Positions 1-64,000 of a stretch of DNA of 64,000 nucleotides are shown here, piece by piece. This stretch comes from Candidatus Aenigmatarchaeota archaeon. GTDB lineage: Archaea; Aenigmatarchaeota; Aenigmatarchaeia; GW2011-AR5. A program made the position numbers and the translations under genes. The notes under the pieces were generated by a model. That model saw nothing but the letters and a program-made list of their open reading frames with translations, was not told the DNA's origin and searched no databases. The DNA lies in contig JACPRW010000004.1 of assembly GCA_016193585.1 (NCBI GenBank), positions 1 through 64,000 of the forward strand, in the 5' to 3' direction. Each line of letters begins with the position of its first letter. Position 1 is the stretch's first letter.

Positions 1-90
1 CGTCGAAACCCATCCCATGACAAGGGTAGCAATGGCAACGGTGACAGCAATAAGCAGCACAGCAGCGAGGAGCGGGGATATGCCTTTCAT
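1..90 (-). CDS. type IV pilin/archaellin-like protein, N-terminal part (truncated by window edge)
   Basis: Minus-strand translation MKGISPLLAAVLLIAVTVAIATLVMGWVST: class III-type signal followed by a hydrophobic helix. Confidence 0.75.
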   Translation of the reverse strand, partial: MKGISPLLAAVLLIAVTVAIATLVMGWVST

Positions 91-501
91 GAACGTCACA
101 CTTGCATATAACTATGCATGTGGCCTGTTTATATAGTTTTTTTGCTCTAACACTGTTACCTAATCGGAGTACGACATCCTGAAACATGTCTGACAAGATT
201 CAACAATTTTCTTCTCCCAGGTTTCAAGTCAACATCCGCAGCTTCAGCAGGCGTAAGCCCTTTCAGCCCCATGTGAGGATTGACAAAATTGTGAATTGTC
301 CGTTTCATGTTCAGAAAACTCTCTGCGCCTTCGTGGCTTCCGAAATCCCCATCGTTTTTGTCCTGTCTTTGATGTCGCCGTTGTAGCGCCTATCGGGTTG
401 TTGTGCGTCAAACCATACTTCTTGCACGTCCACGACTTTATGTGCAAAGCCTCAACGCTGGTGGTGTGCACAAGTATCCACGAGCTATTTCTATACCACC
501 C

Positions 502-1203
502 TCAGGTCTTGGTCACGACGTGCCGCACGTCAGCGACGACGAAATCGGCGCCTGCGTAGAGCGTGTAGTACACGTCGTATTCGTACGTCGAGTTGATATA
601 GAAATGCACGATACAGAGCGGCAGGTTGGTGCCTTTCCATAGCACTTCACTGTAGCCGGTGCCGTTTTTCGACGACGTGTCGCCGTTTATGATGATTGAC
701 GAATTCGCAGGGTAGACGGCGGTGCCATTCGTCTTTTCCTTTATCATAAGCGTCATGTTCTCGGTGGTTATGCTTGCAAGAGTGCTGGCCTTCGGCACCT
801 TTTTGTAAGCAATGGACACGAACGAGTTTTCCTGCGTCAGGTTGCTCCCCGCGTCATCGCAGCGGACGTCGTTGCCGGCAATCTGCACAATGTCGCCTGC
901 CAGCCTCCGGGACAGGTACTCAATCACCTCGGCTCCCGACTCCAGCTTGAACTGCAGCGAATCTTCCTGGCCGGTCACCTCGAATTCCCGCGGCGCGGTG
1001 AATTTGACGACGCGCTTCGACCCCGCCCCCTCGGAGGCAACCTCGCGGATGGCGTTGTCGAGCATCTCCATTGCACTGGTCGCATCCCTGATGACCGAAT
1101 TCGATACCGTCCTGTCCGCAACCGGCTTTACGACGGTGATGACAAGCGCTATCGCTCCGATGCTCATCAGCACGACGAGCGTCATGGTCACGAGCGGATT
1201 CAC
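502..1203 (-). CDS. pilin-like membrane-anchored protein
   Basis: ORF 233 aa, N-terminal hydrophobic helix MNPLVTMTLVVLMSIGAIALVITVV; same operon direction as other pilin-like genes. Confidence 0.6.
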   Translation of the reverse strand: MNPLVTMTLVVLMSIGAIALVITVVKPVADRTVSNSVIRDATSAMEMLDNAIREVASEGAGSKRVVKFTAPREFEVTGQEDSLQFKLESGAEVIEYLSRRLAGDIVQIAGNDVRCDDAGSNLTQENSFVSIAYKKVPKASTLASITTENMTLMIKEKTNGTAVYPANSSIIINGDTSSKNGTGYSEVLWKGTNLPLCIVHFYINSTYEYDVYYTLYAGADFVVADVRHVVTKT

Positions 1204-1260
1204 ACTATTCCACCTTCTGTATCCTCGTTTTCTTACTCCTCGCTGCTATCCCGAATGTCA

Positions 1261-1351
1261 TAGCATATCCGAATAATACTGGAACTTTTCATTCGAACCT
1301 GCTATGCTGTATGTTCAGCATAAAATGTTCCAAAATCAACTGAACATACTA
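1261..1351. repeat. twin-hairpin element, family A copy 1 (91 bp, flanked by TCA/TCA)
   Basis: Near-identical to 10896-10986 and 57217-57307; two stem-loops with complementary loops TGGAAC/GTTCCA. Confidence 0.85.
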
Positions 1352-1369
1352 TCACATTGCGTACGGCCG

Positions 1370-2143
1370 TTAGCGTGTCCTGTTAAGCGTCGTGTTGTAT
1401 GCCGACTGCGAGCGGAGCCTGATGTCGCTGTCCTCGAGCTGTATGTCGAAAAAGCCGAACAGCATGTTGACCTTGGTGTCGACGGAGAACCGCTCGGTAT
1501 GGTTGATGTTCTGCCGGTTGTACAGCACGGTGACGTTGACGAAGCCGCTCAGGCTTGTGTTGAAATGGCGTGTCGCGTTGGTCTTGTCGTTGACGTTGCT
1601 GATGAAATACCCTGCCGGCGTCGAGTCGGTGCCGTTGATGGTGACATTGAGCCGGTCGTTCAGGTAGTTGCCGACGGTCACCGAATAATTTTTCGCCGTC
1701 GCGTTGGTGTAAATTATAACATAGAGGATTTTTATGTCATGCCTATTTCTGAGGAAGCCCGAAAAGTTCGCTGCGTAGTCAATGGCGCTCACGTTCGGCT
1801 CGGTTCTTCCCGAGGCGATGCCCACCAGATAGTGGTATTCGTTCCGTATGTTGTTGAGCTGCTTGTCGGTGATGAGCGACTCCTGAAAGCGTTTTTCCTC
1901 CAGTGTCGTATACACCGACAGGGTGTTCCTGAACGTTATGAGCGCGACGATAATAAGAAGTGCCGCGATGATGAAGAACTGCCCCTTAAGACGACCGCAG
2001 GGAAACCAAGGTTTTGTTTCGATTCCTTTGGAATCGAACAAACTGTCAAGCACTGGTGTTTGACATTTCCCTTCAGTCGTCCTGGACCCCTGATTCCCTT
2101 CCTTGTGCGTTGTTTCATTGCGGCTAGTTGTTAGTGCAGACAT
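1370..2143 (-). CDS. pilin-like protein with hairpin cluster inserted in frame near the N-terminus
   Basis: Start at 2143 overlaps upstream stop (ATGA); hydrophobic helix LKGQFFIIAALLIIVALITF preceded by about 45 aa largely encoded by palindromic DNA. Confidence 0.55.
   Translation of the reverse strand: MSALTTSRNETTHKEGNQGSRTTEGKCQTPVLDSLFDSKGIETKPWFPCGRLKGQFFIIAALLIIVALITFRNTLSVYTTLEEKRFQESLITDKQLNNIRNEYHYLVGIASGRTEPNVSAIDYAANFSGFLRNRHDIKILYVIIYTNATAKNYSVTVGNYLNDRLNVTINGTDSTPAGYFISNVNDKTNATRHFNTSLSGFVNVTVLYNRQNINHTERFSVDTKVNMLFGFFDIQLEDSDIRLRSQSAYNTTLNRTR
1982..2082. repeat. triloop-hairpin cluster inside a coding sequence
   Basis: Outer stem GAC.GC.GGGAAA/TTTCCCT.C.GTC enclosing TTCGATTCC-TTT-GGAATCGAA and TGTCAAGCAC-TG-GTGTTTGACA. 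Confidence 0.75.
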
Positions 2144-2535
2144 CAGAACTTCCTCCACAGCCATACCTTCACTTCCTTCCCGATGTATTTGTCCTTGTAG
2201 CCTGCAACGTAGTAGTCGACACCGATGACGGTCTGGTTCCGGGGAACGTTGCTGTCGTCGCACGGCGACGTGCACAGCTGGACTTCAGCGAGCACGTTCT
2301 TGGGCAGCAGCGCAAGCAGTTCGCCCTCGATGACCGATTCGTTGTCCGCGTCGACCCACTCCCTGAGCCTGTTCCGCGTGGTGAGGAAGTCGAGTGTCTC
2401 GAAGCCGGTGCGCTTGATGAGGCTTATCTCGCTCTCGGGCTTCGTCGGCGGCGTTTTCATCGCAAGGAAGATGGTGACGAGTATGAGCGACAGGGCGATG
2501 AGCACCTCAAGCGTGTAAACGTATCCCTTGTTCAT
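2143..2535 (-). CDS. pseudopilin-like protein
   Basis: MNKGYVYTLEVLIALSLILVTIFLAM: pilin-type N-terminus, 130 aa. Confidence 0.6.
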   Translation of the reverse strand: MNKGYVYTLEVLIALSLILVTIFLAMKTPPTKPESEISLIKRTGFETLDFLTTRNRLREWVDADNESVIEGELLALLPKNVLAEVQLCTSPCDDSNVPRNQTVIGVDYYVAGYKDKYIGKEVKVWLWRKF

Positions 2536-3378
2536 TCACCACACCTGGACCGTGAGCCTCCCTTTCCGCACGGCAGCGGTCGCGTTCTGGTAGACGACAA
2601 ATCGCTGGAGCGAGATGACGTCGCCGCGGCGCGGTGGCGCGCCGCCGTAGCTGATGTAGGTCTGGTTGATGTCTATGTCAGCCAGTTGTATGCGGAAGTT
2701 GTTTTTGATATCAGACATGTTCTTGACGAGGGTGTAATTTGAGGTATTCAGCCTCTGGAGCTGCTTGTACTGCAGAACTGGAATCCGTTCGGCGGCGAAT
2801 ATCTTTTCGGTCAGGTTGTTCACGCCGCTCACCGTCGACGAGCGGGACGAGAAGTTGCTGTTGTCGTCGAAGTAGACGACGATCCACTTTTCCTCGCTTG
2901 CCGAGACGCTGACGTTGAACGTGATGTTCGTGTCGGTTATCTGATAGGGAAGCACGGTGTCGTTGTCGTAAATCACCGTCGAGTTGATGTCGATGCCGGG
3001 AAACCCGAGGTCTGAATAGTTGAAGGTAACGAGCTCGCCCTCGATGCGCGCGAGGGGATCGCTCGGGTTCCGCAGGTACGGCGTCGTATTGTTGATGAGC
3101 ACGTAGAAGCGGTAGGCATAGGTGCGCAACCCGAGCCTGAGCGGCGCGGTAGTCCATTCCTTCGGCACGGGCTCTTGGTCAGCGATACGGAGGAGCCCCA
3201 GCGCCTCGCTCCGCAGCGCCGCCAGCTCGATGTCGTCCTTGGCAGCTGCGTAATAGCCGGTGATGTATTGCAGGAGGAACGCGAATATGACAAGGAACGA
3301 GCCGACGGCGATAACGAAGTCCACCTGTATCGCTCCCTTGCGTCCCTTGCCCTGGCGGTTGTGTAAGGCGTCCATCAT
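2536..3378 (-). CDS. pilin-like protein
   Basis: 280 aa, KGAIQVDFVIAVGSFLVIFAFLLQYITGYY hydrophobic N-terminal helix. Confidence 0.55.
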   Translation of the reverse strand: MMDALHNRQGKGRKGAIQVDFVIAVGSFLVIFAFLLQYITGYYAAAKDDIELAALRSEALGLLRIADQEPVPKEWTTAPLRLGLRTYAYRFYVLINNTTPYLRNPSDPLARIEGELVTFNYSDLGFPGIDINSTVIYDNDTVLPYQITDTNITFNVSVSASEEKWIVVYFDDNSNFSSRSSTVSGVNNLTEKIFAAERIPVLQYKQLQRLNTSNYTLVKNMSDIKNNFRIQLADIDINQTYISYGGAPPRRGDVISLQRFVVYQNATAAVRKGRLTVQVW

Positions 3379-3986
3379 GCTCTCCCCATGAAAATAAGGT
3401 CGATGCCTTCTGAAAATCGCGTGTAGTTGATCTCCGTCCTGCCTCCTGACGTGGAGCCCCGGTAGGTGATGTTGAACCCTATCCTGCAGGTGTCGTTGAT
3501 AGACGGCGGGCCGAACGCCTCTATGATGGCCGAATCGTTGACGAAGCGCGCGCGGTAGTTCATGTCGCCGATTCGTTCCGGCAGGCTGACGAAAACCCTA
3601 GAGGTTATGTTGACCGACGAATTGTAGCGTTCGCCGGTATAGAGCTTCTCTATGCCCGATTTGATGAGCTCACAGGTGTTTTCGATTTCATGCGTGCCGA
3701 TGAACGACCGAAAATCGCTGCGCACGGTGTTGAGGGACGAGACGATGGCGCCGACCAGCACCATGAGCAGCACGATTGACAGCGCATGCGAAATAAGGGG
3801 ATTCTGACCTTTGGAACGAAGAGAGCGCTGTAATCTTTTGTACTTCTGCTGAGTAATAGTAACGTGGGCATCATGATTAAGAAAGGTCTGACTACCAAAT
3901 TCCTGAAGGATATCAGGAATCTTAAAAAGTCTACATATCGGTAGGCAGGAGAATTTCTTCAGACTCATGTTCCCGTAACACCCCAT
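3375..3986 (-). CDS. pilin-like protein (true start probably near RSKGQNPLISHALSIVLLMVLVGAIV)
   Basis: Hydrophobic helix about 65 aa into the ORF; 4-nt overlap with downstream pilin gene. Confidence 0.5.
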   Translation of the reverse strand: MGCYGNMSLKKFSCLPICRLFKIPDILQEFGSQTFLNHDAHVTITQQKYKRLQRSLRSKGQNPLISHALSIVLLMVLVGAIVSSLNTVRSDFRSFIGTHEIENTCELIKSGIEKLYTGERYNSSVNITSRVFVSLPERIGDMNYRARFVNDSAIIEAFGPPSINDTCRIGFNITYRGSTSGGRTEINYTRFSEGIDLIFMGRA

Positions 3987-4021
3987 TAATCACAGGTATG
4001 TTACTTGTCAAGTGTTTCCTG

Positions 4022-4546
4022 TTATAGTGAACCAAGTAAATAATCATGTATATTATATCTTGGTTCACTTATAGCGGACAACAAAAGTAATATGTCGGTA
4101 TTCTTTTGTTGGTCCACTATAAAGGTTACTAGATTTAGATTGAAAGCGCTGGCAGCAACAATCAATGCGGCATCTTCCCCTTGCATGTCATGTTCTAAAA
4201 GTTCTCTGGTAATCTTCGCGACATCGAGTTGTTTTCTTTCACTTTCCTCCATTATGGAGCATGGTGTTGTAATCGGCAGAGAACAATGCATGTAGAATTG
4301 CTTAATTTTTCCCTTGAGCTTTCCGTATTCCCATTTTTCCGGCAGTTCGAGTGAAATGCAGGGTGTACGACATGCGCTTTGCATATCCCGAATGCCTTGT
4401 ACTTCATCTGCTGGCCCGAGCCAGTAGTTTTCAAGGCATTCAGGATAAACCACACGTTCGCCTCTGGAAGGGAGAAGCGCTTCTCCCTTCTTGCCCCAGA
4501 AAGCTACAGTCAAAACGCCTACATCAACCAGAATCTTTCTGTTCAT
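4022..4546 (-). CDS. PIN-like protein carrying palindromic inserts
   Basis: MNRKILVDVGVLTVAF start and EDAALIVAASAFNLNLVTF C-terminal region; hairpins GAATGCCTTG..CAAGGCATTC (4390-4441) and GGGAGAAGCGCTTCTCCC inside; 3' end formed by a twin-hairpin element. Confidence 0.4.
   Translation of the reverse strand: MNRKILVDVGVLTVAFWGKKGEALLPSRGERVVYPECLENYWLGPADEVQGIRDMQSACRTPCISLELPEKWEYGKLKGKIKQFYMHCSLPITTPCSIMEESERKQLDVAKITRELLEHDMQGEDAALIVAASAFNLNLVTFIVDQQKNTDILLLLSAISEPRYNIHDYLLGSL
4023..4125. repeat. twin-hairpin element, family C
   Basis: TATAGTGAACCAAG..CTTGGTTCAC then TATAGCGGACAACAAAAG..CTTTTGTTGGTCCACTATA; loops share ATATTA/TAATAT complementarity. Confidence 0.8.
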
Positions 4547-5094
4547 CGTATCACGCTGATGCGTATTTTCGGCATTCCACGCTCGTTGGTGCCCTCGTTC
4601 TCGATGATGATTTCCCTCGGACCTGCCGCCCAGCGCGTCCTGCCGATGATGTCCACGTCGTCGTACACCAGCTTGAGGAACGTGGGCACGGCAGGCGGCG
4701 TTGGCGGCCGCTGCGGGAAGCCGAAGGTCGTCCGCACGATATCCTGATCGCCCATCACATTGACGCGTTTTTTAACCTCCTCCCGCGTCCCATTGGTAAA
4801 GATGATGTAGAACCGGTTGCCCTCCAGCGCCTCGTCAAGCTGGAGCAGATAATCAGAAGCCGAGTAGGTGGGGCTCGCCGAGCTGTTGAACGCCTTTTTT
4901 CCGCCCGATGCAATGCCGAGCACGACGCCGTCGTCCTCTGCGGTGATCAAATCGTTCCGGGAGTAAATGGTGTCGTCTGATTTGTCGTTGATGTTGAAGG
5001 CGAGGTTGAACTGGACGGTATTGCCGGTGATGCCAGCACCCCCTGCAAGTGAGGCGATGAGCAGGAGTGCCACCAGAAATTTCATACTAATCAT
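4543..5094 (-). CDS. secreted protein of unknown function
   Basis: Signal peptide MISMKFLVALLLIASLAGGAGITG; 183 aa. Confidence 0.55.
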   Translation of the reverse strand: MISMKFLVALLLIASLAGGAGITGNTVQFNLAFNINDKSDDTIYSRNDLITAEDDGVVLGIASGGKKAFNSSASPTYSASDYLLQLDEALEGNRFYIIFTNGTREEVKKRVNVMGDQDIVRTTFGFPQRPPTPPAVPTFLKLVYDDVDIIGRTRWAAGPREIIIENEGTNERGMPKIRISVIR

Positions 5095-5133
5095 TAGGGG
5101 CTGAATTAGCTTAAAGCTGCAACATGCTTTGTT

Positions 5134-5581
5134 TATAGCGGATCAACAAAGGAATACCGGCATATTATAGCAAGTGACAGAACTATTCAGACAAAGTTCT
5201 GTCCTTGCTATAAGAAGATGACATTAGGAACCGTACGAAAACTAATGTCATCGACTATACTTTTGTCGTCCGCTACACGCGAAAAACAAGGTTTTCCGGT
5301 GCACCAAAAAGCTTTGCTTTTTGGGTGTACGTGAACCAAGATATATAGTGAAACAAGAAAATAACATCGGCATATTGCTTCTTGTTTCACCTATCCCCAG
5401 AAAGCAGAGCTCTCTGGGATCTCGAAGAACCTCTGTTCTTCGCAGATAGCAAACAAGGAAGTAATATCGTCAGATTCTAAGGAATCTGGCGAATTGTGCG
5501 ATTGCGAAGCAATCAGCACAATATATCCTGTTTATTTCCTTGTATTGCTATAATACCTGATTATTTACTTGGTTCACTATA
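5134..5581. repeat. nested hairpin complex (twin-hairpin elements within one another plus triloop hairpins)
   Basis: Outer stem gtgaaccaag (5331-5340)/cttggttcac (5568-5577) encloses a family B twin hairpin (5344-5552) that itself contains four extra hairpins. Confidence 0.85.
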
Positions 5582-5820
5582 ACTTCCTGAATTCAGTGTA
5601 CGTTAGTGCCTTTTCGTAAATCCCATCATTTCTTATTTTTTGCAGAATATCCTTGTCGCCTGAAACGAGATAGGCTTGTTCGTTCATTGCGATGAAAAGG
5701 CGCATGAAATTCAGCAGCGTTCTTAGTTTCACTGGAGATTTTGATACGGCATCAACAAGTCTTTCATTAAACTCAAAACGAGGAATAGAGGTGCGTGCAG
5801 AGGAATCTAGAAGCCTGTCC
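5577..5820 (-). pseudogene. PIN-domain toxin, C-terminal fragment
   Basis: FNERLVDAVSKSPVKLRTLLNFMRLFIAMNEQAYLVSGDKDILQKIRNDGIYEKALTYTEFRKL; no N-terminus; abuts hairpin element. Confidence 0.5.
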
Positions 5821-5916
5821 CGGGTGAGCGAAACGTCAGCAACGGCAGGTATATGAGAATCTTTAAATATATTAACGTAATTAACGTAATGAACATAATA
5901 TGCATGAGGTGGTAGT

Positions 5917-6144
5917 ATGGTGAGCATAACGCTTTCGGTTGCTGAAGAACTAAAAAGAAAGATGGACGAGTTCCCTGAAATAAACTGGAGCGAGGTAGCG
6001 CGGCAGGCATTCGCGCAGAAACTGCGCGACCTTGAGTTCCTCAGGGAGTTCAAGTCCAAGAGCACGCTCACTGAGCACGATGCGCTGGAACTGGGGAGAA
6101 AAGTCAATAAAGGTGTTGCAAAAAGGCTCCGCGAGATGGTATAA
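5917..6144 (+). CDS. VapB-type antitoxin
   Basis: 75 aa immediately upstream of PIN toxin; MVSITLSVAEELKRKMDEFPEINWSEVARQAF. Confidence 0.75.
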   Translation: MVSITLSVAEELKRKMDEFPEINWSEVARQAFAQKLRDLEFLREFKSKSTLTEHDALELGRKVNKGVAKRLREMV

Positions 6145-6550
6145 GTGGATCTCGTGGTGGACGCTAACGTGCTGTTCTCAGCGCTCATCAAGGAAGGAAT
6201 TACATCAGAACTTCTTTTCGTTGAAGAGCTGCACCTGTACGCTCCTGAATACATCATTGCCGAATATGCACAGCATAAACGTTTCATTCTGGCGAAAACT
6301 GGGCGCTCAGATGAAGAATTTTCAAAACTGCTTTCTGTTGTGGGTAGAAGGGTATCGCTCGTTCCGATGTCTGAAGTAAAGCCGTTTGTACAGGAGGCTG
6401 AAAACATCTCTCCTGATCCTGATGACACCCCCGTATGTTGCGTTGGCGCTCAAACTGCGCTGCCCTATCTGGTCAAATGACAAACGACTCAAAGAACAAT
6501 CAGCAGTAAAGGTGCTTGACACAGGAGATCTGCTGAGGCTCGTCAGATAA
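6145..6550 (+). pseudogene. VapC/PIN toxin with frameshift at a C5 run (~6427-6431)
   Basis: MDLVVDANVLFSALIKEG...ISPDPDDTP; shifting one base restores YVALALKLRCPIWSNDKRLKEQSAVKVLDTGDLLRLVR*. Confidence 0.7.
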
Positions 6551-6615
6551 GTGTTCAATTCCTTGGCGATTTCATTTTTCATAGCATTCCACCACGATTG
6601 CCGGCATTGCCGCCC

Positions 6616-6828
6616 CTATAAAGGAATGTAGCGTTCGCGTTCACTCATAGCACCGTATGCCTGTTTCCCCTCAATTCCCGCCAGCCGCTCCCCGGGCGCC
6701 GCAACTTTGCCGTCGAGCTCCTGCACCGCCGTGGCGGGCGTCCACGGCGACAGCTCGGAAACCTGATAGTAGCCGTCATTGCCCAAGCCCGATATTTTCC
6801 TGACTCTGCTTACCTTTTTACTACACAT
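6616..6828 (-). pseudogene. orphan fibre C-terminal coiled-coil fragment
   Basis: NDGYYQVSELSPWTPATAVQELDGK: recurring post-S74 segment. Confidence 0.65.
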
Positions 6829-6882
6829 TGTGCCTACTAATGAAAAAGCGGCACTGCTGACAGTGGCGAAATTGGATTTTTT

Positions 6883-7143
6883 TCATTGATAGACTTTCGG
6901 TCTCTTGTCAATTTTCACTATACCTATCAAATTATTTTTGTAATCCACTTCATAAAGTATTCTGTAAACGCCAACCCTGACCCTGAAAAGACCTTTTGAG
7001 CCCTGAATTGATTTCGTGTCATGAATTACAGGCGCTCGCGTAAGCTCTTCTATTTTCTGCATAATCCTTTTGGCAATGATTTTTTCAGCTTTCTTCAGGA
7101 ATTTGTCAGCCTGATTAGAATATGATACTTCAAACATTATCAT
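6883..7143 (-). CDS. RelE/ParE family toxin
   Basis: MFEVSYSNQADKFLKKAEKIIAKRIMQKIEEL...GLFRVRVGVYRILYEV. Confidence 0.85.
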   Translation of the reverse strand: MIMFEVSYSNQADKFLKKAEKIIAKRIMQKIEELTRAPVIHDTKSIQGSKGLFRVRVGVYRILYEVDYKNNLIGIVKIDKRPKVYQ

Positions 7144-7346
7144 AATCCTAGTTCTTTCTTCAGTTTTTCATGCGATTTTAGCCTTCCCCGTGACTTTTCC
7201 TTTTCGTAATTCAATAAAGCCTTATAATCGTCTTCTGTCATTATGCTGTCTATATCTACCATATGTTCCTTTATCTCAACAACTTCCTTCTTAAGGAATT
7301 CCAAATCCTCTTGTATCTTGTTCAATATTTCAGTTTCCATTTTCAA
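7140..7346 (-). CDS. antitoxin partner of RelE
   Basis: 68 aa, 4-nt overlap with toxin; ...MTEDDYKALLNYEKEKSRGRLKSHEKLKKELGL. Confidence 0.7.
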   Translation of the reverse strand: MKMETEILNKIQEDLEFLKKEVVEIKEHMVDIDSIMTEDDYKALLNYEKEKSRGRLKSHEKLKKELGL

Positions 7347-7418
7347 TCCCTATTAGTTAATAACAACGGTGAATTTAAATAAGTAACTCCAGCCAAAACC
7401 CACAATAAGCTTTGTTTT

Positions 7419-7547
7419 CCATGTCCCACATTTTACGAGAAAAAGCCCCGAATTCTTCATTCTTCATCTCTGCCCGAAATGTGCAGAAAGCAAAGCTTTC
7501 TGACGTGCCAAAGAAACTGTGTTTCTTTGGGCATATCCGGGACATGG
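7419..7547. repeat. triloop-hairpin cluster (2-hairpin version)
   Basis: CCATGTCCC/GGGACATGG outer stem; CAGAAAGC-AAA-GCTTTCTG and CCAAAGAAAC-TGT-GTTTCTTTGG. Confidence 0.85.
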
Positions 7548-7583
7548 ACTCCCGACCCAGTGGAATGCTGCCCTTATGTGCCT

Positions 7584-8560
7584 CTAGTAGCCTGAATTTT
7601 CAGTTTCTGGATTTCTGCCTTTAGTAAAATAATATCTGTCTTCAATCCTTCGTTTTCCCTCCCAAGCCGCGCTAGTTCCGCATCCTTTTCGGCTTTCAGC
7701 TCCTGCACCGCCGTGGCGGGCGTCCACGGGGACAAGCTCCGGGACCATATACTTGACCACTGGCAATTCCTTTTCCTATGGATAAATCGTTACGGTCGGC
7801 TCATAGGTAGCAACGTCGCTTACTGACCACACCTCGACCATGACCGTGTTGAACGTGCCGACCGAGGTATCTGCGGGCACCCCCATTCCGACACCGCTAC
7901 GTACTGCTGGTTCCCGGCTTCGGTGCCGGTGTTGCGCTCAATAAACGTGACGCGGATGAAGTTGACGTGCGCCGTCACGGCCACGGAGATGTTGACAATC
8001 ATCTGCACGGAGTTCCGGGATGTCCCGCCGTCCATGTACACACGATAGCGGCCTTTCGTGCTGTCGTTGTTATTCGCGCCCTGGATCAGTGTCGTACCCG
8101 TCGACAAGAAGCCGAGCGTGGCCCGCGCCTGGCCCGAAACATCAAGCTTTGTTGCCGGGCTCGCCGTCCCGATGCCGACGTTGCCTGCTTCTACTATTAA
8201 CCCATAATTGTTCGTAGCACCAGAGGCAAGGAAATATCCTCCAACGTTGGTTGTTGCGCCACTACCATATGCTTGAAACACGCCCCCGTAGTTGGTTCCC
8301 GTCGTAGCGGTATTACTTCCCCTTACTGCTTGATCGTTAGCTGTAGAGGTCTGTACGTCCAATTTATAACCCGGACTCGCCGTCCCGATGCCGACGTTGC
8401 CGCTGTTATTGATCACAAGAAGGTTCGTGGTGGTTCCCGCATCCGTGTTCTTGCTGATGTAGAGGTCGCCACCGATCGTCCAGATGTCCCACCAACGCTT
8501 GTTGGCCGCCCCGCCGCCGTTGACGAGGCTTTGCCGATATTATTCAGAATTGAGCATTTT
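7584..8560 (-). pseudogene. 5'-truncated fibre module (GNVGIGT repeats, receptor-like segment, coiled coil)
   Basis: NNSGNVGIGTASPGYKLDV...AGNVGIGTASPATKLDVSGQA...; no start, frameshift before VPADTSVGTFNTVMVEVWSVSDVATYEP. Confidence 0.75.
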
Positions 8561-8582
8561 AGAAGAGTTGTCGAAATTGTTT

Positions 8583-8789
8583 TTATTCCACCATTACTTT
8601 AAAAGGCAGTTCGCCGCTTTTTGATATGCTTACATTAAGCTTCTCAAACCCTATTATTTTCCCTTTTTTGTCCTTTTTTAAAATAATTTCCTGTCCAGTT
8701 TCTTCGCATAAAAACTCTTTTTTCGGCTCATCAAACCACACATCTACCGTATCCCCTTCTTTGTTGAATACTACTATTATTTTTTCCAT
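8583..8789 (-). CDS. DUF2283 protein (antitoxin-like)
   Basis: MEKIIVVFNKEGDTVDVWFDEP...KIIGFEKLNV. Confidence 0.75.
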   Translation of the reverse strand: MEKIIVVFNKEGDTVDVWFDEPKKEFLCEETGQEIILKKDKKGKIIGFEKLNVSISKSGELPFKVMVE

Positions 8790-9088
8790 ATAATGCCACC
8801 TTCTTTTATCTTATCTGTTATGTACGCAGTAATTATATAACCTTTTCCGTTTTCATGCTTACAGACAACACAGCAAAAATAGCCATTGTGTTTTCTGTAA
8901 TAAAGATATGTCTTTTCATCGTGTTTGCTTTTTCTTATTTCAACAGGATCTTTAAGTGTAATTTTTACAACATCTTCTTTGCCTGTCATACTTGGATGCT
9001 TGATTGCTATAATGAATTCCCAATATTTTCTTGTTGTCCTTATTTTCTTTCCTGAAGCAGACATGACTTCAAAATATACATCATCCAT
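8777..9088 (-). CDS. putative toxin partner of DUF2283
   Basis: MDDVYFEVMSASGKKIRTTRKYWEFIIAIKHPSM..YLYYRKHNGYFCCVVCKHENGKGYIITAYITDKIKEG. Confidence 0.65.
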   Translation of the reverse strand: MDDVYFEVMSASGKKIRTTRKYWEFIIAIKHPSMTGKEDVVKITLKDPVEIRKSKHDEKTYLYYRKHNGYFCCVVCKHENGKGYIITAYITDKIKEGGIIWKK

Positions 9089-9166
9089 AATTATATTTGA
9101 TTAGTGCCTATTAATTCATTTCTTGTTATTTTCACTCTAACTAAAATCCATAATAAGCTTTGTTTT

Positions 9167-9347
9167 CCATGTCCCACATTCCGCGGCAAAAAAGCCCCGA
9201 ATTCTTCAGATTTCAGCTCTGCCCGAAATGTGCAGAAAGCAAAGCTTTCTGACATCTAAGAAATGCTTTGAGCATTTCTGGATGTTGAAAACCAAAGGTT
9301 TTCAAACATGCCAAAGAAACTGTGTTTCTTTGGGCATATTCGGGACA
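9167..9347. repeat. triloop-hairpin cluster (4-hairpin version)
   Basis: Same element as 7419-7547 plus two extra hairpins (9253-9284, 9285-9305). Confidence 0.85.
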
Positions 9348-9376
9348 CAGGCTCCCGACCCTGTGGAATGCTGCCT

Positions 9377-9890
9377 CTATGTGCCTCCATTGCCCAATAC
9401 TTTGACTTCCTGCTTCAGCATCTCAATGTCGGACTTCATGGCTCTGTTTTCCTTCTTCAGGGCGTCCTTTTCGGCTTTGAGCTCCTGTATAGCCTTGATA
9501 ATCACAGGCTGCGGGAGCTCCGAAACTATAAGATACCCGTCATCCCCTACCCTGACAAGTTCCGGATAATTCCCGGCTGTTTCCTGGGCGATAGGCCCGG
9601 TTGCCCTTTCCCCTGTAGCTATCACAGTATAGTCAAAAAGCGGAATACCCAGCACATATTCAAGCTTAGGCGACGCGCTGGTGATATTTGCCTTCAGCCG
9701 CGCGTCAGACGAGCAGCTCCACGTAAGCCCGGTGGTGGAGGGCTGTGCCTCGCAAAGACCAGAAGAATCTTCAAGGAGAAGCACATCATCAGCACTTGCG
9801 GTGTTTTCCACTTCTAATTTGCTTCCCGGGCTTGCCGTCCCGATGCCGGGGTTGCCCGAGTTGAACTTTATTCTGATAAACTGTCCCAGA
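9377..9890 (-). pseudogene. 5'-truncated fibre with intact S74/endosialidase-chaperone domain and coiled coil
   Basis: NSGNPGIGTASPGSKLEVENTASADDVLLLEDSSGLCEAQ...SSDARLKANITSASPKLEYVLGI..GPIAQE...DIEMLKQEVKVLGNGGT. Confidence 0.8.
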
Positions 9891-9913
9891 AACCGTTTTA
9901 CCCCTTCATTTCG

Positions 9914-10117
9914 TTAATGCTTCATTGCCGAAATTGCCCTTTTTTCCGCCATTGTAAATCTTGATGCATGAAGTATTTCTATTCCTATGATTTCATTGTT
10001 TTCATCAAGCTCTATATTTATTCCAGGAGCTATTTCTTCAAAACTTTCCTCTTCCCCGTCTTTTAGGTGAATAAACAACGAATCCGATTTCTCGTCATAA
10101 TAATATTTCTTATCCAT
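9914..10117 (-). CDS. DUF2283 antitoxin-like
   Basis: MDKKYYYDEKSDSLFIHLKDGEE...ELDENNEIIGIEILHAS. Confidence 0.85.
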   Translation of the reverse strand: MDKKYYYDEKSDSLFIHLKDGEEESFEEIAPGINIELDENNEIIGIEILHASRFTMAEKRAISAMKH

Positions 10118-10397
10118 CTTTTACCCACCTCCTTTTCATTATACGGTTTATAATCTTTTCTTCAGTTACAGGATGTATTGTAATAATTTCAACGTTACCG
10201 CTCTTTTCTTCATATGCTATCATCATATTCCTAACTTTATTATTGTAAAAAAGCTTTTTAATGGAGATTTTTGTTTCTTCCGACACATCAAAAAACATTT
10301 GTTCAGGATTTTTATAAATCTTTCTTGGGTAATCCTCCGGGATTTTCCTTATTTTCAGCCTTAGCTTCAAATGCGCTGTATATGATATCTTTGCCAC
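10110..10397 (-). CDS. DUF4258-like toxin partner
   Basis: 95 aa, 8-nt overlap with DUF2283 gene; AHLKLRLKIRKIPEDYPRKIYKNPEQMFFD...EIITIHPVTEEKI. Confidence 0.65.
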   Translation of the reverse strand: MAKISYTAHLKLRLKIRKIPEDYPRKIYKNPEQMFFDVSEETKISIKKLFYNNKVRNMMIAYEEKSGNVEIITIHPVTEEKIINRIMKRRWVKDG

Positions 10398-10498
10398 GCA
10401 AACACCTTTTATTAATTACCCCCTTAACTTTATTAATTTTAATTCTTATATTTTATAATCAAGAAAAATGATTCCATGTCCTGCCGATGTGAAACGCT

Positions 10499-11130
10499 CT
10501 ATTCGCCTCCATTGCCCAATACTTTGACTTCCTGCTTCAGCATCTCAATGTCGGACTTCATGGCTCTGTTTTCCTTCTTCAGGGCGTCATTTTCCGCCTT
10601 CATCTCCTTCACGCCCTCGACCAGCAGCGGCACAAACTTCGTATAGTCAAGCTGCAGATACTGCGTGGTAGTATCGCCGACAGTCTCCTGTAGTATCGCT
10701 TCTGGCAGCACATTTTGCACCTCCTGGGCGATTAAACCAACACTGTGCGGGCTGTTGTTAAACCTTGCCATTAGCGGGTAATGCGACAAAACTTCGCTGT
10801 CGTTCACGCGCCAGTCAAAAGACACGCCGCGGAGCTTCTCAATCTTGCCCAGCGCGCCGGTGATGTTCGCGATGTTCGTTTTCAGGCGTATGTCATAGTA
10901 GGTTCGAATAATACTGGAACTTTTCATTCGAACCTGCTATACTGTATGTTCAGCATAAAATGTTCCAAAATCAACTGAACATACTATCAGACTCGGAAGC
11001 GATGCAGCTGCTGGCAGTGTCGTCGCTGTTTGTATCAACGCACACACTCCCTCCTTTCACTTCCACTTTTCCTTTGTTGGGGTTCGTCGCCCCGATGCCG
11101 GGGTTGACCGATATTCTTTTCGGCCTTTGT
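10499..11130 (-). pseudogene. fibre S74 domain gene interrupted by twin-hairpin element 10896-10986
   Basis: ...SVNPGIGATNPNKGKVEVKGG..SSCIASES | DIRLKTNIANITGALGKIEKLRGVSFDW..VGLIAQEVQNVLPEA... Confidence 0.8.
10896..10986. repeat. twin-hairpin element, family A copy 2 (91 bp, flanked by TCA/TCA)
   Basis: Excision with one TCA retained restores ESDIRLKTNI reading frame. Confidence 0.9.
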
Positions 11131-11167
11131 CCCTGTAGCCGTTTGACCCCTGCCGGGGCTGCACGAC

Positions 11168-11779
11168 CTAGAGGCTATCGCTCCAAATTTCATTTACGGT
11201 GAATCCAATCCTGCCTCTATTAAGAAATTCCTTAAATTTCTGTGATTTATCCAAAGGCATTACAACAACACTTTTTTCCAGTTTTTTTCCGCCTAGGCTT
11301 TTTATGATGCCTTTTTTCTCATATCTTTTCCTGCCGATCTTTTGTGCATAACCGTAAAGCCTTCTCCACATGCCAACCTTTCTTGCTCTTGCCATTCCGC
11401 CAAAATCCAGCCTGAACAGAAGGTAAGCTTTCATGTTTTCCGGGAGTTCGTTGTACCTTCCATAGAGGATGATGCCATAACTCTGCATGCTTCTCTTTAG
11501 ACTCCGCCATTTATCAAGGTTGCCAACTTTTAAGGACAACGGATTGGAAATGCCTTTCAGCCCCCATTTCTCGCCGAATGTTTTCTCAAAAACTTTCAAT
11601 ACGTTTTTTATCTCCTTCTCCTCAGGCTTGTCAGTATCAATAAAGACATCTATGTCGCTTTCCCTGTCAAACTCCCCGGTAACAACCGAACCGAACAGAA
11701 TAACTCTTTTTGGCTCTATTCCATTCTCCAATAAAAATGAGGTGAAATCAAGGGCATACGCAATCATTTTATTTTTCAT
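11168..11779 (-). CDS. MNT-type nucleotidyltransferase (antitoxin of HEPN/MNT)
   Basis: RVILFGSVVTGEFDRESDIDVFI: GSx..SDxD motif. Confidence 0.85.
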   Translation of the reverse strand: MKNKMIAYALDFTSFLLENGIEPKRVILFGSVVTGEFDRESDIDVFIDTDKPEEKEIKNVLKVFEKTFGEKWGLKGISNPLSLKVGNLDKWRSLKRSMQSYGIILYGRYNELPENMKAYLLFRLDFGGMARARKVGMWRRLYGYAQKIGRKRYEKKGIIKSLGGKKLEKSVVVMPLDKSQKFKEFLNRGRIGFTVNEIWSDSL

Positions 11780-12167
11780 CTTTCATCAGCTCCTTTAGCA
11801 TTAATTCCAGTTCGTTTACAAGTTCAATGACTTTCTTTACTTCCTTTTCGGATTTTTGCGATCCATACGTCAGGTTTTCTGATTTGCTTTCAAGCTCTAC
11901 CATCTTAGCGACTATAGGATTCTTCTTCGGGAAATCAGGGAATTTCCCGCCCACTTTCTGGCTCTTGAACCACCGGTGATTTATCTGAAAACCCGCATCA
12001 ATCCTGCCTATTTTGTGCAGATAAGCAGTCAGGAGCTCAGTTATCCCGCGGGAGGCATGCGTGCCAACAATCCTATGGGATTTCTCAATGCCGCGGTTTA
12101 TTGCCCAGTCTATCGCATCCCTGTGCTCCTGAAATGCCTTCAGATGCTCTTCTATTCTCATACGCAT
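11769..12167 (-). CDS. HEPN-like partner protein
   Basis: 132 aa, 11-nt overlap with MNT gene. Confidence 0.6.
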   Translation of the reverse strand: MRMRIEEHLKAFQEHRDAIDWAINRGIEKSHRIVGTHASRGITELLTAYLHKIGRIDAGFQINHRWFKSQKVGGKFPDFPKKNPIVAKMVELESKSENLTYGSQKSEKEVKKVIELVNELELMLKELMKDEK

Positions 12168-12410
12168 TCTTTATGTTACCGAGTATATAAAGTTTATGTT
12201 ACTCAATAACATATGTAACTGAGTATACTATAGTTATGGTGCTGAGTCACTAAGAATTAATAAAACCTCGGAACCCCGCAAAAATTCGGCCACAAGTCGT
12301 AAGATTTGCAGTTCCTGCGAAAGTCTTCCGGGGAAAATCTGCAAAACTGAAGGACTGCCTGAACAAGCGCAGGCACTCCGTCTCCTGAAGCTGTATTTTG
12401 AGCCAGTCCA

Positions 12411-12515
12411 CTATAAGAGTAGTATCGTAAATTGCGCTAATTTGTTGACGTATGATTACGCAATTTACGAGATTAGAATTGCGCAATCAATAGTCTAATC
12501 AATGCAATTCTCTAT
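12411..12515. repeat. twin-hairpin element, family E
   Basis: TCGTAAATTGCG/CGCAATTTACGA and AGAATTGC/GCAATTCT; loops TGATTA/TAATCA complementary. Confidence 0.7.
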
Positions 12516-12519
12516 ATGT

Positions 12520-12780
12520 CCGTGCCCACTACGAGCTTACGGTTTTGGTTAATCTGCTGACCTGACGTCGTCACACCAAGCCTACCGAACGTTACTCTGG
12601 ACATTTAATACGCCATTCACATCTAGCGTGTAACTTGGCGTCGTCGTGCCGATCTACAAAGAAGCGGAGCTTCTTCTTGCGGAAAGCTGAGCTTTCCGAA
12701 GACTCAAGAAAGCTGTGCTTTCTTCGAGTTGAGAGCTCAGAAACCTCTGGTTTCTGCAGCTGCCGACGTTGCCGCTTGAC
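12520..12780 (-). pseudogene. fibre fragment with triloop-hairpin cluster inserted between GNVG and IGTT
   Basis: SSGNVG[36 codons of hairpins]IGTTTPSYTLDVNGVLNVQSNVRFGRLGVTTSG. Confidence 0.75.
12654..12771. repeat. triloop-hairpin cluster (4 hairpins) inside fibre repeat motif
   Basis: AAGAAGC-GGA-GCTTCTT; CGGAAAGC-TGA-GCTTTCCG; AGAAAGC-TGT-GCTTTCT; CAGAAACC-TCT-GGTTTCTG. Confidence 0.85.
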
Positions 12781-12999
12781 TTAAGAAGAAACTTTTGAAA
12801 TCTCAGAAAAAACCTTTGGAGGCACGACCTTACTTGCGGACAAAATCTCTATGCCTATAAGCTTTTTGTCTTCATCAAAGTCCAGAATTATGTCATCGTT
12901 CAGGGCAATCGTGCTTTTTACCTCACCTTTTCCAATTCTATCCTTTAAGTAAATATATGCTGCATCCACTTCCTTATCAAAACTTAATCTCATACCCAT
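12781..12999 (-). CDS. DUF2283 antitoxin-like
   Basis: MRLSFDKEVDAAYIYLKDRIGKGEV...LDFDEDKKLIGIEILSAS. Confidence 0.85.
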   Translation of the reverse strand: MGMRLSFDKEVDAAYIYLKDRIGKGEVKSTIALNDDIILDFDEDKKLIGIEILSASKVVPPKVFSEISKVSS

Positions 13000-13005
13000 C
13001 CCTTA

Positions 13006-13221
13006 TCAATATATTGTTATTATCTTTATATGCGTTTCTTTTTCCGTGTAAACAACACTGACGTATCTGCCTTCAAATTTCTTTACTGCAATCTTTCGTC
13101 CATCAAAAGACGTCTTCGTATAATCTGAAGACCTTATAGTTTCTTCAACCTGCCTCTCAGTTATATCTCTTTCAAACCTTCTCTGGATTGCATGGCTTGA
13201 ATAGCGAATAGGCTTTGCCAT
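13006..13221 (-). CDS. DUF4258-like toxin partner
   Basis: IRYSSHAIQRRFERDITERQVEETIRSSDYTKT...VYTEKETHIKIITIY. Confidence 0.8.
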   Translation of the reverse strand: MAKPIRYSSHAIQRRFERDITERQVEETIRSSDYTKTSFDGRKIAVKKFEGRYVSVVYTEKETHIKIITIY

Positions 13222-13289
13222 ACATCCATCTTGTTGACTTTACTATAAATCTTCTTTCTGCAACGTTTCCGCTATGGTTTCTCACTTCC

Positions 13290-13880
13290 CTTCCAGCCTT
13301 GAGAGCTTTGCCTTCAGCTCATCCTTTTCGGCTTTCAGCTCCTGCACAGCCTTGACGAGTGCCCACTGCGACAGCTCTGGGACCATATACTTGACCACTG
13401 GCAATTCCTTTTCCTATGGATAAATCGTTACGGTCGGCTCATAGGTAGCAACGTCGCTTACTGACCACACCTCGACCATGACCGTGTTGAACGTGCCGAC
13501 CGAGGTATCTGCGGGCACCCGACGACGCTGCGCACTTGCGCCCCGCCGGTGACAACGCTATTACTGTCGGTGACCCATTCCGACACCGCTACGTACTGCA
13601 GGCTCCCGCCTTCGCTGGCGGTGTTGCGCTCAATAAACGTGACGCGGATGAAGTTGACGTGCGTTGTGACAGCCACAGAGATGTTGACGATCATCTGCCC
13701 AGAGTTCAGGGCTGTGCCACCGTTCATGTAAACCCGGTAGCGGCCTTTCGAGGTGTCATTGTTGTTGGCGCCCTGGATCAGGGTCGTGCCGGTCGACAAA
13801 AAGCCGAGTGTGGCCCTCGCCTGCCCTGAAACATCAAGCTTTGTTGCCGGTCCCGTCGTCCCGATGCCGACGTTGCCGTT
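13290..13880 (-). pseudogene. 5'-truncated fibre module, paralogue of 7584-8560
   Basis: Shares LSTGTTLIQGANNND.SKGRYRVYM.GGT..NS.QMIVNISVAV and the same downstream frameshift. Confidence 0.7.
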
Positions 13881-14027
13881 ATGTCATTATTTTTTCATGT
13901 CCCTGCTGCCATTTGTCCCATTTCCTCACATTGCCGATAGTATCGTGTTAAAAATAATGCCGAGACCGATGATATCCAAGAACAATCTAAGAATTTACTT
14001 TAAGTCACTGAGACTCAAACAATACGT

Positions 14028-14288
14028 ATGGTGTATAGTGTTGAAACTACAGAAACCTTTGAAAGGGCATTCAAAAAGAAGCATAAAGATAAAATAGAGT
14101 GGCTGAAGAAAGCCAAAGAAAGATTGCAATACAATCCAGAATACGGGAAGCCTTTGAAAGGCAGGCTGCACGGCATCTGGCAGATAAGAATAGGACCATT
14201 CAGGGTCTGGTATGAAATCAATGACGTGGAAAAGAAGGTTAAACTGCGGGCGATTTTTCACAAAGATGAAGCAATAGAGCGCTATTAG
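14028..14288 (+). CDS. RelE-family toxin
   Basis: TFERAFKKKHKDKIEWLKKAKERLQYNPEYGKPLKGRLHGIWQIRIGPFRVWYEI. Confidence 0.9.
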   Translation: MVYSVETTETFERAFKKKHKDKIEWLKKAKERLQYNPEYGKPLKGRLHGIWQIRIGPFRVWYEINDVEKKVKLRAIFHKDEAIERY

Positions 14289-14497
14289 CCTTCGAGTTCT
14301 TTTATGAATTCATCTATATTTCTGGTTTTACCTTTCTGTATATCCTGCTCGCTCTTTTCCAGTTGCTCCATTACGTAACTATTCTGCAAAGTTTCAATAG
14401 TGGCTTCCAGACCTTCCAATTCGCTTTTAGGTATGCTCACCAATCTTTCCTGCATATTTACCACTGCATTAAATGATGCAGCTGTATTTAAATTCAT
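14285..14497 (-). CDS. antitoxin convergent with RelE toxin
   Basis: MNLNTAASFNAVVNMQERLVSIPKSELEGLEATIETLQNSYVMEQLEKSEQDIQKGKTRNIDEFIKELEG; stop codons overlap (TTAG). Confidence 0.75.
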   Translation of the reverse strand: MNLNTAASFNAVVNMQERLVSIPKSELEGLEATIETLQNSYVMEQLEKSEQDIQKGKTRNIDEFIKELEG

Positions 14498-14504
14498 TTC
14501 TCCT

Positions 14505-14700
14505 CTCCACCTGCTAGTGCTTTGAGCAATGTTTCTCGCTTCCCTTCCAGCCTTGAGAGGCGGGATTTCAAAGCCCCGTTCTCCCTGTCCGGCTCCTGCG
14601 CCGCCTTCACGAGTGCCCACGGCGACAGCTCCGGGACCTGGTAGTAGCTGTCGCTGCCATTGGTATCAAGGGTCATTTTGTCTAAAATGCTGAGTTCCAT
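14505..14700 (-). pseudogene. fibre C-terminal coiled coil, out of frame with upstream fibre
   Basis: NGSDSYYQVPELSPWALVKAAQEPDRENGALKSRLSRLEGKRETLLKAL. Confidence 0.6.
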
Positions 14701-16925
14701 TCGTATATGACATCAAGGAGTCCACCTGACCTGTTTTCCACCTCTACTGTTCCATCACTCTGGCATGAAATGGTGACCTGACCGTCTACGCCTGTAGTTC
14801 CGGTAACATCAGATGTGGTAAAAGCAAAGGTAACGCTTGACGCTGCTGACGTAACGATATTCCCACTAGGCTCGGACCCGGGCCTGCATTCGACTATTGC
14901 GAAACCATGGGCTGTACTTGACGGAGACACGCCGATGTTCAACACTACCAGCTGTACAGCGCCCTGACTTGAAGCCCTGAGTGTGGCGGTATTGTCATCG
15001 GCGATGTTCGAAATAGCTCCTTTTGCTGAATTTAGTGCTATAGCTGTTCCAGAGCCGCTTACTGCCTGTTTATAGGTGAGCATCGGAACCGCTGCTGTGT
15101 CTTCCTCGATGGAAAGCAGAGCACCTGGCCCCGTCGTCCCGATGCCGACGTTGCCGTTTGCCATCACCGCCATCCGCGTGTTCGTCCCATTCGCAAGCTC
15201 AAGGATGTTCCCGTTGCCCGACTGGTTGAGCACGAGGATGGGTGTGCGGAAGCCGGTGTTGTCGGCGTACAGATTGACCATCTCGGTGTCGGCACTGCTG
15301 CCGGCGTTGCTGAAGATCGTGAGCGCCCGCCTGGTGTTGCCGCTGTTGTTGATGGTGAGCGCGCCGGAGTATTGGTGTAAGCTGACGCCACCGAGCTGAT
15401 TGATGAGCATGGCAACGCCGTTGTACTGGGTGTTGGCAGTGAGCGGATTCGTCATGTTGATGACGAGCGCACGCTGCGTCTCGGAATTCGATGCGATTTC
15501 GAGCTTCGCTCCGGGAGCCGTCGTGTTGATGCCGACGTTACCGGAAGACTGTTGCAAAGTAACCATCTTAGTTGCCCAAGCAGTGCCTGCGCCGTTTGTG
15601 GTTCCAAGCTCTAAATCGTTACCATTTATACCAATGCCCATGAAAGCCGAACCTGGATTATTGAGAATAATATTTGGGTATCCGCCTGTAGAATCGTAAG
15701 CAAGCATTGCTAACTGCTTATGGGTGGTGCTATCTGCATTAGTTCCCATTGTTAAAGCAAAGCCCGGACTCGTCGTCCCGATGCTGACATTCCCCGAGCT
15801 CCCATTGACGAACAGTAGCTGCGCCCCGGTCGTGTTCTCGATGCGGAGGGCGCCCAGGGCGTTGGAGCTGTTGATGTGCACGGTGCCGAGCGGGCTGGTC
15901 ATGTTGAGGCCGATGCCGACCTTCTGGCTCTCGCCGATGGCAAGGTACGCTGATTCATTGGTCTCGAGCGAGACGCCGGCTGAGCCGTTGACCTGCAGCC
16001 GGCGGAACGGCGTGATGGTGCCGATGCCGACGTTGCCGCCCGTGATGCTGAGATCGGCGTCGAGGGGCCAGCTGTCGCCGAGCATCGAGGGCACGATGCA
16101 GTCGGTGCAGGAGACGTTCGCCGCGACGAGCGACGTGACGTCGAGCTGGACAATGCCGGCTGCGGTCGAGCGCATGCCGACCCAGTCGGTGCCGGTCCAG
16201 ACATAGTTGAGCGAGGCGTTGACCGCGCTGATGTTCGCGCCCATCGACCAGATGGTGCCGGTGACGTTGAGGTTGCCGCCCGCGTCAGCCGAGCCGAGGG
16301 CGCCCCCGCTGTCGGTCTGCCACGCGATGAGGTTGGCCGCTTGGCCCGAGACGCCCCTGACGAGGATGCCGCTCGTTGACGCGACGGTCGTGTTGACGAA
16401 CAGCTTCGCTAACGAGATGTTCGAGCCGATGCTGAAATTGACGTGGGGCGTATGGTTGTAGGAGAGGGAGGTGTAGTTGCTCCAGCCGCTGCCGCCGCCG
16501 GTGTCGTCGCCGCAGATGAGGTTGCCCACGTCGTCGGTATCGATGGTGTTGCAGGACGTGAGCCTGTTGAAGCGGAAGCCGCCCGTGGTGTTGATGCTTG
16601 CCAGGATGCTGCCGGTGTAGTTGCGCCACTCGGTGAGGTTGGCGGTCTGGCTCGTGTTCGCGATGATGGCCAGCGGCACCGCGCCGGGATACGGGCTCGT
16701 GATGTTGACGGTCCCGTTGAACGTGTAGTTGTCCGGGAAGATGCCGCCGACGGTCTCGTTCGCGCCGTGGTAGACGGTGAGACCGGGCGGGATGGCAAAG
16801 GCAAGGGAGGAGAATACCGCCAGGAAAATTATGGGCAATGAAAGCGCTATGGATGGTGCGAGCTCCATGCCATGGCTCTGCCGCTTCACCTTCCCGTCAC
16901 TCGGGTAAAAACCAAAATCATTCAT
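14682..16925 (-). CDS. large tail-fibre-like surface protein with GNVGIGT repeats
   Basis: Signal-like MELAPSIALSLPIIFLAVFSSLAFA then repeated NVGIGT..P units; ATGA overlap with upstream small ORF. Confidence 0.8.
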   Translation of the reverse strand: MNDFGFYPSDGKVKRQSHGMELAPSIALSLPIIFLAVFSSLAFAIPPGLTVYHGANETVGGIFPDNYTFNGTVNITSPYPGAVPLAIIANTSQTANLTEWRNYTGSILASINTTGGFRFNRLTSCNTIDTDDVGNLICGDDTGGGSGWSNYTSLSYNHTPHVNFSIGSNISLAKLFVNTTVASTSGILVRGVSGQAANLIAWQTDSGGALGSADAGGNLNVTGTIWSMGANISAVNASLNYVWTGTDWVGMRSTAAGIVQLDVTSLVAANVSCTDCIVPSMLGDSWPLDADLSITGGNVGIGTITPFRRLQVNGSAGVSLETNESAYLAIGESQKVGIGLNMTSPLGTVHINSSNALGALRIENTTGAQLLFVNGSSGNVSIGTTSPGFALTMGTNADSTTHKQLAMLAYDSTGGYPNIILNNPGSAFMGIGINGNDLELGTTNGAGTAWATKMVTLQQSSGNVGINTTAPGAKLEIASNSETQRALVINMTNPLTANTQYNGVAMLINQLGGVSLHQYSGALTINNSGNTRRALTIFSNAGSSADTEMVNLYADNTGFRTPILVLNQSGNGNILELANGTNTRMAVMANGNVGIGTTGPGALLSIEEDTAAVPMLTYKQAVSGSGTAIALNSAKGAISNIADDNTATLRASSQGAVQLVVLNIGVSPSSTAHGFAIVECRPGSEPSGNIVTSAASSVTFAFTTSDVTGTTGVDGQVTISCQSDGTVEVENRSGGLLDVIYEWNSAF

Positions 16926-17170
16926 TTCCTTGGCACCTCGCCTTTCAAAAAGCCCTTCAGCGCAATGCCGTTGCTGACGGTGTCGTTGAACATGAGTGTG
17001 CCGCTCGCCGAGGCGTCGTGGATGCGCACCGGGACGTTGCCGGCAGTGAGGAGCTGTCCGCTCGTGCTGTTGACTGCCGTGCCCTGCACGGACATGACGT
17101 GCTCGGTGGCGGCGGAGGCGGTGAATGGCAGGAGTGCGGCAAAGAGTGAGACGGGCAGCAACTTTAAGTG
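16922..17170 (-). pseudogene. fibre N-terminal (signal peptide) fragment
   Basis: LKLLPVSLFAALLPFTASAATEHVMSVQGTAVNSTSGQLLTAGNVPVRIHDASASGTLMFNDT. Confidence 0.6.
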
Positions 17171-17185
17171 TTTTGGCTGCGAATA

Positions 17186-17314
17186 ATGCCTTGTATGAGG
17201 GGCAAACCATCGATACGGGGCATGGAACGAGCGTTCAGGAAAAAGACGGGCATGACAACGCGCGAATTTGCTCGCTATATCAGGAATAAGGTCGCGCGGC
17301 AGCGATACCAATAA
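17186..17314 (+). CDS. small putative antitoxin convergent with PIN gene
   Basis: MPCMRGKPSIRGMERAFRKKTGMTTREFARYIRNKVARQRYQ (42 aa); stop 1 nt from PIN stop. Confidence 0.45.
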   Translation: MPCMRGKPSIRGMERAFRKKTGMTTREFARYIRNKVARQRYQ

Positions 17315-17315
17315 G

Positions 17316-17804
17316 CTACGCATAGGCAAACCTCTTTATCGCTTCTTTGCCGATAACGAATGCCGGCGTCCTGAGCTTTCGGTTCGCGTTGACAAAGGAA
17401 TACACGAGCCTTGCCCTATCTGACGCCATTGTTTTTCTGTTCAGGGTGAGGATAGAGGCAACATTGTCCAGAGCAGCGCACGCCACAATGGTGAAATCAG
17501 GCTTCATCTGGCTTGCCGTTGCCACGCCCAGCTTTCCCGCTTCTGACGCGTATTCCTCAGCCAATCCGGATACGGCACGTGTTTCCTTGATGACCGGCTT
17601 CTTGACGTCCAGATAGAGCTCGTGCAGTACGTCTGCACCTTCGATCCTTTTTCTGCGCAAGAAGCCGTATGCAGCTTCTACTTCCATTTCAACGATTTCG
17701 CTGCTTCGCAATTCGTGCTGCTCAGTCAAGTGCCTCACTGCCGTCTTCAACTCCTCGTCTATCCTGCATTCCAGCCATACCGATGTATCTATCATTATCT
17801 TCAC
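17316..17804 (-). CDS. PIN-domain toxin
   Basis: MKIMIDTSVWLECRIDEELK...PDFTIVACAALDNVASILTLNRKTM. Confidence 0.8.
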   Translation of the reverse strand: MKIMIDTSVWLECRIDEELKTAVRHLTEQHELRSSEIVEMEVEAAYGFLRRKRIEGADVLHELYLDVKKPVIKETRAVSGLAEEYASEAGKLGVATASQMKPDFTIVACAALDNVASILTLNRKTMASDRARLVYSFVNANRKLRTPAFVIGKEAIKRFAYA

Positions 17805-18036
17805 CTTAAATTCGCCTTGTTGTTGAACGTGTCGTTGAACATGAGGGTGCCGCTCGCCGAGGCGCCGTAGATGCGCACCGGGGCGTTGCCGGCAGTGAGG
17901 AGCTGTCCGCTCGTGCTGTTGACTGCCGTGCCGAGGCCGGCATGGCGTGCTCGGTGGAAGCTGAGGATAGCGTCATGAGAGGCGAAAAAGACCGCCACCA
18001 GCAAAAGCTTTAAGTGTTTTGTAATAGCACTATGTT
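17801..18036 (-). pseudogene. fibre N-terminal fragment
   Basis: LKLLLVAVFFAS...GTAVNSTSGQLLTAGNAPVRIYGASASGTLMFNDTFNN: same as 16922-17170. Confidence 0.6.
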
Positions 18037-18047
18037 TAGTGGTGTTC

Positions 18048-18146
18048 ATGAAGAAGAAAGATATCTGGTCTGATATAAAGGAGCACCAGAAAGACCCTGA
18101 ATTTATAAGAGCTGCGCGCAGATTCATAAAATCAACTACCTCGTAA
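18048..18146 (+). CDS. small putative antitoxin, 3'-overlapping a convergent PIN gene
   Basis: MKKKDIWSDIKEHQKDPEFIRAARRFIKSTTS; shares DPEF(I/R)..A..RFI with 31061-31210. Confidence 0.5.
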   Translation: MKKKDIWSDIKEHQKDPEFIRAARRFIKSTTS

Positions 18147-18540
18147 TCATAGCTTTGAATCTTTCATAACCGATGAAATCTGGGGTCCTTCTTTTGTAAA
18201 TGCTGTTCATGAGCTTGTAAGCGCGGACAGCGTTTTCTGTAAGCATTGTTTTCTCATCTTCGGAAACCACAATATCAATCCCGTGCACGCTTGCACAAGC
18301 AATTAGTATGAAATCGTTTTCGAGTTCTTCCCATTTTCCGCTGCCGCCGGCTTCCTTGTAGGCAGTATAGTACTCGCCCGCACGTGTCCGCATCTTTCCA
18401 GATATGTCATATTCCTTTTTTGCAACAGTGTCGTATAAGGCAAGAAGCGCGTTTCGGGGGTTTCTTGCAGCCCTTCTGCTTCTGTCATAGATGGTTGATT
18501 TTTTGGGTGTGTCGCGTAGCTCTTTTCTTATTAGGCGCAG
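18136..18540 (-). pseudogene. PIN-domain toxin lacking N-terminus, in frame with upstream fibre S74 remnant
   Basis: IRKELRDTPKKSTIYDRSRRAARNPRNALLALYDTVAKKEYDI...ENDFILIACASVHGIDIVVSEDEKTM. Confidence 0.65.
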
Positions 18541-18760
18541 GCCAACATCAGAGGCGTTCCTGGCATTCGCCGTGAGCCGCGCGTCAGGCGAGCAGCTCCA
18601 CGTCAATCCTGTTGTCGTTGGCTGCGCTTCGCACAAGCCGGCCGAGTCCTCCAGCAACAGCACATCATCGGCACGTGCGGTGTTCTCCGCTTCTAATGTG
18701 CTTCCCGGCCCCGTTGTCCCGAACCCGGCGGTGCCGCTTCCATATTTTTCTTTCCTCGTC
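18541..18760 (-). pseudogene. fibre/S74 fragment
   Basis: GFGTTGPGSTLEAENTARADDVLLLEDSAGLCEAQPTTTGLTWSCSPDARLTAN. Confidence 0.65.
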
Positions 18761-18868
18761 CCCGCTACTATTTGTCCCACGACGATTTGTCCCACTTTGT
18801 CACCGTGCCGGCGTTGGTCGTGGGAAAGCCTTATATGATTAGTTTCATAATAATAAAGCAGTGATGAC

Positions 18869-19090
18869 ATGTCCGAAATTGTTGTTAAAGTTCCTAGCGA
18901 ATTAAGGGAATTCGAATCGATATCCCCGATAAACTGGCAGATTATAGTAGGCAAACGCCTGAAAGAGGAATTTGGCGAAATGGTGCGCCTTAAGAAAATA
19001 GTCGCAAAAAGCAGGCTGACAGAAAAGGATGTTGAGGAACTTTCTGAAGAAGTCGGCGTCGCGCTTGCAAAAAGATTTCTTAAGAAGTGA
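18869..19090 (+). CDS. VapB-type antitoxin
   Basis: 73 aa directly upstream of PIN gene; related in pattern to 5917-6144. Confidence 0.75.
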   Translation: MSEIVVKVPSELREFESISPINWQIIVGKRLKEEFGEMVRLKKIVAKSRLTEKDVEELSEEVGVALAKRFLKK

Positions 19091-19525
19091 TTGTTGGTGC
19101 TTGTAGTAGCCGACACAAATACAGTGTTCTCCTCTTTGTATGTCCGAGGCAAGCCGTTTGAAGTGTTTATGCTTAACAAGATGGTTGGCTTGTTCGAATT
19201 CGTCGCGCCGGAATTTTTGTTTTTTGAAATTGGTAAAAGAATGGACAAGCTGCTGGCAAAAAGCAGGCTGTCAAAAGAGGGGATATCAGATATTTTTTCG
19301 TTCCTCAAAAGGGAGATTGATTTCGTATCTTCTGATAAATTTGAAGATAAGGCGGAAGAAGCTGCAAAAAGAGCGCCACATATGAAAGACGTGGCATTTG
19401 TGGCTCTGGCGCTTAAGCTTGATTGCAAGATTCTCACCGGAGATAAAGGTATAAAGAAATCTTTGCCCGACAGGGTAATTACCCCTTCTGAAGCTATTGA
19501 CATGCTGTTAACCAAGACAGCATAG
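19091..19525 (+). CDS. VapC/PIN toxin
   Basis: VVADTNTVFSSLYVRGKPFEVF...MKDVAFVALALKLDCKILTGDKGIKKSLP. Confidence 0.85.
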   Translation: MLVLVVADTNTVFSSLYVRGKPFEVFMLNKMVGLFEFVAPEFLFFEIGKRMDKLLAKSRLSKEGISDIFSFLKREIDFVSSDKFEDKAEEAAKRAPHMKDVAFVALALKLDCKILTGDKGIKKSLPDRVITPSEAIDMLLTKTA

Positions 19526-19609
19526 TTCACACTAATGCCGTTTTTGACTCCTGCCAAAAGGCATAGTAGCGGCACAGATTCCATCTCACGGCTTCCATAG
19601 CCAGAAATC

Positions 19610-19815
19610 TCACGACGTTCATCGTTTTTCGGGTTTTCCCGGAAACCCGTGGGCTGCAAAGAACCGCAGGTTCTCTGAGCTCTCAGGGAGCTTCGCTCGC
19701 TGCAGTCATGATGGTGCAGTAGGCGAATGCCGGATTCGCCTGATGCCGCGAAATGCTCGGCTTTCCCGGATGTTGTGCCGAAATCACTGAAATTTTCGAA
19801 ACCTTTCGCTTTCAT
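19610..19815. repeat. hairpin-rich repeat copy 1 downstream of fibre coiled-coil end
   Basis: Near-identical to 26505-26710; hairpins CGGGTTT..AAACCCG, AGAACC-GCA-GGTTCT, GGCGAAT..ATTCGCC. Confidence 0.8.
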
Positions 19816-19932
19816 CGTTTCCCACCATGCTCCAATGCCGCCGCTCCCGCCTTCAGTTCCTCGTTCTCCTCATTTTGTTCCCGGGCTCGCCGTCCCGATG
19901 CCGAGTTTGACCGATATTGCACGATTCTTTGT

Positions 19933-20436
19933 TTATTCTTCAATTATTCTTTTGGTTTCCCCTAGAATTCTTTTTGTAGCATCAAGCAGTTCATCATAGG
20001 TCTTATCTTCTATTGAAAGCTTTGTTCCATACTGATATTGCTCTCTTATTTCAGTTATAGTTTCCTTTTCATGGCTGTCATTTTTTATTATGCTGTCCAG
20101 CAGGGAGGTGTCGAATGATATAGTTTCATCTTCTGCCATGCCTTCTATAAGCGCAAATGTACATTCCTGATTTCTGGATTCGTAACCGAATTTTGCGAGT
20201 ATAGCTAGAAGGGAGTGATAAATAGAATAAAACGCTGCAGACCCACACCAATCCGAGAACTCCTTGTCTTTCAGGCTCATCATGAATCTCAGATTATGCT
20301 CAGCCTTTACTATGTGCTGCCTTGCTTTCCTGATATCACTGGAGGTTCTGACCAGCCCCTTATGCTTTCCTTTTTCTCTCAGTTCCTTTTTGCCTTTCTT
20401 GAGGCACCATTTAACCTTATTTTTTGCATGACTCAT
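19933..20436 (-). CDS. HEPN-domain toxin
   Basis: KARQHIVKAEHNLRFMMSLK..AAFYSIYHSLLAILAKFGYESRNQECTFALIE. Confidence 0.75.
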   Translation of the reverse strand: MSHAKNKVKWCLKKGKKELREKGKHKGLVRTSSDIRKARQHIVKAEHNLRFMMSLKDKEFSDWCGSAAFYSIYHSLLAILAKFGYESRNQECTFALIEGMAEDETISFDTSLLDSIIKNDSHEKETITEIREQYQYGTKLSIEDKTYDELLDATKRILGETKRIIEE

Positions 20437-21023
20437 ATTATAATTGCCTCAATTAACCTTTCCTCGCCAAAAGCAACAATTCCTTTCAGGGCATTCAGAA
20501 CTACTTTATCCCCCTTTGCTATGTTGTTTTGTAGGTCATCCGCAATCTGATAAACCACATGCATGCGCTTCTCGTTGATTTTGTTCAGTTCTGCCACCTC
20601 TTCCTTCAGCTTTTCAAATCTGCTCTGGTCTGTTATTACAAGGACATCAATATCGTTGGCATCCTTGCCTTTTCTCAGCACTGAACCGAATAGTATTGCC
20701 GTATCTGCGCTTTTCAGCTTTCTTATTTCATTTAACCACCGCTTTGTGTATGGCGGACTGTGGGCAGCTTCATTCTTAAGAACGAACTTGACGTAATCTC
20801 TCGCGTATTCGCTATTGTTAATGCCGTAAAATACCGCTTTCCCTGCAGCCTTTGAAATGAGTATGCCGTCCTTTTCGAGCCTTTTCATTATTTTCAGCGC
20901 TCCCATGGGCGTTATGCCAATTTCCTTTGTTATGCTGTTGGAATTGAACGCCTTTTCAGGAGTTTTGAATATCTTCAGGACAATAAGCATCTCATTTTTT
21001 GTCATGTCGTGCATCAGTGTCAA
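20433..21023 (-). CDS. winged-HTH + MNT nucleotidyltransferase antitoxin
   Basis: SADTAILFGSVLRKGKDANDIDVLVI; N-terminal wHTH. Confidence 0.85.
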   Translation of the reverse strand: MTLMHDMTKNEMLIVLKIFKTPEKAFNSNSITKEIGITPMGALKIMKRLEKDGILISKAAGKAVFYGINNSEYARDYVKFVLKNEAAHSPPYTKRWLNEIRKLKSADTAILFGSVLRKGKDANDIDVLVITDQSRFEKLKEEVAELNKINEKRMHVVYQIADDLQNNIAKGDKVVLNALKGIVAFGEERLIEAIII

Positions 21024-21062
21024 CTCACAGTTTATATATGTAAACTGCTAGTTTATATATTT

Positions 21063-21244
21063 CCATGCCCCACATTCCGCAGCGAAAAAGCCCGGATACT
21101 TCAGATTTCAGCTCTGCCCGAAATGTGCAGAAAGCAAAGCTTTCTGACATCTAAGAAATGCTTTGAGCATTTCTGGATGTTGAAAACCAAAGGTTTTCAA
21201 ACATGCCAAAGAAACTGTGTTTCTTTGAGCATATTCGGGACATG
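21063..21244. repeat. triloop-hairpin cluster (4-hairpin version) right after fibre stop
   Basis: Same four hairpins as 9167-9347; fibre stop at 21277. Confidence 0.85.
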
Positions 21245-21276
21245 CCAGCCCGCTGTTTTCTTGCGGAATGCTGCCT

Positions 21277-23042
21277 CTATTCGCCTCCATTTGACTGAAT
21301 TTTCAGCTTTTCGACTTCGTGCCTCAATAATCCAACATCCGCTTCCATGTTGCTGTTTTTCTCCTCAAGTTTCTGAACTGCAAGCCGCAATGCCATGTTA
21401 GCGTTATTTAACATTGTTATGTTTTTGTCCTGTTCCTTTGCAATATCCAATAGGTAAACTGTCAATAGCTTGTATTCAACGCTTTCAATCTGCCCGTTGT
21501 AGTAACCGACCAGTTCTGGAATCACAGGCTCAACGTCTTCAGCAATCAAGCCCACGCTGGACTCATTCCTATTCTTCCACTTGAAACTTACAGGCTGAAG
21601 CTGGAACACTTTATCCTTATCAACAGACAAAGGCTCAATATTCTCCTTATATCTTCTGCTGGATGAGCAGGTGGCAAACGTATTCATACCGCTAACAGTT
21701 GTCGTGTCATAACAGAGTGAGTTTCCAGCCGCACCCGCAAGGGTATTAACCGCAGCTTTCCTGTTAGCGGTTATACTAAATGCTGGTTGATATGCACTGC
21801 CCTGACTTGTAACAAATGAAAAAGATATACCTGATTCTAAACCGCTGTCTGTCGTGAAATTCATACCCCCTTGAGGCCCAGCGGTTGATATAGTTGCACC
21901 ACTTCCTACTCCGTAATAATCAAGAACTTGGATAGTTTTATAAACTCTTATTGTGCCATTTACCTCTAGCTTAATAGTGGAAGCTGGACTCGTCGTCCCG
22001 ATGCCGACGTTGCCACCGAAATATGCTGCCACATTTTTAGTGGACCCAGTAGTAGGACCTTCAACATAAAGCCCGTAGACGTTGGTAATTGTTGTGCTCG
22101 CGCCTTTTGATCCTGCACTTATATAAAGGCCATACTGATTTGTTAATGTCCTGGCTGATCCATCATCAATAGAATAAGGTTCTATGACCTGACCAAAATG
22201 GCTGGTTCCATCTCCGGTCATTTTCATTGTTGGACGTAAATCTAAACCATATTGAGCTGCGGATGCGGCGCTTATGTCGGCTGTAGTTGTTGATGCTTGA
22301 CCGAATTGCAGAAACCGTGCATTTGTTGGAGTTACTGCTCCACCAAGGACGTGAACTACAGCCCCCGGGCTCGTCGTCCCGATGCCGACGTTGCCTGCTG
22401 CGCTATTGACGTAGAGCGTGCTGCCGCCAACGCTCAGGTTGTGCTGGACGGTGAGGTTGCGCTGGACCGTGAGGTTCTCGGTGATGGTCATGTTGCCGCG
22501 CACATCTAATCGCTCTCCAGGACTCGCCGTCCCGATGCCGAGGTTGCCGGTGGTATCAATCGTCACGTAATCACTGGTCGCGTCTCCGTTCGAGATAAAA
22601 AAACATCCGGCGCACCCTGATTCTGTCCGTTGCCAGAGGGTATAGCCCAAGGTCTGCGAGGTCGCGTCCGAATCAAGTCGAATGCCTGCGCTGCCAGCAG
22701 CAGCCACATGCAATCCTTTGATTCCTACACCTGAGAACGGACTCGCCGTCCCGATGCCGATGTTGCCGGAGCTTGCGTTGACGAAGAATCTGCTTGAGTC
22801 TGTTGCGTTGGTAACCTCGAACCCGCCCCGATTGCTGGATGAATTGACGGTTAACGTATTTGCTGGAACTGTCGTCCCGATGCCAACGTTGCCGGTGGAT
22901 TTCACGAAAGTCATCACAGTTACATCCGGATCAGGCTGAAAATCAACGATTTTGAATTTGTCGCTGTCCAGTCCATCTACCTGAATGCCCCATGTCTGTG
23001 CATCATTAACAAGGGATATATTCATGCGTAGACCGGTCAACT
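21277..23042 (-). CDS. C-terminal half of a tail-fibre-like protein with S74 endosialidase-chaperone domain
   Basis: Starts RMNISLVNDAQTWG; repeated GNVGIGTT.P; SSRRYKENIEPLSVDKDKVFQLQPVSFKWKNRNESSVGLIAEDVEPVIPEL; coiled coil. Confidence 0.85.
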
Positions 23043-24649
23043 TGTAATCTTGTGTCGGTATCAAGCGTCGCCGTCCCGATGCCGACGTTGCCGCCACTGA
23101 CTGCCAGATAGACAGAATCATTAACCTCCAAAGCCCCGCCTGTGCCATTCACTTGCAAACGCCGGTAAGGGCTCGTCGTCCCGATGCCGACGTTGCCTGT
23201 CCAATCCATAGTCATGACTCGTGTATAAGTGACTCCAGGGTCGGCCTGATTCGTGTCCACTTCAAAGCCCAGCTCATCATTCGCATCATTAGCGTCGCCA
23301 GTCCTAATAACTAATGACCTAAACCCTGGTCCTGTAATGTAATTCGTCAAGTCAGTAACATCGCTAAGTGTAATATCATCTATACCTGTTACATTTCCAT
23401 TCAGTTCTACATTTCCGACAACATCTAGAATTGCTGAAGGCACCGTCGTCCCGATGCCGACGTTCCCCGAGCTGCCGTTGATGAACAATAGCTGCGTCCC
23501 GGTCGTGTTCTCGATGCGGAGGGCGCCGAGCGCGTTCGAGCTGTTGATGTGCACGGTGCCGAGCGGGCTGGTCATGTTGAGGCCGATGCCGACCTTCTGG
23601 TTCTCGCCGATGGCAAGGTAGACGCTCTCGTTCGTCTCGAGCGAGACGCCGGCTGAGCCGTTTATTTGGAGCTTGCGGCGCGGCGCGACGGTGCCGATGC
23701 CGACGTTGCCGGAAGTATCAATTGTCACTCTGTCCACCGCATTAGTTTGTATTCGTAATGGATGATTTGATTGCGTTCCCAAATAACCTATGGATGTATC
23801 GCTGAACATCCGAGTATCGGCATTACCGACGCTTCGCCTAATCCTAATTCCCGTTGCTCCGCTATCGAGAACATCAAGAATAGTCCCCGGCGGCACCGCC
23901 GTCCCGATGCCGACGCTGTCGTTGAAGTACGCGCCGCCGAAGTGGGTGACGAAGGCGTTCACCGTGTTCGCCGAGTTGCGCCACTCGGTGAGGTTGACGG
24001 TCTGGCCGGGAAAGCCGCGGACGATGAGCGGCCTCGCGCCGGTGCCGCTCGCATTGATGGTGATGTCCGTGCCGTTGCCGCCGATGAGCAGGGTGTTCGC
24101 ATTCTCGGCGAGCGCCTGCTCGGTCTGGAGCTTCAAAACGCCCGCGCCCGTGGTGAGGAGCGGTATGAAGTCCGTGTTGTTCCACCCGTAGAGCAGCGAC
24201 ACGTTGTTCGGCGTGATGTTCATGCCGTTCGACCAGACGGTGCCGGAGATGTTCGCGTGGCCGACAATCTGGAGCGCCTGGTTGGGCGACCCCGAGATGC
24301 CGATGCCGAGACGGTCGGTCGTGATGTTGCCGGCGTCGATGGACGACGTGCCCAGGTACGACGCGCCGGTCACGTTGAGGGTGCCGTTGACGTGGAGCGT
24401 GTGCTGGGGCGTCGAGGTGCCGATGCCGACGCGGTTGTTGAGCGAATCGACGAAGAGCGTGCCCGTGTCAACGGTGAAGTTGCCGGAGATGTTCGCGCTG
24501 CCGGCGCTGATGTTGAAGAGGTTGATGTCGACCTTCGGCCTGCCGTCGCTCGTCGCGAGCCACGGGATCCACTGCGTCCCGTCCCACACGTAGTTGAGCG
24601 ACACGTTCGTGTCGGCGTGCACGGGCAGGGCGAGGAGCACTGCCATCAT
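23006..24649 (-). CDS. N-terminal half of tail-fibre-like protein
   Basis: Signal MMAVLLALPVHADTNVSLNYVWDGTQWIPW; GNVGIGT repeats; overlaps next ORF out of frame. Confidence 0.85.
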   Translation of the reverse strand: MMAVLLALPVHADTNVSLNYVWDGTQWIPWLATSDGRPKVDINLFNISAGSANISGNFTVDTGTLFVDSLNNRVGIGTSTPQHTLHVNGTLNVTGASYLGTSSIDAGNITTDRLGIGISGSPNQALQIVGHANISGTVWSNGMNITPNNVSLLYGWNNTDFIPLLTTGAGVLKLQTEQALAENANTLLIGGNGTDITINASGTGARPLIVRGFPGQTVNLTEWRNSANTVNAFVTHFGGAYFNDSVGIGTAVPPGTILDVLDSGATGIRIRRSVGNADTRMFSDTSIGYLGTQSNHPLRIQTNAVDRVTIDTSGNVGIGTVAPRRKLQINGSAGVSLETNESVYLAIGENQKVGIGLNMTSPLGTVHINSSNALGALRIENTTGTQLLFINGSSGNVGIGTTVPSAILDVVGNVELNGNVTGIDDITLSDVTDLTNYITGPGFRSLVIRTGDANDANDELGFEVDTNQADPGVTYTRVMTMDWTGNVGIGTTSPYRRLQVNGTGGALEVNDSVYLAVSGGNVGIGTATLDTDTRLQVDRSTHEYIPC

Positions 24650-24861
24650 GCCAAGGAATAGTATCTTCGCGTTCGTTCATATCACCGTATGCCTGTTTCG
24701 CCAGCCGCAACGCCAGCCCGCCGGGCTCTGTAAGCCCTCTGCCTGCGCAATTGTTCATTGACAGGAGTGCGGCAAAGAGTGAGGCGGGCAGCAACTTTAA
24801 GTGAAGTGTTGCTTGTCGCGGATAGTGACAAAGTTAAATAATCACATGAAGAGGTATTACT

Positions 24862-25065
24862 ATGCAATTCACCGTTTTGATCGAGCAGGACGAAGATGGA
24901 ATTTACATAGCTAAAGTCCCAGATATTCAGGGGTGTTACACGCAGGGCAAGACCATCCCGGAAGTTCTGGAGAGGGTCAGGGAAGCCATACAAGTCTGTC
25001 TTGAGGCGGAAGAAGTCGAGTCGCTCAAGTTTATCGGTATCCAGCAAATAGAAGTGAATAAATGA
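24862..25065 (+). CDS. HicB-type antitoxin
   Basis: MQFTVLIEQDEDGIYIAKVPDIQGCYTQGKTIPEVLERVREAIQVCLE. Confidence 0.9.
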   Translation: MQFTVLIEQDEDGIYIAKVPDIQGCYTQGKTIPEVLERVREAIQVCLEAEEVESLKFIGIQQIEVNK

Positions 25066-25292
25066 AGCTGGTTCTTGTTTCCGGAAAAAAGATGTGTAAG
25101 ATTCTTGAAAGTCTTGGATTCCAGAAAATTCATCAAGTAGGCAGCCATATCCGTTATGTGCATCCTGACGGCAGGAAGACTGTCGTTCCTGCCCACGGAA
25201 ATGAATCGAGCAACATTCCTCTTCCAAGCGAGATTCTACAGCAGACAAAAATTTCCCGTGTGGAATACGAGAGGCTAAGATTGAATATATAA
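25062..25292 (+). CDS. HicA-type toxin
   Basis: VSGKKMCKILESLGFQKIHQVGSHIRYVHPDGRKTVVPAHG. Confidence 0.9.
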   Translation: MKLVLVSGKKMCKILESLGFQKIHQVGSHIRYVHPDGRKTVVPAHGNESSNIPLPSEILQQTKISRVEYERLRLNI

Positions 25293-25294
25293 TT

Positions 25295-25573
25295 TTGCAC
25301 AAGCAGGATATCGTGGAAGCATTTTCTCTTTCAGAAGGGCAGTTCTCATTCACATTGAAGCTGCTGAACGCCACGGTGCAATTCGTCGGGACAGAAGAAT
25401 ACAAGAGGTTTCTTTCAAGAGCAATAAGAGCCTCGCCTGACCCCGATGACATAGACTTCTTTGCGCTGGCCATAAAGCTCGGTTGCCCGCTCTGGCCGGA
25501 AGAGAAAAGACTAAAAAGGCAGCCAAAAGTAAAGGTGCTGTCAGCAGAGGAAGTAGTGGCGCTGTCCGGCTGA
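25295..25573 (+). pseudogene. VapC/PIN toxin C-terminal fragment
   Basis: ASPDPDDIDFFALAIKLGCPLWPEEKRLKRQ..VKVLSAEEVVAL; no N-terminus. Confidence 0.65.
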
Positions 25574-25719
25574 TTGCCCGGCAAACAGGTGCCGGATCTA
25601 ATCCAAACTCCAATTAAAATATGTAGTGGCAACGTACGAGCTATCCCACGAATTTCATAGCCTGCGCAAAGGCAGCCGCGATATGATTTAAATATCCGCA
25701 TGCAAGAGTAGATAGAGTT

Positions 25720-25986
25720 GTGATGCCTATGGAAAAGGATTTCATGAAGAGGATTGTAGTGGACCCAAAGATCATGGTAGGCAAGCCTATAATCAAGGGA
25801 ACCCGGATCACCGTGGAAGCCATCGTCCGCAGGGCCGCTCAAGGCATGACGTTTGATGAAATACTCGAAGATTATCCTTACATCACCAAGGAAGACATCA
25901 AGGCCGCTCTCTTCTATGCCGAAAGGCTCGTCGCTGGCGAAGAGATATTCCCGGTAATTGTCGATAAGCATGCGGTTTCTCGTTGA
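25720..25986 (+). CDS. DUF433 antitoxin
   Basis: IVVDPKIMVGKPIIKGTRITVEAIVRRAAQGMTFDEILEDYPYITKEDIKAALFYA. Confidence 0.9.
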   Translation: MMPMEKDFMKRIVVDPKIMVGKPIIKGTRITVEAIVRRAAQGMTFDEILEDYPYITKEDIKAALFYAERLVAGEEIFPVIVDKHAVSR

Positions 25987-26311
25987 TGAAGATTTGGGCA
26001 AAAGACTTTCAAATGTCCTGAACAGGCATGGGTATGAAGCTTTGTTTGTAGGCGACCTGATGCGCAGCTCTCCTGATGACAAGATTCTTGAATTCGCCGA
26101 GAAGGAAAATCTCATACTAGTGACGGGTGATAAAGATTTTGGCGAGCTTATTTTTAGGATGAAGAAATTGTCAAAAGGCGTTATTCTGTTCAGGGCATTA
26201 ACAACAGATCCGGAAAAGTTATTTGAACTGGCAAAAAGCGTGCTGGACAAATCCATCGGCAAGTTCATAGTGGTTGAAGAGGACCGCATCAGGGTAAGAA
26301 AACTGGCATGA
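25958..26311 (+). CDS. DUF5615 PIN-like toxin
   Basis: MRFLVDEDLGKRLSNVLNRHGYEALFVGDLMRSSPDDKILEFAEKENLILVTGDKDFGELIF. Confidence 0.9.
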   Translation: MSISMRFLVDEDLGKRLSNVLNRHGYEALFVGDLMRSSPDDKILEFAEKENLILVTGDKDFGELIFRMKKLSKGVILFRALTTDPEKLFELAKSVLDKSIGKFIVVEEDRIRVRKLA

Positions 26312-26504
26312 CGCCCGACAGCATCTTCATAGCCTGCGCCAATGCAGCAAACGTTCTCGTCACCGACGGCAAAAAGACCGCGCCATGAGTCAAGGCAGGC
26401 GTGAGTCCCAAACTGCTCCGTGACATGACGTAATTGTCCCGCGCGCGCCACTGCCATTCGCTGGCATATCATTTTTCCCATCTCACGAGTTTCTTTAGTG
26501 AAAA

Positions 26505-26710
26505 CACGACGTTCATCGTTTTTCAGGTTTGCCCGGAAACCCGTGGGCTGCAAAGAACCGCAGGTTCTTTGGGCTCTCAGGGAGCTTCGCTCGCTGCAGT
26601 CATGATGGTGCAGTAGGCGAATGCCGGATTCGCCTGATGCCGCGAAATGCCCGGCTTTCCCGGATGTTGTGCCGTAATCACTGAAATTTTCGAAACCTTT
26701 CGTTTTCATC
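26505..26710. repeat. hairpin-rich repeat copy 2
   Basis: Near-identical to 19610-19815, immediately 3' of a fibre coiled-coil fragment (26690-26840). Confidence 0.8.
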
Positions 26711-26845
26711 GTTTCCCACCATGCTCCAATGCCGCCGCTCCCGCCCTCAGTTCCTTGTTCTCCTCATCCAGCTCCTGCGCCGCCGTGGCGGGCGTCCACG
26801 GCGACAGCTCCGACGCCTGGTAGTAGCCGTCGTCGACAGGTCACT
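26690..26845 (-). pseudogene. orphan fibre coiled-coil fragment
   Basis: YQASELSPWTPATAAQELDEENKELRAGAAALEHGGKR*. Confidence 0.6.
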
Positions 26846-26877
26846 GCTGTCGAGCCTTCAACCGCCATAGCGGATGT

Positions 26878-27222
26878 CACTTTTTTGCCTCCTCGGTGAG
26901 CATGCCTGATAGCTGCTGCTTCAATACGGGTAAATCACTCTTGATAATATCCCATGTTAAATTGAGGTCTACGCCGAAGTATTCGTGAATCAGAACGTCC
27001 CGTAATCCGGCTATCTTCTTCCATTCCACATCAGCGTGCTTCTTCGTGAAGTCCGGAGGCAGTTCTTGACCGCCTCTCCGATTATTTCCAGTCGCCTGAG
27101 CACCGCATCCTGCACCTGGACGGCATGCATGAAATCAGCTTTTGGCATGTTTCGTGTGAATTCTTCGATTCGTTCGATTGACTCAAGGATGTGCCGCAGG
27201 AAAATACGCTCATCTTTCTTCG
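26878..27222 (-). pseudogene. HepT (DUF86 HEPN) toxin with 1-nt frameshift (~27070)
   Basis: DERIFLRHILESIERIEEFTRN..DAVLRRLEIIGEAVKN / shift / LPPDFTKKHADVEWKKIAGLRDVLIHEYFGVDLNLTW (Rx4HxY motif). Confidence 0.75.
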
Positions 27223-27563
27223 TATATTCTCACCTCTTCTTTGAGGATGGTGTCTCTCAGGAGGGGGTGCAGGGAGTGGTACGTGAGCACATCAACTTTC
27301 TTGTTCAGTTTCTTTTCCAGGTCGAGTTTGAGTCCCACCAAATCAAGCAGGCTCTTGTTTCCTTTGAACTCAATGAGGATATCGATATCGCTGCTCTTGG
27401 TGGCTTCGCCCCGCACGACAGAGCCAAACATACCTGCCCGTACCACATCGTTGCGCTTGAGAATGGGTATAATCTCCTGTGTGAGTGCACGTAGGTGCAC
27501 GTCTCGTGCTTGCTTCGTCATTACCATCACCTCTGCAACTGCCATTTTGCCGCCTTTTCTCAC
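27210..27563 (-). CDS. MntA-type nucleotidyltransferase antitoxin
   Basis: AGMFGSVVRGEATKSSDIDILIEF. Confidence 0.9.
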   Translation of the reverse strand: MRKGGKMAVAEVMVMTKQARDVHLRALTQEIIPILKRNDVVRAGMFGSVVRGEATKSSDIDILIEFKGNKSLLDLVGLKLDLEKKLNKKVDVLTYHSLHPLLRDTILKEEVRIYEER

Positions 27564-27856
27564 TTCAGCTCCAGCGCCGAAATTCTTGCCTCAAACTCTG
27601 AATTCTTTGCCTTCAGTGCGTCGTTTTCGGCTTTCATCTCCTGCGCCGCCGTAGCGGGCGTCCACTGCGACAGCTCCGGGACCTGGCAGTAGCCGTCGTC
27701 GCCGAATCTTTCCATGGGTACGTCAATCTTTGTAATCATGTCGGTTATCAGGGTGACCGCCGCGGTGAGCTTCTGCCTCGACATGTCCTTCGAGTCGTAC
27801 ATGTTGCCGTATTGCCCCCTGTCTCTGCTATAGCTGCCGTATGTCATTTGATTCAT
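27560..27856 (-). CDS. fibre coiled-coil fragment fused to a short unrelated N-terminus
   Basis: GDDGYCQVPELSQWTPATAAQEMKAENDALKAKNSEFEARISALELK. Confidence 0.5.
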   Translation of the reverse strand: MNQMTYGSYSRDRGQYGNMYDSKDMSRQKLTAAVTLITDMITKIDVPMERFGDDGYCQVPELSQWTPATAAQEMKAENDALKAKNSEFEARISALELK

Positions 27857-28179
27857 ACCTCAACGCCGTGCTTGACGGCATCTCTTACAATCGTTATTCC
27901 TTTCGACTTTGCCCTGAATTCCTCAGGCGTGTAGCACAGGAAGTCGACGGGCTTGTTTTTTTTCTGGGCGATATGCCATTCCTTTGAGAGTGCAGACATG
28001 AAGACCGCCCGCTTTTTCACATTTTTTGAGACGACAAGCAGGTCTATATCACTCCCTTCCCTGGTCTTGCCAGTAGCTTGCGAGCCGAAAAGTATTATCT
28101 TGTCTATAGCAAATTTACCGGCCGCCTTTTTCTTGAAATCCTTGGCCAGTTTTATTGCTTCAGGGTTTGCTTTGCCCAT
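27853..28179 (-). CDS. MNT nucleotidyltransferase
   Basis: DKIILFGSQATGKTREGSDIDLLVV. Confidence 0.9.
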   Translation of the reverse strand: MGKANPEAIKLAKDFKKKAAGKFAIDKIILFGSQATGKTREGSDIDLLVVSKNVKKRAVFMSALSKEWHIAQKKNKPVDFLCYTPEEFRAKSKGITIVRDAVKHGVEV

Positions 28180-28517
28180 GTTAACACCTTCCTCGAGCTC
28201 TTCAGCAGAGATTTCGCAGTTTTTTCGTCTGTTTTATCTTCCGAATCCGGATAGCGAGTAATAGTATAATAAGGATTTACAGAAGCGCAGCTTTCAACGA
28301 CGCTCTCGGGTGCGCTGACGCTTTTCGCAAGTGTCAATAGGTCATGAATCCTGTCAAACCTGCCGAGTCTTTCTATCTGGACGGCCTTGAGCGATTTTTC
28401 AGCTGCCTGCTGTGCGAAAAACACGGCAGCATTCAGTTTTTTGCCCTTCAGATTGTAGCGTGCTGTTTCAATGTCCTCCTTCGCCTTCTTCAGCCACGCT
28501 TTTGTTTCGTTTTTCAT
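28152..28517 (-). CDS. HEPN-domain protein
   Basis: AWLKKAKEDIETARYNLKGKKLNAAVFFAQQAAEKSLKAVQIERLGRFDRIHDLLTL. Confidence 0.9.
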   Translation of the reverse strand: MKNETKAWLKKAKEDIETARYNLKGKKLNAAVFFAQQAAEKSLKAVQIERLGRFDRIHDLLTLAKSVSAPESVVESCASVNPYYTITRYPDSEDKTDEKTAKSLLKSSRKVLTWAKQTLKQ

Positions 28518-28762
28518 GCTTCGTCCCTTATTTCCCTGACGGTTTCAGACAAGGTTTTGCCGGATTTCTTCGTGGCTCGTGATGTGATCTTTCTTACTTC
28601 TTCCTTGGTGCCAGCCTTGTCGCCATACTTCAGCGCAAGCTGGCGTATCGCGTCCCGCACGACCTCGGACTGCGACTTGTACATGCCGCTCTTCACGAGC
28701 TCTTCGGCTATCCGCTTTATCTCTTCTGTCACGTCTGCGCTCATGATTACCACATTATTCAC
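28514..28762 (-). CDS. ribbon-helix-helix (ParD/CopG-like) protein
   Basis: VTEEIKRIAEELVKSGMYKSQSEVVRDAIRQLA. Confidence 0.8.
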   Translation of the reverse strand: MNNVVIMSADVTEEIKRIAEELVKSGMYKSQSEVVRDAIRQLALKYGDKAGTKEEVRKITSRATKKSGKTLSETVREIRDEA

Positions 28763-28803
28763 CTCATAGTTTCTATTAGCCCGCTAATATTTAAGCCTCT
28801 TTT

Positions 28804-28987
28804 CCATGCCCCGCATTCCGCGATGGAAAAGCCCCGGATTTTTCCGGAATCCAGGGTTCCCGAAATGTGCAGAGAGCAAAGCTTTCTGACATCTAAGAAA
28901 TGCTTTGAGCATTTCTGGATGTTGAAAACCAAAGGTTTTCAAACATGCCAAAGAAACTGTGTTTCTTTGGGCATATCCGGGACATGG
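28804..28987. repeat. triloop-hairpin cluster (4-hairpin version)
   Basis: Same hairpins as 9167-9347 and 21063-21244. Confidence 0.85.
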
Positions 28988-29214
28988 ACTCCCTCCCGCT
29001 TCTTACGGAATGCTGCCTCTATTCGCCTCCATTGCCCAATATTTTGACTTCCTGCTTCAGCATCTCAATGTCGGACTTCAATGTCCTGTTCTCTTCCTTG
29101 ATGGCATCATTTTCCTCGTCCAGCTCCTGCGCCGCCGTGACGGGCGTCCACTGCGACAGCTCCGGGACCTGGCAGTAGCCGTCGTCGCCAGCTTGAAAAC
29201 CTTGATATCATTCC

Positions 29215-30453
29215 TCAGTCTCCTCCAATCTTCATATAATATACTCTCCACCCGTCAAGTACTTCGCTCGCCGTGTCGTCGGTCATGGTATAGGTTACGG
29301 TATGGTCACCTGTGCCTGATAGGCTCACGGAATGCGTAACATCAGCAGCACCGGTGTCTGCAATTGTTGCAGAGTAAACATTGGAAGATGCACCGCCAAC
29401 AAGATACGATGATATTCTGCCATGGTCATTGCCATTTGTCCACGAATACAAGTAAACAACCCCAATCTCATTAGCATCTATTTTAAAAGACCCGCTTGCA
29501 TCGCCCGTTCCGCTTGCAATGAGGTTGCCGAACCCGCCGGTTCCCGAGTTAGGGTCGCTGGTTATCCTGCCGGTAAAGTTGATGCTCCCCGCAACATCGA
29601 GTGCCTGGTTAGGGGTCGTGTCGCCGATGCCGACGTTGCCGCTTCCTTTAATTGTGACTGTATTCTTCCAGCTTCCCGTTGAATCGACAATATCAAAAGC
29701 CAAAGTGGCCCCGTTATTTTGAAAAGTATCTGTATATCCCCAATTTATATTTGCCGTGCTATAATCAAGGACTTGACCAGTATACCTACTTTCCATATAA
29801 ATCATATCTCTCACAGTGGTGCTCCAAGTTTTAGCAGTGCTGTCATCGAGTTGTAATTGAGTAACCTCTCCAGACCCATCTTTTTGAATATGCAGCGGAG
29901 CCGCTGGAGTCCCCGTCCCAATCCCGACTCTGCCTGCCGCGCTATTGACGTAGAGGGTGCTGCCGCCGACGCTCAGGTTGTGCTGGACCGTGAGGTTGCG
30001 CTGGACCGTGAGGTTCTCGGTGATGGTCATGTTGCCGGCGACGTGCAGCCGTTCTGAAGGGCTCGTGGTCCCGATGCCGAGGTTGCCGTCAGTATTTATT
30101 ACCATACGGTATTGTGCCGCAGTAATATCGTAAAACACCAAAGCATCAGACGTGGTGCCATCCGCCGCAATATTCCATGACCTTGCATCGTTCTTTAGAT
30201 CAATACCTGGGTACGAATCAGCAACTGTACTTTGTATAGTCAAACCTGCGGTTCCCGCCCCAGATGTACTGTAGATATGTAGCATATCCCCCGGCCCCGT
30301 CGTCCCGATGCCGACGTTGCCGGTGGATTTCACGAAAGTCATCACAGTTACATCCGGATCAGGCTGAAAATCAACGATTTTGAATTTGTCGCTGTCCAGT
30401 CCATCTACCTGAATGCCCCATGTCTGTGCATCATTAACAAGGGATATATTCAT
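29215..30453 (-). CDS. C-terminal half of tail-fibre-like protein
   Basis: MNISLVNDAQTWGIQVDGLDSDKFKIVDF... GNVGIGTT repeats; ATGA overlap with upstream ORF stop. Confidence 0.8.
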   Translation of the reverse strand: MNISLVNDAQTWGIQVDGLDSDKFKIVDFQPDPDVTVMTFVKSTGNVGIGTTGPGDMLHIYSTSGAGTAGLTIQSTVADSYPGIDLKNDARSWNIAADGTTSDALVFYDITAAQYRMVINTDGNLGIGTTSPSERLHVAGNMTITENLTVQRNLTVQHNLSVGGSTLYVNSAAGRVGIGTGTPAAPLHIQKDGSGEVTQLQLDDSTAKTWSTTVRDMIYMESRYTGQVLDYSTANINWGYTDTFQNNGATLAFDIVDSTGSWKNTVTIKGSGNVGIGDTTPNQALDVAGSINFTGRITSDPNSGTGGFGNLIASGTGDASGSFKIDANEIGVVYLYSWTNGNDHGRISSYLVGGASSNVYSATIADTGAADVTHSVSLSGTGDHTVTYTMTDDTASEVLDGWRVYYMKIGGD

Positions 30454-30998
30454 GCGTCGGTATCAAGCGTCGCCGTCCCAATCCCGACGTTCCCCGAGCT
30501 CCCATTGACGAACAATAGCTGCGTCCCGGTCGTGTTCTCGATGCGCAATGCGCCGAGCGCATTCGAGCTGTTGATGTGCACGGTGCCGAGCGGACTGGTC
30601 ATGTTGAGGCCGATGCCCACCTTCTGGTTCTCGCCGATGGCAAGGTACGCCGACTCGTTCGTCTCGAGCGAGACGCCGGCAGAGCCGTTTATTTGGAGCT
30701 TGCGGCGCGGCGCGACGGTGCCGATGCCGAAGCTGTCGGCGAAGTAGCCGTTGACGCCGTAGACGCTCGCCCAGCGGAGGCTCGCGGCGCCGAGGTTGTA
30801 CGTGTTGTCCGACTTGGGGTTGATGCCGATGCTCTCGGTGAGGTTGAGGTCGGTCATGAGCGCGCCCGCGGTGGTCACCCTGACCGGCGTCCAGTGCGTC
30901 TGGTTCCAGCCGTAGAGCAGCGAAACGTTAATCTCGGCGTGTACGGGCAGCGCGAGGAGCGCCAGCGCAAGCACGATGAAGATTCTCGTAGCATGCAT
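30450..30998 (-). CDS. N-terminal half of tail-fibre-like protein
   Basis: Signal MHATRIFIVLALALLALPVHAEINVSLLYGWNQTHWTPV; GNVGIGTATLDTDA*. Confidence 0.8.
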   Translation of the reverse strand: MHATRIFIVLALALLALPVHAEINVSLLYGWNQTHWTPVRVTTAGALMTDLNLTESIGINPKSDNTYNLGAASLRWASVYGVNGYFADSFGIGTVAPRRKLQINGSAGVSLETNESAYLAIGENQKVGIGLNMTSPLGTVHINSSNALGALRIENTTGTQLLFVNGSSGNVGIGTATLDTDA

Positions 30999-31060
30999 CG
31001 TTAGTTCACCTCTCCGGCCGGCAAACCTTTACGTGTTATGGGGGCAAAGGGAATAGTGTG

Positions 31061-31210
31061 ATGCATATGAAAACAAAATCTGTAGCTGACACGAAGGAAT
31101 GGAAGAGGCTTGACGCTGCTATTCGAAAGGCTGCTAAGGACCCGGAATTCAGGAAAGCTCTGGATCGTTTTATTAGAATATCCTCTAACCATGAGCAATC
31201 ATCTCCTTGA
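31061..31210 (+). CDS. small putative antitoxin, 26-nt 3' overlap with convergent PIN gene
   Basis: MHMKTKSVADTKEWKRLDAAIRKAAKDPEFRKALDRFIRISSNHEQSSP. Confidence 0.5.
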   Translation: MHMKTKSVADTKEWKRLDAAIRKAAKDPEFRKALDRFIRISSNHEQSSP

Positions 31211-31484
31211 ACCCCTTGTAGGTGATAAATGCGGGGATATGCAACCCGAACTCCTGGCAAATAGCTTTGCAGGCAGGGAGCGCGTGTTCTGAGAGCATGC
31301 TTTTCCCGTCATTCGTCCTCGCTTCTTTCGCAACATCCCTTAATTCGTTTCGTATTGTTTTGGTCCCGTAAATTACATAGTGTCCGGGCACCAGCTTTGC
31401 CGATGTATCTCTTGCTAATGCACCGGTGATCAATTCGCCGTACACTGACGTGTCAAGCAATACCCGTTTCATTTTCTCGCCCAC
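31185..31484 (-). CDS. PIN-domain toxin (short)
   Basis: MKRVLLDTSVYGELITGALARD..YVIYGTKTIRNELRDVAKEAR. Confidence 0.65.
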   Translation of the reverse strand: MGEKMKRVLLDTSVYGELITGALARDTSAKLVPGHYVIYGTKTIRNELRDVAKEARTNDGKSMLSEHALPACKAICQEFGLHIPAFITYKGFKEMIAHG

Positions 31485-31756
31485 CCGTACCGCTTCCTGA
31501 ATTGTATCTTGTACAAGCCTTCGAGAAAGTCCGTGCCGGCATAGCCGGCGAGTATGGCGAACCGCATGTCGTTCTCGACGAACAGTCCGGCGATGATGCC
31601 CAGGAGGCTTGAAGCGAGGAGCGTCGCGAACAGGTAGCGCGGCTGCACCGCAAAGCGCTTCTTGCCGAAGTAGCTGTAGTACTTGAGCACGCCGACGCTC
31701 GCTCTGATGAAGCCGCCCGCGAAGCCGCCGAATACGGAAAGGAGGAGCTCGTTCAT
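31469..31756 (-). CDS. small membrane protein of unknown function
   Basis: 95 aa with hydrophobic segments. Confidence 0.45.
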   Translation of the reverse strand: MNELLLSVFGGFAGGFIRASVGVLKYYSYFGKKRFAVQPRYLFATLLASSLLGIIAGLFVENDMRFAILAGYAGTDFLEGLYKIQFRKRYGWARK

Positions 31757-31935
31757 CTGACCTTCCTCCGTATCATCTCCTCAACGCATTCGGAAACCGT
31801 CTTGCTTTCGCCGATGGCCTGTATCTTGAGCCGCTTCCACAACTCCTCGTCGACGACAATGGTGACCGGTTTCCTTCCCATGCAGGGACCTCCTGTTCGG
31901 CATCGCAAGTATACATTTTTACATAAATACAGCAA
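31753..31935 (-). CDS. ribbon-helix-helix-like protein
   Basis: MGRKPVTIVVDEELWKRLKIQAIGESKTVSECVEEMIRRKV. Confidence 0.7.
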   Translation of the reverse strand: MLYLCKNVYLRCRTGGPCMGRKPVTIVVDEELWKRLKIQAIGESKTVSECVEEMIRRKVR

Positions 31936-31970
31936 TATTTAAAGAAAGAAAGAAATATTATACGATTGTA

Positions 31971-32075
31971 TAAGCGCCGTATAGATAATTGCGCAGCTTA
32001 TGTCGTATTAACGCGCAATTTTCTATAGGTGAATTGCAAATAATATCAGGACATAACCAGTGCAATTCACCATAT
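31971..32075. repeat. twin-hairpin element, family D
   Basis: ATTGCGC/GCGCAAT and GTGAATTGCA/TGCAATTCAC; loops TTATGTC/GACATAA complementary. Confidence 0.8.
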
Positions 32076-32196
32076 AAGGCACGGTGTTCGCGGTTTCCTG
32101 TATCGTCTGTGGTCGCTGCACCGAAACGGATGATGCAGCCGCATCATGCGGCGGTGAAATGCAATATAGACGTTAGTGTAAAGAAATATTTAAATA

Positions 32197-32388
32197 TTGA
32201 AAGAAATATGTATTGGCATGGGGACGCGCGAGTGCATTCCGGTATCGCTGCCGAGCGGCATCGCGCGGGACATCGAGCTGCTCGTACAGGGCGGCAAATT
32301 CTCGTCAAAGTCAGAGGCGCTCCGCTTCGGCGCGAAGCTCGTCGTCATGCTGGAGAAGGGCAGCATCGGCGCGGTGCGGAAGGAATAA
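32197..32388 (+). CDS. ribbon-helix-helix antitoxin-like protein
   Basis: ECIPVSLPSGIARDIELLVQGGKFSSKSEALRFGAKLVV. Confidence 0.75.
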   Translation: MKEICIGMGTRECIPVSLPSGIARDIELLVQGGKFSSKSEALRFGAKLVVMLEKGSIGAVRKE

Positions 32389-32391
32389 AGC

Positions 32392-33501
32392 TCAGCGGCG
32401 CTTCAGTCCGTGTTCGTGAATGGCACCTGCCCGTTCCATGAGGAATGTGAATGCCGGTGTCACTGAAATGCTTTTTTCCCCGAATGTGTGGACTTCCTCG
32501 GTGCGGGAAGAAACGATATAGCCTTTGGCAATGCCGAACTTTTTCATAAATACGAGCATGCCCTTGAAGTCTAGTGCACCGTATTTGATTTCAATGGGCA
32601 CCGGCTTCCCGTTTGTCAGGACGATATCCACCTCATTTTTATAAGCGTCCCTCCAGAAAAAGTCGGGCTTGAGCTGGGCAACGACGAGCCACTCAAAAAC
32701 CTTCGACCGTGAAAAATCGTCGTCTTTGAATAACAGGCTGGTGGAAATGAGCGCGGGATAGTATTTTTTCAGTTTCCGCTCGGTCTTCCTCGCATTTCTT
32801 GAAAAGTTGTATAATTTCTTAAGGAGGAATGCATGTTCAAGATATGTCAAATAAGCTGAAAGTGTTTGCCGTGAAACCTTCAGTTCTTTCGCCAATTGAG
32901 AAATTTCTATAACCTGACCCGGTTCTTCCATGAATATCCTGAGTATGGACTCGATAACCGAGCTGTCTTTAACTGCAAATAATTGTGGTATGTCTTTGTA
33001 AACTATTTTTTCTATGATGCTTTCGTGAATATATTTCCTTATTATTTCCTTGTCTTTGATGTTCACGAGCTCGGGAAAGCCGAGCGTCAGCGTGAATTCG
33101 CTAAAAAGCGCCAGCAATTCCTTTTCGTAGAGCTTATGCGGCGTAACCGCAACGCCTTTGAACGAAAGGAATTCCCTGAATGAAAGTGTATCGACCTTGA
33201 ATTCAAAAAGCCTGCCTGCAAGCGTTTCCCGCGATTTCTTTCCGATAAACAAGGATCCCGAGCCGGAAATAACGAGCTTGATCGTTTTTCCGGATGTGTC
33301 GTAAAGTCCTTTGAGCTGGTCTTCCCAACCGCTTGCTTTTTGTATTTCGTCAAAGAGCACCACGTACGTTCCTTTTCTGATATCCTTCTCCATGAGCGCT
33401 TCGTATGCCTGCAGCACCTCCCGTAATGATGTGTTTCTGAATTCATCAAACGAAAAATAAACAATCATGAGAAGCATGCGAATAGCTTTCTGTACGTGCA
33501 A
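32392..33501 (-). pseudogene. DUF4143-type AAA ATPase, N-terminally truncated (no Walker A)
   Basis: VYFSFDEFRN..YVVLFDEIQKASGWEDQLKGLYDT..KLVISGSGSLFIGKKSRETLAGRLFEF; begins after expected P-loop. Confidence 0.7.
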
Positions 33502-33518
33502 AACTCATAGGAAAAAAC

Positions 33519-34142
33519 TTATGTAAGTGTGGTGTCTGCCAATTCTCGTATCTCTTTATCGATAACTTCAATAAATTCATCTTCTAACTGGCTTATCACA
33601 AGTTTTATCTTGCTCACAAATTCTCTAGCATTGTTCACAATAACGTCCTTTTCTTTGTAGCTTATGGGAACGCCGTACTGAACGGTTTCTCTTGCCCTCT
33701 TGGCTTTCCATAGATAGTCGATATATTTTTCTTTAATTGTCACATCTTCTATCTTGTCTTTCTTTTCTTTCAGTTGATTGAATTTTCCCATCATTTCTTT
33801 GCTTATCTGCTCTCTGAAGAAGTATTCCAGAATTGCAGCAGTAGTGGCGTGGTCTTTGCTTTCCAGCCCTATCTTTGCTAACAACGCCAAAGCGGAATGA
33901 TACATTGCGTAATAAGCTGTGATGACTGTCCAGTCTTCATGACCTAGCTTGCTCAAATCTGTCATGACTATAAGATTGTGATCAGCCTTGCCTAGATGCC
34001 CTTTGCTCAGATTATTGTTCGGCTTTGACGTTCGTAGCCCTCTTTCATCTTTGCTTCTTTTGATGGCATTCACAATCATTTCTCTTGCTCTCATTTTCCG
34101 AACACCATCTTCACAAAATTCTCTGCTCCGTTCAGAACGCAA
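33519..34142 (-). CDS. HEPN-domain toxin
   Basis: LGKADHNLIVMTDLSKL..AYYAMYHSALALLAKIGLESKDHATTAAILEYFF. Confidence 0.8.
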   Translation of the reverse strand: MRSERSREFCEDGVRKMRAREMIVNAIKRSKDERGLRTSKPNNNLSKGHLGKADHNLIVMTDLSKLGHEDWTVITAYYAMYHSALALLAKIGLESKDHATTAAILEYFFREQISKEMMGKFNQLKEKKDKIEDVTIKEKYIDYLWKAKRARETVQYGVPISYKEKDVIVNNAREFVSKIKLVISQLEDEFIEVIDKEIRELADTTLT

Positions 34143-34678
34143 TGGCTTGCTACAATCTCCTTAATGAGAGCTCTGTCTTTTTGCTTATTAAATTCGTCAG
34201 AAGTCATCATAACCGCGTTTATTTCCTTTCCGTATTTTGCGTATATTTCCTTTGTTACTTTATCAATACCTGATCCCCTCTCAGCCACAATAAGAACGTC
34301 TATATCGCTCTCTTTCGTTGCATTGCCTTTAGCGTAAGAACCGAACAGAACTATTGTGACCACATTTTCAGGGTTTATGGATTTCGTGAAATCCTCCAGA
34401 ATAAGTTTTAGTTCCCTGTTTTTGTTATAAAACTCGTCTCTGCTTTCTATTTCGCTTAACTGTAGTAGTGTCTTTGTTTTTTCGTTGTTTAGATTCAGCG
34501 AACAAATATGAGATTTTCCTGCCTTGGTTTTAACGACTATTTCTTCTTCTGCCAGTTTGCCTAGTATTCTATGGACAAAGGAGTAGTATTCACCTATAGA
34601 TTTGGCTATTTCATTTATTGTGAGAGATTTTCCCATATTTTTAGACAGGAAGTTTACTATCCTCAGTTTCAATTCCAT
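34091..34678 (-). CDS. winged-HTH + MNT nucleotidyltransferase antitoxin
   Basis: VVTIVLFGSYAKGNATKESDIDVLIV. Confidence 0.85.
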   Translation of the reverse strand: MELKLRIVNFLSKNMGKSLTINEIAKSIGEYYSFVHRILGKLAEEEIVVKTKAGKSHICSLNLNNEKTKTLLQLSEIESRDEFYNKNRELKLILEDFTKSINPENVVTIVLFGSYAKGNATKESDIDVLIVAERGSGIDKVTKEIYAKYGKEINAVMMTSDEFNKQKDRALIKEIVASHCVLNGAENFVKMVFGK

Positions 34679-34950
34679 GTTATCACTCTATATGATAATA
34701 CTATCACTATTAGTGATATATAAAGCTTTCTTGAAAATCCCAGCAGTAGTCTCACAGTTTTGAACATTGTCCTCTATCATCAACCATAAAAATATCAAAG
34801 AATATCCAAATATGCACCAAAGTGAATAATACTGGTCACGCTGATGGAATCTATACTATGGCACAAGGAAGGTGTATGCAGAAATGCGGACTAAAGGCAG
34901 TGTTGGCATTGTCTATCGGATATTTGTGCAACAGAGCAATCTGAATCCAT

Positions 34951-35091
34951 TTACAGCTGCTCAAGAATTTTGAGCATCTTTTTGTCTTCCCGTATCATCC
35001 TGTTGATTTCTTTCATTACTTCATGTTTGGGGACCTTTACCTCGGTTATTTTCCCGTTGCGGCCTATTCTATATCGGATGAAATAGTCCAT
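34951..35091 (-). CDS. small protein adjacent to Fic/Doc gene (possible antitoxin)
   Basis: MDYFIRYRIGRNGKITEVKVPKHEVMKEINRMIREDKKMLKILEQL; starts directly after Doc stop. Confidence 0.5.
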   Translation of the reverse strand: MDYFIRYRIGRNGKITEVKVPKHEVMKEINRMIREDKKMLKILEQL

Positions 35092-35558
35092 TCATATCCT
35101 CTCCAATCTTTGGTAGATAAGGTTTACTAAATCATGGAACGTAATATCGCTATTGGCTATTTTCAGGGAAATATATATAAATCCGTTGGGAGGGATGTCA
35201 AGCTGGAAAGAGTTGACTTTACAAAACAACTTGGTAGCCTCTGTCGCAGTCCTTTTGTTTCCGTCTACAAAAACGTGATTCTGAATAATGTAGTACCACA
35301 ACGTCGCTGCATTTCTTGCCACATCCATTTTGAAATCATCGCCAAGCTTCGATGACCTGATTTTCGATAGGATATAGTGAAACAAGAAAATAATACCGAC
35401 ATATTACTTCTTGTTTCACATATAGCAAACAAGGAAGTCATATCGTGTTTATTTCCTTGTATTGCTATAAACTCCATCTGTCCCTTCTTGGTGCCGCCAT
35501 TGAATTTTTTGTTTATCTCGGCTACCTCTTCAATAGAAAGCACTGTTAGTCCGTCCAT
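35092..35558 (-). pseudogene. Fic/Doc toxin gene interrupted by 97-bp twin-hairpin element
   Basis: MDGLTVLSIEEVAEINKKFNGGTKKGQMEF | ILSKIRSSKLGDDFKMDVARNAATLWYYIIQNHVFVDGNKRTATEA: HxFxDGNKR Fic motif. Confidence 0.85.
35373..35469. repeat. twin-hairpin element, family B copy 1 (97 bp)
   Basis: Identical to 38194-38290; TA at both boundaries. Confidence 0.95.
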
Positions 35559-35562
35559 AAAA

Positions 35563-36387
35563 TCATCCCAGCAGGATGAACACCGAGTAGCCGAGGATGC
35601 TGAGCGCGAGCGAGTGCTTGATGCCGGCGGATATCGTTCCCTCTGACATCTTGCCGATGGCCATGCCGGCGAAGAACCCCTGGATGACGATGAGCGACCT
35701 GAACAGCTCCGGGAATACCACGTCGAGCCGCGTGTCGCTTCCCGTGCCCTCGAAATTGAACGTGGGCACGAGGAACGACGAGATGCCGACCATGACGCCG
35801 AGGAAGATGATGTAAATCATGTAGCCGTTGATCATCTGCGAATAGACGCTTGCGCTGCGCTCCTTCTTTATTTTCTCCAGCTCGCGCAGCGAGTCGGCGA
35901 CGGCCTCGAGAACGGTGTTCATGGTGCCGCCCGACCGGTGCGCCTCGATGATGGTCTGCACGGTCCGCCTGAGGCTGCTGCTGCCGACCTTGTCGGCGAA
36001 GTCCTTGATTGCCGCCTCGAACGTGATGCCCCAGGAGATCTTCGCGCTTATATCATTCGCGTAGGGCGTGAGGACGCCGTAGTCGTTGGTCGTCGTCGAC
36101 CGCACCGCCTGCGGCAGCGTCATGCCCGAATTGATGTTCTCGGTGATGTCGCGGAGGAACCGCGGGAACATCGCCTCTATTTTCTTGACCTTCGAGTACT
36201 CGGCATACCTGTACAGGAGCGGGACGCCGATCATAATGACCGCAGCCACCAGGTTCAGCGTCGAGAAGAGCTGCGTGTCGCTTGCGTAGGTGGTGAAGTT
36301 GACGTAGATGATGACGAGCCCGACGAGCGTTGACGTGACGCTCATCGTGGTGAAGTTGACCGGGACGACGGGCTTGTGTTTTTTCAT
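35563..36387 (-). CDS. TadC/FlaJ-like pilus assembly membrane protein
   Basis: FPRFLRDITENINSGMTLPQAVRSTTTNDYGVLTPYANDISAKISWGITFEAAIKDFADKVGSSSLRRTVQTIIEAHRSGG. Confidence 0.85.
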   Translation of the reverse strand: MKKHKPVVPVNFTTMSVTSTLVGLVIIYVNFTTYASDTQLFSTLNLVAAVIMIGVPLLYRYAEYSKVKKIEAMFPRFLRDITENINSGMTLPQAVRSTTTNDYGVLTPYANDISAKISWGITFEAAIKDFADKVGSSSLRRTVQTIIEAHRSGGTMNTVLEAVADSLRELEKIKKERSASVYSQMINGYMIYIIFLGVMVGISSFLVPTFNFEGTGSDTRLDVVFPELFRSLIVIQGFFAGMAIGKMSEGTISAGIKHSLALSILGYSVFILLG

Positions 36388-36388
36388 A

Positions 36389-37259
36389 TCAGAGCCTCGG
36401 CTGCGTGAAATGGATGAAGATGATAAAGGCGACGTTGAGGAGCGGTATGAGGAAATAGATGCCGGCGCGCATGGCGTCGGGGATGCTCAGCCCGAGCACC
36501 GAGCCGCCGATGAGCGCCATGACCGCAAGGATGGATATGAAGAATAGCGGGGCGGCGATGAGGACGGCGGTGTAGAAGTCTGCATACGTGGAGAGCGTCT
36601 GGAGGTATTTCTCGCGCTTCAGCCGGTATTCGAACAGCGCGTCCTTTGCCGCGCCCTCGAAATACCTCTTCAGGTCGCCGCCGGTCTCGATGCTCGACAC
36701 GATGCCGTAGAGGAACTGGCGGAACGATTCGTTGGGCGTGCGGTTGGCGACATTCTTGATGGCTGTGTTGAGGTCCATGCCGAATACCTCGACGTTCCGG
36801 ACGATGCGCTTCGACTCGTTGGCGATTTCGCCGTATTCGGGCACGTAGCTCATGAGCCTGAAGAGGACGGACGGCGGGACGCCAGCCGAGGCTATTGCCG
36901 CCATGTGGTTGATGGCGAACGGCATGTTGCCTTCGATGTCGCTCTTTTTCGTGGTGAGCAGCTGATACGGGTAGGAGTGGTAGACGGTGAGGACGCCGAA
37001 GCCGACGGTGGTGCCGGCGATGAGGCCGCCGATCATGGCGACCCAGAGGGGCACCCCCACGAGTATCGTGGAAACCGCGGTTATCGAGACAAAGACGGCA
37101 ATGAACGCGAGGAACGAAACGAACAGCATCCTGCCGACGTACAGCTCGAAGAGTATGTTGAGGTTTGACTTGAGTATCTCTTCCTTGAGGGGGCTGACGT
37201 AGCTCGACAGGTATTTCATTCCTATTTTGCCGAAAAACCGCAGGCTTGACTTGTACATG
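36389..37259 (-). CDS. TadC/FlaJ-like pilus assembly membrane protein
   Basis: IEGNMPFAINHMAAIASAGVPPSVLFRLMSYVPEYGEIANESKRIVRNVEVFGMDLNTAIKNVANRTPNESFRQFLYGIVSSIETGGDLKRYFEG. Confidence 0.85.
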
Positions 37260-37325
37260 CTGCATATAAATTGCCGCGTGTGTTGAAATTGTTTTCGGGG
37301 CGGCAGAAACAGGAGCGCTGCCAGG

Positions 37326-38009
37326 TTATTTGCTGACTGAGATGGTATCGTTCGGGTACACGACAAAACCGCGCTCGGTAATCTTGTAGGGATGCAGCTT
37401 CCGCGAGTGGTTGGTGGCGCGTATCTTCCAGATGCTCATGCCGCGGCGGTACTCGCCGGCAACGAGCAGGTTGTGCAGGAGCACGACGCCGTCGGAAACG
37501 AATTCCTCCACGCCGAACCGCGACAGTGCATTGCTGTCAGCGAGTATCTCGGAGATGAGCAGGGACGTGCAGTTGTTCTTGCGGAGCATGTTGCTCACCT
37601 GCAGGACAGTCCGCCGCAGCTCGCTCGAATCCTTGACGTACACGCCTAAGGCAGAAATAGAGTCGATGACGACACGCTTGGCGTTGATTTCGCGGATGTT
37701 GCTCTCGACAACCTCGAAGATGTCCTCGATTTTGAACGGGTCGTACTTGAGCAGCCTGAAGGTGTTGGCTTTTTCGAGCCTGTCGGTATCCCATCCGAAC
37801 GTGCGCGCCGTTGCCCTGAGCTGGGGAACCGACTCCTCGAAGCTCACGTAGATGCCCGGCTCTTTCGATGAGCAGAGGAACTGCAGGCCGAAAATGGTCT
37901 TCCCTGAGCCGCAGGTGCCGGAGAGAAGGATGAGGTCGTTCGCCGGAATGCCTCCCTGGATAAGCCGGTCGAAGCCCTCGATGCCTGACGGGACGCGGGA
38001 GATGGCCAT
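37326..38009 (-). CDS. KaiC/ArlH-like RecA-superfamily ATPase
   Basis: MAISRVPSGIEGFDRLIQGGIPANDLILLSGTCGSGKTIFGLQFL (Walker A GSGKT). Confidence 0.85.
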   Translation of the reverse strand: MAISRVPSGIEGFDRLIQGGIPANDLILLSGTCGSGKTIFGLQFLCSSKEPGIYVSFEESVPQLRATARTFGWDTDRLEKANTFRLLKYDPFKIEDIFEVVESNIREINAKRVVIDSISALGVYVKDSSELRRTVLQVSNMLRKNNCTSLLISEILADSNALSRFGVEEFVSDGVVLLHNLLVAGEYRRGMSIWKIRATNHSRKLHPYKITERGFVVYPNDTISVSK

Positions 38010-38067
38010 ATGGTATTCATGTGCGCAGGCAAGATAAAAAGATTGTTGGAAGCCGCATCGCGGCAAT

Positions 38068-38546
38068 CTAATACAGCGGGAGCAGCGCTGCCATGTTCAC
38101 TGCATAGAACAGCAAGCCGGAAATGCCGGGCACGATGAAGTACAAGGCTATGTATAGATAACTGCATAATTTGCATGACATATTATGAGCAGTTATAGTG
38201 AAACAAGAAAATAATACCGACATATTACTTCTTGTTTCACATATAGCAAACAAGGAAGTCATATCGTGTTTATTTCCTTGTATTGCTATATCTGTTCCTT
38301 GTTTTTGCTTTCAAATGGGAGTTTCCACCAGTAGAGCAGGGAAACCCATACTGTGTACCAGTATCCCATGAATGCCAGACCAGGGCTGAGTACGATGTGG
38401 ACGGCGATGACCAGCCCGAAAAACGACAAGGTCATCTTTGTCGGACGGAGGAATGACGTGAGCTTGCTCCTCTGTTTTTGCTCGCTTTCATATAAATTCT
38501 CCGATGAGGTTGCGGATGCTTTCCGGATTCCTGTAGTAGAGTGCAA
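38068..38546 (-). pseudogene. small membrane protein gene interrupted by hairpin elements (38158-38290)
   Basis: ..YWWKLPFESKNKEQI | LYIALYFIVPGISGLLFYAVNMAALLPLY restored on excision. Confidence 0.65.
38158..38290. repeat. twin-hairpin element, family B copy 2 (38194-38290) plus extra adjacent hairpin
   Basis: 97 bp identical to 35373-35469; extra ATAACTGC..GCAGTTAT hairpin. Confidence 0.9.
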
Positions 38547-40380
38547 TATACTTGACGATGTCCTTGATGGCGACGACGTTGTTGTCCGTCATCCAGTTGA
38601 GGAGCTTCTTGCGCCGGGCAATCTCCTTGATGATGGTGTTGATGGGAAGGCCCTTCTCGGTTGATATCTTGTGGAGGAGCCACGAGTCGCCGCGGTATTC
38701 GAAGCTGTCCGGTGCCGGAAGCCACACGAAGACTTTCGAGGTGCGCGGCCTGCCCGTCTCGGAATCGATGCTCTCTATCTCTATCAGTTCCTTGATACGC
38801 CGCGACGATTTCCCTTTCTCCCGCGCGTGAACCATGACGATGACCATGTCGAGCGATTCCATGAGTCCCGGCGAAAGGTTGATAGGCTCGGTCTGGAGAC
38901 GCTTGATGACGTCGTCGACGCTGCCCGCGTGCATCGTCGACATCGACGGGTGGCCTGATGCCATGGACTGGAACATGACGTACGCTTCCTTGCCCCTGAT
39001 TTCGCCGACAATGAGGAAATCGGGATTCTGCCTGAACGACTCCTTGAGGAGGTCGAACATCGATACCTCGCCGATGCCGGTGCCGGTGAAGCCTGAGCGC
39101 GCAACGCCGGGAACCCAGTTTTCATGCGGTAGCGCCAGTTCCCTGGTGTCCTCGATGCTGACGATTTTTGCCTCGGGCGGGATGAACAGCGAGAGGCAGT
39201 TGAGGAGTGACGTCTTGCCGGTTGAGACGCCGCCGGTGATGAGCACGTTGGAGCCGTGCTCGACGACGAACCAGAGGTACGCGAGCATCTCTGCCGAAGC
39301 GGTGCCCAGGTGCACCATGTCGACAGGCGTGAACGGCACGTCCTTGAACTTGCGGATGGAGAAGGTCGGGCCGCGCGTCGTCACGTCGCTGGCGAGGGAG
39401 GCGTGCACACGGGTGCCGTCAGGGAGCGAACCGTCCAGCAGTGGTTCAGCATAGCTGATGTAGCGGTCGCACCGCTCGGCGAGCTTCGTGATGAACTCCT
39501 TGAGTTTTTTCTCGTCGTGATAGATGATGTTTGTCTTGACCGAGCCGAATTTCTGGTGGACGATGTATACCGGGATGTCAATGCCGTCGACGCCGATGTC
39601 CTCGATGTACGGGTCCCTGAGGAACGGTTCCATCTCGTTGAGTCCGACGAAGTTCCTGTAGATGAAGTACATCAGCCTGAGGTAGCTGTCGTCGTCCAGG
39701 CGGAAATCGTATTCGCTGAGCAGCATGCGCACGTGCTCCTCGAGGAAGTCGGTCATGGTGTCGTGCTTCCTGACGTCCTCGAGGCTGATGTTGATGACCT
39801 GCATGAGTCCCTCGCGCAGCTTGTCGAATATGTACAATTCTTTTTCGGTGAGCGCAGGCTCGACGACGGAGTAGACGAGCGCGTTTTCGCCGGCATCCCA
39901 TTCGATGCGCGCATAGGCGAACGGCTTGATAAGCGGGTACGTCATCGACTGGAGGCGGTCGGGTTTTGTCGCAATCGGCAGCAGGCCGCGCACCGGTTCT
40001 ATCTGGAATTTCGGGTATATCGCCTCTTCCTTGCCCTTGAAGCGCTTGTAGAGGACGCCGCGGAGCGACTTGATTTTCTGGCCGACGGTGAACGGCCCCT
40101 CGGTCAGCGTCACGTGCGTTGCTGCGGTTGGCTTCACCACAGTCCCTGGCTGCACAACAGTGCGCTGCACCGGTTCTGACGGTACAGCTGGTCGTTGCGC
40201 AAGCAGTCCAGGAATGAACGGTGGTTTGGCAACAGGTTGCGATTCGATACGAATTTCCTTGGGTCTTGCAGGAGCGAGTTGCGGCTTGGTAAGCAGCTGG
40301 GTGACTGCCTCTGCCGGCGCAGCAGGCGTTGACTGCTGCTTGAGGATTGCAACCATGCGCGCAGCGCGTGATTCAGCCAT
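38488..40380 (-). CDS. TadA/VirB11-like type II/IV secretion ATPase
   Basis: GSNVLITGGVSTGKTSLLNCLSLFIPPEAKIVSIEDTRELALPHENW...GEIRGKEAYVMFQSMASGHPSMSTMHA. Confidence 0.9.
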   Translation of the reverse strand: MAESRAARMVAILKQQSTPAAPAEAVTQLLTKPQLAPARPKEIRIESQPVAKPPFIPGLLAQRPAVPSEPVQRTVVQPGTVVKPTAATHVTLTEGPFTVGQKIKSLRGVLYKRFKGKEEAIYPKFQIEPVRGLLPIATKPDRLQSMTYPLIKPFAYARIEWDAGENALVYSVVEPALTEKELYIFDKLREGLMQVINISLEDVRKHDTMTDFLEEHVRMLLSEYDFRLDDDSYLRLMYFIYRNFVGLNEMEPFLRDPYIEDIGVDGIDIPVYIVHQKFGSVKTNIIYHDEKKLKEFITKLAERCDRYISYAEPLLDGSLPDGTRVHASLASDVTTRGPTFSIRKFKDVPFTPVDMVHLGTASAEMLAYLWFVVEHGSNVLITGGVSTGKTSLLNCLSLFIPPEAKIVSIEDTRELALPHENWVPGVARSGFTGTGIGEVSMFDLLKESFRQNPDFLIVGEIRGKEAYVMFQSMASGHPSMSTMHAGSVDDVIKRLQTEPINLSPGLMESLDMVIVMVHAREKGKSSRRIKELIEIESIDSETGRPRTSKVFVWLPAPDSFEYRGDSWLLHKISTEKGLPINTIIKEIARRKKLLNWMTDNNVVAIKDIVKYIALYYRNPESIRNLIGEFI

Positions 40381-40433
40381 GGATAATACATATCGCTGCC
40401 GCTAATTAAAGGTGACGGTGAACGAGACAAGGA

Positions 40434-40721
40434 TTAGTACGGCTGGCCGGAAATCGGCGTGCGGGATTTTCTGCTCCTGCCGACCTTGACGATGCCGCGG
40501 AAGCGCGCGCAGCTCGGGCAGACGTACATCTTCCGCTGGAACATGCTCATGGCGCGCGGGTCTATCTGCTTGCGGAGCACGGGGTCGGTAATCCTGAAGC
40601 CGCGGTAGGACGTGAACGTTTTCCAGCGCGGCACTTTCCTGCCGCAGAAGCCGCAGTCAACAACGCTCTCATGGCCCTTTGCTTTGGTGTGATGATAGCC
40701 TCGCTTGTACGGTGCCGGCAT
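40434..40721 (-). CDS. ribosomal protein S26e-like
   Basis: VVDCGFCGRKVPRWKTF..QRKMYVCPSCARFRGIVKVGRSRKSRTP: S26e-like Cys pattern and basic tail. Confidence 0.65.
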   Translation of the reverse strand: MPAPYKRGYHHTKAKGHESVVDCGFCGRKVPRWKTFTSYRGFRITDPVLRKQIDPRAMSMFQRKMYVCPSCARFRGIVKVGRSRKSRTPISGQPY

Positions 40722-40764
40722 ATAACTCTCCGTGAGCTATACGTGGAAGCAAGCATTTAAAAGG

Positions 40765-43700
40765 CTACTTCGCATGCTTCGGTTTCCCGCGTATGGCGAG
40801 AAGGAAAAGCGGCGCGGCGAGGGCCAGCATGGCGAGCAGCTGCACGGTGGAAAATTCAGAAAGTCCCTCCTTGAAGACGAGGATGGTGCCGATGCCGGTT
40901 ATTTCCGGGCTCGCGCGCGCGCTGAACTTGACGGGATAAACGCCTGCTCTCGATGCTGCTTCGGCGGTAAGACGCACCGTTATCGGCGCATAGGTGAAGT
41001 CCTCGCGCCGCTGCATGTCCCTGATGGTGAAGAAGTTGCCGTTCGCCAGGGGCTCGCACGTCGCCGTGAAGCTGGTACAGTCGAAGGAAAGCCAGTTCCA
41101 GAGGAGCTCCTGCTGCGCGTCGTCAGGCTTCATGTCCATTGCGTAGCGCTTCGCCGCGTCATCCGACGGGTCCCAGACCTGCACGACGAATGCTTCGCGG
41201 TTGTTCTGGCCTGCAACCAGCCTGATTTCAGTCGGTTCGATGGTTATCTTCGGGTTGCAATTGATGTGAATATCCTGCGCCTTGCTGTTGCCGAGGCCGG
41301 CAAGCGGACCGGCGGTCACTTCGACCACTGCCGTGACCCGGTAGACCGTATCGCATGAGAGCTGCCTGCTGCTCGTCGAAGCGTCCCAGCCAGGAACCGG
41401 CACGGCAAGGTCATTCCACGCCACCTTGCTGAACGGCGCGCTGCCAACCGTCACGCTCGTGACCTCGCAGGCGCCGCGCGTGCAGTCCTGCAGGAAGCCC
41501 GGATTGCCGGCACCGCCGCGTACCCGTCCGGCGATAGTTACGTCAATCGGCATGGTCTTGGTAAAGTCGGGGTTGCCATCTTTGAGTGGTATGAGCTTCT
41601 TCTCGGCGGCCGGGAAGATGAGCTGTATCTCAAGCGACTCGCCGACGACGTCGAACGGGTGCGTTTCCCGCTGCGAAGCGCCATTGGCATCCTGCGCCTG
41701 CACGAAGAAGGTGTGGGCGCTTTCGCCGAGGCTCATGGTGTTGTACGCGCAGGTATACGATGCTCTCTGAGGGCCGGCAGGGAACTGGCAGACCGGCAGC
41801 TGCTGCGTGCAGTCCGCATTCTGGCAGAGCCCTATGGTGACGCTGAAGTCGTTCACTTCGGGGTCTGTTACCGTTGCGGAGAACACGACATCATTGCCCC
41901 GTGTTACCTTGCGCGGCGACGCCTCGAGATTGCCCGGTTCAGGAGGGAAGTTAACGGAGAATCCGGCTGTTGTTGCGCCTGTTGCAATGCTTTCGCCGCC
42001 GGCAACCGGGTCGCGGTAATCGAACGCAGCTTCCATGGTGACAAGGCTCTCGTCAGGCTGCGGCGGCGGAGTGTTGGGGCCTGCGTTATAGCCGCACGTA
42101 TCGGCGGGTGCGCTGCACTGCTCTGCCGCACCTTTCTTGGTGCCGGTAAAGAGCGGCAGGTCGTAGCGTTTGCTGGCAGCATCCCATCGTATGGTGCTGG
42201 CATCGGTGTCGAAGTTGCCTCCCTCCCTGCGCACGTAGCCGTCCTTGTAGTACTGGAAGTCGCGTATGAACGGCAGTTTTTGTGCGAAGGTGGTGATGGT
42301 CGCCGTTGCAGGCGTGCACGGCGTCGTCTCGGTGCCGGCGGTGATAGCGCAGCTGAGCTGGGCGGTTATTGCTTCGTTGAGGTTCGGATTGGTTTTGGTA
42401 AATACAAGTGACGGAACAAGCGTAACAGCACCGATGTAGAAGCGGAACCTGCCGGTTGGCGACGCCTTGTCGAACCAGTCATTGCCCGATGCCTTGAACA
42501 GTTCTGCGCTTCGCGCGGTGAGCGTTTTGCCCCTGCACTGTACCGGCACTTTCGACGGCGCGGTTTCCGCAGGTATGGTCCACTCGCCTGTGCACCGTTT
42601 GGTGGCATCGTTCCTCGTGCAGGCGATGCGCAGCCCCTGCGGCGCGAAGCTCGCGTTCGTGCTGCAGGCCTCGTCTCCTGACGTGGCGTTGACCGCGATG
42701 AGCAGGTTATTCGTGCCCAGCGGGCAGGCGCCGGTGTACGACGCGTCCACGGCTACTTTCTCTCCCGGCTCGCACAGCGCTGGATTGCCGCTGCTGCACT
42801 GCGCCGTAATCGTCGTGCCGGTGAGCCCGCACACCTGGAACCGCTTTTTCGTGGCTTCCGTTGTCCTGACAAGACCTGCAACATCAGTGATTTCAGACCA
42901 GTACTCGATGGTCGTTGTTGCAGGCTTCGTAAATGTTGCAGTACACGAGGCGGCGGTACCGCAGTCCTTTTCGAACGGAGCGCTGTTCTCCTTCCACCTG
43001 AGCACGTGCCGGCTGATGCCGCTTATCGCGTCAGAGCCGGTCGAGCTGATGGAAACGCCGGTACGGTAGCTCACCTCGCCCGGCGGTTCGGGCAGCGCGC
43101 TCAGCTGCGGCTGCGTCTTGTCGATTTTAATCGCGACCGGCGACGGCGCCGGCTCCTGGTCAGAACCGGCGGTATTCCTGCTCGTGAAAACAACGGTCCG
43201 TATGCCTTCCTGCGAGAGGCGCGCATCAGCTGCCGGCGCAACAGCGACCGTGCACGCCCCGGTCGCAGGGCACTGCAGCGTCGTCGTTCCGGCAGCGCCT
43301 GCAGCCGGCGTGCAACTGCCAGTGCCATCAGCCATGCAGTAGCGGATGGACTGGCACTTGCTGGCACCCGCATCCGTGCAGGTGAACGTGAGCGTGAGGT
43401 CGGACGTGTACCAGCCATGCTGCCCGGCAGTTCCTGTTGAAATCGCGGCAGTGGTCGCCGGCTTCGAGGTATCGACCTTGAGCACTGCGTCGTTGCCGCT
43501 GACTTTGTATAAATATTCCTTTTCCAGACCAGCACGGTCAGTCACCACATACCTGAACTTGTAGCACTTCCCTGACTGCGTCTGGACAGATGCCGTGGTG
43601 GTGTCAGCCGTAACGCCGGTCACCTGCTGCCACGACGCATCGAAATTGACGCACGCGTCATTGGCAAGGACCGCTTCCTTCTTGAACAGCTGCGCTGATG

Positions 43701-44805
43701 CGATGCCGGATTCGCTGTCCGTGCCTTTGGCGAGCGGCACCTCGGCGGTCGTGTCGGTTTCGTACCCGTTCGTGTAGCTGATGGAACCGCCTGACGGCGC
43801 GACCGTGTCGATTTTTGTTACTGATGAAGACTGGTAGATTGTTTCCAAGCCTGCAACGTTCTTGACGTGGTACTGGAACTTGTAGCACCTGCCGTTCGTG
43901 CCGGTGTACGAATAGCTTGTTGCAGCGGCGGTTTCCGAAACGCCCGCGTCGCTGAAGCTGCCGAACGTTCCGCAGGTGCCGTCGGCAGGCGAGAGCGTCG
44001 CGGCAGCCGCATCCAGGCGGTAGTCGGCGTTCGCCGAAGACATGCCTGATTCAGCATCAGAACCCCGGTTGACCGTCACGGCAATAGCGGTTGTCGTTTG
44101 ATAGTCGTTGCGGTAGGTCACTGAGCCTTCTGAAGGCGCTGTCTGGTCAACGCGGAACTGCACCGGCGAGGCGGTAGTGCCGATGTTGCCGGCGGCGTCC
44201 TTGGCCGTGGCGCACACCCATTTAGGCGTCGAGATAGCCTGCGGCGTTGGTGCCGTATACGAAGCATAGTCAGTAGGGCAGAGCTGGTTGCTGTCGGACA
44301 GTTTCAGCTTGTACGTGGAGGAATCACATCCCGAAACCGTATTGACGCCGGTGGCTTTCGGGTCGGTGCAGCCAACCGCTGCGGTCGCGCCAGTGCTCTG
44401 CCACGCAGCAGGAGCGCCTTGCACGCTCGGCTGCGGCGCAACGCTGTCTATCATGATGATTGCCTTCTGCATGGTGTTTTCCTGATTGGTCGCTGTGTCG
44501 ATGCTGAAGAAATAGACATAGGTAATTCCGTCCGCGGTAACAGGGAGCGATGTCGGGCAGCTGGGCGCGCTGGCGCACTGGTTGTAGCCGGTCCAGGAAC
44601 CGGTGCAGCTGGTTCCGCCCACGGTGTCGCTGCAGTAGCGTATCTCGTTGCAGCCGCTGTGCTGGTCGGTGCAGGTCATGACAAGGGTATCGGCACCCGT
44701 ATGCCATGTTGTTGTGCCGTGCGCATGGGCAAGCGACACAAGCGTGAAGAACGCGAAGAGCATATGCAGTGCCCGCGGCAGGTGCTGGAAATCCATTGCC
44801 ATCAT
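40765..44805 (-). CDS. very large secreted Cys-rich surface protein with Ig-like repeats and C-terminal TM anchor
   Basis: Signal LHMLFAFFTLVSLAHA; repeated DAVAPSGGSI.Y.N.Y.T.T..V...G.DSESGI units; C-terminal LLAMLALAAPLFLLAIRGKPK. Confidence 0.75.
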   Translation of the reverse strand: MMAMDFQHLPRALHMLFAFFTLVSLAHAHGTTTWHTGADTLVMTCTDQHSGCNEIRYCSDTVGGTSCTGSWTGYNQCASAPSCPTSLPVTADGITYVYFFSIDTATNQENTMQKAIIMIDSVAPQPSVQGAPAAWQSTGATAAVGCTDPKATGVNTVSGCDSSTYKLKLSDSNQLCPTDYASYTAPTPQAISTPKWVCATAKDAAGNIGTTASPVQFRVDQTAPSEGSVTYRNDYQTTTAIAVTVNRGSDAESGMSSANADYRLDAAAATLSPADGTCGTFGSFSDAGVSETAAATSYSYTGTNGRCYKFQYHVKNVAGLETIYQSSSVTKIDTVAPSGGSISYTNGYETDTTAEVPLAKGTDSESGIASAQLFKKEAVLANDACVNFDASWQQVTGVTADTTTASVQTQSGKCYKFRYVVTDRAGLEKEYLYKVSGNDAVLKVDTSKPATTAAISTGTAGQHGWYTSDLTLTFTCTDAGASKCQSIRYCMADGTGSCTPAAGAAGTTTLQCPATGACTVAVAPAADARLSQEGIRTVVFTSRNTAGSDQEPAPSPVAIKIDKTQPQLSALPEPPGEVSYRTGVSISSTGSDAISGISRHVLRWKENSAPFEKDCGTAASCTATFTKPATTTIEYWSEITDVAGLVRTTEATKKRFQVCGLTGTTITAQCSSGNPALCEPGEKVAVDASYTGACPLGTNNLLIAVNATSGDEACSTNASFAPQGLRIACTRNDATKRCTGEWTIPAETAPSKVPVQCRGKTLTARSAELFKASGNDWFDKASPTGRFRFYIGAVTLVPSLVFTKTNPNLNEAITAQLSCAITAGTETTPCTPATATITTFAQKLPFIRDFQYYKDGYVRREGGNFDTDASTIRWDAASKRYDLPLFTGTKKGAAEQCSAPADTCGYNAGPNTPPPQPDESLVTMEAAFDYRDPVAGGESIATGATTAGFSVNFPPEPGNLEASPRKVTRGNDVVFSATVTDPEVNDFSVTIGLCQNADCTQQLPVCQFPAGPQRASYTCAYNTMSLGESAHTFFVQAQDANGASQRETHPFDVVGESLEIQLIFPAAEKKLIPLKDGNPDFTKTMPIDVTIAGRVRGGAGNPGFLQDCTRGACEVTSVTVGSAPFSKVAWNDLAVPVPGWDASTSSRQLSCDTVYRVTAVVEVTAGPLAGLGNSKAQDIHINCNPKITIEPTEIRLVAGQNNREAFVVQVWDPSDDAAKRYAMDMKPDDAQQELLWNWLSFDCTSFTATCEPLANGNFFTIRDMQRREDFTYAPITVRLTAEAASRAGVYPVKFSARASPEITGIGTILVFKEGLSEFSTVQLLAMLALAAPLFLLAIRGKPKHAK

Positions 44806-44979
44806 AGTATCATTGCACCGGCCCTATAAAATTCGTTGCGGTAGCTGTTTTTGAGTTGTTTTCTGGTAACGAATGACGAGCTGCAGGAGGAGTAGCATCT
44901 GCTGCGGGTGCCCCGGATGAAACCAATCTTCAGGTGATTTTGTGCACTTAAAATCTTTCCCGGCAGTAATGTCCTTTGT

Positions 44980-47022
44980 ATGCACCGCTTCAGCAGGGAA
45001 ACGCTCGCCACCATCCTTGTGTTCCTGTGCATCTACACCTTCATGCTTTTCTACTTCAGGCCATCGCTGCTGCTTTCGCTCACGACCACGTCAGGCGGCG
45101 ACACCGCGTCGCACTACTACCCTGCGCACTACGTGAAGAATTACCTGCTGCCGCACGGCAAAATTATCGGCTGGTCGCAGGGATGGTACGCCGGCATGCC
45201 GATGTTCCAGTACTACTTTCCCCTGCCGTTTGCGCTCATCGCGCTGCTGTCGTTCCTCGTGCCGCTCCAGGTTGCGTTCAAGCTGATAACCATCCTCGGC
45301 AGCTTCGCGCTCCCTCTTGCAGCATGCGCTATGCTGCGCATGATGAAGTTCGAATTCCCGATTCCGGTCATTGGCGCAATCTTCACGCTGCCGTTCCTGT
45401 TCATGCAGGCGAATTCGATGTGGGGTGGCAACATACCGAGCACGCTCGCCGGCGAGTTTTCGTTCAGCATCTCGCTCGCATTGTCGCTGCTGTTTCTCGG
45501 CCTTGTCTACCGCGACAGCGAAATGGGAAAACACTGGGTGCGCAATGCCGCGCTCTTTGCCGCAATCACGCTGTCGCACGCGATCACTGCGCTGTGGGTT
45601 GCGGTGGCAACAATATGCTTCCTCGTCAGCAAACAATGGAAGCATACTGCAGCGTACTTCTTCAAAGTATACGCGCTCGCGTTCCTGCTCGCTGCGTTCT
45701 GGCTCGTGCCGCTCCTTGCGACAATGAGCTTTACCACGACCTATGCGGATTACTGGAACGTTGACCTGAACCAGGTATTTCCCCTTTCGATAGCCGCGTT
45801 CTTCGTGCTCATGCCGCCGGCATTGTATCTGTTCAGGAAAGACCGTCGCCTCGCGTACCTGCTGTGGGTAACCGCGTCTGCGGCTGCCCTTTTCTTTCTC
45901 GCCGAGCCGCTCGGCCTCATCAACATCAGGTTCGCACCCTTCGTCCAGGTGCTGCTGCTCGTCATCGCGTCGCTCGCGTTCGCCGTGACACAACACGGAA
46001 AGCGGTGGCTCGTGCCGCTGCTCGTCCTCATTGTTGTGGTGTACTGGACAGCGCAGCACACAACGTACATCGGCTTCTGGGTGCAGTGGAACTACGAGGG
46101 CTTCGAGAACAAGCAGCTGTGGCCGGCGTACAAGTCGGTGAACGAGTACCTTGCAGGGAACGAGAACGACCCGCGCGTCGTGTACGAGCACTCGCAGCTC
46201 CATGACCAGGCAGGCACGCCGCGCGCATTCGAGTCGCTGCCGTTATTCTCCGGAAGGTCGACGCTCGAAGGATTATACATGCAGTCCTCGGTCTCGTCGC
46301 CGTTCATCTTCTACATCCAGTCGGAAATTTCCGAGCAGAACTCCTGCCCGTTCCACCAGACGTTCCCGTGCGCGCAGTTTTCTATCGAGAAAGCGACAGA
46401 ACACCTGAAGCTTTTCAACGTGCGGCACGTCATCGCGCGCAGCGACAAGGCAAAGGCGGCGCTCGACAGGCACAACGAGTATAAGCTGGTGCACCGCTCG
46501 GAACCGTACAGCGTCTACGAGCTGACGACGAACGAAAACAGGTATGTTGACGTCCCCGCCTACGAACCGGTCGCGCTCGAAACGGACGACTGGAAAAAAG
46601 ATTTTTACGAGTGGTTCAAAGGCGACACGAACGTGCCGCTGGTGCACACCGATGACGCCATGTTTCGCAGAACGAACAGCATTCAGGACGCGCCGCGCGT
46701 CCCTGTAGAAAACAACTGCACCATCGACGAGCGCATAGCAAATGAGACGATAACGTTCACCACGTCGTGCGTCGGGAAGCCGCATATCGTCAAAATTTCA
46801 TACCACCCGAACTGGGTTGTGGACGGCGCCGAAACAATCTATCTTGTCTCCCCTTCGTTCATGCTCGTGTACCCGGCCACAAGCACGGTGACGCTCAGGT
46901 ACGGCACCACCGCAGTTCAGTACGCTGGCTATGCGCTCAGCCTTGCCGGCATCATCGCAGCAGTTTATTGCGCAGCCAGAAAGCGGCAAGGCTCCGGAAA
47001 CGGTAGGCGACCTCGTCGATGA
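44980..47022 (+). CDS. polytopic membrane protein, GT-C/YfhO-like
   Basis: GGDTASHYYPAHYVKNYLLPHGKIIGWSQGWYAGMPMFQYYFPLPFALIALLS; 680 aa. Confidence 0.7.
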   Translation: MHRFSRETLATILVFLCIYTFMLFYFRPSLLLSLTTTSGGDTASHYYPAHYVKNYLLPHGKIIGWSQGWYAGMPMFQYYFPLPFALIALLSFLVPLQVAFKLITILGSFALPLAACAMLRMMKFEFPIPVIGAIFTLPFLFMQANSMWGGNIPSTLAGEFSFSISLALSLLFLGLVYRDSEMGKHWVRNAALFAAITLSHAITALWVAVATICFLVSKQWKHTAAYFFKVYALAFLLAAFWLVPLLATMSFTTTYADYWNVDLNQVFPLSIAAFFVLMPPALYLFRKDRRLAYLLWVTASAAALFFLAEPLGLINIRFAPFVQVLLLVIASLAFAVTQHGKRWLVPLLVLIVVVYWTAQHTTYIGFWVQWNYEGFENKQLWPAYKSVNEYLAGNENDPRVVYEHSQLHDQAGTPRAFESLPLFSGRSTLEGLYMQSSVSSPFIFYIQSEISEQNSCPFHQTFPCAQFSIEKATEHLKLFNVRHVIARSDKAKAALDRHNEYKLVHRSEPYSVYELTTNENRYVDVPAYEPVALETDDWKKDFYEWFKGDTNVPLVHTDDAMFRRTNSIQDAPRVPVENNCTIDERIANETITFTTSCVGKPHIVKISYHPNWVVDGAETIYLVSPSFMLVYPATSTVTLRYGTTAVQYAGYALSLAGIIAAVYCAARKRQGSGNGRRPRR

Positions 47023-47641
47023 AATTGAACCTGCTCCTCCGCTGGTCATCACACGACACGGGAATCTCGGCGATTCCTTTCCCTTCGCTGCACAGGAAAT
47101 ACGCGAGCTCGATGACGTAGGCAGAGCCTTTCTCGGTCCTGCTGAGGTAGGTAAGGATATCTTTTTTCCGGTAGCCCTTCGCTCCTATCGAGTAATCGGT
47201 GTAGCGGAGGCCGAGGAGCACGCGGACCAGTGCGATGAACGTGCCGCTCGCGGCCCGCCGGAGCAGCGGCCGGTGCTGCGACCCGGTCATCTTTGAGCCG
47301 ATGACCATGCTGCTGCGTTCGAGGAGCTTCGCGCAGTGCGGGATGAACGCCATGGAAACTGAAAGGTCCATGTCCTGCGTGATTATTTTCTCGTGGCGGG
47401 CTTCCTTGACCGCGAGCCTGAATGCGTCGCCCACGCTGCCGCGCTTCGGTATCGAGAAGAAGCGCACTGTTTTCGACTGGAGCGACCTCCCGATACGGGG
47501 CGTCGCGTCGGTGGAGCCGTTGTCGATGATGAGCAGCTCGTAGGGCAATCGCAATTTCTTCAGGAAAAGCTCGAGCCGTGCAACGTTCCCTGCAAGTATC
47601 GCCTCCTCGTTGTGCACGGGGATGACGACGGAAACAGCCAT
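46952..47641 (-). CDS. GT2 family glycosyltransferase (dolichyl-phosphate sugar synthase-like)
   Basis: MAVSVVIPVHNEEAILAGNVARLELFLKKLRLPYELLIIDNGSTDATPRIG. Confidence 0.85.
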   Translation of the reverse strand: MAVSVVIPVHNEEAILAGNVARLELFLKKLRLPYELLIIDNGSTDATPRIGRSLQSKTVRFFSIPKRGSVGDAFRLAVKEARHEKIITQDMDLSVSMAFIPHCAKLLERSSMVIGSKMTGSQHRPLLRRAASGTFIALVRVLLGLRYTDYSIGAKGYRKKDILTYLSRTEKGSAYVIELAYFLCSEGKGIAEIPVSCDDQRRSRFNFIDEVAYRFRSLAAFWLRNKLLR

Positions 47642-47746
47642 AGCATACATTTCCTCTGAACGGTTAAAAATAGCTGGTGCCGGATTGTTTTCACTTGAGG
47701 TATGATGGGCTGCAGGAGGGGGCATCATCTATTGTTGGCGCCCGAA

Positions 47747-48937
47747 CTACACGAGCATCGGGCCGAAGATGTTGAAAAGGAGCAGGAACAGCGCGATGCC
47801 TGAGACTGCCTTGACGAGGAGCGCGTTTTTCTGCACGCCGCCGAGCAGCTCCTCGAAGAGAAGCCCGCCGTCGAGCGGCTTGATGGGCAGTATGTTCACG
47901 ATGCCGATGCCGAGGTTCAGCACGAACACCCAGAAGAGGAGCGTGTACATACTATAGCCGAGAAGGTTGTAACTCACCGCAGGCGCGGCGGACGGGATGA
48001 GCACGCCGATGTACGGCTTGCCCGCCTGCCCGGGATGTTCTTGTAGTGTGACCGTATAGGCGCGTGCCGTCGCGGTTTCAATGACAGCGACCGGCTCGAA
48101 GACCTGCCCTTCCCCCAGGCGGCTCAGCGTCAGGTGCGGCACGACCCGTGCTTCCTCCGCAACAGCGATGGTGACCGTATCGCCTGGCTGGTGCGCAGCC
48201 ATCGCCGAGCTGAGAGCTGCCACCGAGGTGACCGGCATGCCGTCTATGGAAGTGACGAAACCGGTGACGTTGCTGCCGAACGAGGATGTTTCGTTGGCTG
48301 CAAACAGAATACCGGCAGGGCTGAATGCAACGAAGAGCAGCGACAGGAACAAGAGTGCTATGACCGAGATGAGTATGTTCGCGAAGCTTCCTGCTGCGTA
48401 GACTTTCATCCTGACCGTGCGCGCGGCGCGCTTGAGCTGCCGCTCATCCGGCTCGACGAACGCGCCGGGTATGATGACGAGGAGCAGCCATCCGAGCGAC
48501 TTGATCCGCACGTTGTGCAACCTGCACATGATGCCATGGAACACTTCGTGCGGCACGACGACACTGAAGATGGCGATGATCCAGACCCACCACGGAAGGA
48601 GAAGCAATCCCGGCTGGAGCTGCGCCTCGCCTGACGGATACGGCAGCACGAAGCGGACGCCCTCAGCATCCTTCCCCTGCAGTATGGTAAGGCTGCTGGT
48701 AGCGAGGAACGCCACGCCGGCAACGAGCGCGAGGACTGCGGTTGCAATGCCGAGGTAGGACATGACGTTCCAGAAGCGCTGGTGACGCTTCGTCATGCGG
48801 TCGATGGACGCCTTGCCCTTCTCGGTCCGCCTGATGAACATGACGCCCTGCAGCTTGACGTGCTTCCGGTCGCGGTAGACGAGCACTGCCATGAGAACAA
48901 TGAATGCGGCAAAAGAAATGATGTCCAGAACTGCCAT
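47747..48937 (-). CDS. site-2 protease family membrane metalloprotease (M50)
   Basis: VVPHEVFHGIMCRLHNVRIKSLGWLL (HExxH) and NILPIKPLDGGLL. Confidence 0.9.
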   Translation of the reverse strand: MAVLDIISFAAFIVLMAVLVYRDRKHVKLQGVMFIRRTEKGKASIDRMTKRHQRFWNVMSYLGIATAVLALVAGVAFLATSSLTILQGKDAEGVRFVLPYPSGEAQLQPGLLLLPWWVWIIAIFSVVVPHEVFHGIMCRLHNVRIKSLGWLLLVIIPGAFVEPDERQLKRAARTVRMKVYAAGSFANILISVIALLFLSLLFVAFSPAGILFAANETSSFGSNVTGFVTSIDGMPVTSVAALSSAMAAHQPGDTVTIAVAEEARVVPHLTLSRLGEGQVFEPVAVIETATARAYTVTLQEHPGQAGKPYIGVLIPSAAPAVSYNLLGYSMYTLLFWVFVLNLGIGIVNILPIKPLDGGLLFEELLGGVQKNALLVKAVSGIALFLLLFNIFGPMLV

Positions 48938-48972
48938 GCGTTATACATGCGCCAAAACGTTAATAAGCATTG

Positions 48973-50064
48973 TCATTTTGCACGGTATCGCACCTTCTCC
49001 GTCCGCTCCCAGCGCACAGGGATGCGGAACGCCCACTTGAGCGCGATGATGACCAGCACGCACGCCTGCAGGATGCCGTACGCAAGGAAGGTGAGCGGCG
49101 CCATCGCGCAATCACCGGCGCCGAGCTGCCGCGCGGCGATGAGATGGATAAGGAAGCCAAGTACAAAGGCTGCTGCTGCCAAGTCGTTTCCGGATGCAGC
49201 AAGTGTCAGGTACGCAAGCGAGAGCACTGGCGCGAGCAGAACGAGGAGCACAAGCGGCACGAGGAGGACAAACCTGCCGGTGAGTGCGGCGCCTGTTTCT
49301 GAAAGCCCGCCGTAGAGCCAGCGCTGCTGCTGGGTAAGGTAGCTACGCAGCGTGTAGGGCACCTGCTCGCGGCACGGCGCGTCAGCAAGCGAGACGTGAA
49401 TGCCCCGGCGTATAAGCCGCACCGAGAGGTTGATGTCCTCGGTGAGCCCCTGGCGGAAGCCACCGGCTTGCACGAGCGTCTTCCGGAAGATGATGAAATT
49501 CTTTCCCGGCAGCATCGCCGAACCTGCAAGGCGCACGGCGGCCGCGGCGAGGGGGTTGAAGAGCGCGAGCTGCAGGCGGCCGATATACGATACGATGCCT
49601 GCCTTGCTCGACGGAAGCACCGTGCCGGCACTCACCACGCAGCCGCTCGTTTCGTCAAGCGAGGCGACCAGGCTTCTGATGGTGTGCCGTTCGACGAGCG
49701 TGTCCGCGTCAAGGAAATACAGCAACTCGCCAGTAGCGGCACGCACCCCGTTGTTGAGCGCCGCTGCCTTGCCTCCGCCCCTGCTGATGATGACGTTGTC
49801 GGCGTATCGCCGCGCAATCGCTCGCGTAGTGTCCGTGCTGCTGTCAACGACGATGACTTCGAGTTTCGGGTAGCTCGATTTCCTGAGGCGCTTGAGCGCC
49901 GCCTCGATGACCTGCTCCTCGTTGCGCGAGGCGATGATTGCAGAAACCTTCGGCATGCGCCGCATCGTTGCAGGGGCGAAGCGCCGCGGCACGAGCATCA
50001 GAACGGCAAATAAGGCGTATACGACTGCAATCGCGAGGAGTAGCACCGAGAGCGCGTCGGACAT
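48973..50064 (-). CDS. GT2 family glycosyltransferase (membrane)
   Basis: KVSAIIASRNEEQVIEAALKRLRKSSYPKLEVIVVDSSTDTTRAIARRY. Confidence 0.9.
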   Translation of the reverse strand: MSDALSVLLLAIAVVYALFAVLMLVPRRFAPATMRRMPKVSAIIASRNEEQVIEAALKRLRKSSYPKLEVIVVDSSTDTTRAIARRYADNVIISRGGGKAAALNNGVRAATGELLYFLDADTLVERHTIRSLVASLDETSGCVVSAGTVLPSSKAGIVSYIGRLQLALFNPLAAAAVRLAGSAMLPGKNFIIFRKTLVQAGGFRQGLTEDINLSVRLIRRGIHVSLADAPCREQVPYTLRSYLTQQQRWLYGGLSETGAALTGRFVLLVPLVLLVLLAPVLSLAYLTLAASGNDLAAAAFVLGFLIHLIAARQLGAGDCAMAPLTFLAYGILQACVLVIIALKWAFRIPVRWERTEKVRYRAK

Positions 50065-50101
50065 GGTACGATTATTTATGTTTCATCGCTAATGTATCTG
50101 C

Positions 50102-51688
50102 ATGGTGGAGTTCTACACCTGGGCTGACAAGATAACCAGCGAACTCATAAACCGGGGCAACAGGCATGTGCTCCACGGCATGTGGACGCCCTCGGGCTTC
50201 TTCCACATAGGCAACGCGCGTACTGAACTGCTCATGCAGGCCCTGGTGAAGCAGGTGCTTGCCGAGCAGGGCGCAGACGTCACGCACAATTTCATTTTTG
50301 ACAACTTCGATGACTTCGACAAAGTGCCTGCAGGCTTTGATGCAAAGCGCTTCGCGCCGCATCTGGGCAGGCCGCTCAGGGAGGTGCCTTCCCCTGACGA
50401 TAACTTCGGCAGCTGGGCAGAATATTTGGAGAGCCACATCATCAATTACGCTGAGCTGTTTGGCGCCGCGCCCAACTTCATTTCCATGTATGACGAATAC
50501 AAGCACGGCAGGTACGACGAGGCGGTGCGCATCGTCCTCAATAATGCGCGGCAGGTGCGCGACATCTGGGTCCGCATCACGAAATCAGACAAGCCCGAAA
50601 ACTGGATCGCCGTCATGCCTGTTTGTGAAGGATGCAGCCGGTCCTCAACAACAACTGCGCTGGCATGGGACGGCGACATGCTGCGTTACGCATGCGACCA
50701 GGACAGGGGCTATTGCGCAGGCTGCGGCTACGAAGGCTCCCTGAAACCGGGAAAGGGCAACGTCAAGCTGCCGTGGCGTGTGCACTGGGCAGCAACGTGG
50801 TTCATCAACGGCACGACGTTCGAGCCTGCAGGCAAGGATCACTTTACGAAAGGAGGCTCTGTCGAGACGTCGCAGGCCTTCTGCAGGGAAATTTTCGGAA
50901 CGGAGCCGCCGCTCCAGCCGCCGTGCGAATTCATCCAGCTCGAGGGGAAAAAGATATCAGGTTCCAAAGGCAACGTCATCACGCTCCAGGACTGGCTCTC
51001 GGTCGCCGAGCCCGAACTGCTGCGCTTTATGCTTGTCTCGTACCAGCCGAACACCGTCATTGAGTTCAATCTCACCGACAAATTCCTGCTCCTTTCCAAC
51101 CGCTACGACGAGGCAGAGCGTGCGTATTTTGCAAAGGAACAATTGCCGGGAAAAAGGGTGATGCAGCTGAAGCGCCAGTACGAGCTCGCGCAGCTCCGCA
51201 TGCCCCGCCGGCCGGTGCAGATGCCGTACGATTTCGCGGCGTTCCTCGCGCAGCTCGAGCCATTCGAGGATTTCAGTAAGGCGCTAGCAATCCTGAAAAA
51301 AACGGGCCACGTGCAGCACGAGCTCTCGGGGGAAGAAACGGAACGGGTCAAGATGCGCCTCGAGCGCGCAAAGCGGTGGGTCGAGCACTACAACCCTGAA
51401 ATGAAACTGGTTATCAATGACACGGTCCCTGAAAGCATCAGGCAGGCACTGAGCCCGGGGCAGTGCACTGCCCTCCGCTTGCTGGCGAAGTCACTCCACA
51501 TCGGGATGACGCACGACGACCTGTATGCGTCGTTCTTCTCAATAGCAAAGGAGGCGAGCGTGCCGAGCAGCGAGTTCTTCAGGGCGGCGTATCAGGTGCT
51601 CATGAGCCGTGACGCAGGCCCGCGCCTCGCGCACCTCATCCTTTCGATAGGCATCATGCGCTCGAAGAAAATCCTGGAGCAGGTATGA
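50102..51688 (+). CDS. lysS: lysyl-tRNA synthetase, class I
   Basis: HGMWTPSGFFHIGNARTELL...KISGSKGNVITLQDWL. Confidence 0.95.
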   Translation: MVEFYTWADKITSELINRGNRHVLHGMWTPSGFFHIGNARTELLMQALVKQVLAEQGADVTHNFIFDNFDDFDKVPAGFDAKRFAPHLGRPLREVPSPDDNFGSWAEYLESHIINYAELFGAAPNFISMYDEYKHGRYDEAVRIVLNNARQVRDIWVRITKSDKPENWIAVMPVCEGCSRSSTTTALAWDGDMLRYACDQDRGYCAGCGYEGSLKPGKGNVKLPWRVHWAATWFINGTTFEPAGKDHFTKGGSVETSQAFCREIFGTEPPLQPPCEFIQLEGKKISGSKGNVITLQDWLSVAEPELLRFMLVSYQPNTVIEFNLTDKFLLLSNRYDEAERAYFAKEQLPGKRVMQLKRQYELAQLRMPRRPVQMPYDFAAFLAQLEPFEDFSKALAILKKTGHVQHELSGEETERVKMRLERAKRWVEHYNPEMKLVINDTVPESIRQALSPGQCTALRLLAKSLHIGMTHDDLYASFFSIAKEASVPSSEFFRAAYQVLMSRDAGPRLAHLILSIGIMRSKKILEQV

Positions 51689-51691
51689 GAT

Positions 51692-52096
51692 ATGAAGAAA
51701 TTTATAATAACCATATACCCATTGCAGGGAAATGAAAAAAAGATGGGAAAATTTCTTTCTGAAATTCCAAAAGCAATTAAGCAAATAGAAAAGGCTCACA
51801 GAACGGAAAAAGGGGATCAGATGTTTTTAGAAATTTATCGGGTTAGAAATAAACTAGTATATTGGGTCGGACACGAAACTATTGAAAAGGACGAAAAATA
51901 TAGAAAATTAAAAGTTTACAGATTTGTTAAAGGAAAGATTCGAACGATTAAAGAAAGTGAACGTAAAGAAGACAAACCTAGTTTTGCCTCTTCTGTCATG
52001 CGTTCAGTACGCTCGCGCCTCGGTCTGCCCGTCGCTTCCCGGATATGGTGCGGGCACTCGCAATGCCCGAATATACCGGGGCGCGCGTGCCAGTAA
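51692..52096 (+). CDS. hypothetical AT-rich ORF
   Basis: 134 aa; AT-rich compared with flanks; C-terminal part likely not original. Confidence 0.35.
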   Translation: MKKFIITIYPLQGNEKKMGKFLSEIPKAIKQIEKAHRTEKGDQMFLEIYRVRNKLVYWVGHETIEKDEKYRKLKVYRFVKGKIRTIKESERKEDKPSFASSVMRSVRSRLGLPVASRIWCGHSQCPNIPGRACQ

Positions 52097-52117
52097 TACG
52101 CCGTGTTCTCCGCTCTA

Positions 52118-53371
52118 TCAGGGCTTACTGATTCCTGCCGCCAGCTCCAGCGCTTTCTTCATGACGTCATGTCCTGCCATTCGTATGCCGCCCCTGCATG
52201 CGCTCTCGTTGAACGCAGGGACGCCGTTGGCACGCACTCCTTTCCCGCAGAATAGCACAGGCACCGGGTCCGCAGCATGCGCCCTGAGATTGCACGGCGT
52301 TGCGTGGTCGCCGGTGACGACCACGACAGCATCCGCAAGGTTTATGTGTTCTGCGAGCGTGCCGAAGAATTCCGCATCAATGCGCTCCAGCGCGCGCTTC
52401 TTCGCGTCCGCATCGCCCCGGTGCGCGTGCGTGTCCGTTTCCTTGATGTGCACGTAGAAGCTGTCGTACTTCCCGAAGGAAGCGCCGACGGCCATTGCAG
52501 CGTCGGCGAGATTTTCCGGAGTCTTCATGACGTCCATGCCGGCGAGCTTCCCGATGGCGCTTTCCACCGGCATGTCGGCAAGCAGCAGCCATCGCCCCTT
52601 CACTTTTCTTAATTTCGGCAGCGCACTGCTCGCGCTGCGCATGAGAAGCGTGTTTGCTTGGGGCATTTCCTTCCGAAGCCGCTCTTTGTTCACCGGGTGC
52701 GCGGCAAGCAACGATTCCGCCTGTTCCACGTACGCATTCACGGCATCAGCAGTTCTCTTGGCTGCAGCAGTCCTGCCCAGCGGCTCGCACCGTATTTTCT
52801 TGAGCACTTTTCCCTGCACCGGAAGCGAGGTCGATACGTTCCCTCGCACGATACGGTACCCCGGGTGCGTGTTGGATACGTCGGAAGAAAGCGCCGTGCC
52901 CGACAGTATGAGCACGCCCCGGTATCCCTTGGTCCGCACGAACCGCGCCTTCACCCCGCTAACTTCGGTGAGCGGCGCAAGAGCCTGCGCAAGCGCTACG
53001 GCTTCGTCGTCAGCAAGTTTTCCGCCTTGTATGTCGGTTATGGTATCCTGTTCAGCTGTCGCGAAATTGACCCGCATGATGACGTCGCCTCTATTGAACG
53101 GCACGCCGTACCCGTACGCCTCGAGGACGCCGCGGCCAGTGTAGTGTTTGAACACGTCATAGCCGAGCAGCGCAAGCATGCCCTGGTCTGATTCCGGGGC
53201 GATGCCTTCCGGCAGTATGGTCACGAGCCCTGCAATGCCCTGCGACGCGAGCGAGTCGAGGTGCGGCGTGTGCGCTGCCTCGAGCGGCGTCTTGTTGCCT
53301 AATGCCGGCAGCGGCCGGTCGCCCAGGCCGTCGAGCACCACGAAAATTATTTTGCTCTTCTGTACACTCAT
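52118..53371 (-). CDS. apgM: 2,3-bisphosphoglycerate-independent phosphoglycerate mutase, archaeal type
   Basis: MSVQKSKIIFVVLDGLGDRPLPALGNKTPLEAAHTPHLDSLASQGIAGLVTILPEGIAPESDQGMLALLGYD. Confidence 0.95.
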   Translation of the reverse strand: MSVQKSKIIFVVLDGLGDRPLPALGNKTPLEAAHTPHLDSLASQGIAGLVTILPEGIAPESDQGMLALLGYDVFKHYTGRGVLEAYGYGVPFNRGDVIMRVNFATAEQDTITDIQGGKLADDEAVALAQALAPLTEVSGVKARFVRTKGYRGVLILSGTALSSDVSNTHPGYRIVRGNVSTSLPVQGKVLKKIRCEPLGRTAAAKRTADAVNAYVEQAESLLAAHPVNKERLRKEMPQANTLLMRSASSALPKLRKVKGRWLLLADMPVESAIGKLAGMDVMKTPENLADAAMAVGASFGKYDSFYVHIKETDTHAHRGDADAKKRALERIDAEFFGTLAEHINLADAVVVVTGDHATPCNLRAHAADPVPVLFCGKGVRANGVPAFNESACRGGIRMAGHDVMKKALELAAGISKP

Positions 53372-53402
53372 GCGTAATCGCCAGTTGTCAGAAAAACGTC
53401 CA

Positions 53403-54671
53403 TTACCCGAACGGCGAGGCAAACGTCGCCCGTTCGCCGAGCATCTCCTCGATGCGCAGCAGCCGGTTGTATTTCGCGGCCCGCTCGGCGCGCGCCGGCG
53501 CGCCGGTCTTGATCTGGCCGCAGCCAAGGCCGACGGCAAGGTCGGCGATGAACGTGTCTTCCGTTTCTCCTGAGCGGTGCGAGACGACGACGCGCCAGGT
53601 GCTGCCGAAGGCGCGCTTCGCCGCGGCGAGCGCCTCCGTCACCGTGCCGATCTGGTTCACCTTGAGCAGCAGCGCATTGCACGACTGCTGCTGAAGCGCC
53701 ACGTCGATCCGCTTCACATTGGTTGTCAGCAAATCGTCGCCGACAACTTGCAGTTTCCTGTGCGCTCTCGTGAATGCGGCGAATGACGCGAAATCCTCTT
53801 CGTCGAACGGGTCCTCGACCGATATGATAGGAAATGTTTCGATAAGCGACGCGTAGAAATCGAGCAGCTCCTCTGCTGATTTCCTTCCCTCGATGAGGTA
53901 CGTGCCGTTGTCGTAGAAGCTTGACGCCGCGCAGTCAAGGCCGAGGCCGATGCGGTCCTGGTAGCCCAGTTCCTCAATCGATGCGGCGATGACCTCGAGC
54001 GCCTTCTCGGTGCTGTCGATGTGCGGCACGAAGCCGCCCTCGTCGCCGACGTTGATTGAGCTGCTGCCATAGACGAGCTTTAGTTCCTGTTTCAGGTGCT
54101 GGTACACGTCAGCGGCCATGAAGAGCGCCTCGCTGAAATGCGCTGCCCGGTGCGGGATGAGCATGAATTCCTGCACCGCAAGCTTCGAGCCCGCGTGCCT
54201 GCCGCCGTTGATGATGTTGAGCTGGGGACAGGGAAGCGCATAGTTCGATGCAGTTTCCTTATAATATAGCTCGTACAGATACGCAAACAGCTGCTTTCCT
54301 TGAACGAGCGCTGCAAGCCGCGCGGCTGCCATGCTCACGCCGACGAGCGCATTGGCGCCCAGATTCGACTTGTCGGGCGTGCCGTCGAGTTCGATGAGCG
54401 TCGCGTCGATAGCTTCCTGGTTTTCGCAGTCGGCGGCCGTAAGCTTCGGCGCGATGACGTTCTGCACGTTGGCGGCCGCCTTCCTGACGCCCCTGCCGAA
54501 CAGCCTGCTGCCGCCGTCCCGCAGCTCGTGCGCCTCGTGCCTGCCGGTGGACGCGCCGCTCGGCACCATCGCTACGGCGCTCGCGCTCCCGGCGTGCATT
54601 TCCACCTCGAGCGTCGGGTTGCCGCGTGAATCGAGGATTTCGCGCGCAAGAACTTTGGTAATCGCGGTCAT
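53403..54671 (-). CDS. eno: enolase
   Basis: ILDSRGNPTLEVEM..GASTGRHEAHELRDG..VVSHRSGETEDTFIADLAVGLGCGQIKTGAPARAERAAKYNRLLRIEE. Confidence 0.97.
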   Translation of the reverse strand: MTAITKVLAREILDSRGNPTLEVEMHAGSASAVAMVPSGASTGRHEAHELRDGGSRLFGRGVRKAAANVQNVIAPKLTAADCENQEAIDATLIELDGTPDKSNLGANALVGVSMAAARLAALVQGKQLFAYLYELYYKETASNYALPCPQLNIINGGRHAGSKLAVQEFMLIPHRAAHFSEALFMAADVYQHLKQELKLVYGSSSINVGDEGGFVPHIDSTEKALEVIAASIEELGYQDRIGLGLDCAASSFYDNGTYLIEGRKSAEELLDFYASLIETFPIISVEDPFDEEDFASFAAFTRAHRKLQVVGDDLLTTNVKRIDVALQQQSCNALLLKVNQIGTVTEALAAAKRAFGSTWRVVVSHRSGETEDTFIADLAVGLGCGQIKTGAPARAERAAKYNRLLRIEEMLGERATFASPFG

Positions 54672-54717
54672 GCAATCAACATTGGTGAGAAAACATTAAA
54701 AACAACAAGAGGAGTAG

Positions 54718-55809
54718 CTACTGCGTAAATTTGCTCAAGCTCTTCATGGCGTGCAGTTTTTCCTTGTCCCCCACTTTGGCATTTTCTATCGCGCTTCTGA
54801 GCAGTCCTATAGTGTTATCATAATGCCTCTTGTTAATTTCATAAGGAACACCGTCTTTTCCTCCTACCGCATACGAAAACTTCACCGGGTCGTCCCAGCT
54901 CGGCTCAGCGCCGTAGACCAGGTGCGATATCAGCGCAAGCGCGCGGATTGCCTTCGGCCCGATGCCGCGGAGCGCGAGCAGCTCCTCGTAGTTCGCCGGC
55001 TGCAGCTCGTGCGCTTTCGCCAGCGCAGCCATCGTCGGCTTCGAAAGGTGGAACGTGTGGCGCGCATCCATGACGAGCGTCTTGACGCTCGTTCCGGTGA
55101 ACGCATCAAGCGATTGTTGCCCGCCTGAAATCAGCCGCATGATGTTGCCGGTTTCCTGCACGATGTCAACGGAAATCTTCCGCGCCTCATCGCTCACCAC
55201 CGACGTCATGTCGAGGACATTCCGCTCGCGCTTGTCGCAGCAGATGGCGGTATGCGGTTCGTCAATGAATGCCTTCACGTTCGACGAGAGCCAGTGGTAG
55301 CGGCGCGCGTATTTCGTTGATGCGTTCATGCCCTGCTGGATGACCGCCCATGAGCCTTTTTCAGTAAAGACGAACGCGTGATGGTAGAGCTGATACGAAT
55401 CCTGGATAGCGGTGCTGTCGACCTTGGCAGACATTCGTGAAGCATGAACAAGCTTTTCGGCATTCGCAACGCCCAGTGCATCGCCGAGCTGCACGATTTC
55501 CTCAGGCGCTTTCCTGCTCGTCTTGCCCTTGCCGCCGGCAGCCTTGATGCCGAGGTCCGCTTCGTTGAGCGCTTCCTTGAGCGCGCCGGTGACCGTCGTC
55601 GTCAATCCAGAACTGTGAAAATCAAAGCCTAATACACATCCAAATGCCTGAAAGAAAAATGGGTCGGAAAGCCTTTTAAGAAATTCTTCCTGACCATACT
55701 CATAAATTAGAATCTCGCTTATGACCGAAGATAAATCTTTCATCCTAGTAAATAACCATGGCGGACATCGCCCCTCGTGCAATGGCAAATGCGCGACGCC
55801 GGTTTTCAT
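54718..55809 (-). CDS. DUF763 family protein
   Basis: MKTGVAHLPLHEGRCPPWLFTRM...FSYAVGGKDGVPYEINKRHYDNTIGLLRSAIENAKVG. Confidence 0.85.
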   Translation of the reverse strand: MKTGVAHLPLHEGRCPPWLFTRMKDLSSVISEILIYEYGQEEFLKRLSDPFFFQAFGCVLGFDFHSSGLTTTVTGALKEALNEADLGIKAAGGKGKTSRKAPEEIVQLGDALGVANAEKLVHASRMSAKVDSTAIQDSYQLYHHAFVFTEKGSWAVIQQGMNASTKYARRYHWLSSNVKAFIDEPHTAICCDKRERNVLDMTSVVSDEARKISVDIVQETGNIMRLISGGQQSLDAFTGTSVKTLVMDARHTFHLSKPTMAALAKAHELQPANYEELLALRGIGPKAIRALALISHLVYGAEPSWDDPVKFSYAVGGKDGVPYEINKRHYDNTIGLLRSAIENAKVGDKEKLHAMKSLSKFTQ

Positions 55810-55839
55810 AACGCTAATAGAAGGCGGATTACCTTAAGC

Positions 55840-56277
55840 TTATCGTGTCTTCGCAATCATGTCATTCGCAGCCTCGAGCGCCTGCTTGTGGGCATCGTAG
55901 CGCAGCAACTGGAGCGCTTCGTCGAAGGAAACCCACCTGAACTCGTCGTGCTCGTCCGAGAGAGTAACGTGCCCTTGCTCGTATCTCACGAGGTACACGC
56001 TCTGCTGCGCGCCGCGGAACGGCGACGCGAAGTCCTCGGGATAGTCATACGAAATCGTGTACGGCACCCTGCCGACCACCGCGAGGTGCGTGAGCCCCGT
56101 CTCCTCGGCAAGCTCGCGCAGCAGCGCCGCCTCGTCGCCCTCGCCGGGGTTGACGCCGCCCTTCGGCAGCTCCCATCCCTGCCAGTGCAGCTTGCGGTGC
56201 ATGAGCAGGAACTCAGGCTCGCCGCCGCCCATCCTAAAGATGACGCCCATGACCCCCTTGCGGATTTTCATACGCAT
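55840..56277 (-). CDS. NUDIX hydrolase
   Basis: Nudix box GGVNPGEGDEAALLRELAEETGL. Confidence 0.95.
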   Translation of the reverse strand: MRMKIRKGVMGVIFRMGGGEPEFLLMHRKLHWQGWELPKGGVNPGEGDEAALLRELAEETGLTHLAVVGRVPYTISYDYPEDFASPFRGAQQSVYLVRYEQGHVTLSDEHDEFRWVSFDEALQLLRYDAHKQALEAANDMIAKTR

Positions 56278-56377
56278 ACTTCTTTCCTATGTATAAATTG
56301 TTGCTGATGCTGCAGCGGCACGATGATTTTTCTGAGCGTGCGGACCAAGAGAAAAAGGTTTGTACATTGCCCCTCGG

Positions 56378-56605
56378 CTACTCAAGAAGATGGAGAAATT
56401 CTTCCTTCACGAGCCCTGATTGCTTAATAATCGACAGTAACGTCTTCTTGGAAATCTCTTTGTGGTTTGGCACGGTAAGGCGCCTGTGCGGCGGTTCCCT
56501 GTGGCGCAAAATCATGTGGCTGCCTGTCTGGTGGTCGATTTCATAACCTATTTTTTAAAGAGCTCGCACGACATCTTTTCCAGAAAGAACAGGCAGCTTA
56601 GGCAC
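56378..56605 (-). pseudogene. HicA toxin with in-frame TAA
   Basis: VPKLPVLSGKDVVRAL*KIGYEIDHQTGSHMILRHREPPHRRLTVPNHKEISKKTLLSIIKQSGLVKEEFLHLLE. Confidence 0.85.
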
Positions 56606-56819
56606 GTACCTCTACCACTTCTTCTTCAATCGAAGGTGGAATAGGCTCGTTGTGTTTCTTCAGGCTTGTCAAATAGCCTTCTATAGCATCCCGGATATTC
56701 TTAACAGCTTCCCCGCGTGTTTTTCCCTGGGAAATACAACCGGGTAACGTAGGGCACGCTACTGCATACATGCCATCCTCGTCCTCCTCGATAACAATCC
56801 TGAATTTCATACGACTCAC
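56598..56819 (-). CDS. HicB antitoxin
   Basis: FRIVIEEDEDGMYAVACPTLPGCISQGKTRGEAVKNIRDAIEGYL. Confidence 0.9.
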   Translation of the reverse strand: MSRMKFRIVIEEDEDGMYAVACPTLPGCISQGKTRGEAVKNIRDAIEGYLTSLKKHNEPIPPSIEEEVVEVRA

Positions 56820-56940
56820 TGTATATCCCCTGCAAAAGTGTATTTAAACGTAACCTACGTAACCGTCCACTCCCGTTGATGCACATGCCTATCAATGAGA
56901 ATGCCGGACATAGGTGGATAGCTCATCATCATATTTTTAC

Positions 56941-57123
56941 TTAGAAAAAATCAGCAATCACTAATGACTTGACAGGTGACCCTACAGTGTCTCTGAGCTT
57001 CCGAACCTTCCGTATGAGTCCTTTCTCCTCTTCCGAGACATTCTCATGCTTCGACAAATCCTCAAGAAACGCCTTCACCTCGCTGTTCGTCAGCTCGGGC
57101 ATCGGCCTGATGAACTTGGCCAT
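56941..57123 (-). CDS. small hypothetical protein
   Basis: 60 aa, MAKFIRPMPELTNSEVKAFLEDLSKHENVSEEEKGLIRKVRKLRDTVG. Confidence 0.4.
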   Translation of the reverse strand: MAKFIRPMPELTNSEVKAFLEDLSKHENVSEEEKGLIRKVRKLRDTVGSPVKSLVIADFF

Positions 57124-57216
57124 AAAACCACAACTACTCCTGCTACTTCTTATGAACTATCTCAACAACAAAAATTAAATGGTATTTAACCTACGATGAG
57201 ACTAAGCTTTCACTTA

Positions 57217-57307
57217 TAGCAGGTTCTAATAATATCGGAACTTTTCATTCGAACCTGCTATACTGTATGTTCAGCATAAAATGTTCCAAAATCAACTGAA
57301 CATACTA
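57217..57307. repeat. twin-hairpin element, family A copy 3 (91 bp, flanked by TTA/TTA)
   Basis: Near-identical to 1261-1351 and 10896-10986. Confidence 0.9.
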
Positions 57308-57463
57308 TTACAATTAGTAACCTGATAGAATTATTGAACATCTTTCCCTGAAAACTTTTGTTGAGATGTGTGATGAGTTCCTTTCAATGGAAAATATAGA
57401 CAAATGAAATTTTACAATCTTCAATGAATTCATCATTTATAGACTAAAAATGTATTGAAGTCA

Positions 57464-57997
57464 TTAGATATTTCTAAATTCTAGATTATCTCTATACAAT
57501 ATTTCCTTCCATACTGGATGCTCGCCTTTCTCAATATCTAAGAGTACAGTAGGAGTTTTACCTATGATTTGTATTATTGAATAAAATGCGTAATCTAAAT
57601 CCTGAAGCCACGAGTTCCATATAAAATCTATTTTTTCACGATGTTGTAAAAACCCTTTATTATTTTTTATTTTTTCTAAGGCTTTGATAGAATCATCTGA
57701 ATATCTAAAATTATGCCCTTCATCGTAATTATCAATAATAGCTTCCAATCTTACATTTTTTGAGAAAAGTGGCTTAATGACTTTACAATTATCGAATAAT
57801 TTCTTCAAATCATGACCATATTTTCTTTTAATCTCTTTGTCGGTAAGACTCCTTTTTTCCATGATAAACGATTTCAAACATTTCTCTAGAGATTGAGACC
57901 CCATATTTATTGCGTGAAACGGAAATGAATTGTGAAAAAGCAGTCTAGCGACAATATAGTCAATTGTACCAATCGATAACATAGTTATTGACGACAT
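57464..57997 (-). CDS. stand-alone HEPN-like protein
   Basis: HAINMGSQSLEKCLKSFIMEKRSLTDKEIKRKYGHDLKKLF; AT-rich. Confidence 0.5.
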   Translation of the reverse strand: MSSITMLSIGTIDYIVARLLFHNSFPFHAINMGSQSLEKCLKSFIMEKRSLTDKEIKRKYGHDLKKLFDNCKVIKPLFSKNVRLEAIIDNYDEGHNFRYSDDSIKALEKIKNNKGFLQHREKIDFIWNSWLQDLDYAFYSIIQIIGKTPTVLLDIEKGEHPVWKEILYRDNLEFRNI

Positions 57998-58068
57998 ATA
58001 CAGAAATTAATCCATTAGTCTTCTAAAAGAGTTCAATTTTCGGGCTGTATATATCCCAAAAAAATAAT

Positions 58069-58214
58069 GCGAGGGGCCGGATTTGAACCGACGAACGGAC
58101 TAACCGACAAGGTTTCTTAACCCAGACTGACGCATAGGCGTCGTTGCTGGTCTGGTTTCTGAGCTTCGCACTGTCCTAAGCCTTGCGCCTTTGACCAGAC
58201 TTGGCTACCCTCGC
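58069..58214 (-). tRNA. tRNA-Leu (UAG) with intron after position 37
   Basis: GCGAGGG..CCCUCGC acceptor, CAAGG CUUAGG|intron|A CCUUG anticodon arm, long variable arm, GUUCAAAU T loop. Confidence 0.9.
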
Positions 58215-58216
58215 AA

Positions 58217-58308
58217 TCAGAACCACTCGCTGTTCGCTCGCAGTTCCGATACCTCCACTTACTTTTTGAAGTCAGAACCACTCGCTGTTCGCTCGCAGTT
58301 CCGATACC
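58217..58308. repeat. 37-bp direct repeat x2 upstream of tRNA-Leu (58217-58253, 58272-58308)
   Basis: tcagaaccactcgctgttcgctcgcagttccgatacc occurs twice, identical. Confidence 0.95.
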
Positions 58309-58312
58309 ACCA

Positions 58313-58933
58313 TCACTCCTTCCTGACGACGGCTATAATATTCCTCGGGAAGATGTTAAAAGCCTTCTCCTCGCTCCCGGAAAGGCGCGTGACCGCAAAG
58401 CCCGCGCCGGCAAGTTCGCTGGCAAGTTCGCCGCCGTCGTACAGATGATAGTAGCGCTCGTATGTTTTTCCTTTGTACGTCCACGGCACCATGCCCTCGC
58501 GCTTTCCGTGAAACCGCGGCTGCTCGCGGTTCCATACGGTGATGAGCGCCTCGGCGCCGGGCTTGAGGACGCGGTGCAGCTCCTCCAGCGATTTTCTCCG
58601 TGCGCGTTTCCTGAGGCAGTGGAGCATTGCCACAGAGAGTGCGGCGTCGAACGCATCATTCGCAAACGGAAGCACCGATGCATCAGAAAGTACGCCAAAA
58701 AAAGAAATGCCCTTTTTCTTTCCTGTCTGTTGCGCCAACTGGAGCATGTTCAGTGAAAAATCAATGCCGACAACTTTGTACCTTCCTCGTAAAAAATTCC
58801 TTCCAGAACCGCAGCCGACGTCAAGAACAAAGCCTTTCCGTTCCTTCAGGAACGCGGCGGCTTCAGAACCCGGTGTCGTGCGGTATTCATTCCACGGCGC
58901 CGCGATAGACTCCCATACATCTCTTTGGCTCAC
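58313..58933 (-). CDS. class I SAM-dependent methyltransferase (Trm9-like)
   Basis: VWESIAAPWNEYRTTP..FVLDVGCGSGRNF..VLPFANDAFDAALSVAMLHCL. Confidence 0.85.
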   Translation of the reverse strand: MSQRDVWESIAAPWNEYRTTPGSEAAAFLKERKGFVLDVGCGSGRNFLRGRYKVVGIDFSLNMLQLAQQTGKKKGISFFGVLSDASVLPFANDAFDAALSVAMLHCLRKRARRKSLEELHRVLKPGAEALITVWNREQPRFHGKREGMVPWTYKGKTYERYYHLYDGGELASELAGAGFAVTRLSGSEEKAFNIFPRNIIAVVRKE

Positions 58934-59496
58934 AATATCACCGGCGCGCCGGTGATGCCAGTGAGGAAGCCGGCGGCGGGCAGGGCAATTGCCATGTTGA
59001 ACACGAAGTAGGTGACCGCGCCGAATATGTCCACTGGCTTGCCGAACATGAGCCGGTCCGCGAGCGCATAGACGACGATTTTCTCGATGACGACGAAGAA
59101 CATGATGTAGCCGATAAAGAAATCCTTCATAAACGCGGCAAGCGCCGCGCCTATCGCGTCGGCGAAATTGTACGGCGCCGGCACGAAGAGCGGCCAGTCC
59201 GGCTGCATGGGTATGAAGAAGAACTTGATGGCATGGAACACCGGGATGATGAGCAGCGTGTAGAAGAACGCGAACACCGGCCCGTACATGACGCCGATGA
59301 AAATGGTGAGAATCGTCGTGAATTCGATGCCGATCTTGCGGAGGATGCCGCCCATGCCGAGAATTATCTTGTCGAACGCGAGCAGGACGAACAGCACTGC
59401 CAGCGGCGCGCCGCCCCAGAGCAGCGAGAACGCCGCGCCGACACCGAGGGCGGCGAGCGTGATGAGCGCTTTCTGCCTGAAGCTCAAGCGGAGCAT
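58930..59496 (-). CDS. polytopic membrane protein
   Basis: 188 aa with multiple hydrophobic helices. Confidence 0.55.
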   Translation of the reverse strand: MLRLSFRQKALITLAALGVGAAFSLLWGGAPLAVLFVLLAFDKIILGMGGILRKIGIEFTTILTIFIGVMYGPVFAFFYTLLIIPVFHAIKFFFIPMQPDWPLFVPAPYNFADAIGAALAAFMKDFFIGYIMFFVVIEKIVVYALADRLMFGKPVDIFGAVTYFVFNMAIALPAAGFLTGITGAPVIL

Positions 59497-59577
59497 ACCA
59501 AAATAACTGTAGAAAGAGGCTTTTAAATTGAAGCCGGCAAATCCAAACGCTTATAAGTACAGAAACTAACTACTGTT

Positions 59578-59745
59578 ATGCCAGAAATGATAACATTGAA
59601 GTTACCAAAGAAAGATGTGGAATCGTTCCTGCGCGTAGTCGGAGACATTAGATTTATTCAGAAAGCGGAGCAGGGTGACGAAGAGGTAACGAAGGGGGGA
59701 TTTAAGACCCTCGCGCATCTACGAAAGAAGTACAGAATTCACTGA
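59578..59745 (+). CDS. antitoxin, 3'-overlapping convergent RelE
   Basis: MPEMITLKLPKKDVESFLRVVGDIRFIQKAEQGDEEVTKGGFKTLAHLRKKYRIH. Confidence 0.7.
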   Translation: MPEMITLKLPKKDVESFLRVVGDIRFIQKAEQGDEEVTKGGFKTLAHLRKKYRIH

Positions 59746-60005
59746 TAGAACTCCTTATAGCGGTGCGATTTTCTTTTTTCTATCGCAGTCACCCTCACAG
59801 CGTGTTCCTCTTCAACGATGCGGAACGCCAAACGGTAATCAGTCCTGCCTACCTTCAGAATCCAGAACTTGCCGCGTGGTTCGCCTGCTGAATGGGGACG
59901 TTCCTCAAGGAGATGCAATCGCTTCATAATCCTGTCGCGCTCACTCTTACTCAAAGTGTCCAAGAACTCAATTACGCTGTCGGCGACAAGCACATTATAT
60001 GCCAT
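59739..60005 (-). CDS. RelE/ParE toxin
   Basis: VLVADSVIEFLDTLSKSERDRIMKRLHLLEERPHSAGEPRGKFWILKVGRTDYRLAFRI. Confidence 0.85.
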   Translation of the reverse strand: MAYNVLVADSVIEFLDTLSKSERDRIMKRLHLLEERPHSAGEPRGKFWILKVGRTDYRLAFRIVEEEHAVRVTAIEKRKSHRYKEFYQ

Positions 60006-60068
60006 GAATTACTCTTCTGTTGCCTTAAATTTAAACATCTGTACAATCAATACCATTCGTGACCACGT

Positions 60069-60572
60069 ATGACAACCACGAAGAAGCCTTCACCAAAAAC
60101 GTTTGAGACCGCCACGTTCGGCGCCGGCTGCTTCTGGCACGTCGAGGAGGCGTTCCGGCAGGTGAAGGGCGTCGCCGCGACGGGCGCCGGCTACATGGGC
60201 GGCACAACGAAGAACCCGGCGTACGAGGACGTGTGCTCCGGCAGGACCGGCCACGCGGAAGTGGTGCAGGTCGTCTTCGACCCGAAACAAGTGACGTACG
60301 AGCAGCTGCTTGACGTTTTCTGGAGCAGCCACGACCCTACCACGGTAAATCGCCAGGGGCCTGACGTCGGCACGCAGTACCGCTCAGTCATCTTCTACCA
60401 TACGCCTGCGCAGCAGCAGGCGGCGTTAGCGTCGAAGGCAGCGCTCGGGAAGGCGAAGAAGTTCACAAAGCCCATCGTCACCCAGATTGTGCCGGCAACG
60501 ACGTTCTACCGCGCCGAGGAATACCACCAGAAATATCTCGCCAAGCGCGGCCTGAGCACGTGCCCTGTCTGA
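60069..60572 (+). CDS. msrA: peptide methionine sulfoxide reductase MsrA
   Basis: [31 protein letters not shown]. Confidence 0.97.
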
Positions 60573-60611
60573 GGCTAAAGCTTTTTATTACTTGAAGTGA
60601 ACCAGATACGT

Positions 60612-60782
60612 ATGACAAAAATGGTTACACTTAAACTCCCGAAAAAGGACGTGGAATCTTTCTTGCGAGTGGTGGAGGATATGCGGTTTATCCAGAGTGC
60701 CGAGAAGGGTAACGAAGAGATAGCCAAAGGCGATTTCAAGACGCTTGAGCATGCCAGGAAGAAGTATACGTATCACCAGTAG
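60612..60782 (+). CDS. antitoxin paralogue of 59578-59745 (orphan)
   Basis: MTKMVTLKLPKKDVESFLRVVEDMRFIQSAEKGNEEIAKGDFKTLEHARKKYTYHQ. Confidence 0.7.
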   Translation: MTKMVTLKLPKKDVESFLRVVEDMRFIQSAEKGNEEIAKGDFKTLEHARKKYTYHQ

Positions 60783-60900
60783 AACTCTTTGTAACGGTGC
60801 GATTTTCTCTTCTCTACACGGCTACCCTGACAATTTTTTCCTCTTCCATGGTGAGAAATGCAATCCGGTAATCATTTCTCACTGCCTTGATTTAAGTTTG
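60780..60900 (-). pseudogene. RelE toxin remnant
   Basis: Minus strand reads AVRNDYRIAFLTMEEEKIVRVAV* then out-of-frame SHRYKEFYW, matching the RelE at 59739. Confidence 0.65.
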
Positions 60901-60965
60901 AAAGAATGCCATTGGCAGGTTTTGTTAATTACTTAAACACTTTCTGGAAGAATTACCGTATAGCT

Positions 60966-61101
60966 GCTCCCGTAGTCTAGCCCGGTCAAGGATGCGGCCC
61001 TCTCGACGAGCTTTTTGGGAAAAAGCTCGACCAAAAACTGGTCAATCAAAAACCGGAGCAAGAGACAGGCCGAAACGCGGGTTCGAATCCCGCCGGGAGC
61101 A
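60966..61101 (+). tRNA. tRNA-Glu (CUC) with intron after position 37
   Basis: GCUCCCG..CGGGAGC acceptor; CGGCC CUCUCG|intron|A GGCCG; GUUCGAAUC T loop. Confidence 0.85.
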
Positions 61102-61253
61102 TCAGTGCTTCAAGGCAAAAGATTCTTAGTTTGACACAATCGGAAGCTAAAAAATTAGGTATTGAAAAGAGTTCGTTACACTATCTTAGAAAACATGCCA
61201 TGTCTGATAAGCCTTTCAAGGTTTATGGAAACGTTAAAAGGCGAATTCAATGA
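61098..61253 (+). pseudogene. C-terminal remnant of an unidentified protein (possible integrase/recombinase tail)
   Basis: SISASRQKILSLTQSEAKKLGIEKSSLHYLRKHAMSDKPFKVYGNVKRRIQ*; no start codon; ATGA overlap with next gene. Confidence 0.4.
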
Positions 61254-62968
61254 AATCTGATATTATGGCTGAACTAAAAAAGGTTGATAACATATCTGAA
61301 GAATATTATTCTTTTGATAAAACTTCTACATTAGGCAAACTTATTCAGAAATGTGAAACTGATAACGATGAAGAAAGTAAGAAGCTTTTGATAGCTGAAA
61401 GAATGTTATTAAACAGTCCATTTGTACCAAGTGGAAGCGGTGACTTATGGGCTCATGTATTAGAAAATCTTAATGAGAAAATCCAATCATGGATTTATGA
61501 CGATGATGTCGTAAAACATTTTGAACAAAGATTAGAAACAGATTTGCCAACATTAACAGGAGCTAGAATAGGCTACTTTTTATGGACAGCCAAGAAAGAC
61601 ATTAGATTTGTACAAAAAAGCGTAGAGTTATTCATACTGGGAGGTCTAGAAAATTGTGAGGTAGACTGGAAAACATCAAAGTTTTGCTTCAGCTTTGCAT
61701 TTGAACTATCAAAAAGTCTAAATTTTAGAGACTTGGTTAAAAATGATTTAATTAAAACTTTAGCTACAGCTCTTTCAAAAGACATGGATAAGAAGTCTAT
61801 AAATTATAGGTCTATGATTGAAATATTTTTCTCAATAGCCTCAGAAATGTGGGAAGAACTAGATACTAACGAAAAAAAGTTATGTGAAGATTTACTAGAC
61901 TTGTGTTATTCTATTAGTAAGGAAGCAGCTTCTACAGGTATGTTTCATACTGTAGATATATGGCTAGGTTTAGCTAAAGAATTTTATGCAAAAACTAAAA
62001 ACCAGACTAAAGTAGATGAAATAAATAAACTTCAATTAGATAGTATAATAAGCAGGGCTGAGCAGAACCCAAGCCCATTACTTAAAACATTTTTTTATCA
62101 AAGTGCAATAGTTCACATGAGTAAAAGTAACATGAAGGATGATACTTTGAAGGGAAAATTAACAAGACTTTTAGATGAGAACAACAAAGCTTCAGAACCT
62201 CTTTTTACGAAACATGAAACATCTGTCCAAATCAAGAAAGAAGATATAAGAAAAGCTGTCTTAGAAATTCTGAAAGACGAAAATGAGTCAGACAAAATAG
62301 TTAAACTAATGTCGAAGTTCTTAATACCAGAATATTCTAGAGTTGAAAAAGAAGTCAAGGAAATTAGTAAGGATAGTATTTCTCCAATATTTCCTATGAC
62401 ACGTCAAAGCGGTACTCATATATCAGGAGCTATTTCTGGTGACGCAAGGGTAAAATATGACACTCTATCACACTTTGCACTATGTCTACAGTTTAATACA
62501 ATTATTTTAAGAGAGTCTATAGAAATGGGTAAAATAAACATAGATGTAATTAATTCTGTCATAGATAAAAGTAAAATTAATAGTGATTCTAAAGAAATTC
62601 TAAAAAGAGGCATCGAGAGATACTTTTCTTCTGACTGCATATCATCAATACATATACTAGTGTTTCAGATAGAACAATTGATAAGAGGTGTTATGGTACA
62701 AAATGGTTTTTCTAATTTTGTTTTTGACCAAAAAAGCAATTCTATGATGCAAAAGGTTTTAGATACGCTAATAAGAGAGCCTGAAGTTGAAAAAATACTG
62801 GGGAGAGATTTTGTTTCAGCCGTGATTAGCTGTATATCAAATATTGACCATCGTAATTTAAGGAACGAAGCCGGTCATGGTGTTATACCATTAGAGAAAT
62901 TGAATCAAATAAACGCTACAATTGTGCTGTTTCTAAACTTATTTATTATATCGCATTTCCTAACTTAA
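61250..62968 (+). CDS. 572-aa protein, C-terminal HEPN-like/DUF4209-like region; candidate defence gene
   Basis: C-terminal HRNLRNEAGHGVIPLEKLNQINATIVLFLNLF (RNx3H). Confidence 0.5.
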   Translation: MKSDIMAELKKVDNISEEYYSFDKTSTLGKLIQKCETDNDEESKKLLIAERMLLNSPFVPSGSGDLWAHVLENLNEKIQSWIYDDDVVKHFEQRLETDLPTLTGARIGYFLWTAKKDIRFVQKSVELFILGGLENCEVDWKTSKFCFSFAFELSKSLNFRDLVKNDLIKTLATALSKDMDKKSINYRSMIEIFFSIASEMWEELDTNEKKLCEDLLDLCYSISKEAASTGMFHTVDIWLGLAKEFYAKTKNQTKVDEINKLQLDSIISRAEQNPSPLLKTFFYQSAIVHMSKSNMKDDTLKGKLTRLLDENNKASEPLFTKHETSVQIKKEDIRKAVLEILKDENESDKIVKLMSKFLIPEYSRVEKEVKEISKDSISPIFPMTRQSGTHISGAISGDARVKYDTLSHFALCLQFNTIILRESIEMGKINIDVINSVIDKSKINSDSKEILKRGIERYFSSDCISSIHILVFQIEQLIRGVMVQNGFSNFVFDQKSNSMMQKVLDTLIREPEVEKILGRDFVSAVISCISNIDHRNLRNEAGHGVIPLEKLNQINATIVLFLNLFIISHFLT

Positions 62969-63050
62969 AGTATATTCTGGAGTATACATTTAAGCGTTCA
63001 AAAATAGAGGGATACATATAACCCAGCATCAGTGCTTCATCTGTTTTCCG

Positions 63051-63530
63051 TTACTTCTTTGTTTCGTGTTCTGCCCAGAGGCTGTAGCCGAAGCCTATGG
63101 CTGTGTAGAGAATAATCATCTGCGGAAAGCTGGTGATAAGCCTGACACCAAGGTAATCGGCGAAGAAGATGAGCGTGTCGTGAACCGCGAAGATGATGAC
63201 GAGCGCCGTGAAGAGGATTTCTTCCACGTGAGGGACCGGGTCGGTCTTTTGGACAACCATGCCGACAAACTTCACCACTGCATAGAAGAATGCGAGTGCA
63301 AGCGGCACGAGGAGCGGAAACGCCCAGATGCCGAATGCGTTTTCGATGGGCTTGAAGAGCGGGTTCCCCTGCGTGCCGCGCAGGACATCAAAGATGGTGT
63401 CGAGCAGGAGGAGCATGCCAAGCCCGATGAGTGCAGGTTTTTTGGGCAGGAACGCCGCGCGCCTCATGGCCGCCATGGTAATCATTGAAGCCGAACGCCT
63501 ATAAAGCTGCGGCGAGGCGATATGTAACAT
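63051..63530 (-). CDS. polytopic membrane protein
   Basis: 159 aa, several hydrophobic helices. Confidence 0.5.
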   Translation of the reverse strand: MLHIASPQLYRRSASMITMAAMRRAAFLPKKPALIGLGMLLLLDTIFDVLRGTQGNPLFKPIENAFGIWAFPLLVPLALAFFYAVVKFVGMVVQKTDPVPHVEEILFTALVIIFAVHDTLIFFADYLGVRLITSFPQMIILYTAIGFGYSLWAEHETKK

Positions 63531-63553
63531 TCAACAAATATGGCAAGCCGGTC

Positions 63554-64000
63554 TTACGCTAATTCCTTCCCGCCGCCGAGCCTTCTGAAAACCTCTTCCT
63601 CAAATTCCTTCCCGCGCTCGACGGCATCTGATTCCGCGACGATGGGGAGCAGCCTGTTAGCTACTATGGTCTCGTATTGCGGGGTGGTGAGAAATATCAC
63701 TTGCACCGACTGATCTCCCGTATCGAGTAGGTAGAAATTGCCATCGACCTTACTTTCATTGAGCGCCCGCGTGATGAGGTCGATGAAAGAGAGGTCGAGC
63801 CAGTCGCCGGATGATGTCAAGTTTGTTTCATATCGTTTACCGTCAAATACAAAAGAGAAAGGCGTTGGCTCATCCATCGTAAAGTTGTCTGTAATATTCA
63901 TCGGCGTGAATGCTCCGTGTGAAACATCCACCAGCCCGAGCGTAATTTCCTCGTACGGGTTCTCGAAGTTGCTCGTCTCGGCATCAAACCAGTACGTCAC
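63554..64000 (-). CDS. protein of unknown function, truncated by window end
   Basis: ORF runs to window edge. Confidence 0.5.
   Translation of the reverse strand: MTYWFDAETSNFENPYEEITLGLVDVSHGAFTPMNITDNFTMDEPTPFSFVFDGKRYETNLTSSGDWLDLSFIDLITRALNESKVDGNFYLLDTGDQSVQVIFLTTPQYETIVANRLLPIVAESDAVERGKEFEEEVFRRLGGGKELA

Follow-up and report, generated by a model that had tools for sequence, protein, structure and literature searches.

Silent-cassette adhesin and pilin loci, in which partial gene copies lie beside longer copies in direct orientation, recombine into expressed genes. Sedentary chromosomal integrons and superintegrons (PMC11551772) and archaeal integrons (PMC9668308) comprise long arrays of unlike toxin–antitoxin (TA) cassettes between repeats; the cassettes are shared horizontally between lineages, and TA modules are thought to stabilize the array. 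Mosaic adhesive trimer (MAT) fibres of Bdellovibrio, in their S74 subgroup, with the loop motif V-G-G/N-x-x-P and the catalytic motif SDxxxK (PMC10769870), are cellular and secreted, with long GNVGIGT or VG-G/N-xxP repeats ending in an S74 chaperone; they occur as several paralogues per genome with mosaic sharing of blocks, and are used by the attacking cell on its host. Phage S74 tail fibres such as those of K1F (endosialidase) and T5 similarly combine fibre repeats with an S74 intramolecular chaperone. The fibres reported here are archaeal and sit at a type IV pilus locus, where they form a single array together with TA modules, which sets them apart from Bdellovibrio MAT; from the phage fibres they differ in occupying a pilus operon slot and not a phage. 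Unlike silent-cassette loci, the array carries TA modules between its pieces, and its fragments are only candidate donors. A literature search did not find such an array described.

The window, the whole 64,000-nt stretch analysed, belongs to a 1.17-Mb genome of Candidatus Aenigmatarchaeota and contains an array of ~26 kb inside a pilus gene cluster. At 5.6–31.0 kb, S74/GNVGIGT fibre genes and fragments were interleaved with ~15 TA modules of unlike families. All fibre pieces lay on the minus strand, whilst TA modules occupied both strands (~10 with the fibres, 5 against). GNVGIGT-like motifs numbered 20 in 5577–31484, on the minus strand only, with none in 31485–64000 and 0–1 in shuffled sequence; a looser VG..P..L pattern gave 15 matches, again on the minus strand only. 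A search for TIR-type inverted repeats flanking the array found none. The sequence-only reading had proposed that fibre pieces alternate with TA modules of differing families, and this was borne out by the Pfam matches to S74 and TA families and the confinement of the motifs. Features are given below by window coordinates and strand; L158 is a locus of Woesearchaeota genome G156.

502–5094, minus: left edge, pilin-like genes, several with homologues in the corresponding position of G003, G008, G014 and G009
5917–6480, plus: VapBC-like (PIN_2 1e-15)
6616–6828, minus: coil fragment (repeat comparison)
6883–7346, minus: RelB-like antitoxin and ParE/RelE toxin (PF05016 1.6e-10; 90% nt identical to L158 13444–13762)
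7410–7600, minus: tail repeat, shorter hairpin cluster (repeat comparison)
7600–8416, minus: fibre fragment and coil (ORF and repeat comparison)
8583–9088, minus: probable TA pair without Pfam match (position and size only)
9163–9396, minus: tail repeat (repeat comparison)
9377–9811, minus: S74 and coiled-coil fragment with catalytic motif SDARLK (PF13884 match)
9914–10397, minus: DUF2283 (1.2e-17) and partner without Pfam match
10499–10927, minus: S74 and coil fragment (PF13884 8.2e-16), start interrupted by a 103-nt two-hairpin repeat (10887–10989)
11168–12167, minus: HEPN-like/MNT pair (PF01909 on 11171–11779; 76% nt identical to L158 16896–17985)
12781–13221, minus: DUF4258–DUF2283 pair (Pfam)
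13273–13900, minus: fibre fragment and coil (88–99% identical to 7735–8181)
14028–14288, plus: ParE/RelE toxin (PF05016 7.6e-7)
14682–16925, minus: fibre C, one long frame, start uncertain, then coil at 14655
17316–17804, minus: PIN (PF01850 1.3e-6)
17801–18127, minus: fibre N-terminal (signal peptide) fragment (82–94% identical to 16970–17175)
18551–18760, minus: fragment from upstream of an S74 domain (75% identical to 9672–9856)
18869–19525, plus: VapBC-like (PIN_2 7.9e-20), antitoxin without Pfam match
19581–19893, minus: coil fragment and second-type tail (repeat comparison)
19933–21023, minus: MNT–HEPN pair (Pfam)
21060–21291, minus: tail repeat after fibre B (82–94% identical to Woesearchaeota copies)
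21277–24649, minus: fibre B, S74-terminated (PF13884 4.7e-13), two frames, 24649–23006 and 23148–21277
24862–25573, plus: HicB–HicA and truncated PIN_2 (Pfam)
25720–26311, plus: DUF433–DUF5615 pair (7.7e-26, 9.2e-21; 77% nt identical to L158 2321–2869)
26478–26839, minus: coil fragment and second-type tail (91% identical to 19581–19893)
26877–27563, minus: MNT (PF18765 8.7e-18) and frameshifted HepT, split over two frames
27560–27706, minus: coil fragment (repeat comparison)
27853–28179, minus: MNT nucleotidyltransferase (PF01909 1.2e-13)
28152–28762, minus: ParD/RHH-like antitoxin and HEPN (HEPN 1.8e-27; ParD-like TIGR02606 3.5e-9, below cut-off)
28801–29186, minus: coil fragment (from GDDGY), stop, tail repeat with hairpin cluster (repeat comparison)
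29215–30998, minus: fibre A, two overlapping frames, 30998–30450 and 30453–29215, GNVGIGT-type repeats (PHROG tail fibre)
35566–40380, minus: right edge, TadC (T2SSF), TadC-like, KaiC-like and pilus ATPase (T2SSE), syntenic in same-family genomes

This analysis confirmed the proposed anatomy of large fibres accompanied by many fragments. Fibre A contained blocks 92–94% identical to fibre B, and the D1 block of fibre C was 89% identical to B; dN/dS of 0.18–0.28 between fibre paralogues indicated purifying selection on the shared blocks. Of the three large fibres, C formed one long frame and the other two were frame-broken, A at 30450 with an ATGA overlap and B by one extra base at ~23035 (~23040), the same homologous spot. 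Together with the HepT frameshift, these breaks suggest possible decay in some of the array; assembly errors may also be their source.

Peptidase_S74 (PF13884) scored above cut-off three times (21508–21663, 10694–10894 and 9554–9709; 32–59 bits against a cut-off of 22) and nowhere else in the genome. At the SDxxxK site, the fragment at 9380–9811 displayed SDARLK, fibre B SSRRYK (S-S-R-R-Y-K), and the fragment at 10502–10927 YDIRLK, with Tyr in place of the catalytic Ser. The S74 part of fibre B was 74% identical in nucleotides to L158 5304–5794, and the fragment at 9377–9811 was 67% identical in amino acids to the fibre end of same-family genome G009 (L027). The MAT loop motif (V-G-G/N-x-x-P or V-G-G/N-x-x-x-P) was present and repeated in the window fibres. 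Among solved structures, fibre B matched Bdellovibrio bd2133 best (8ond; E 0.0003), over repeats only and with no single stretch significant. PHROGs labelled the S74 pieces as tail fibre proteins, and a phage protein search with fibre B returned only fibres of <60% identity (~23–33% among the matches listed). Scans of viral contigs with fibre B, the L158 fibre, MNT and tail patterns found no homologous array.

In same-family genomes, the slot of the type IV pilus operon running from TadC to or past the pilins held one or two fibre genes and 0–2 TA genes: a DUF4258-like gene, PIN and a 1261-aa fibre in G003, PIN and one fibre in G007, two fibres in G014, and in G008 a fibre no shorter than 2016 aa. 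The window array is therefore an expansion of this pilus fibre slot, and its fibres are probably cellular; where the sequence-only reading spoke of tail fibres, they are probably not those of a phage but MAT-like adhesion fibres of the pilus locus. Arrays in G156, which belongs to another phylum, also adjoined pilin, T2SSE and T2SSF genes.

Recurrence of fibre 3′ ends, noted from the sequence, was supported by repeated coil and tail pieces. The ~110-nt coil-stop-hairpin tail was present in four copies in the window and 15 copies in G156, at two places. A survey of 156 Aenigmatarchaeota together with 371 sampled genomes related to G156 turned up dense tail arrays in these two genomes only. No Rfam family matched the tail and a phage DNA search with it gave no match; an exact tail match in viral contigs (L173) was rejected as chance.

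Pfam matches in the TA modules comprised HEPN, NTP_transf_2, HicA/HicB, PIN_2, PIN, ParE_toxin, DUF4258, DUF2283, DUF433 and DUF5615, with recognized toxin and antitoxin genes adjacent as predicted type II/VII pairs and some partners lacking a match. In correction of the sequence-only reading, no significant Pfam match was obtained for the pair at 8.6–9.1 kb, the partner at 10.1–10.4 kb, the VapB-like gene at 18869 or the two PIN-like pieces (18.1 kb, 31.2 kb), and one HepT was frameshifted. TA-type genes (AAA_14–DUF4143, HEPN–MNT and Fic) extended rightwards to 35.4 kb. MNT genes (PF01909) were over-represented, with five of 18 genome copies within 11–34.4 kb and 11 of 23 copies in the arrays of G156, which were located by fibre and tail homology and not by TA content. 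PIN genes (PF01850) displayed no enrichment (1/21 in the array), indicating that the genome is TA-rich in general. The MNT/HEPN pair was under purifying selection (dN/dS 0.08–0.12). Twelve other CPR/DPANN S74 loci carried few TA genes (three MNT and one HEPN among 66 small ORFs), so dense association is not general. We also rejected alternation per se as evidence for a cassette unit, since wherever a TA module lands in such an array, fibre will flank it.

The reading we favour, with a probability of about 0.5, is that the episymbiont keeps, at this locus, a store of adhesion fibres tied to its pilus, which recombines and in which TA modules select against deletions. The frame breaks, the lack of PIN enrichment, the restriction of dense tail arrays to two genomes and the scarcity of TA genes at other CPR/DPANN S74 loci count against it. 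Under this reading, the adhesion-fibre slot of the type IV pilus locus would have grown into an array whose members recombine, each fibre being a predicted secreted trimeric MAT-like protein with signal peptide, GNVGIGT repeats, S74 chaperone and coiled coil that probably helps the DPANN episymbiont attach to its host. Tandem fibres and direct repeats of coil ends and hairpin tails would allow pieces to be gained, lost and swapped by homologous recombination, also with DNA acquired from foreign lineages. TA modules may have settled downstream of fibre ends and been carried along as cassettes, and because losing a TA module is presumed harmful, deletions between repeats would be counter-selected. 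Of this, the attachment role of the fibres, the driving part of recombination and stabilization by TA modules are inferred, whereas the anatomy, the slot, cassette sharing across phyla in changed order, purifying selection and the lack of attC-like sites and of array-borne tyrosine recombinases are observed. More tentatively, the locus might represent an integrase-free cassette array, in which exchange takes place at repeated fibre-gene ends, TA modules guard against deletion, and the trading of cassettes between DPANN phyla supplies episymbiotic archaea with heritable, diversifying host-attachment fibres.

A serious rival, itself possible though rather doubtful, is that the expanded fibre locus is a dispensable, passive sink without store function, gathering selfish TA modules and small hairpin repeats because insertion there does little harm and TA modules, once in, cannot be lost. 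The broken reading frames (fibre A, fibre B, HepT) are consistent with such a sink, as are the hairpin clusters and 103-nt repeat inserted in fibre codons, the RelE truncated by rearrangement in L158, and the abundance of TA genes elsewhere in the genome. For most of the time since they diverged, however, the fibre blocks have been under purifying selection; relatives also conserve fibres in the pilus slot, and the cassettes of both phyla face the same way relative to the fibres. It is improbable that the tail is a site for an unknown recombinase in a system analogous to integrons. The repetition of the tail and its sharing across phyla would fit this, as would its stem, CATGYCCC...GGGRCATG, in which one pair carries a compensatory change, and the TA gene or homologue found on the same strand within ~300 nt downstream of at least 14 of the 18 tails not at a contig end (hand count). 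However, homology past the tails did not end at one fixed nucleotide but at 0–90 nt, varying with the pair, and the tails are 3′ ends of fibre genes that may be plain terminators. Of integron-like machinery, none was found: a simple box scan of our own (R″/R′, L″/L′) gave no attC-like sites on either strand of the three arrays, and no tyrosine recombinase lay within them, with PF00589 matching once, weakly, on another contig of this genome and three times in G156, all outside the arrays (both genomes are incomplete). These results point to homologous recombination acting on direct repeats more than to an integron, from which the array also differs in that its repeats are fibre gene ends and its TA modules lie on both strands.

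Chance placement of a defence island at the pilus locus, with HEPN–MNT, Fic and AAA_14–DUF4143 antiviral and the fibre pieces bystanders, appears very unlikely; the PADLOC models PDC-S01, PDC-S09 and PDC-M05A match several modules, yet these are candidate-defence models only, no established defence system was recognized, and the conserved, collinear element is the fibre repeats. The S74 pieces match phage tail fibre families, and one IMG/VR phage fibre was 70% identical in amino acids to an S74 domain of a Woesearchaeota array, as a degraded prophage or injection-particle tail module might predict. We regard this origin as barely credible given that Pfam scans of the array and flanking genes (scanned subset) gave pilus and TA genes with no capsid, portal or terminase, that same-family genomes fill the same pilus-operon slot, that the fibres carry signal peptides, and that, among solved structures, the close match is to a cellular MAT adhesin.

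The proposed recombining store bears on DPANN host recognition and host change, pointing to a concrete pilus-operon locus with MAT-like fibres and a possible route of diversification; the locus further offers a test, set up by nature, of the stabilization of repeat arrays by TA modules outside integrons. Comparison between genomes of the same family and of another phylum revealed that copy number differs in the former and TA order partly in the latter, so related loci do not display the invariant order that the sequence-only reading took as evidence against a cassette store. The arrays of the window and G156 had in common the tail, three TA cassettes and an S74 block, with nucleotide identities of 90% for RelBE, 76% for HEPN/MNT, 77% for DUF433–DUF5615 and 74% for the S74 block. 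RelBE and HEPN/MNT were swapped in order, whilst all three cassettes kept their orientation to the fibres. A plasmid search with RelBE gave no match. Synonymous divergence was unequal (pS 0.15–0.19 for RelBE, 0.62–0.75 for the other cassettes), indicating that the cassettes moved separately; RelBE moved recently and the other shared cassettes are old. Flanking pilus proteins were just 31–45% identical in amino acids (pS 0.69–0.90), which, set against the 90% identity of RelBE, documents cassette exchange between archaeal phyla. DPANN/CPR-sized cells in 'Ag' groundwater attach by pili-like appendages (PMC7906910), and G156 bears the same 'Ag' tag.

A motif scan of the window identified 20 GNVGIGT-like motifs at 5577-31484, all on the (-) strand, and none in the part of the window to the right of the array; shuffled-sequence controls gave 0-1. 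In a profile search of the whole genome (1.17 Mb, 10 contigs), PF13884 exceeded its cut-off three times, always inside the array. PHROGs annotated the fibre pieces as tail fibre proteins, and Pfam matches supported the toxin-antitoxin (TA) genes, which were located on both strands. These results bore out the fibre/TA array described by the sequence-only reading. Self-comparison returned exclusively direct repeats, including a D1 block common to the large fibres A, B and C (29215-30998, 21277-24649 and 14682-16925; identity 89-92 %), a coiled-coil end present seven times and a post-stop tail present four times. Five coil fragments began at identical codons (GDDGY or a variant), preceded by unrelated sequence.

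Nei-Gojobori estimates from small samples indicated purifying selection, with dN/dS at 0.18-0.28 for the fibre blocks and 0.08-0.12 for the HEPN/MNT pair. Fibres A (30450) and B (~23035) were broken in frame at one homologous place by different lesions, that in fibre A creating an ATGA overlap, and the HepT of the array was frameshifted; such breaks may be frame errors of the metagenome-assembled genome. Phase variation or two-part translation of fibres A and B is possible.

The array was flanked by pilus-related genes:

0.5-5.1 kb, pilin-like genes
35.6-40.4 kb, TadC, KaiC-like and pilus ATPase genes

The ortholog block around this slot was syntenic across same-family genomes, sampled at one genome per species, with fibre genes at or just beyond the slot; the window array is therefore an expanded pilus-locus fibre slot. 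G003 had DUF4258-like and PIN genes with a 1261-aa fibre, G007 had PIN and a fibre, G014 had two fibres, one of them 1019 aa long, and G008 had one fibre of 2016 aa or more; in G008 another S74 protein started with a pilin-like hydrophobic segment. The G005 and G009 contigs stopped before reaching a fibre.

A single scan of genome contigs revealed nucleotide-level matches to the window in Ca. Woesearchaeota NC_groundwater_726_Ag (G156), where they lay at one end of a 623-kb contig. The tail model found 15 copies in G156 (C1:0.2-9 kb and C6:37.6-50 kb), no further genome with the tail among 156 Aenigmatarchaeota genomes, and just one weak match (G185) in the 371 genomes sampled from the G156 phylum. 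G156 C6:1-16 kb was likewise fibre/TA territory, and the C6 array was followed by pilin, T2SSE and T2SSF genes. Its modules included MNT-HepT, HEPN-MNT, DUF433-DUF5615, ParE, PIN, HicA/HicB and AAA_14-DUF4143. MNT genes were concentrated in both array systems (5 of 18 in the window genome, 11 of 23 in G156); PF01850 PIN genes showed no concentration in the array. Between two array stretches of G156 (C6:14-32 kb; L163, L168:14022-16000 and the start of L158) ran an open frame that covers 4999 aa or more and belongs to a giant, probably surface protein, and the Woesearchaeota pilus ATPase (L162:4058-7114) contained an intein with a LAGLIDADG-like domain.

Cassettes common to the window and L158, a stretch of G156 (window coordinates, match)
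7019-7342, RelBE, 90 %
11170-12257, HEPN/MNT, 76 %
21425-21909, S74, 74 %
25728-26282, DUF433-DUF5615, 77 %

The cassette order was DUF433 - S74 - HEPN/MNT - RelBE in the window versus DUF433 - S74 - RelBE - HEPN/MNT in L158; the two are therefore partly collinear with one swap, and the intervening modules differ. Orientation relative to the fibres was identical for all shared cassettes, and homology ended at or near the module edges for RelBE and HEPN/MNT. Between the window and G156, pS was 0.15-0.19 for RelBE, 0.62-0.75 for the other shared cassettes and 0.69-0.90 for the flanking pilus genes (31-45 % aa identity). The RelBE transfer is recent, and the remaining exchanges are old or were inherited from shared array ancestry. 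A bacterial single-cell contig (L055, Patescibacteria AH-259-L05) carried an S74 64 % aa identical to the query, with HEPN-MNT and ParE-like genes close by; cross-domain sharing is possible.

Because all fibre pieces are direct repeats, their layout is conducive to homologous recombination that would delete, duplicate or exchange them. Unlike in site-specific systems, homology past the tails had no uniform end point, ceasing 0-90 nt beyond depending on the pair. Integrons are known in archaea, frequently with TA cassettes (PMC9668308), but the integron hallmarks looked for were not seen here: attC-like sites did not turn up in a box scan of the arrays, no tyrosine recombinase lay inside them and the homology ends were scattered, which makes an integron reading unlikely. 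TA stabilisation is established for the V. cholerae superintegron (PMC11551772), and by analogy TA modules may stabilise the fibre array. Passive accumulation of modules in a TA sink, with no store function, is a less likely but serious alternative. At least 14 of the 18 tails clear of contig ends, counted by hand, were followed within ~300 nt by a same-strand TA gene or homologue. The tails had stem potential (CATGYCCC...GGGRCATG, one pair of which varied as C-G, T-A or T-G), and their simplest role is that of a transcription terminator.

The best solved match of fibre B was Bdellovibrio bd2133 (E 0.0003), over the repeats only and with no individually significant stretch, and an S74 profile matched phage fibres and MyRF. 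Bdellovibrio mosaic adhesive trimer fibres are mosaic S74 fibres used at predator-prey contact (PMC10769870), and the loop motif described there recurred in the window fibres; of the S74 pieces, 9380-9811 kept the SDxxxK catalytic motif (SDARLK), and fibre B and 10502-10927 had SSRRYK and YDIRLK at that site. Ultrasmall cells in 'Ag' groundwater were attached via pili-like appendages (He et al., PMC7906910); the record names of G156 and G009 share that tag.

Several genome sites carried tandem clusters of 2-5 short hairpins (~8-bp stems, 3-5-nt loops) that differed in stem sequence; these sites included L170, L171, L172 and the following window positions:

7481-7529, hairpin cluster
9230-9332, hairpin cluster
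12650-12770, hairpin cluster
21125-21229, hairpin cluster
28867-28969, hairpin cluster

A ~105-nt four-hairpin cluster was located within the tails. Hairpin clusters behave like insertions, since a related one, at 12.65-12.77 kb, interrupts a run of fibre codons (GNVG|IG). Further repeats comprised a MITE-like two-hairpin element of 97-103 nt (1252-1354, 10887-10989 and 57216-57312; 92-96 % identical), one copy of which sat within an S74 gene, and a 97-nt repeat with two 100 % identical copies (35373-35469 and 38194-38290) and partial copies at 4022-4121 (inverted) and 5343-5394, so that it borders the pilus/fibre region on the right and on the left. Rfam, unlike ARAGORN, reported two tRNA matches (60966-61101 and 58068-58214; 136-147 nt), both of which perhaps contain introns.
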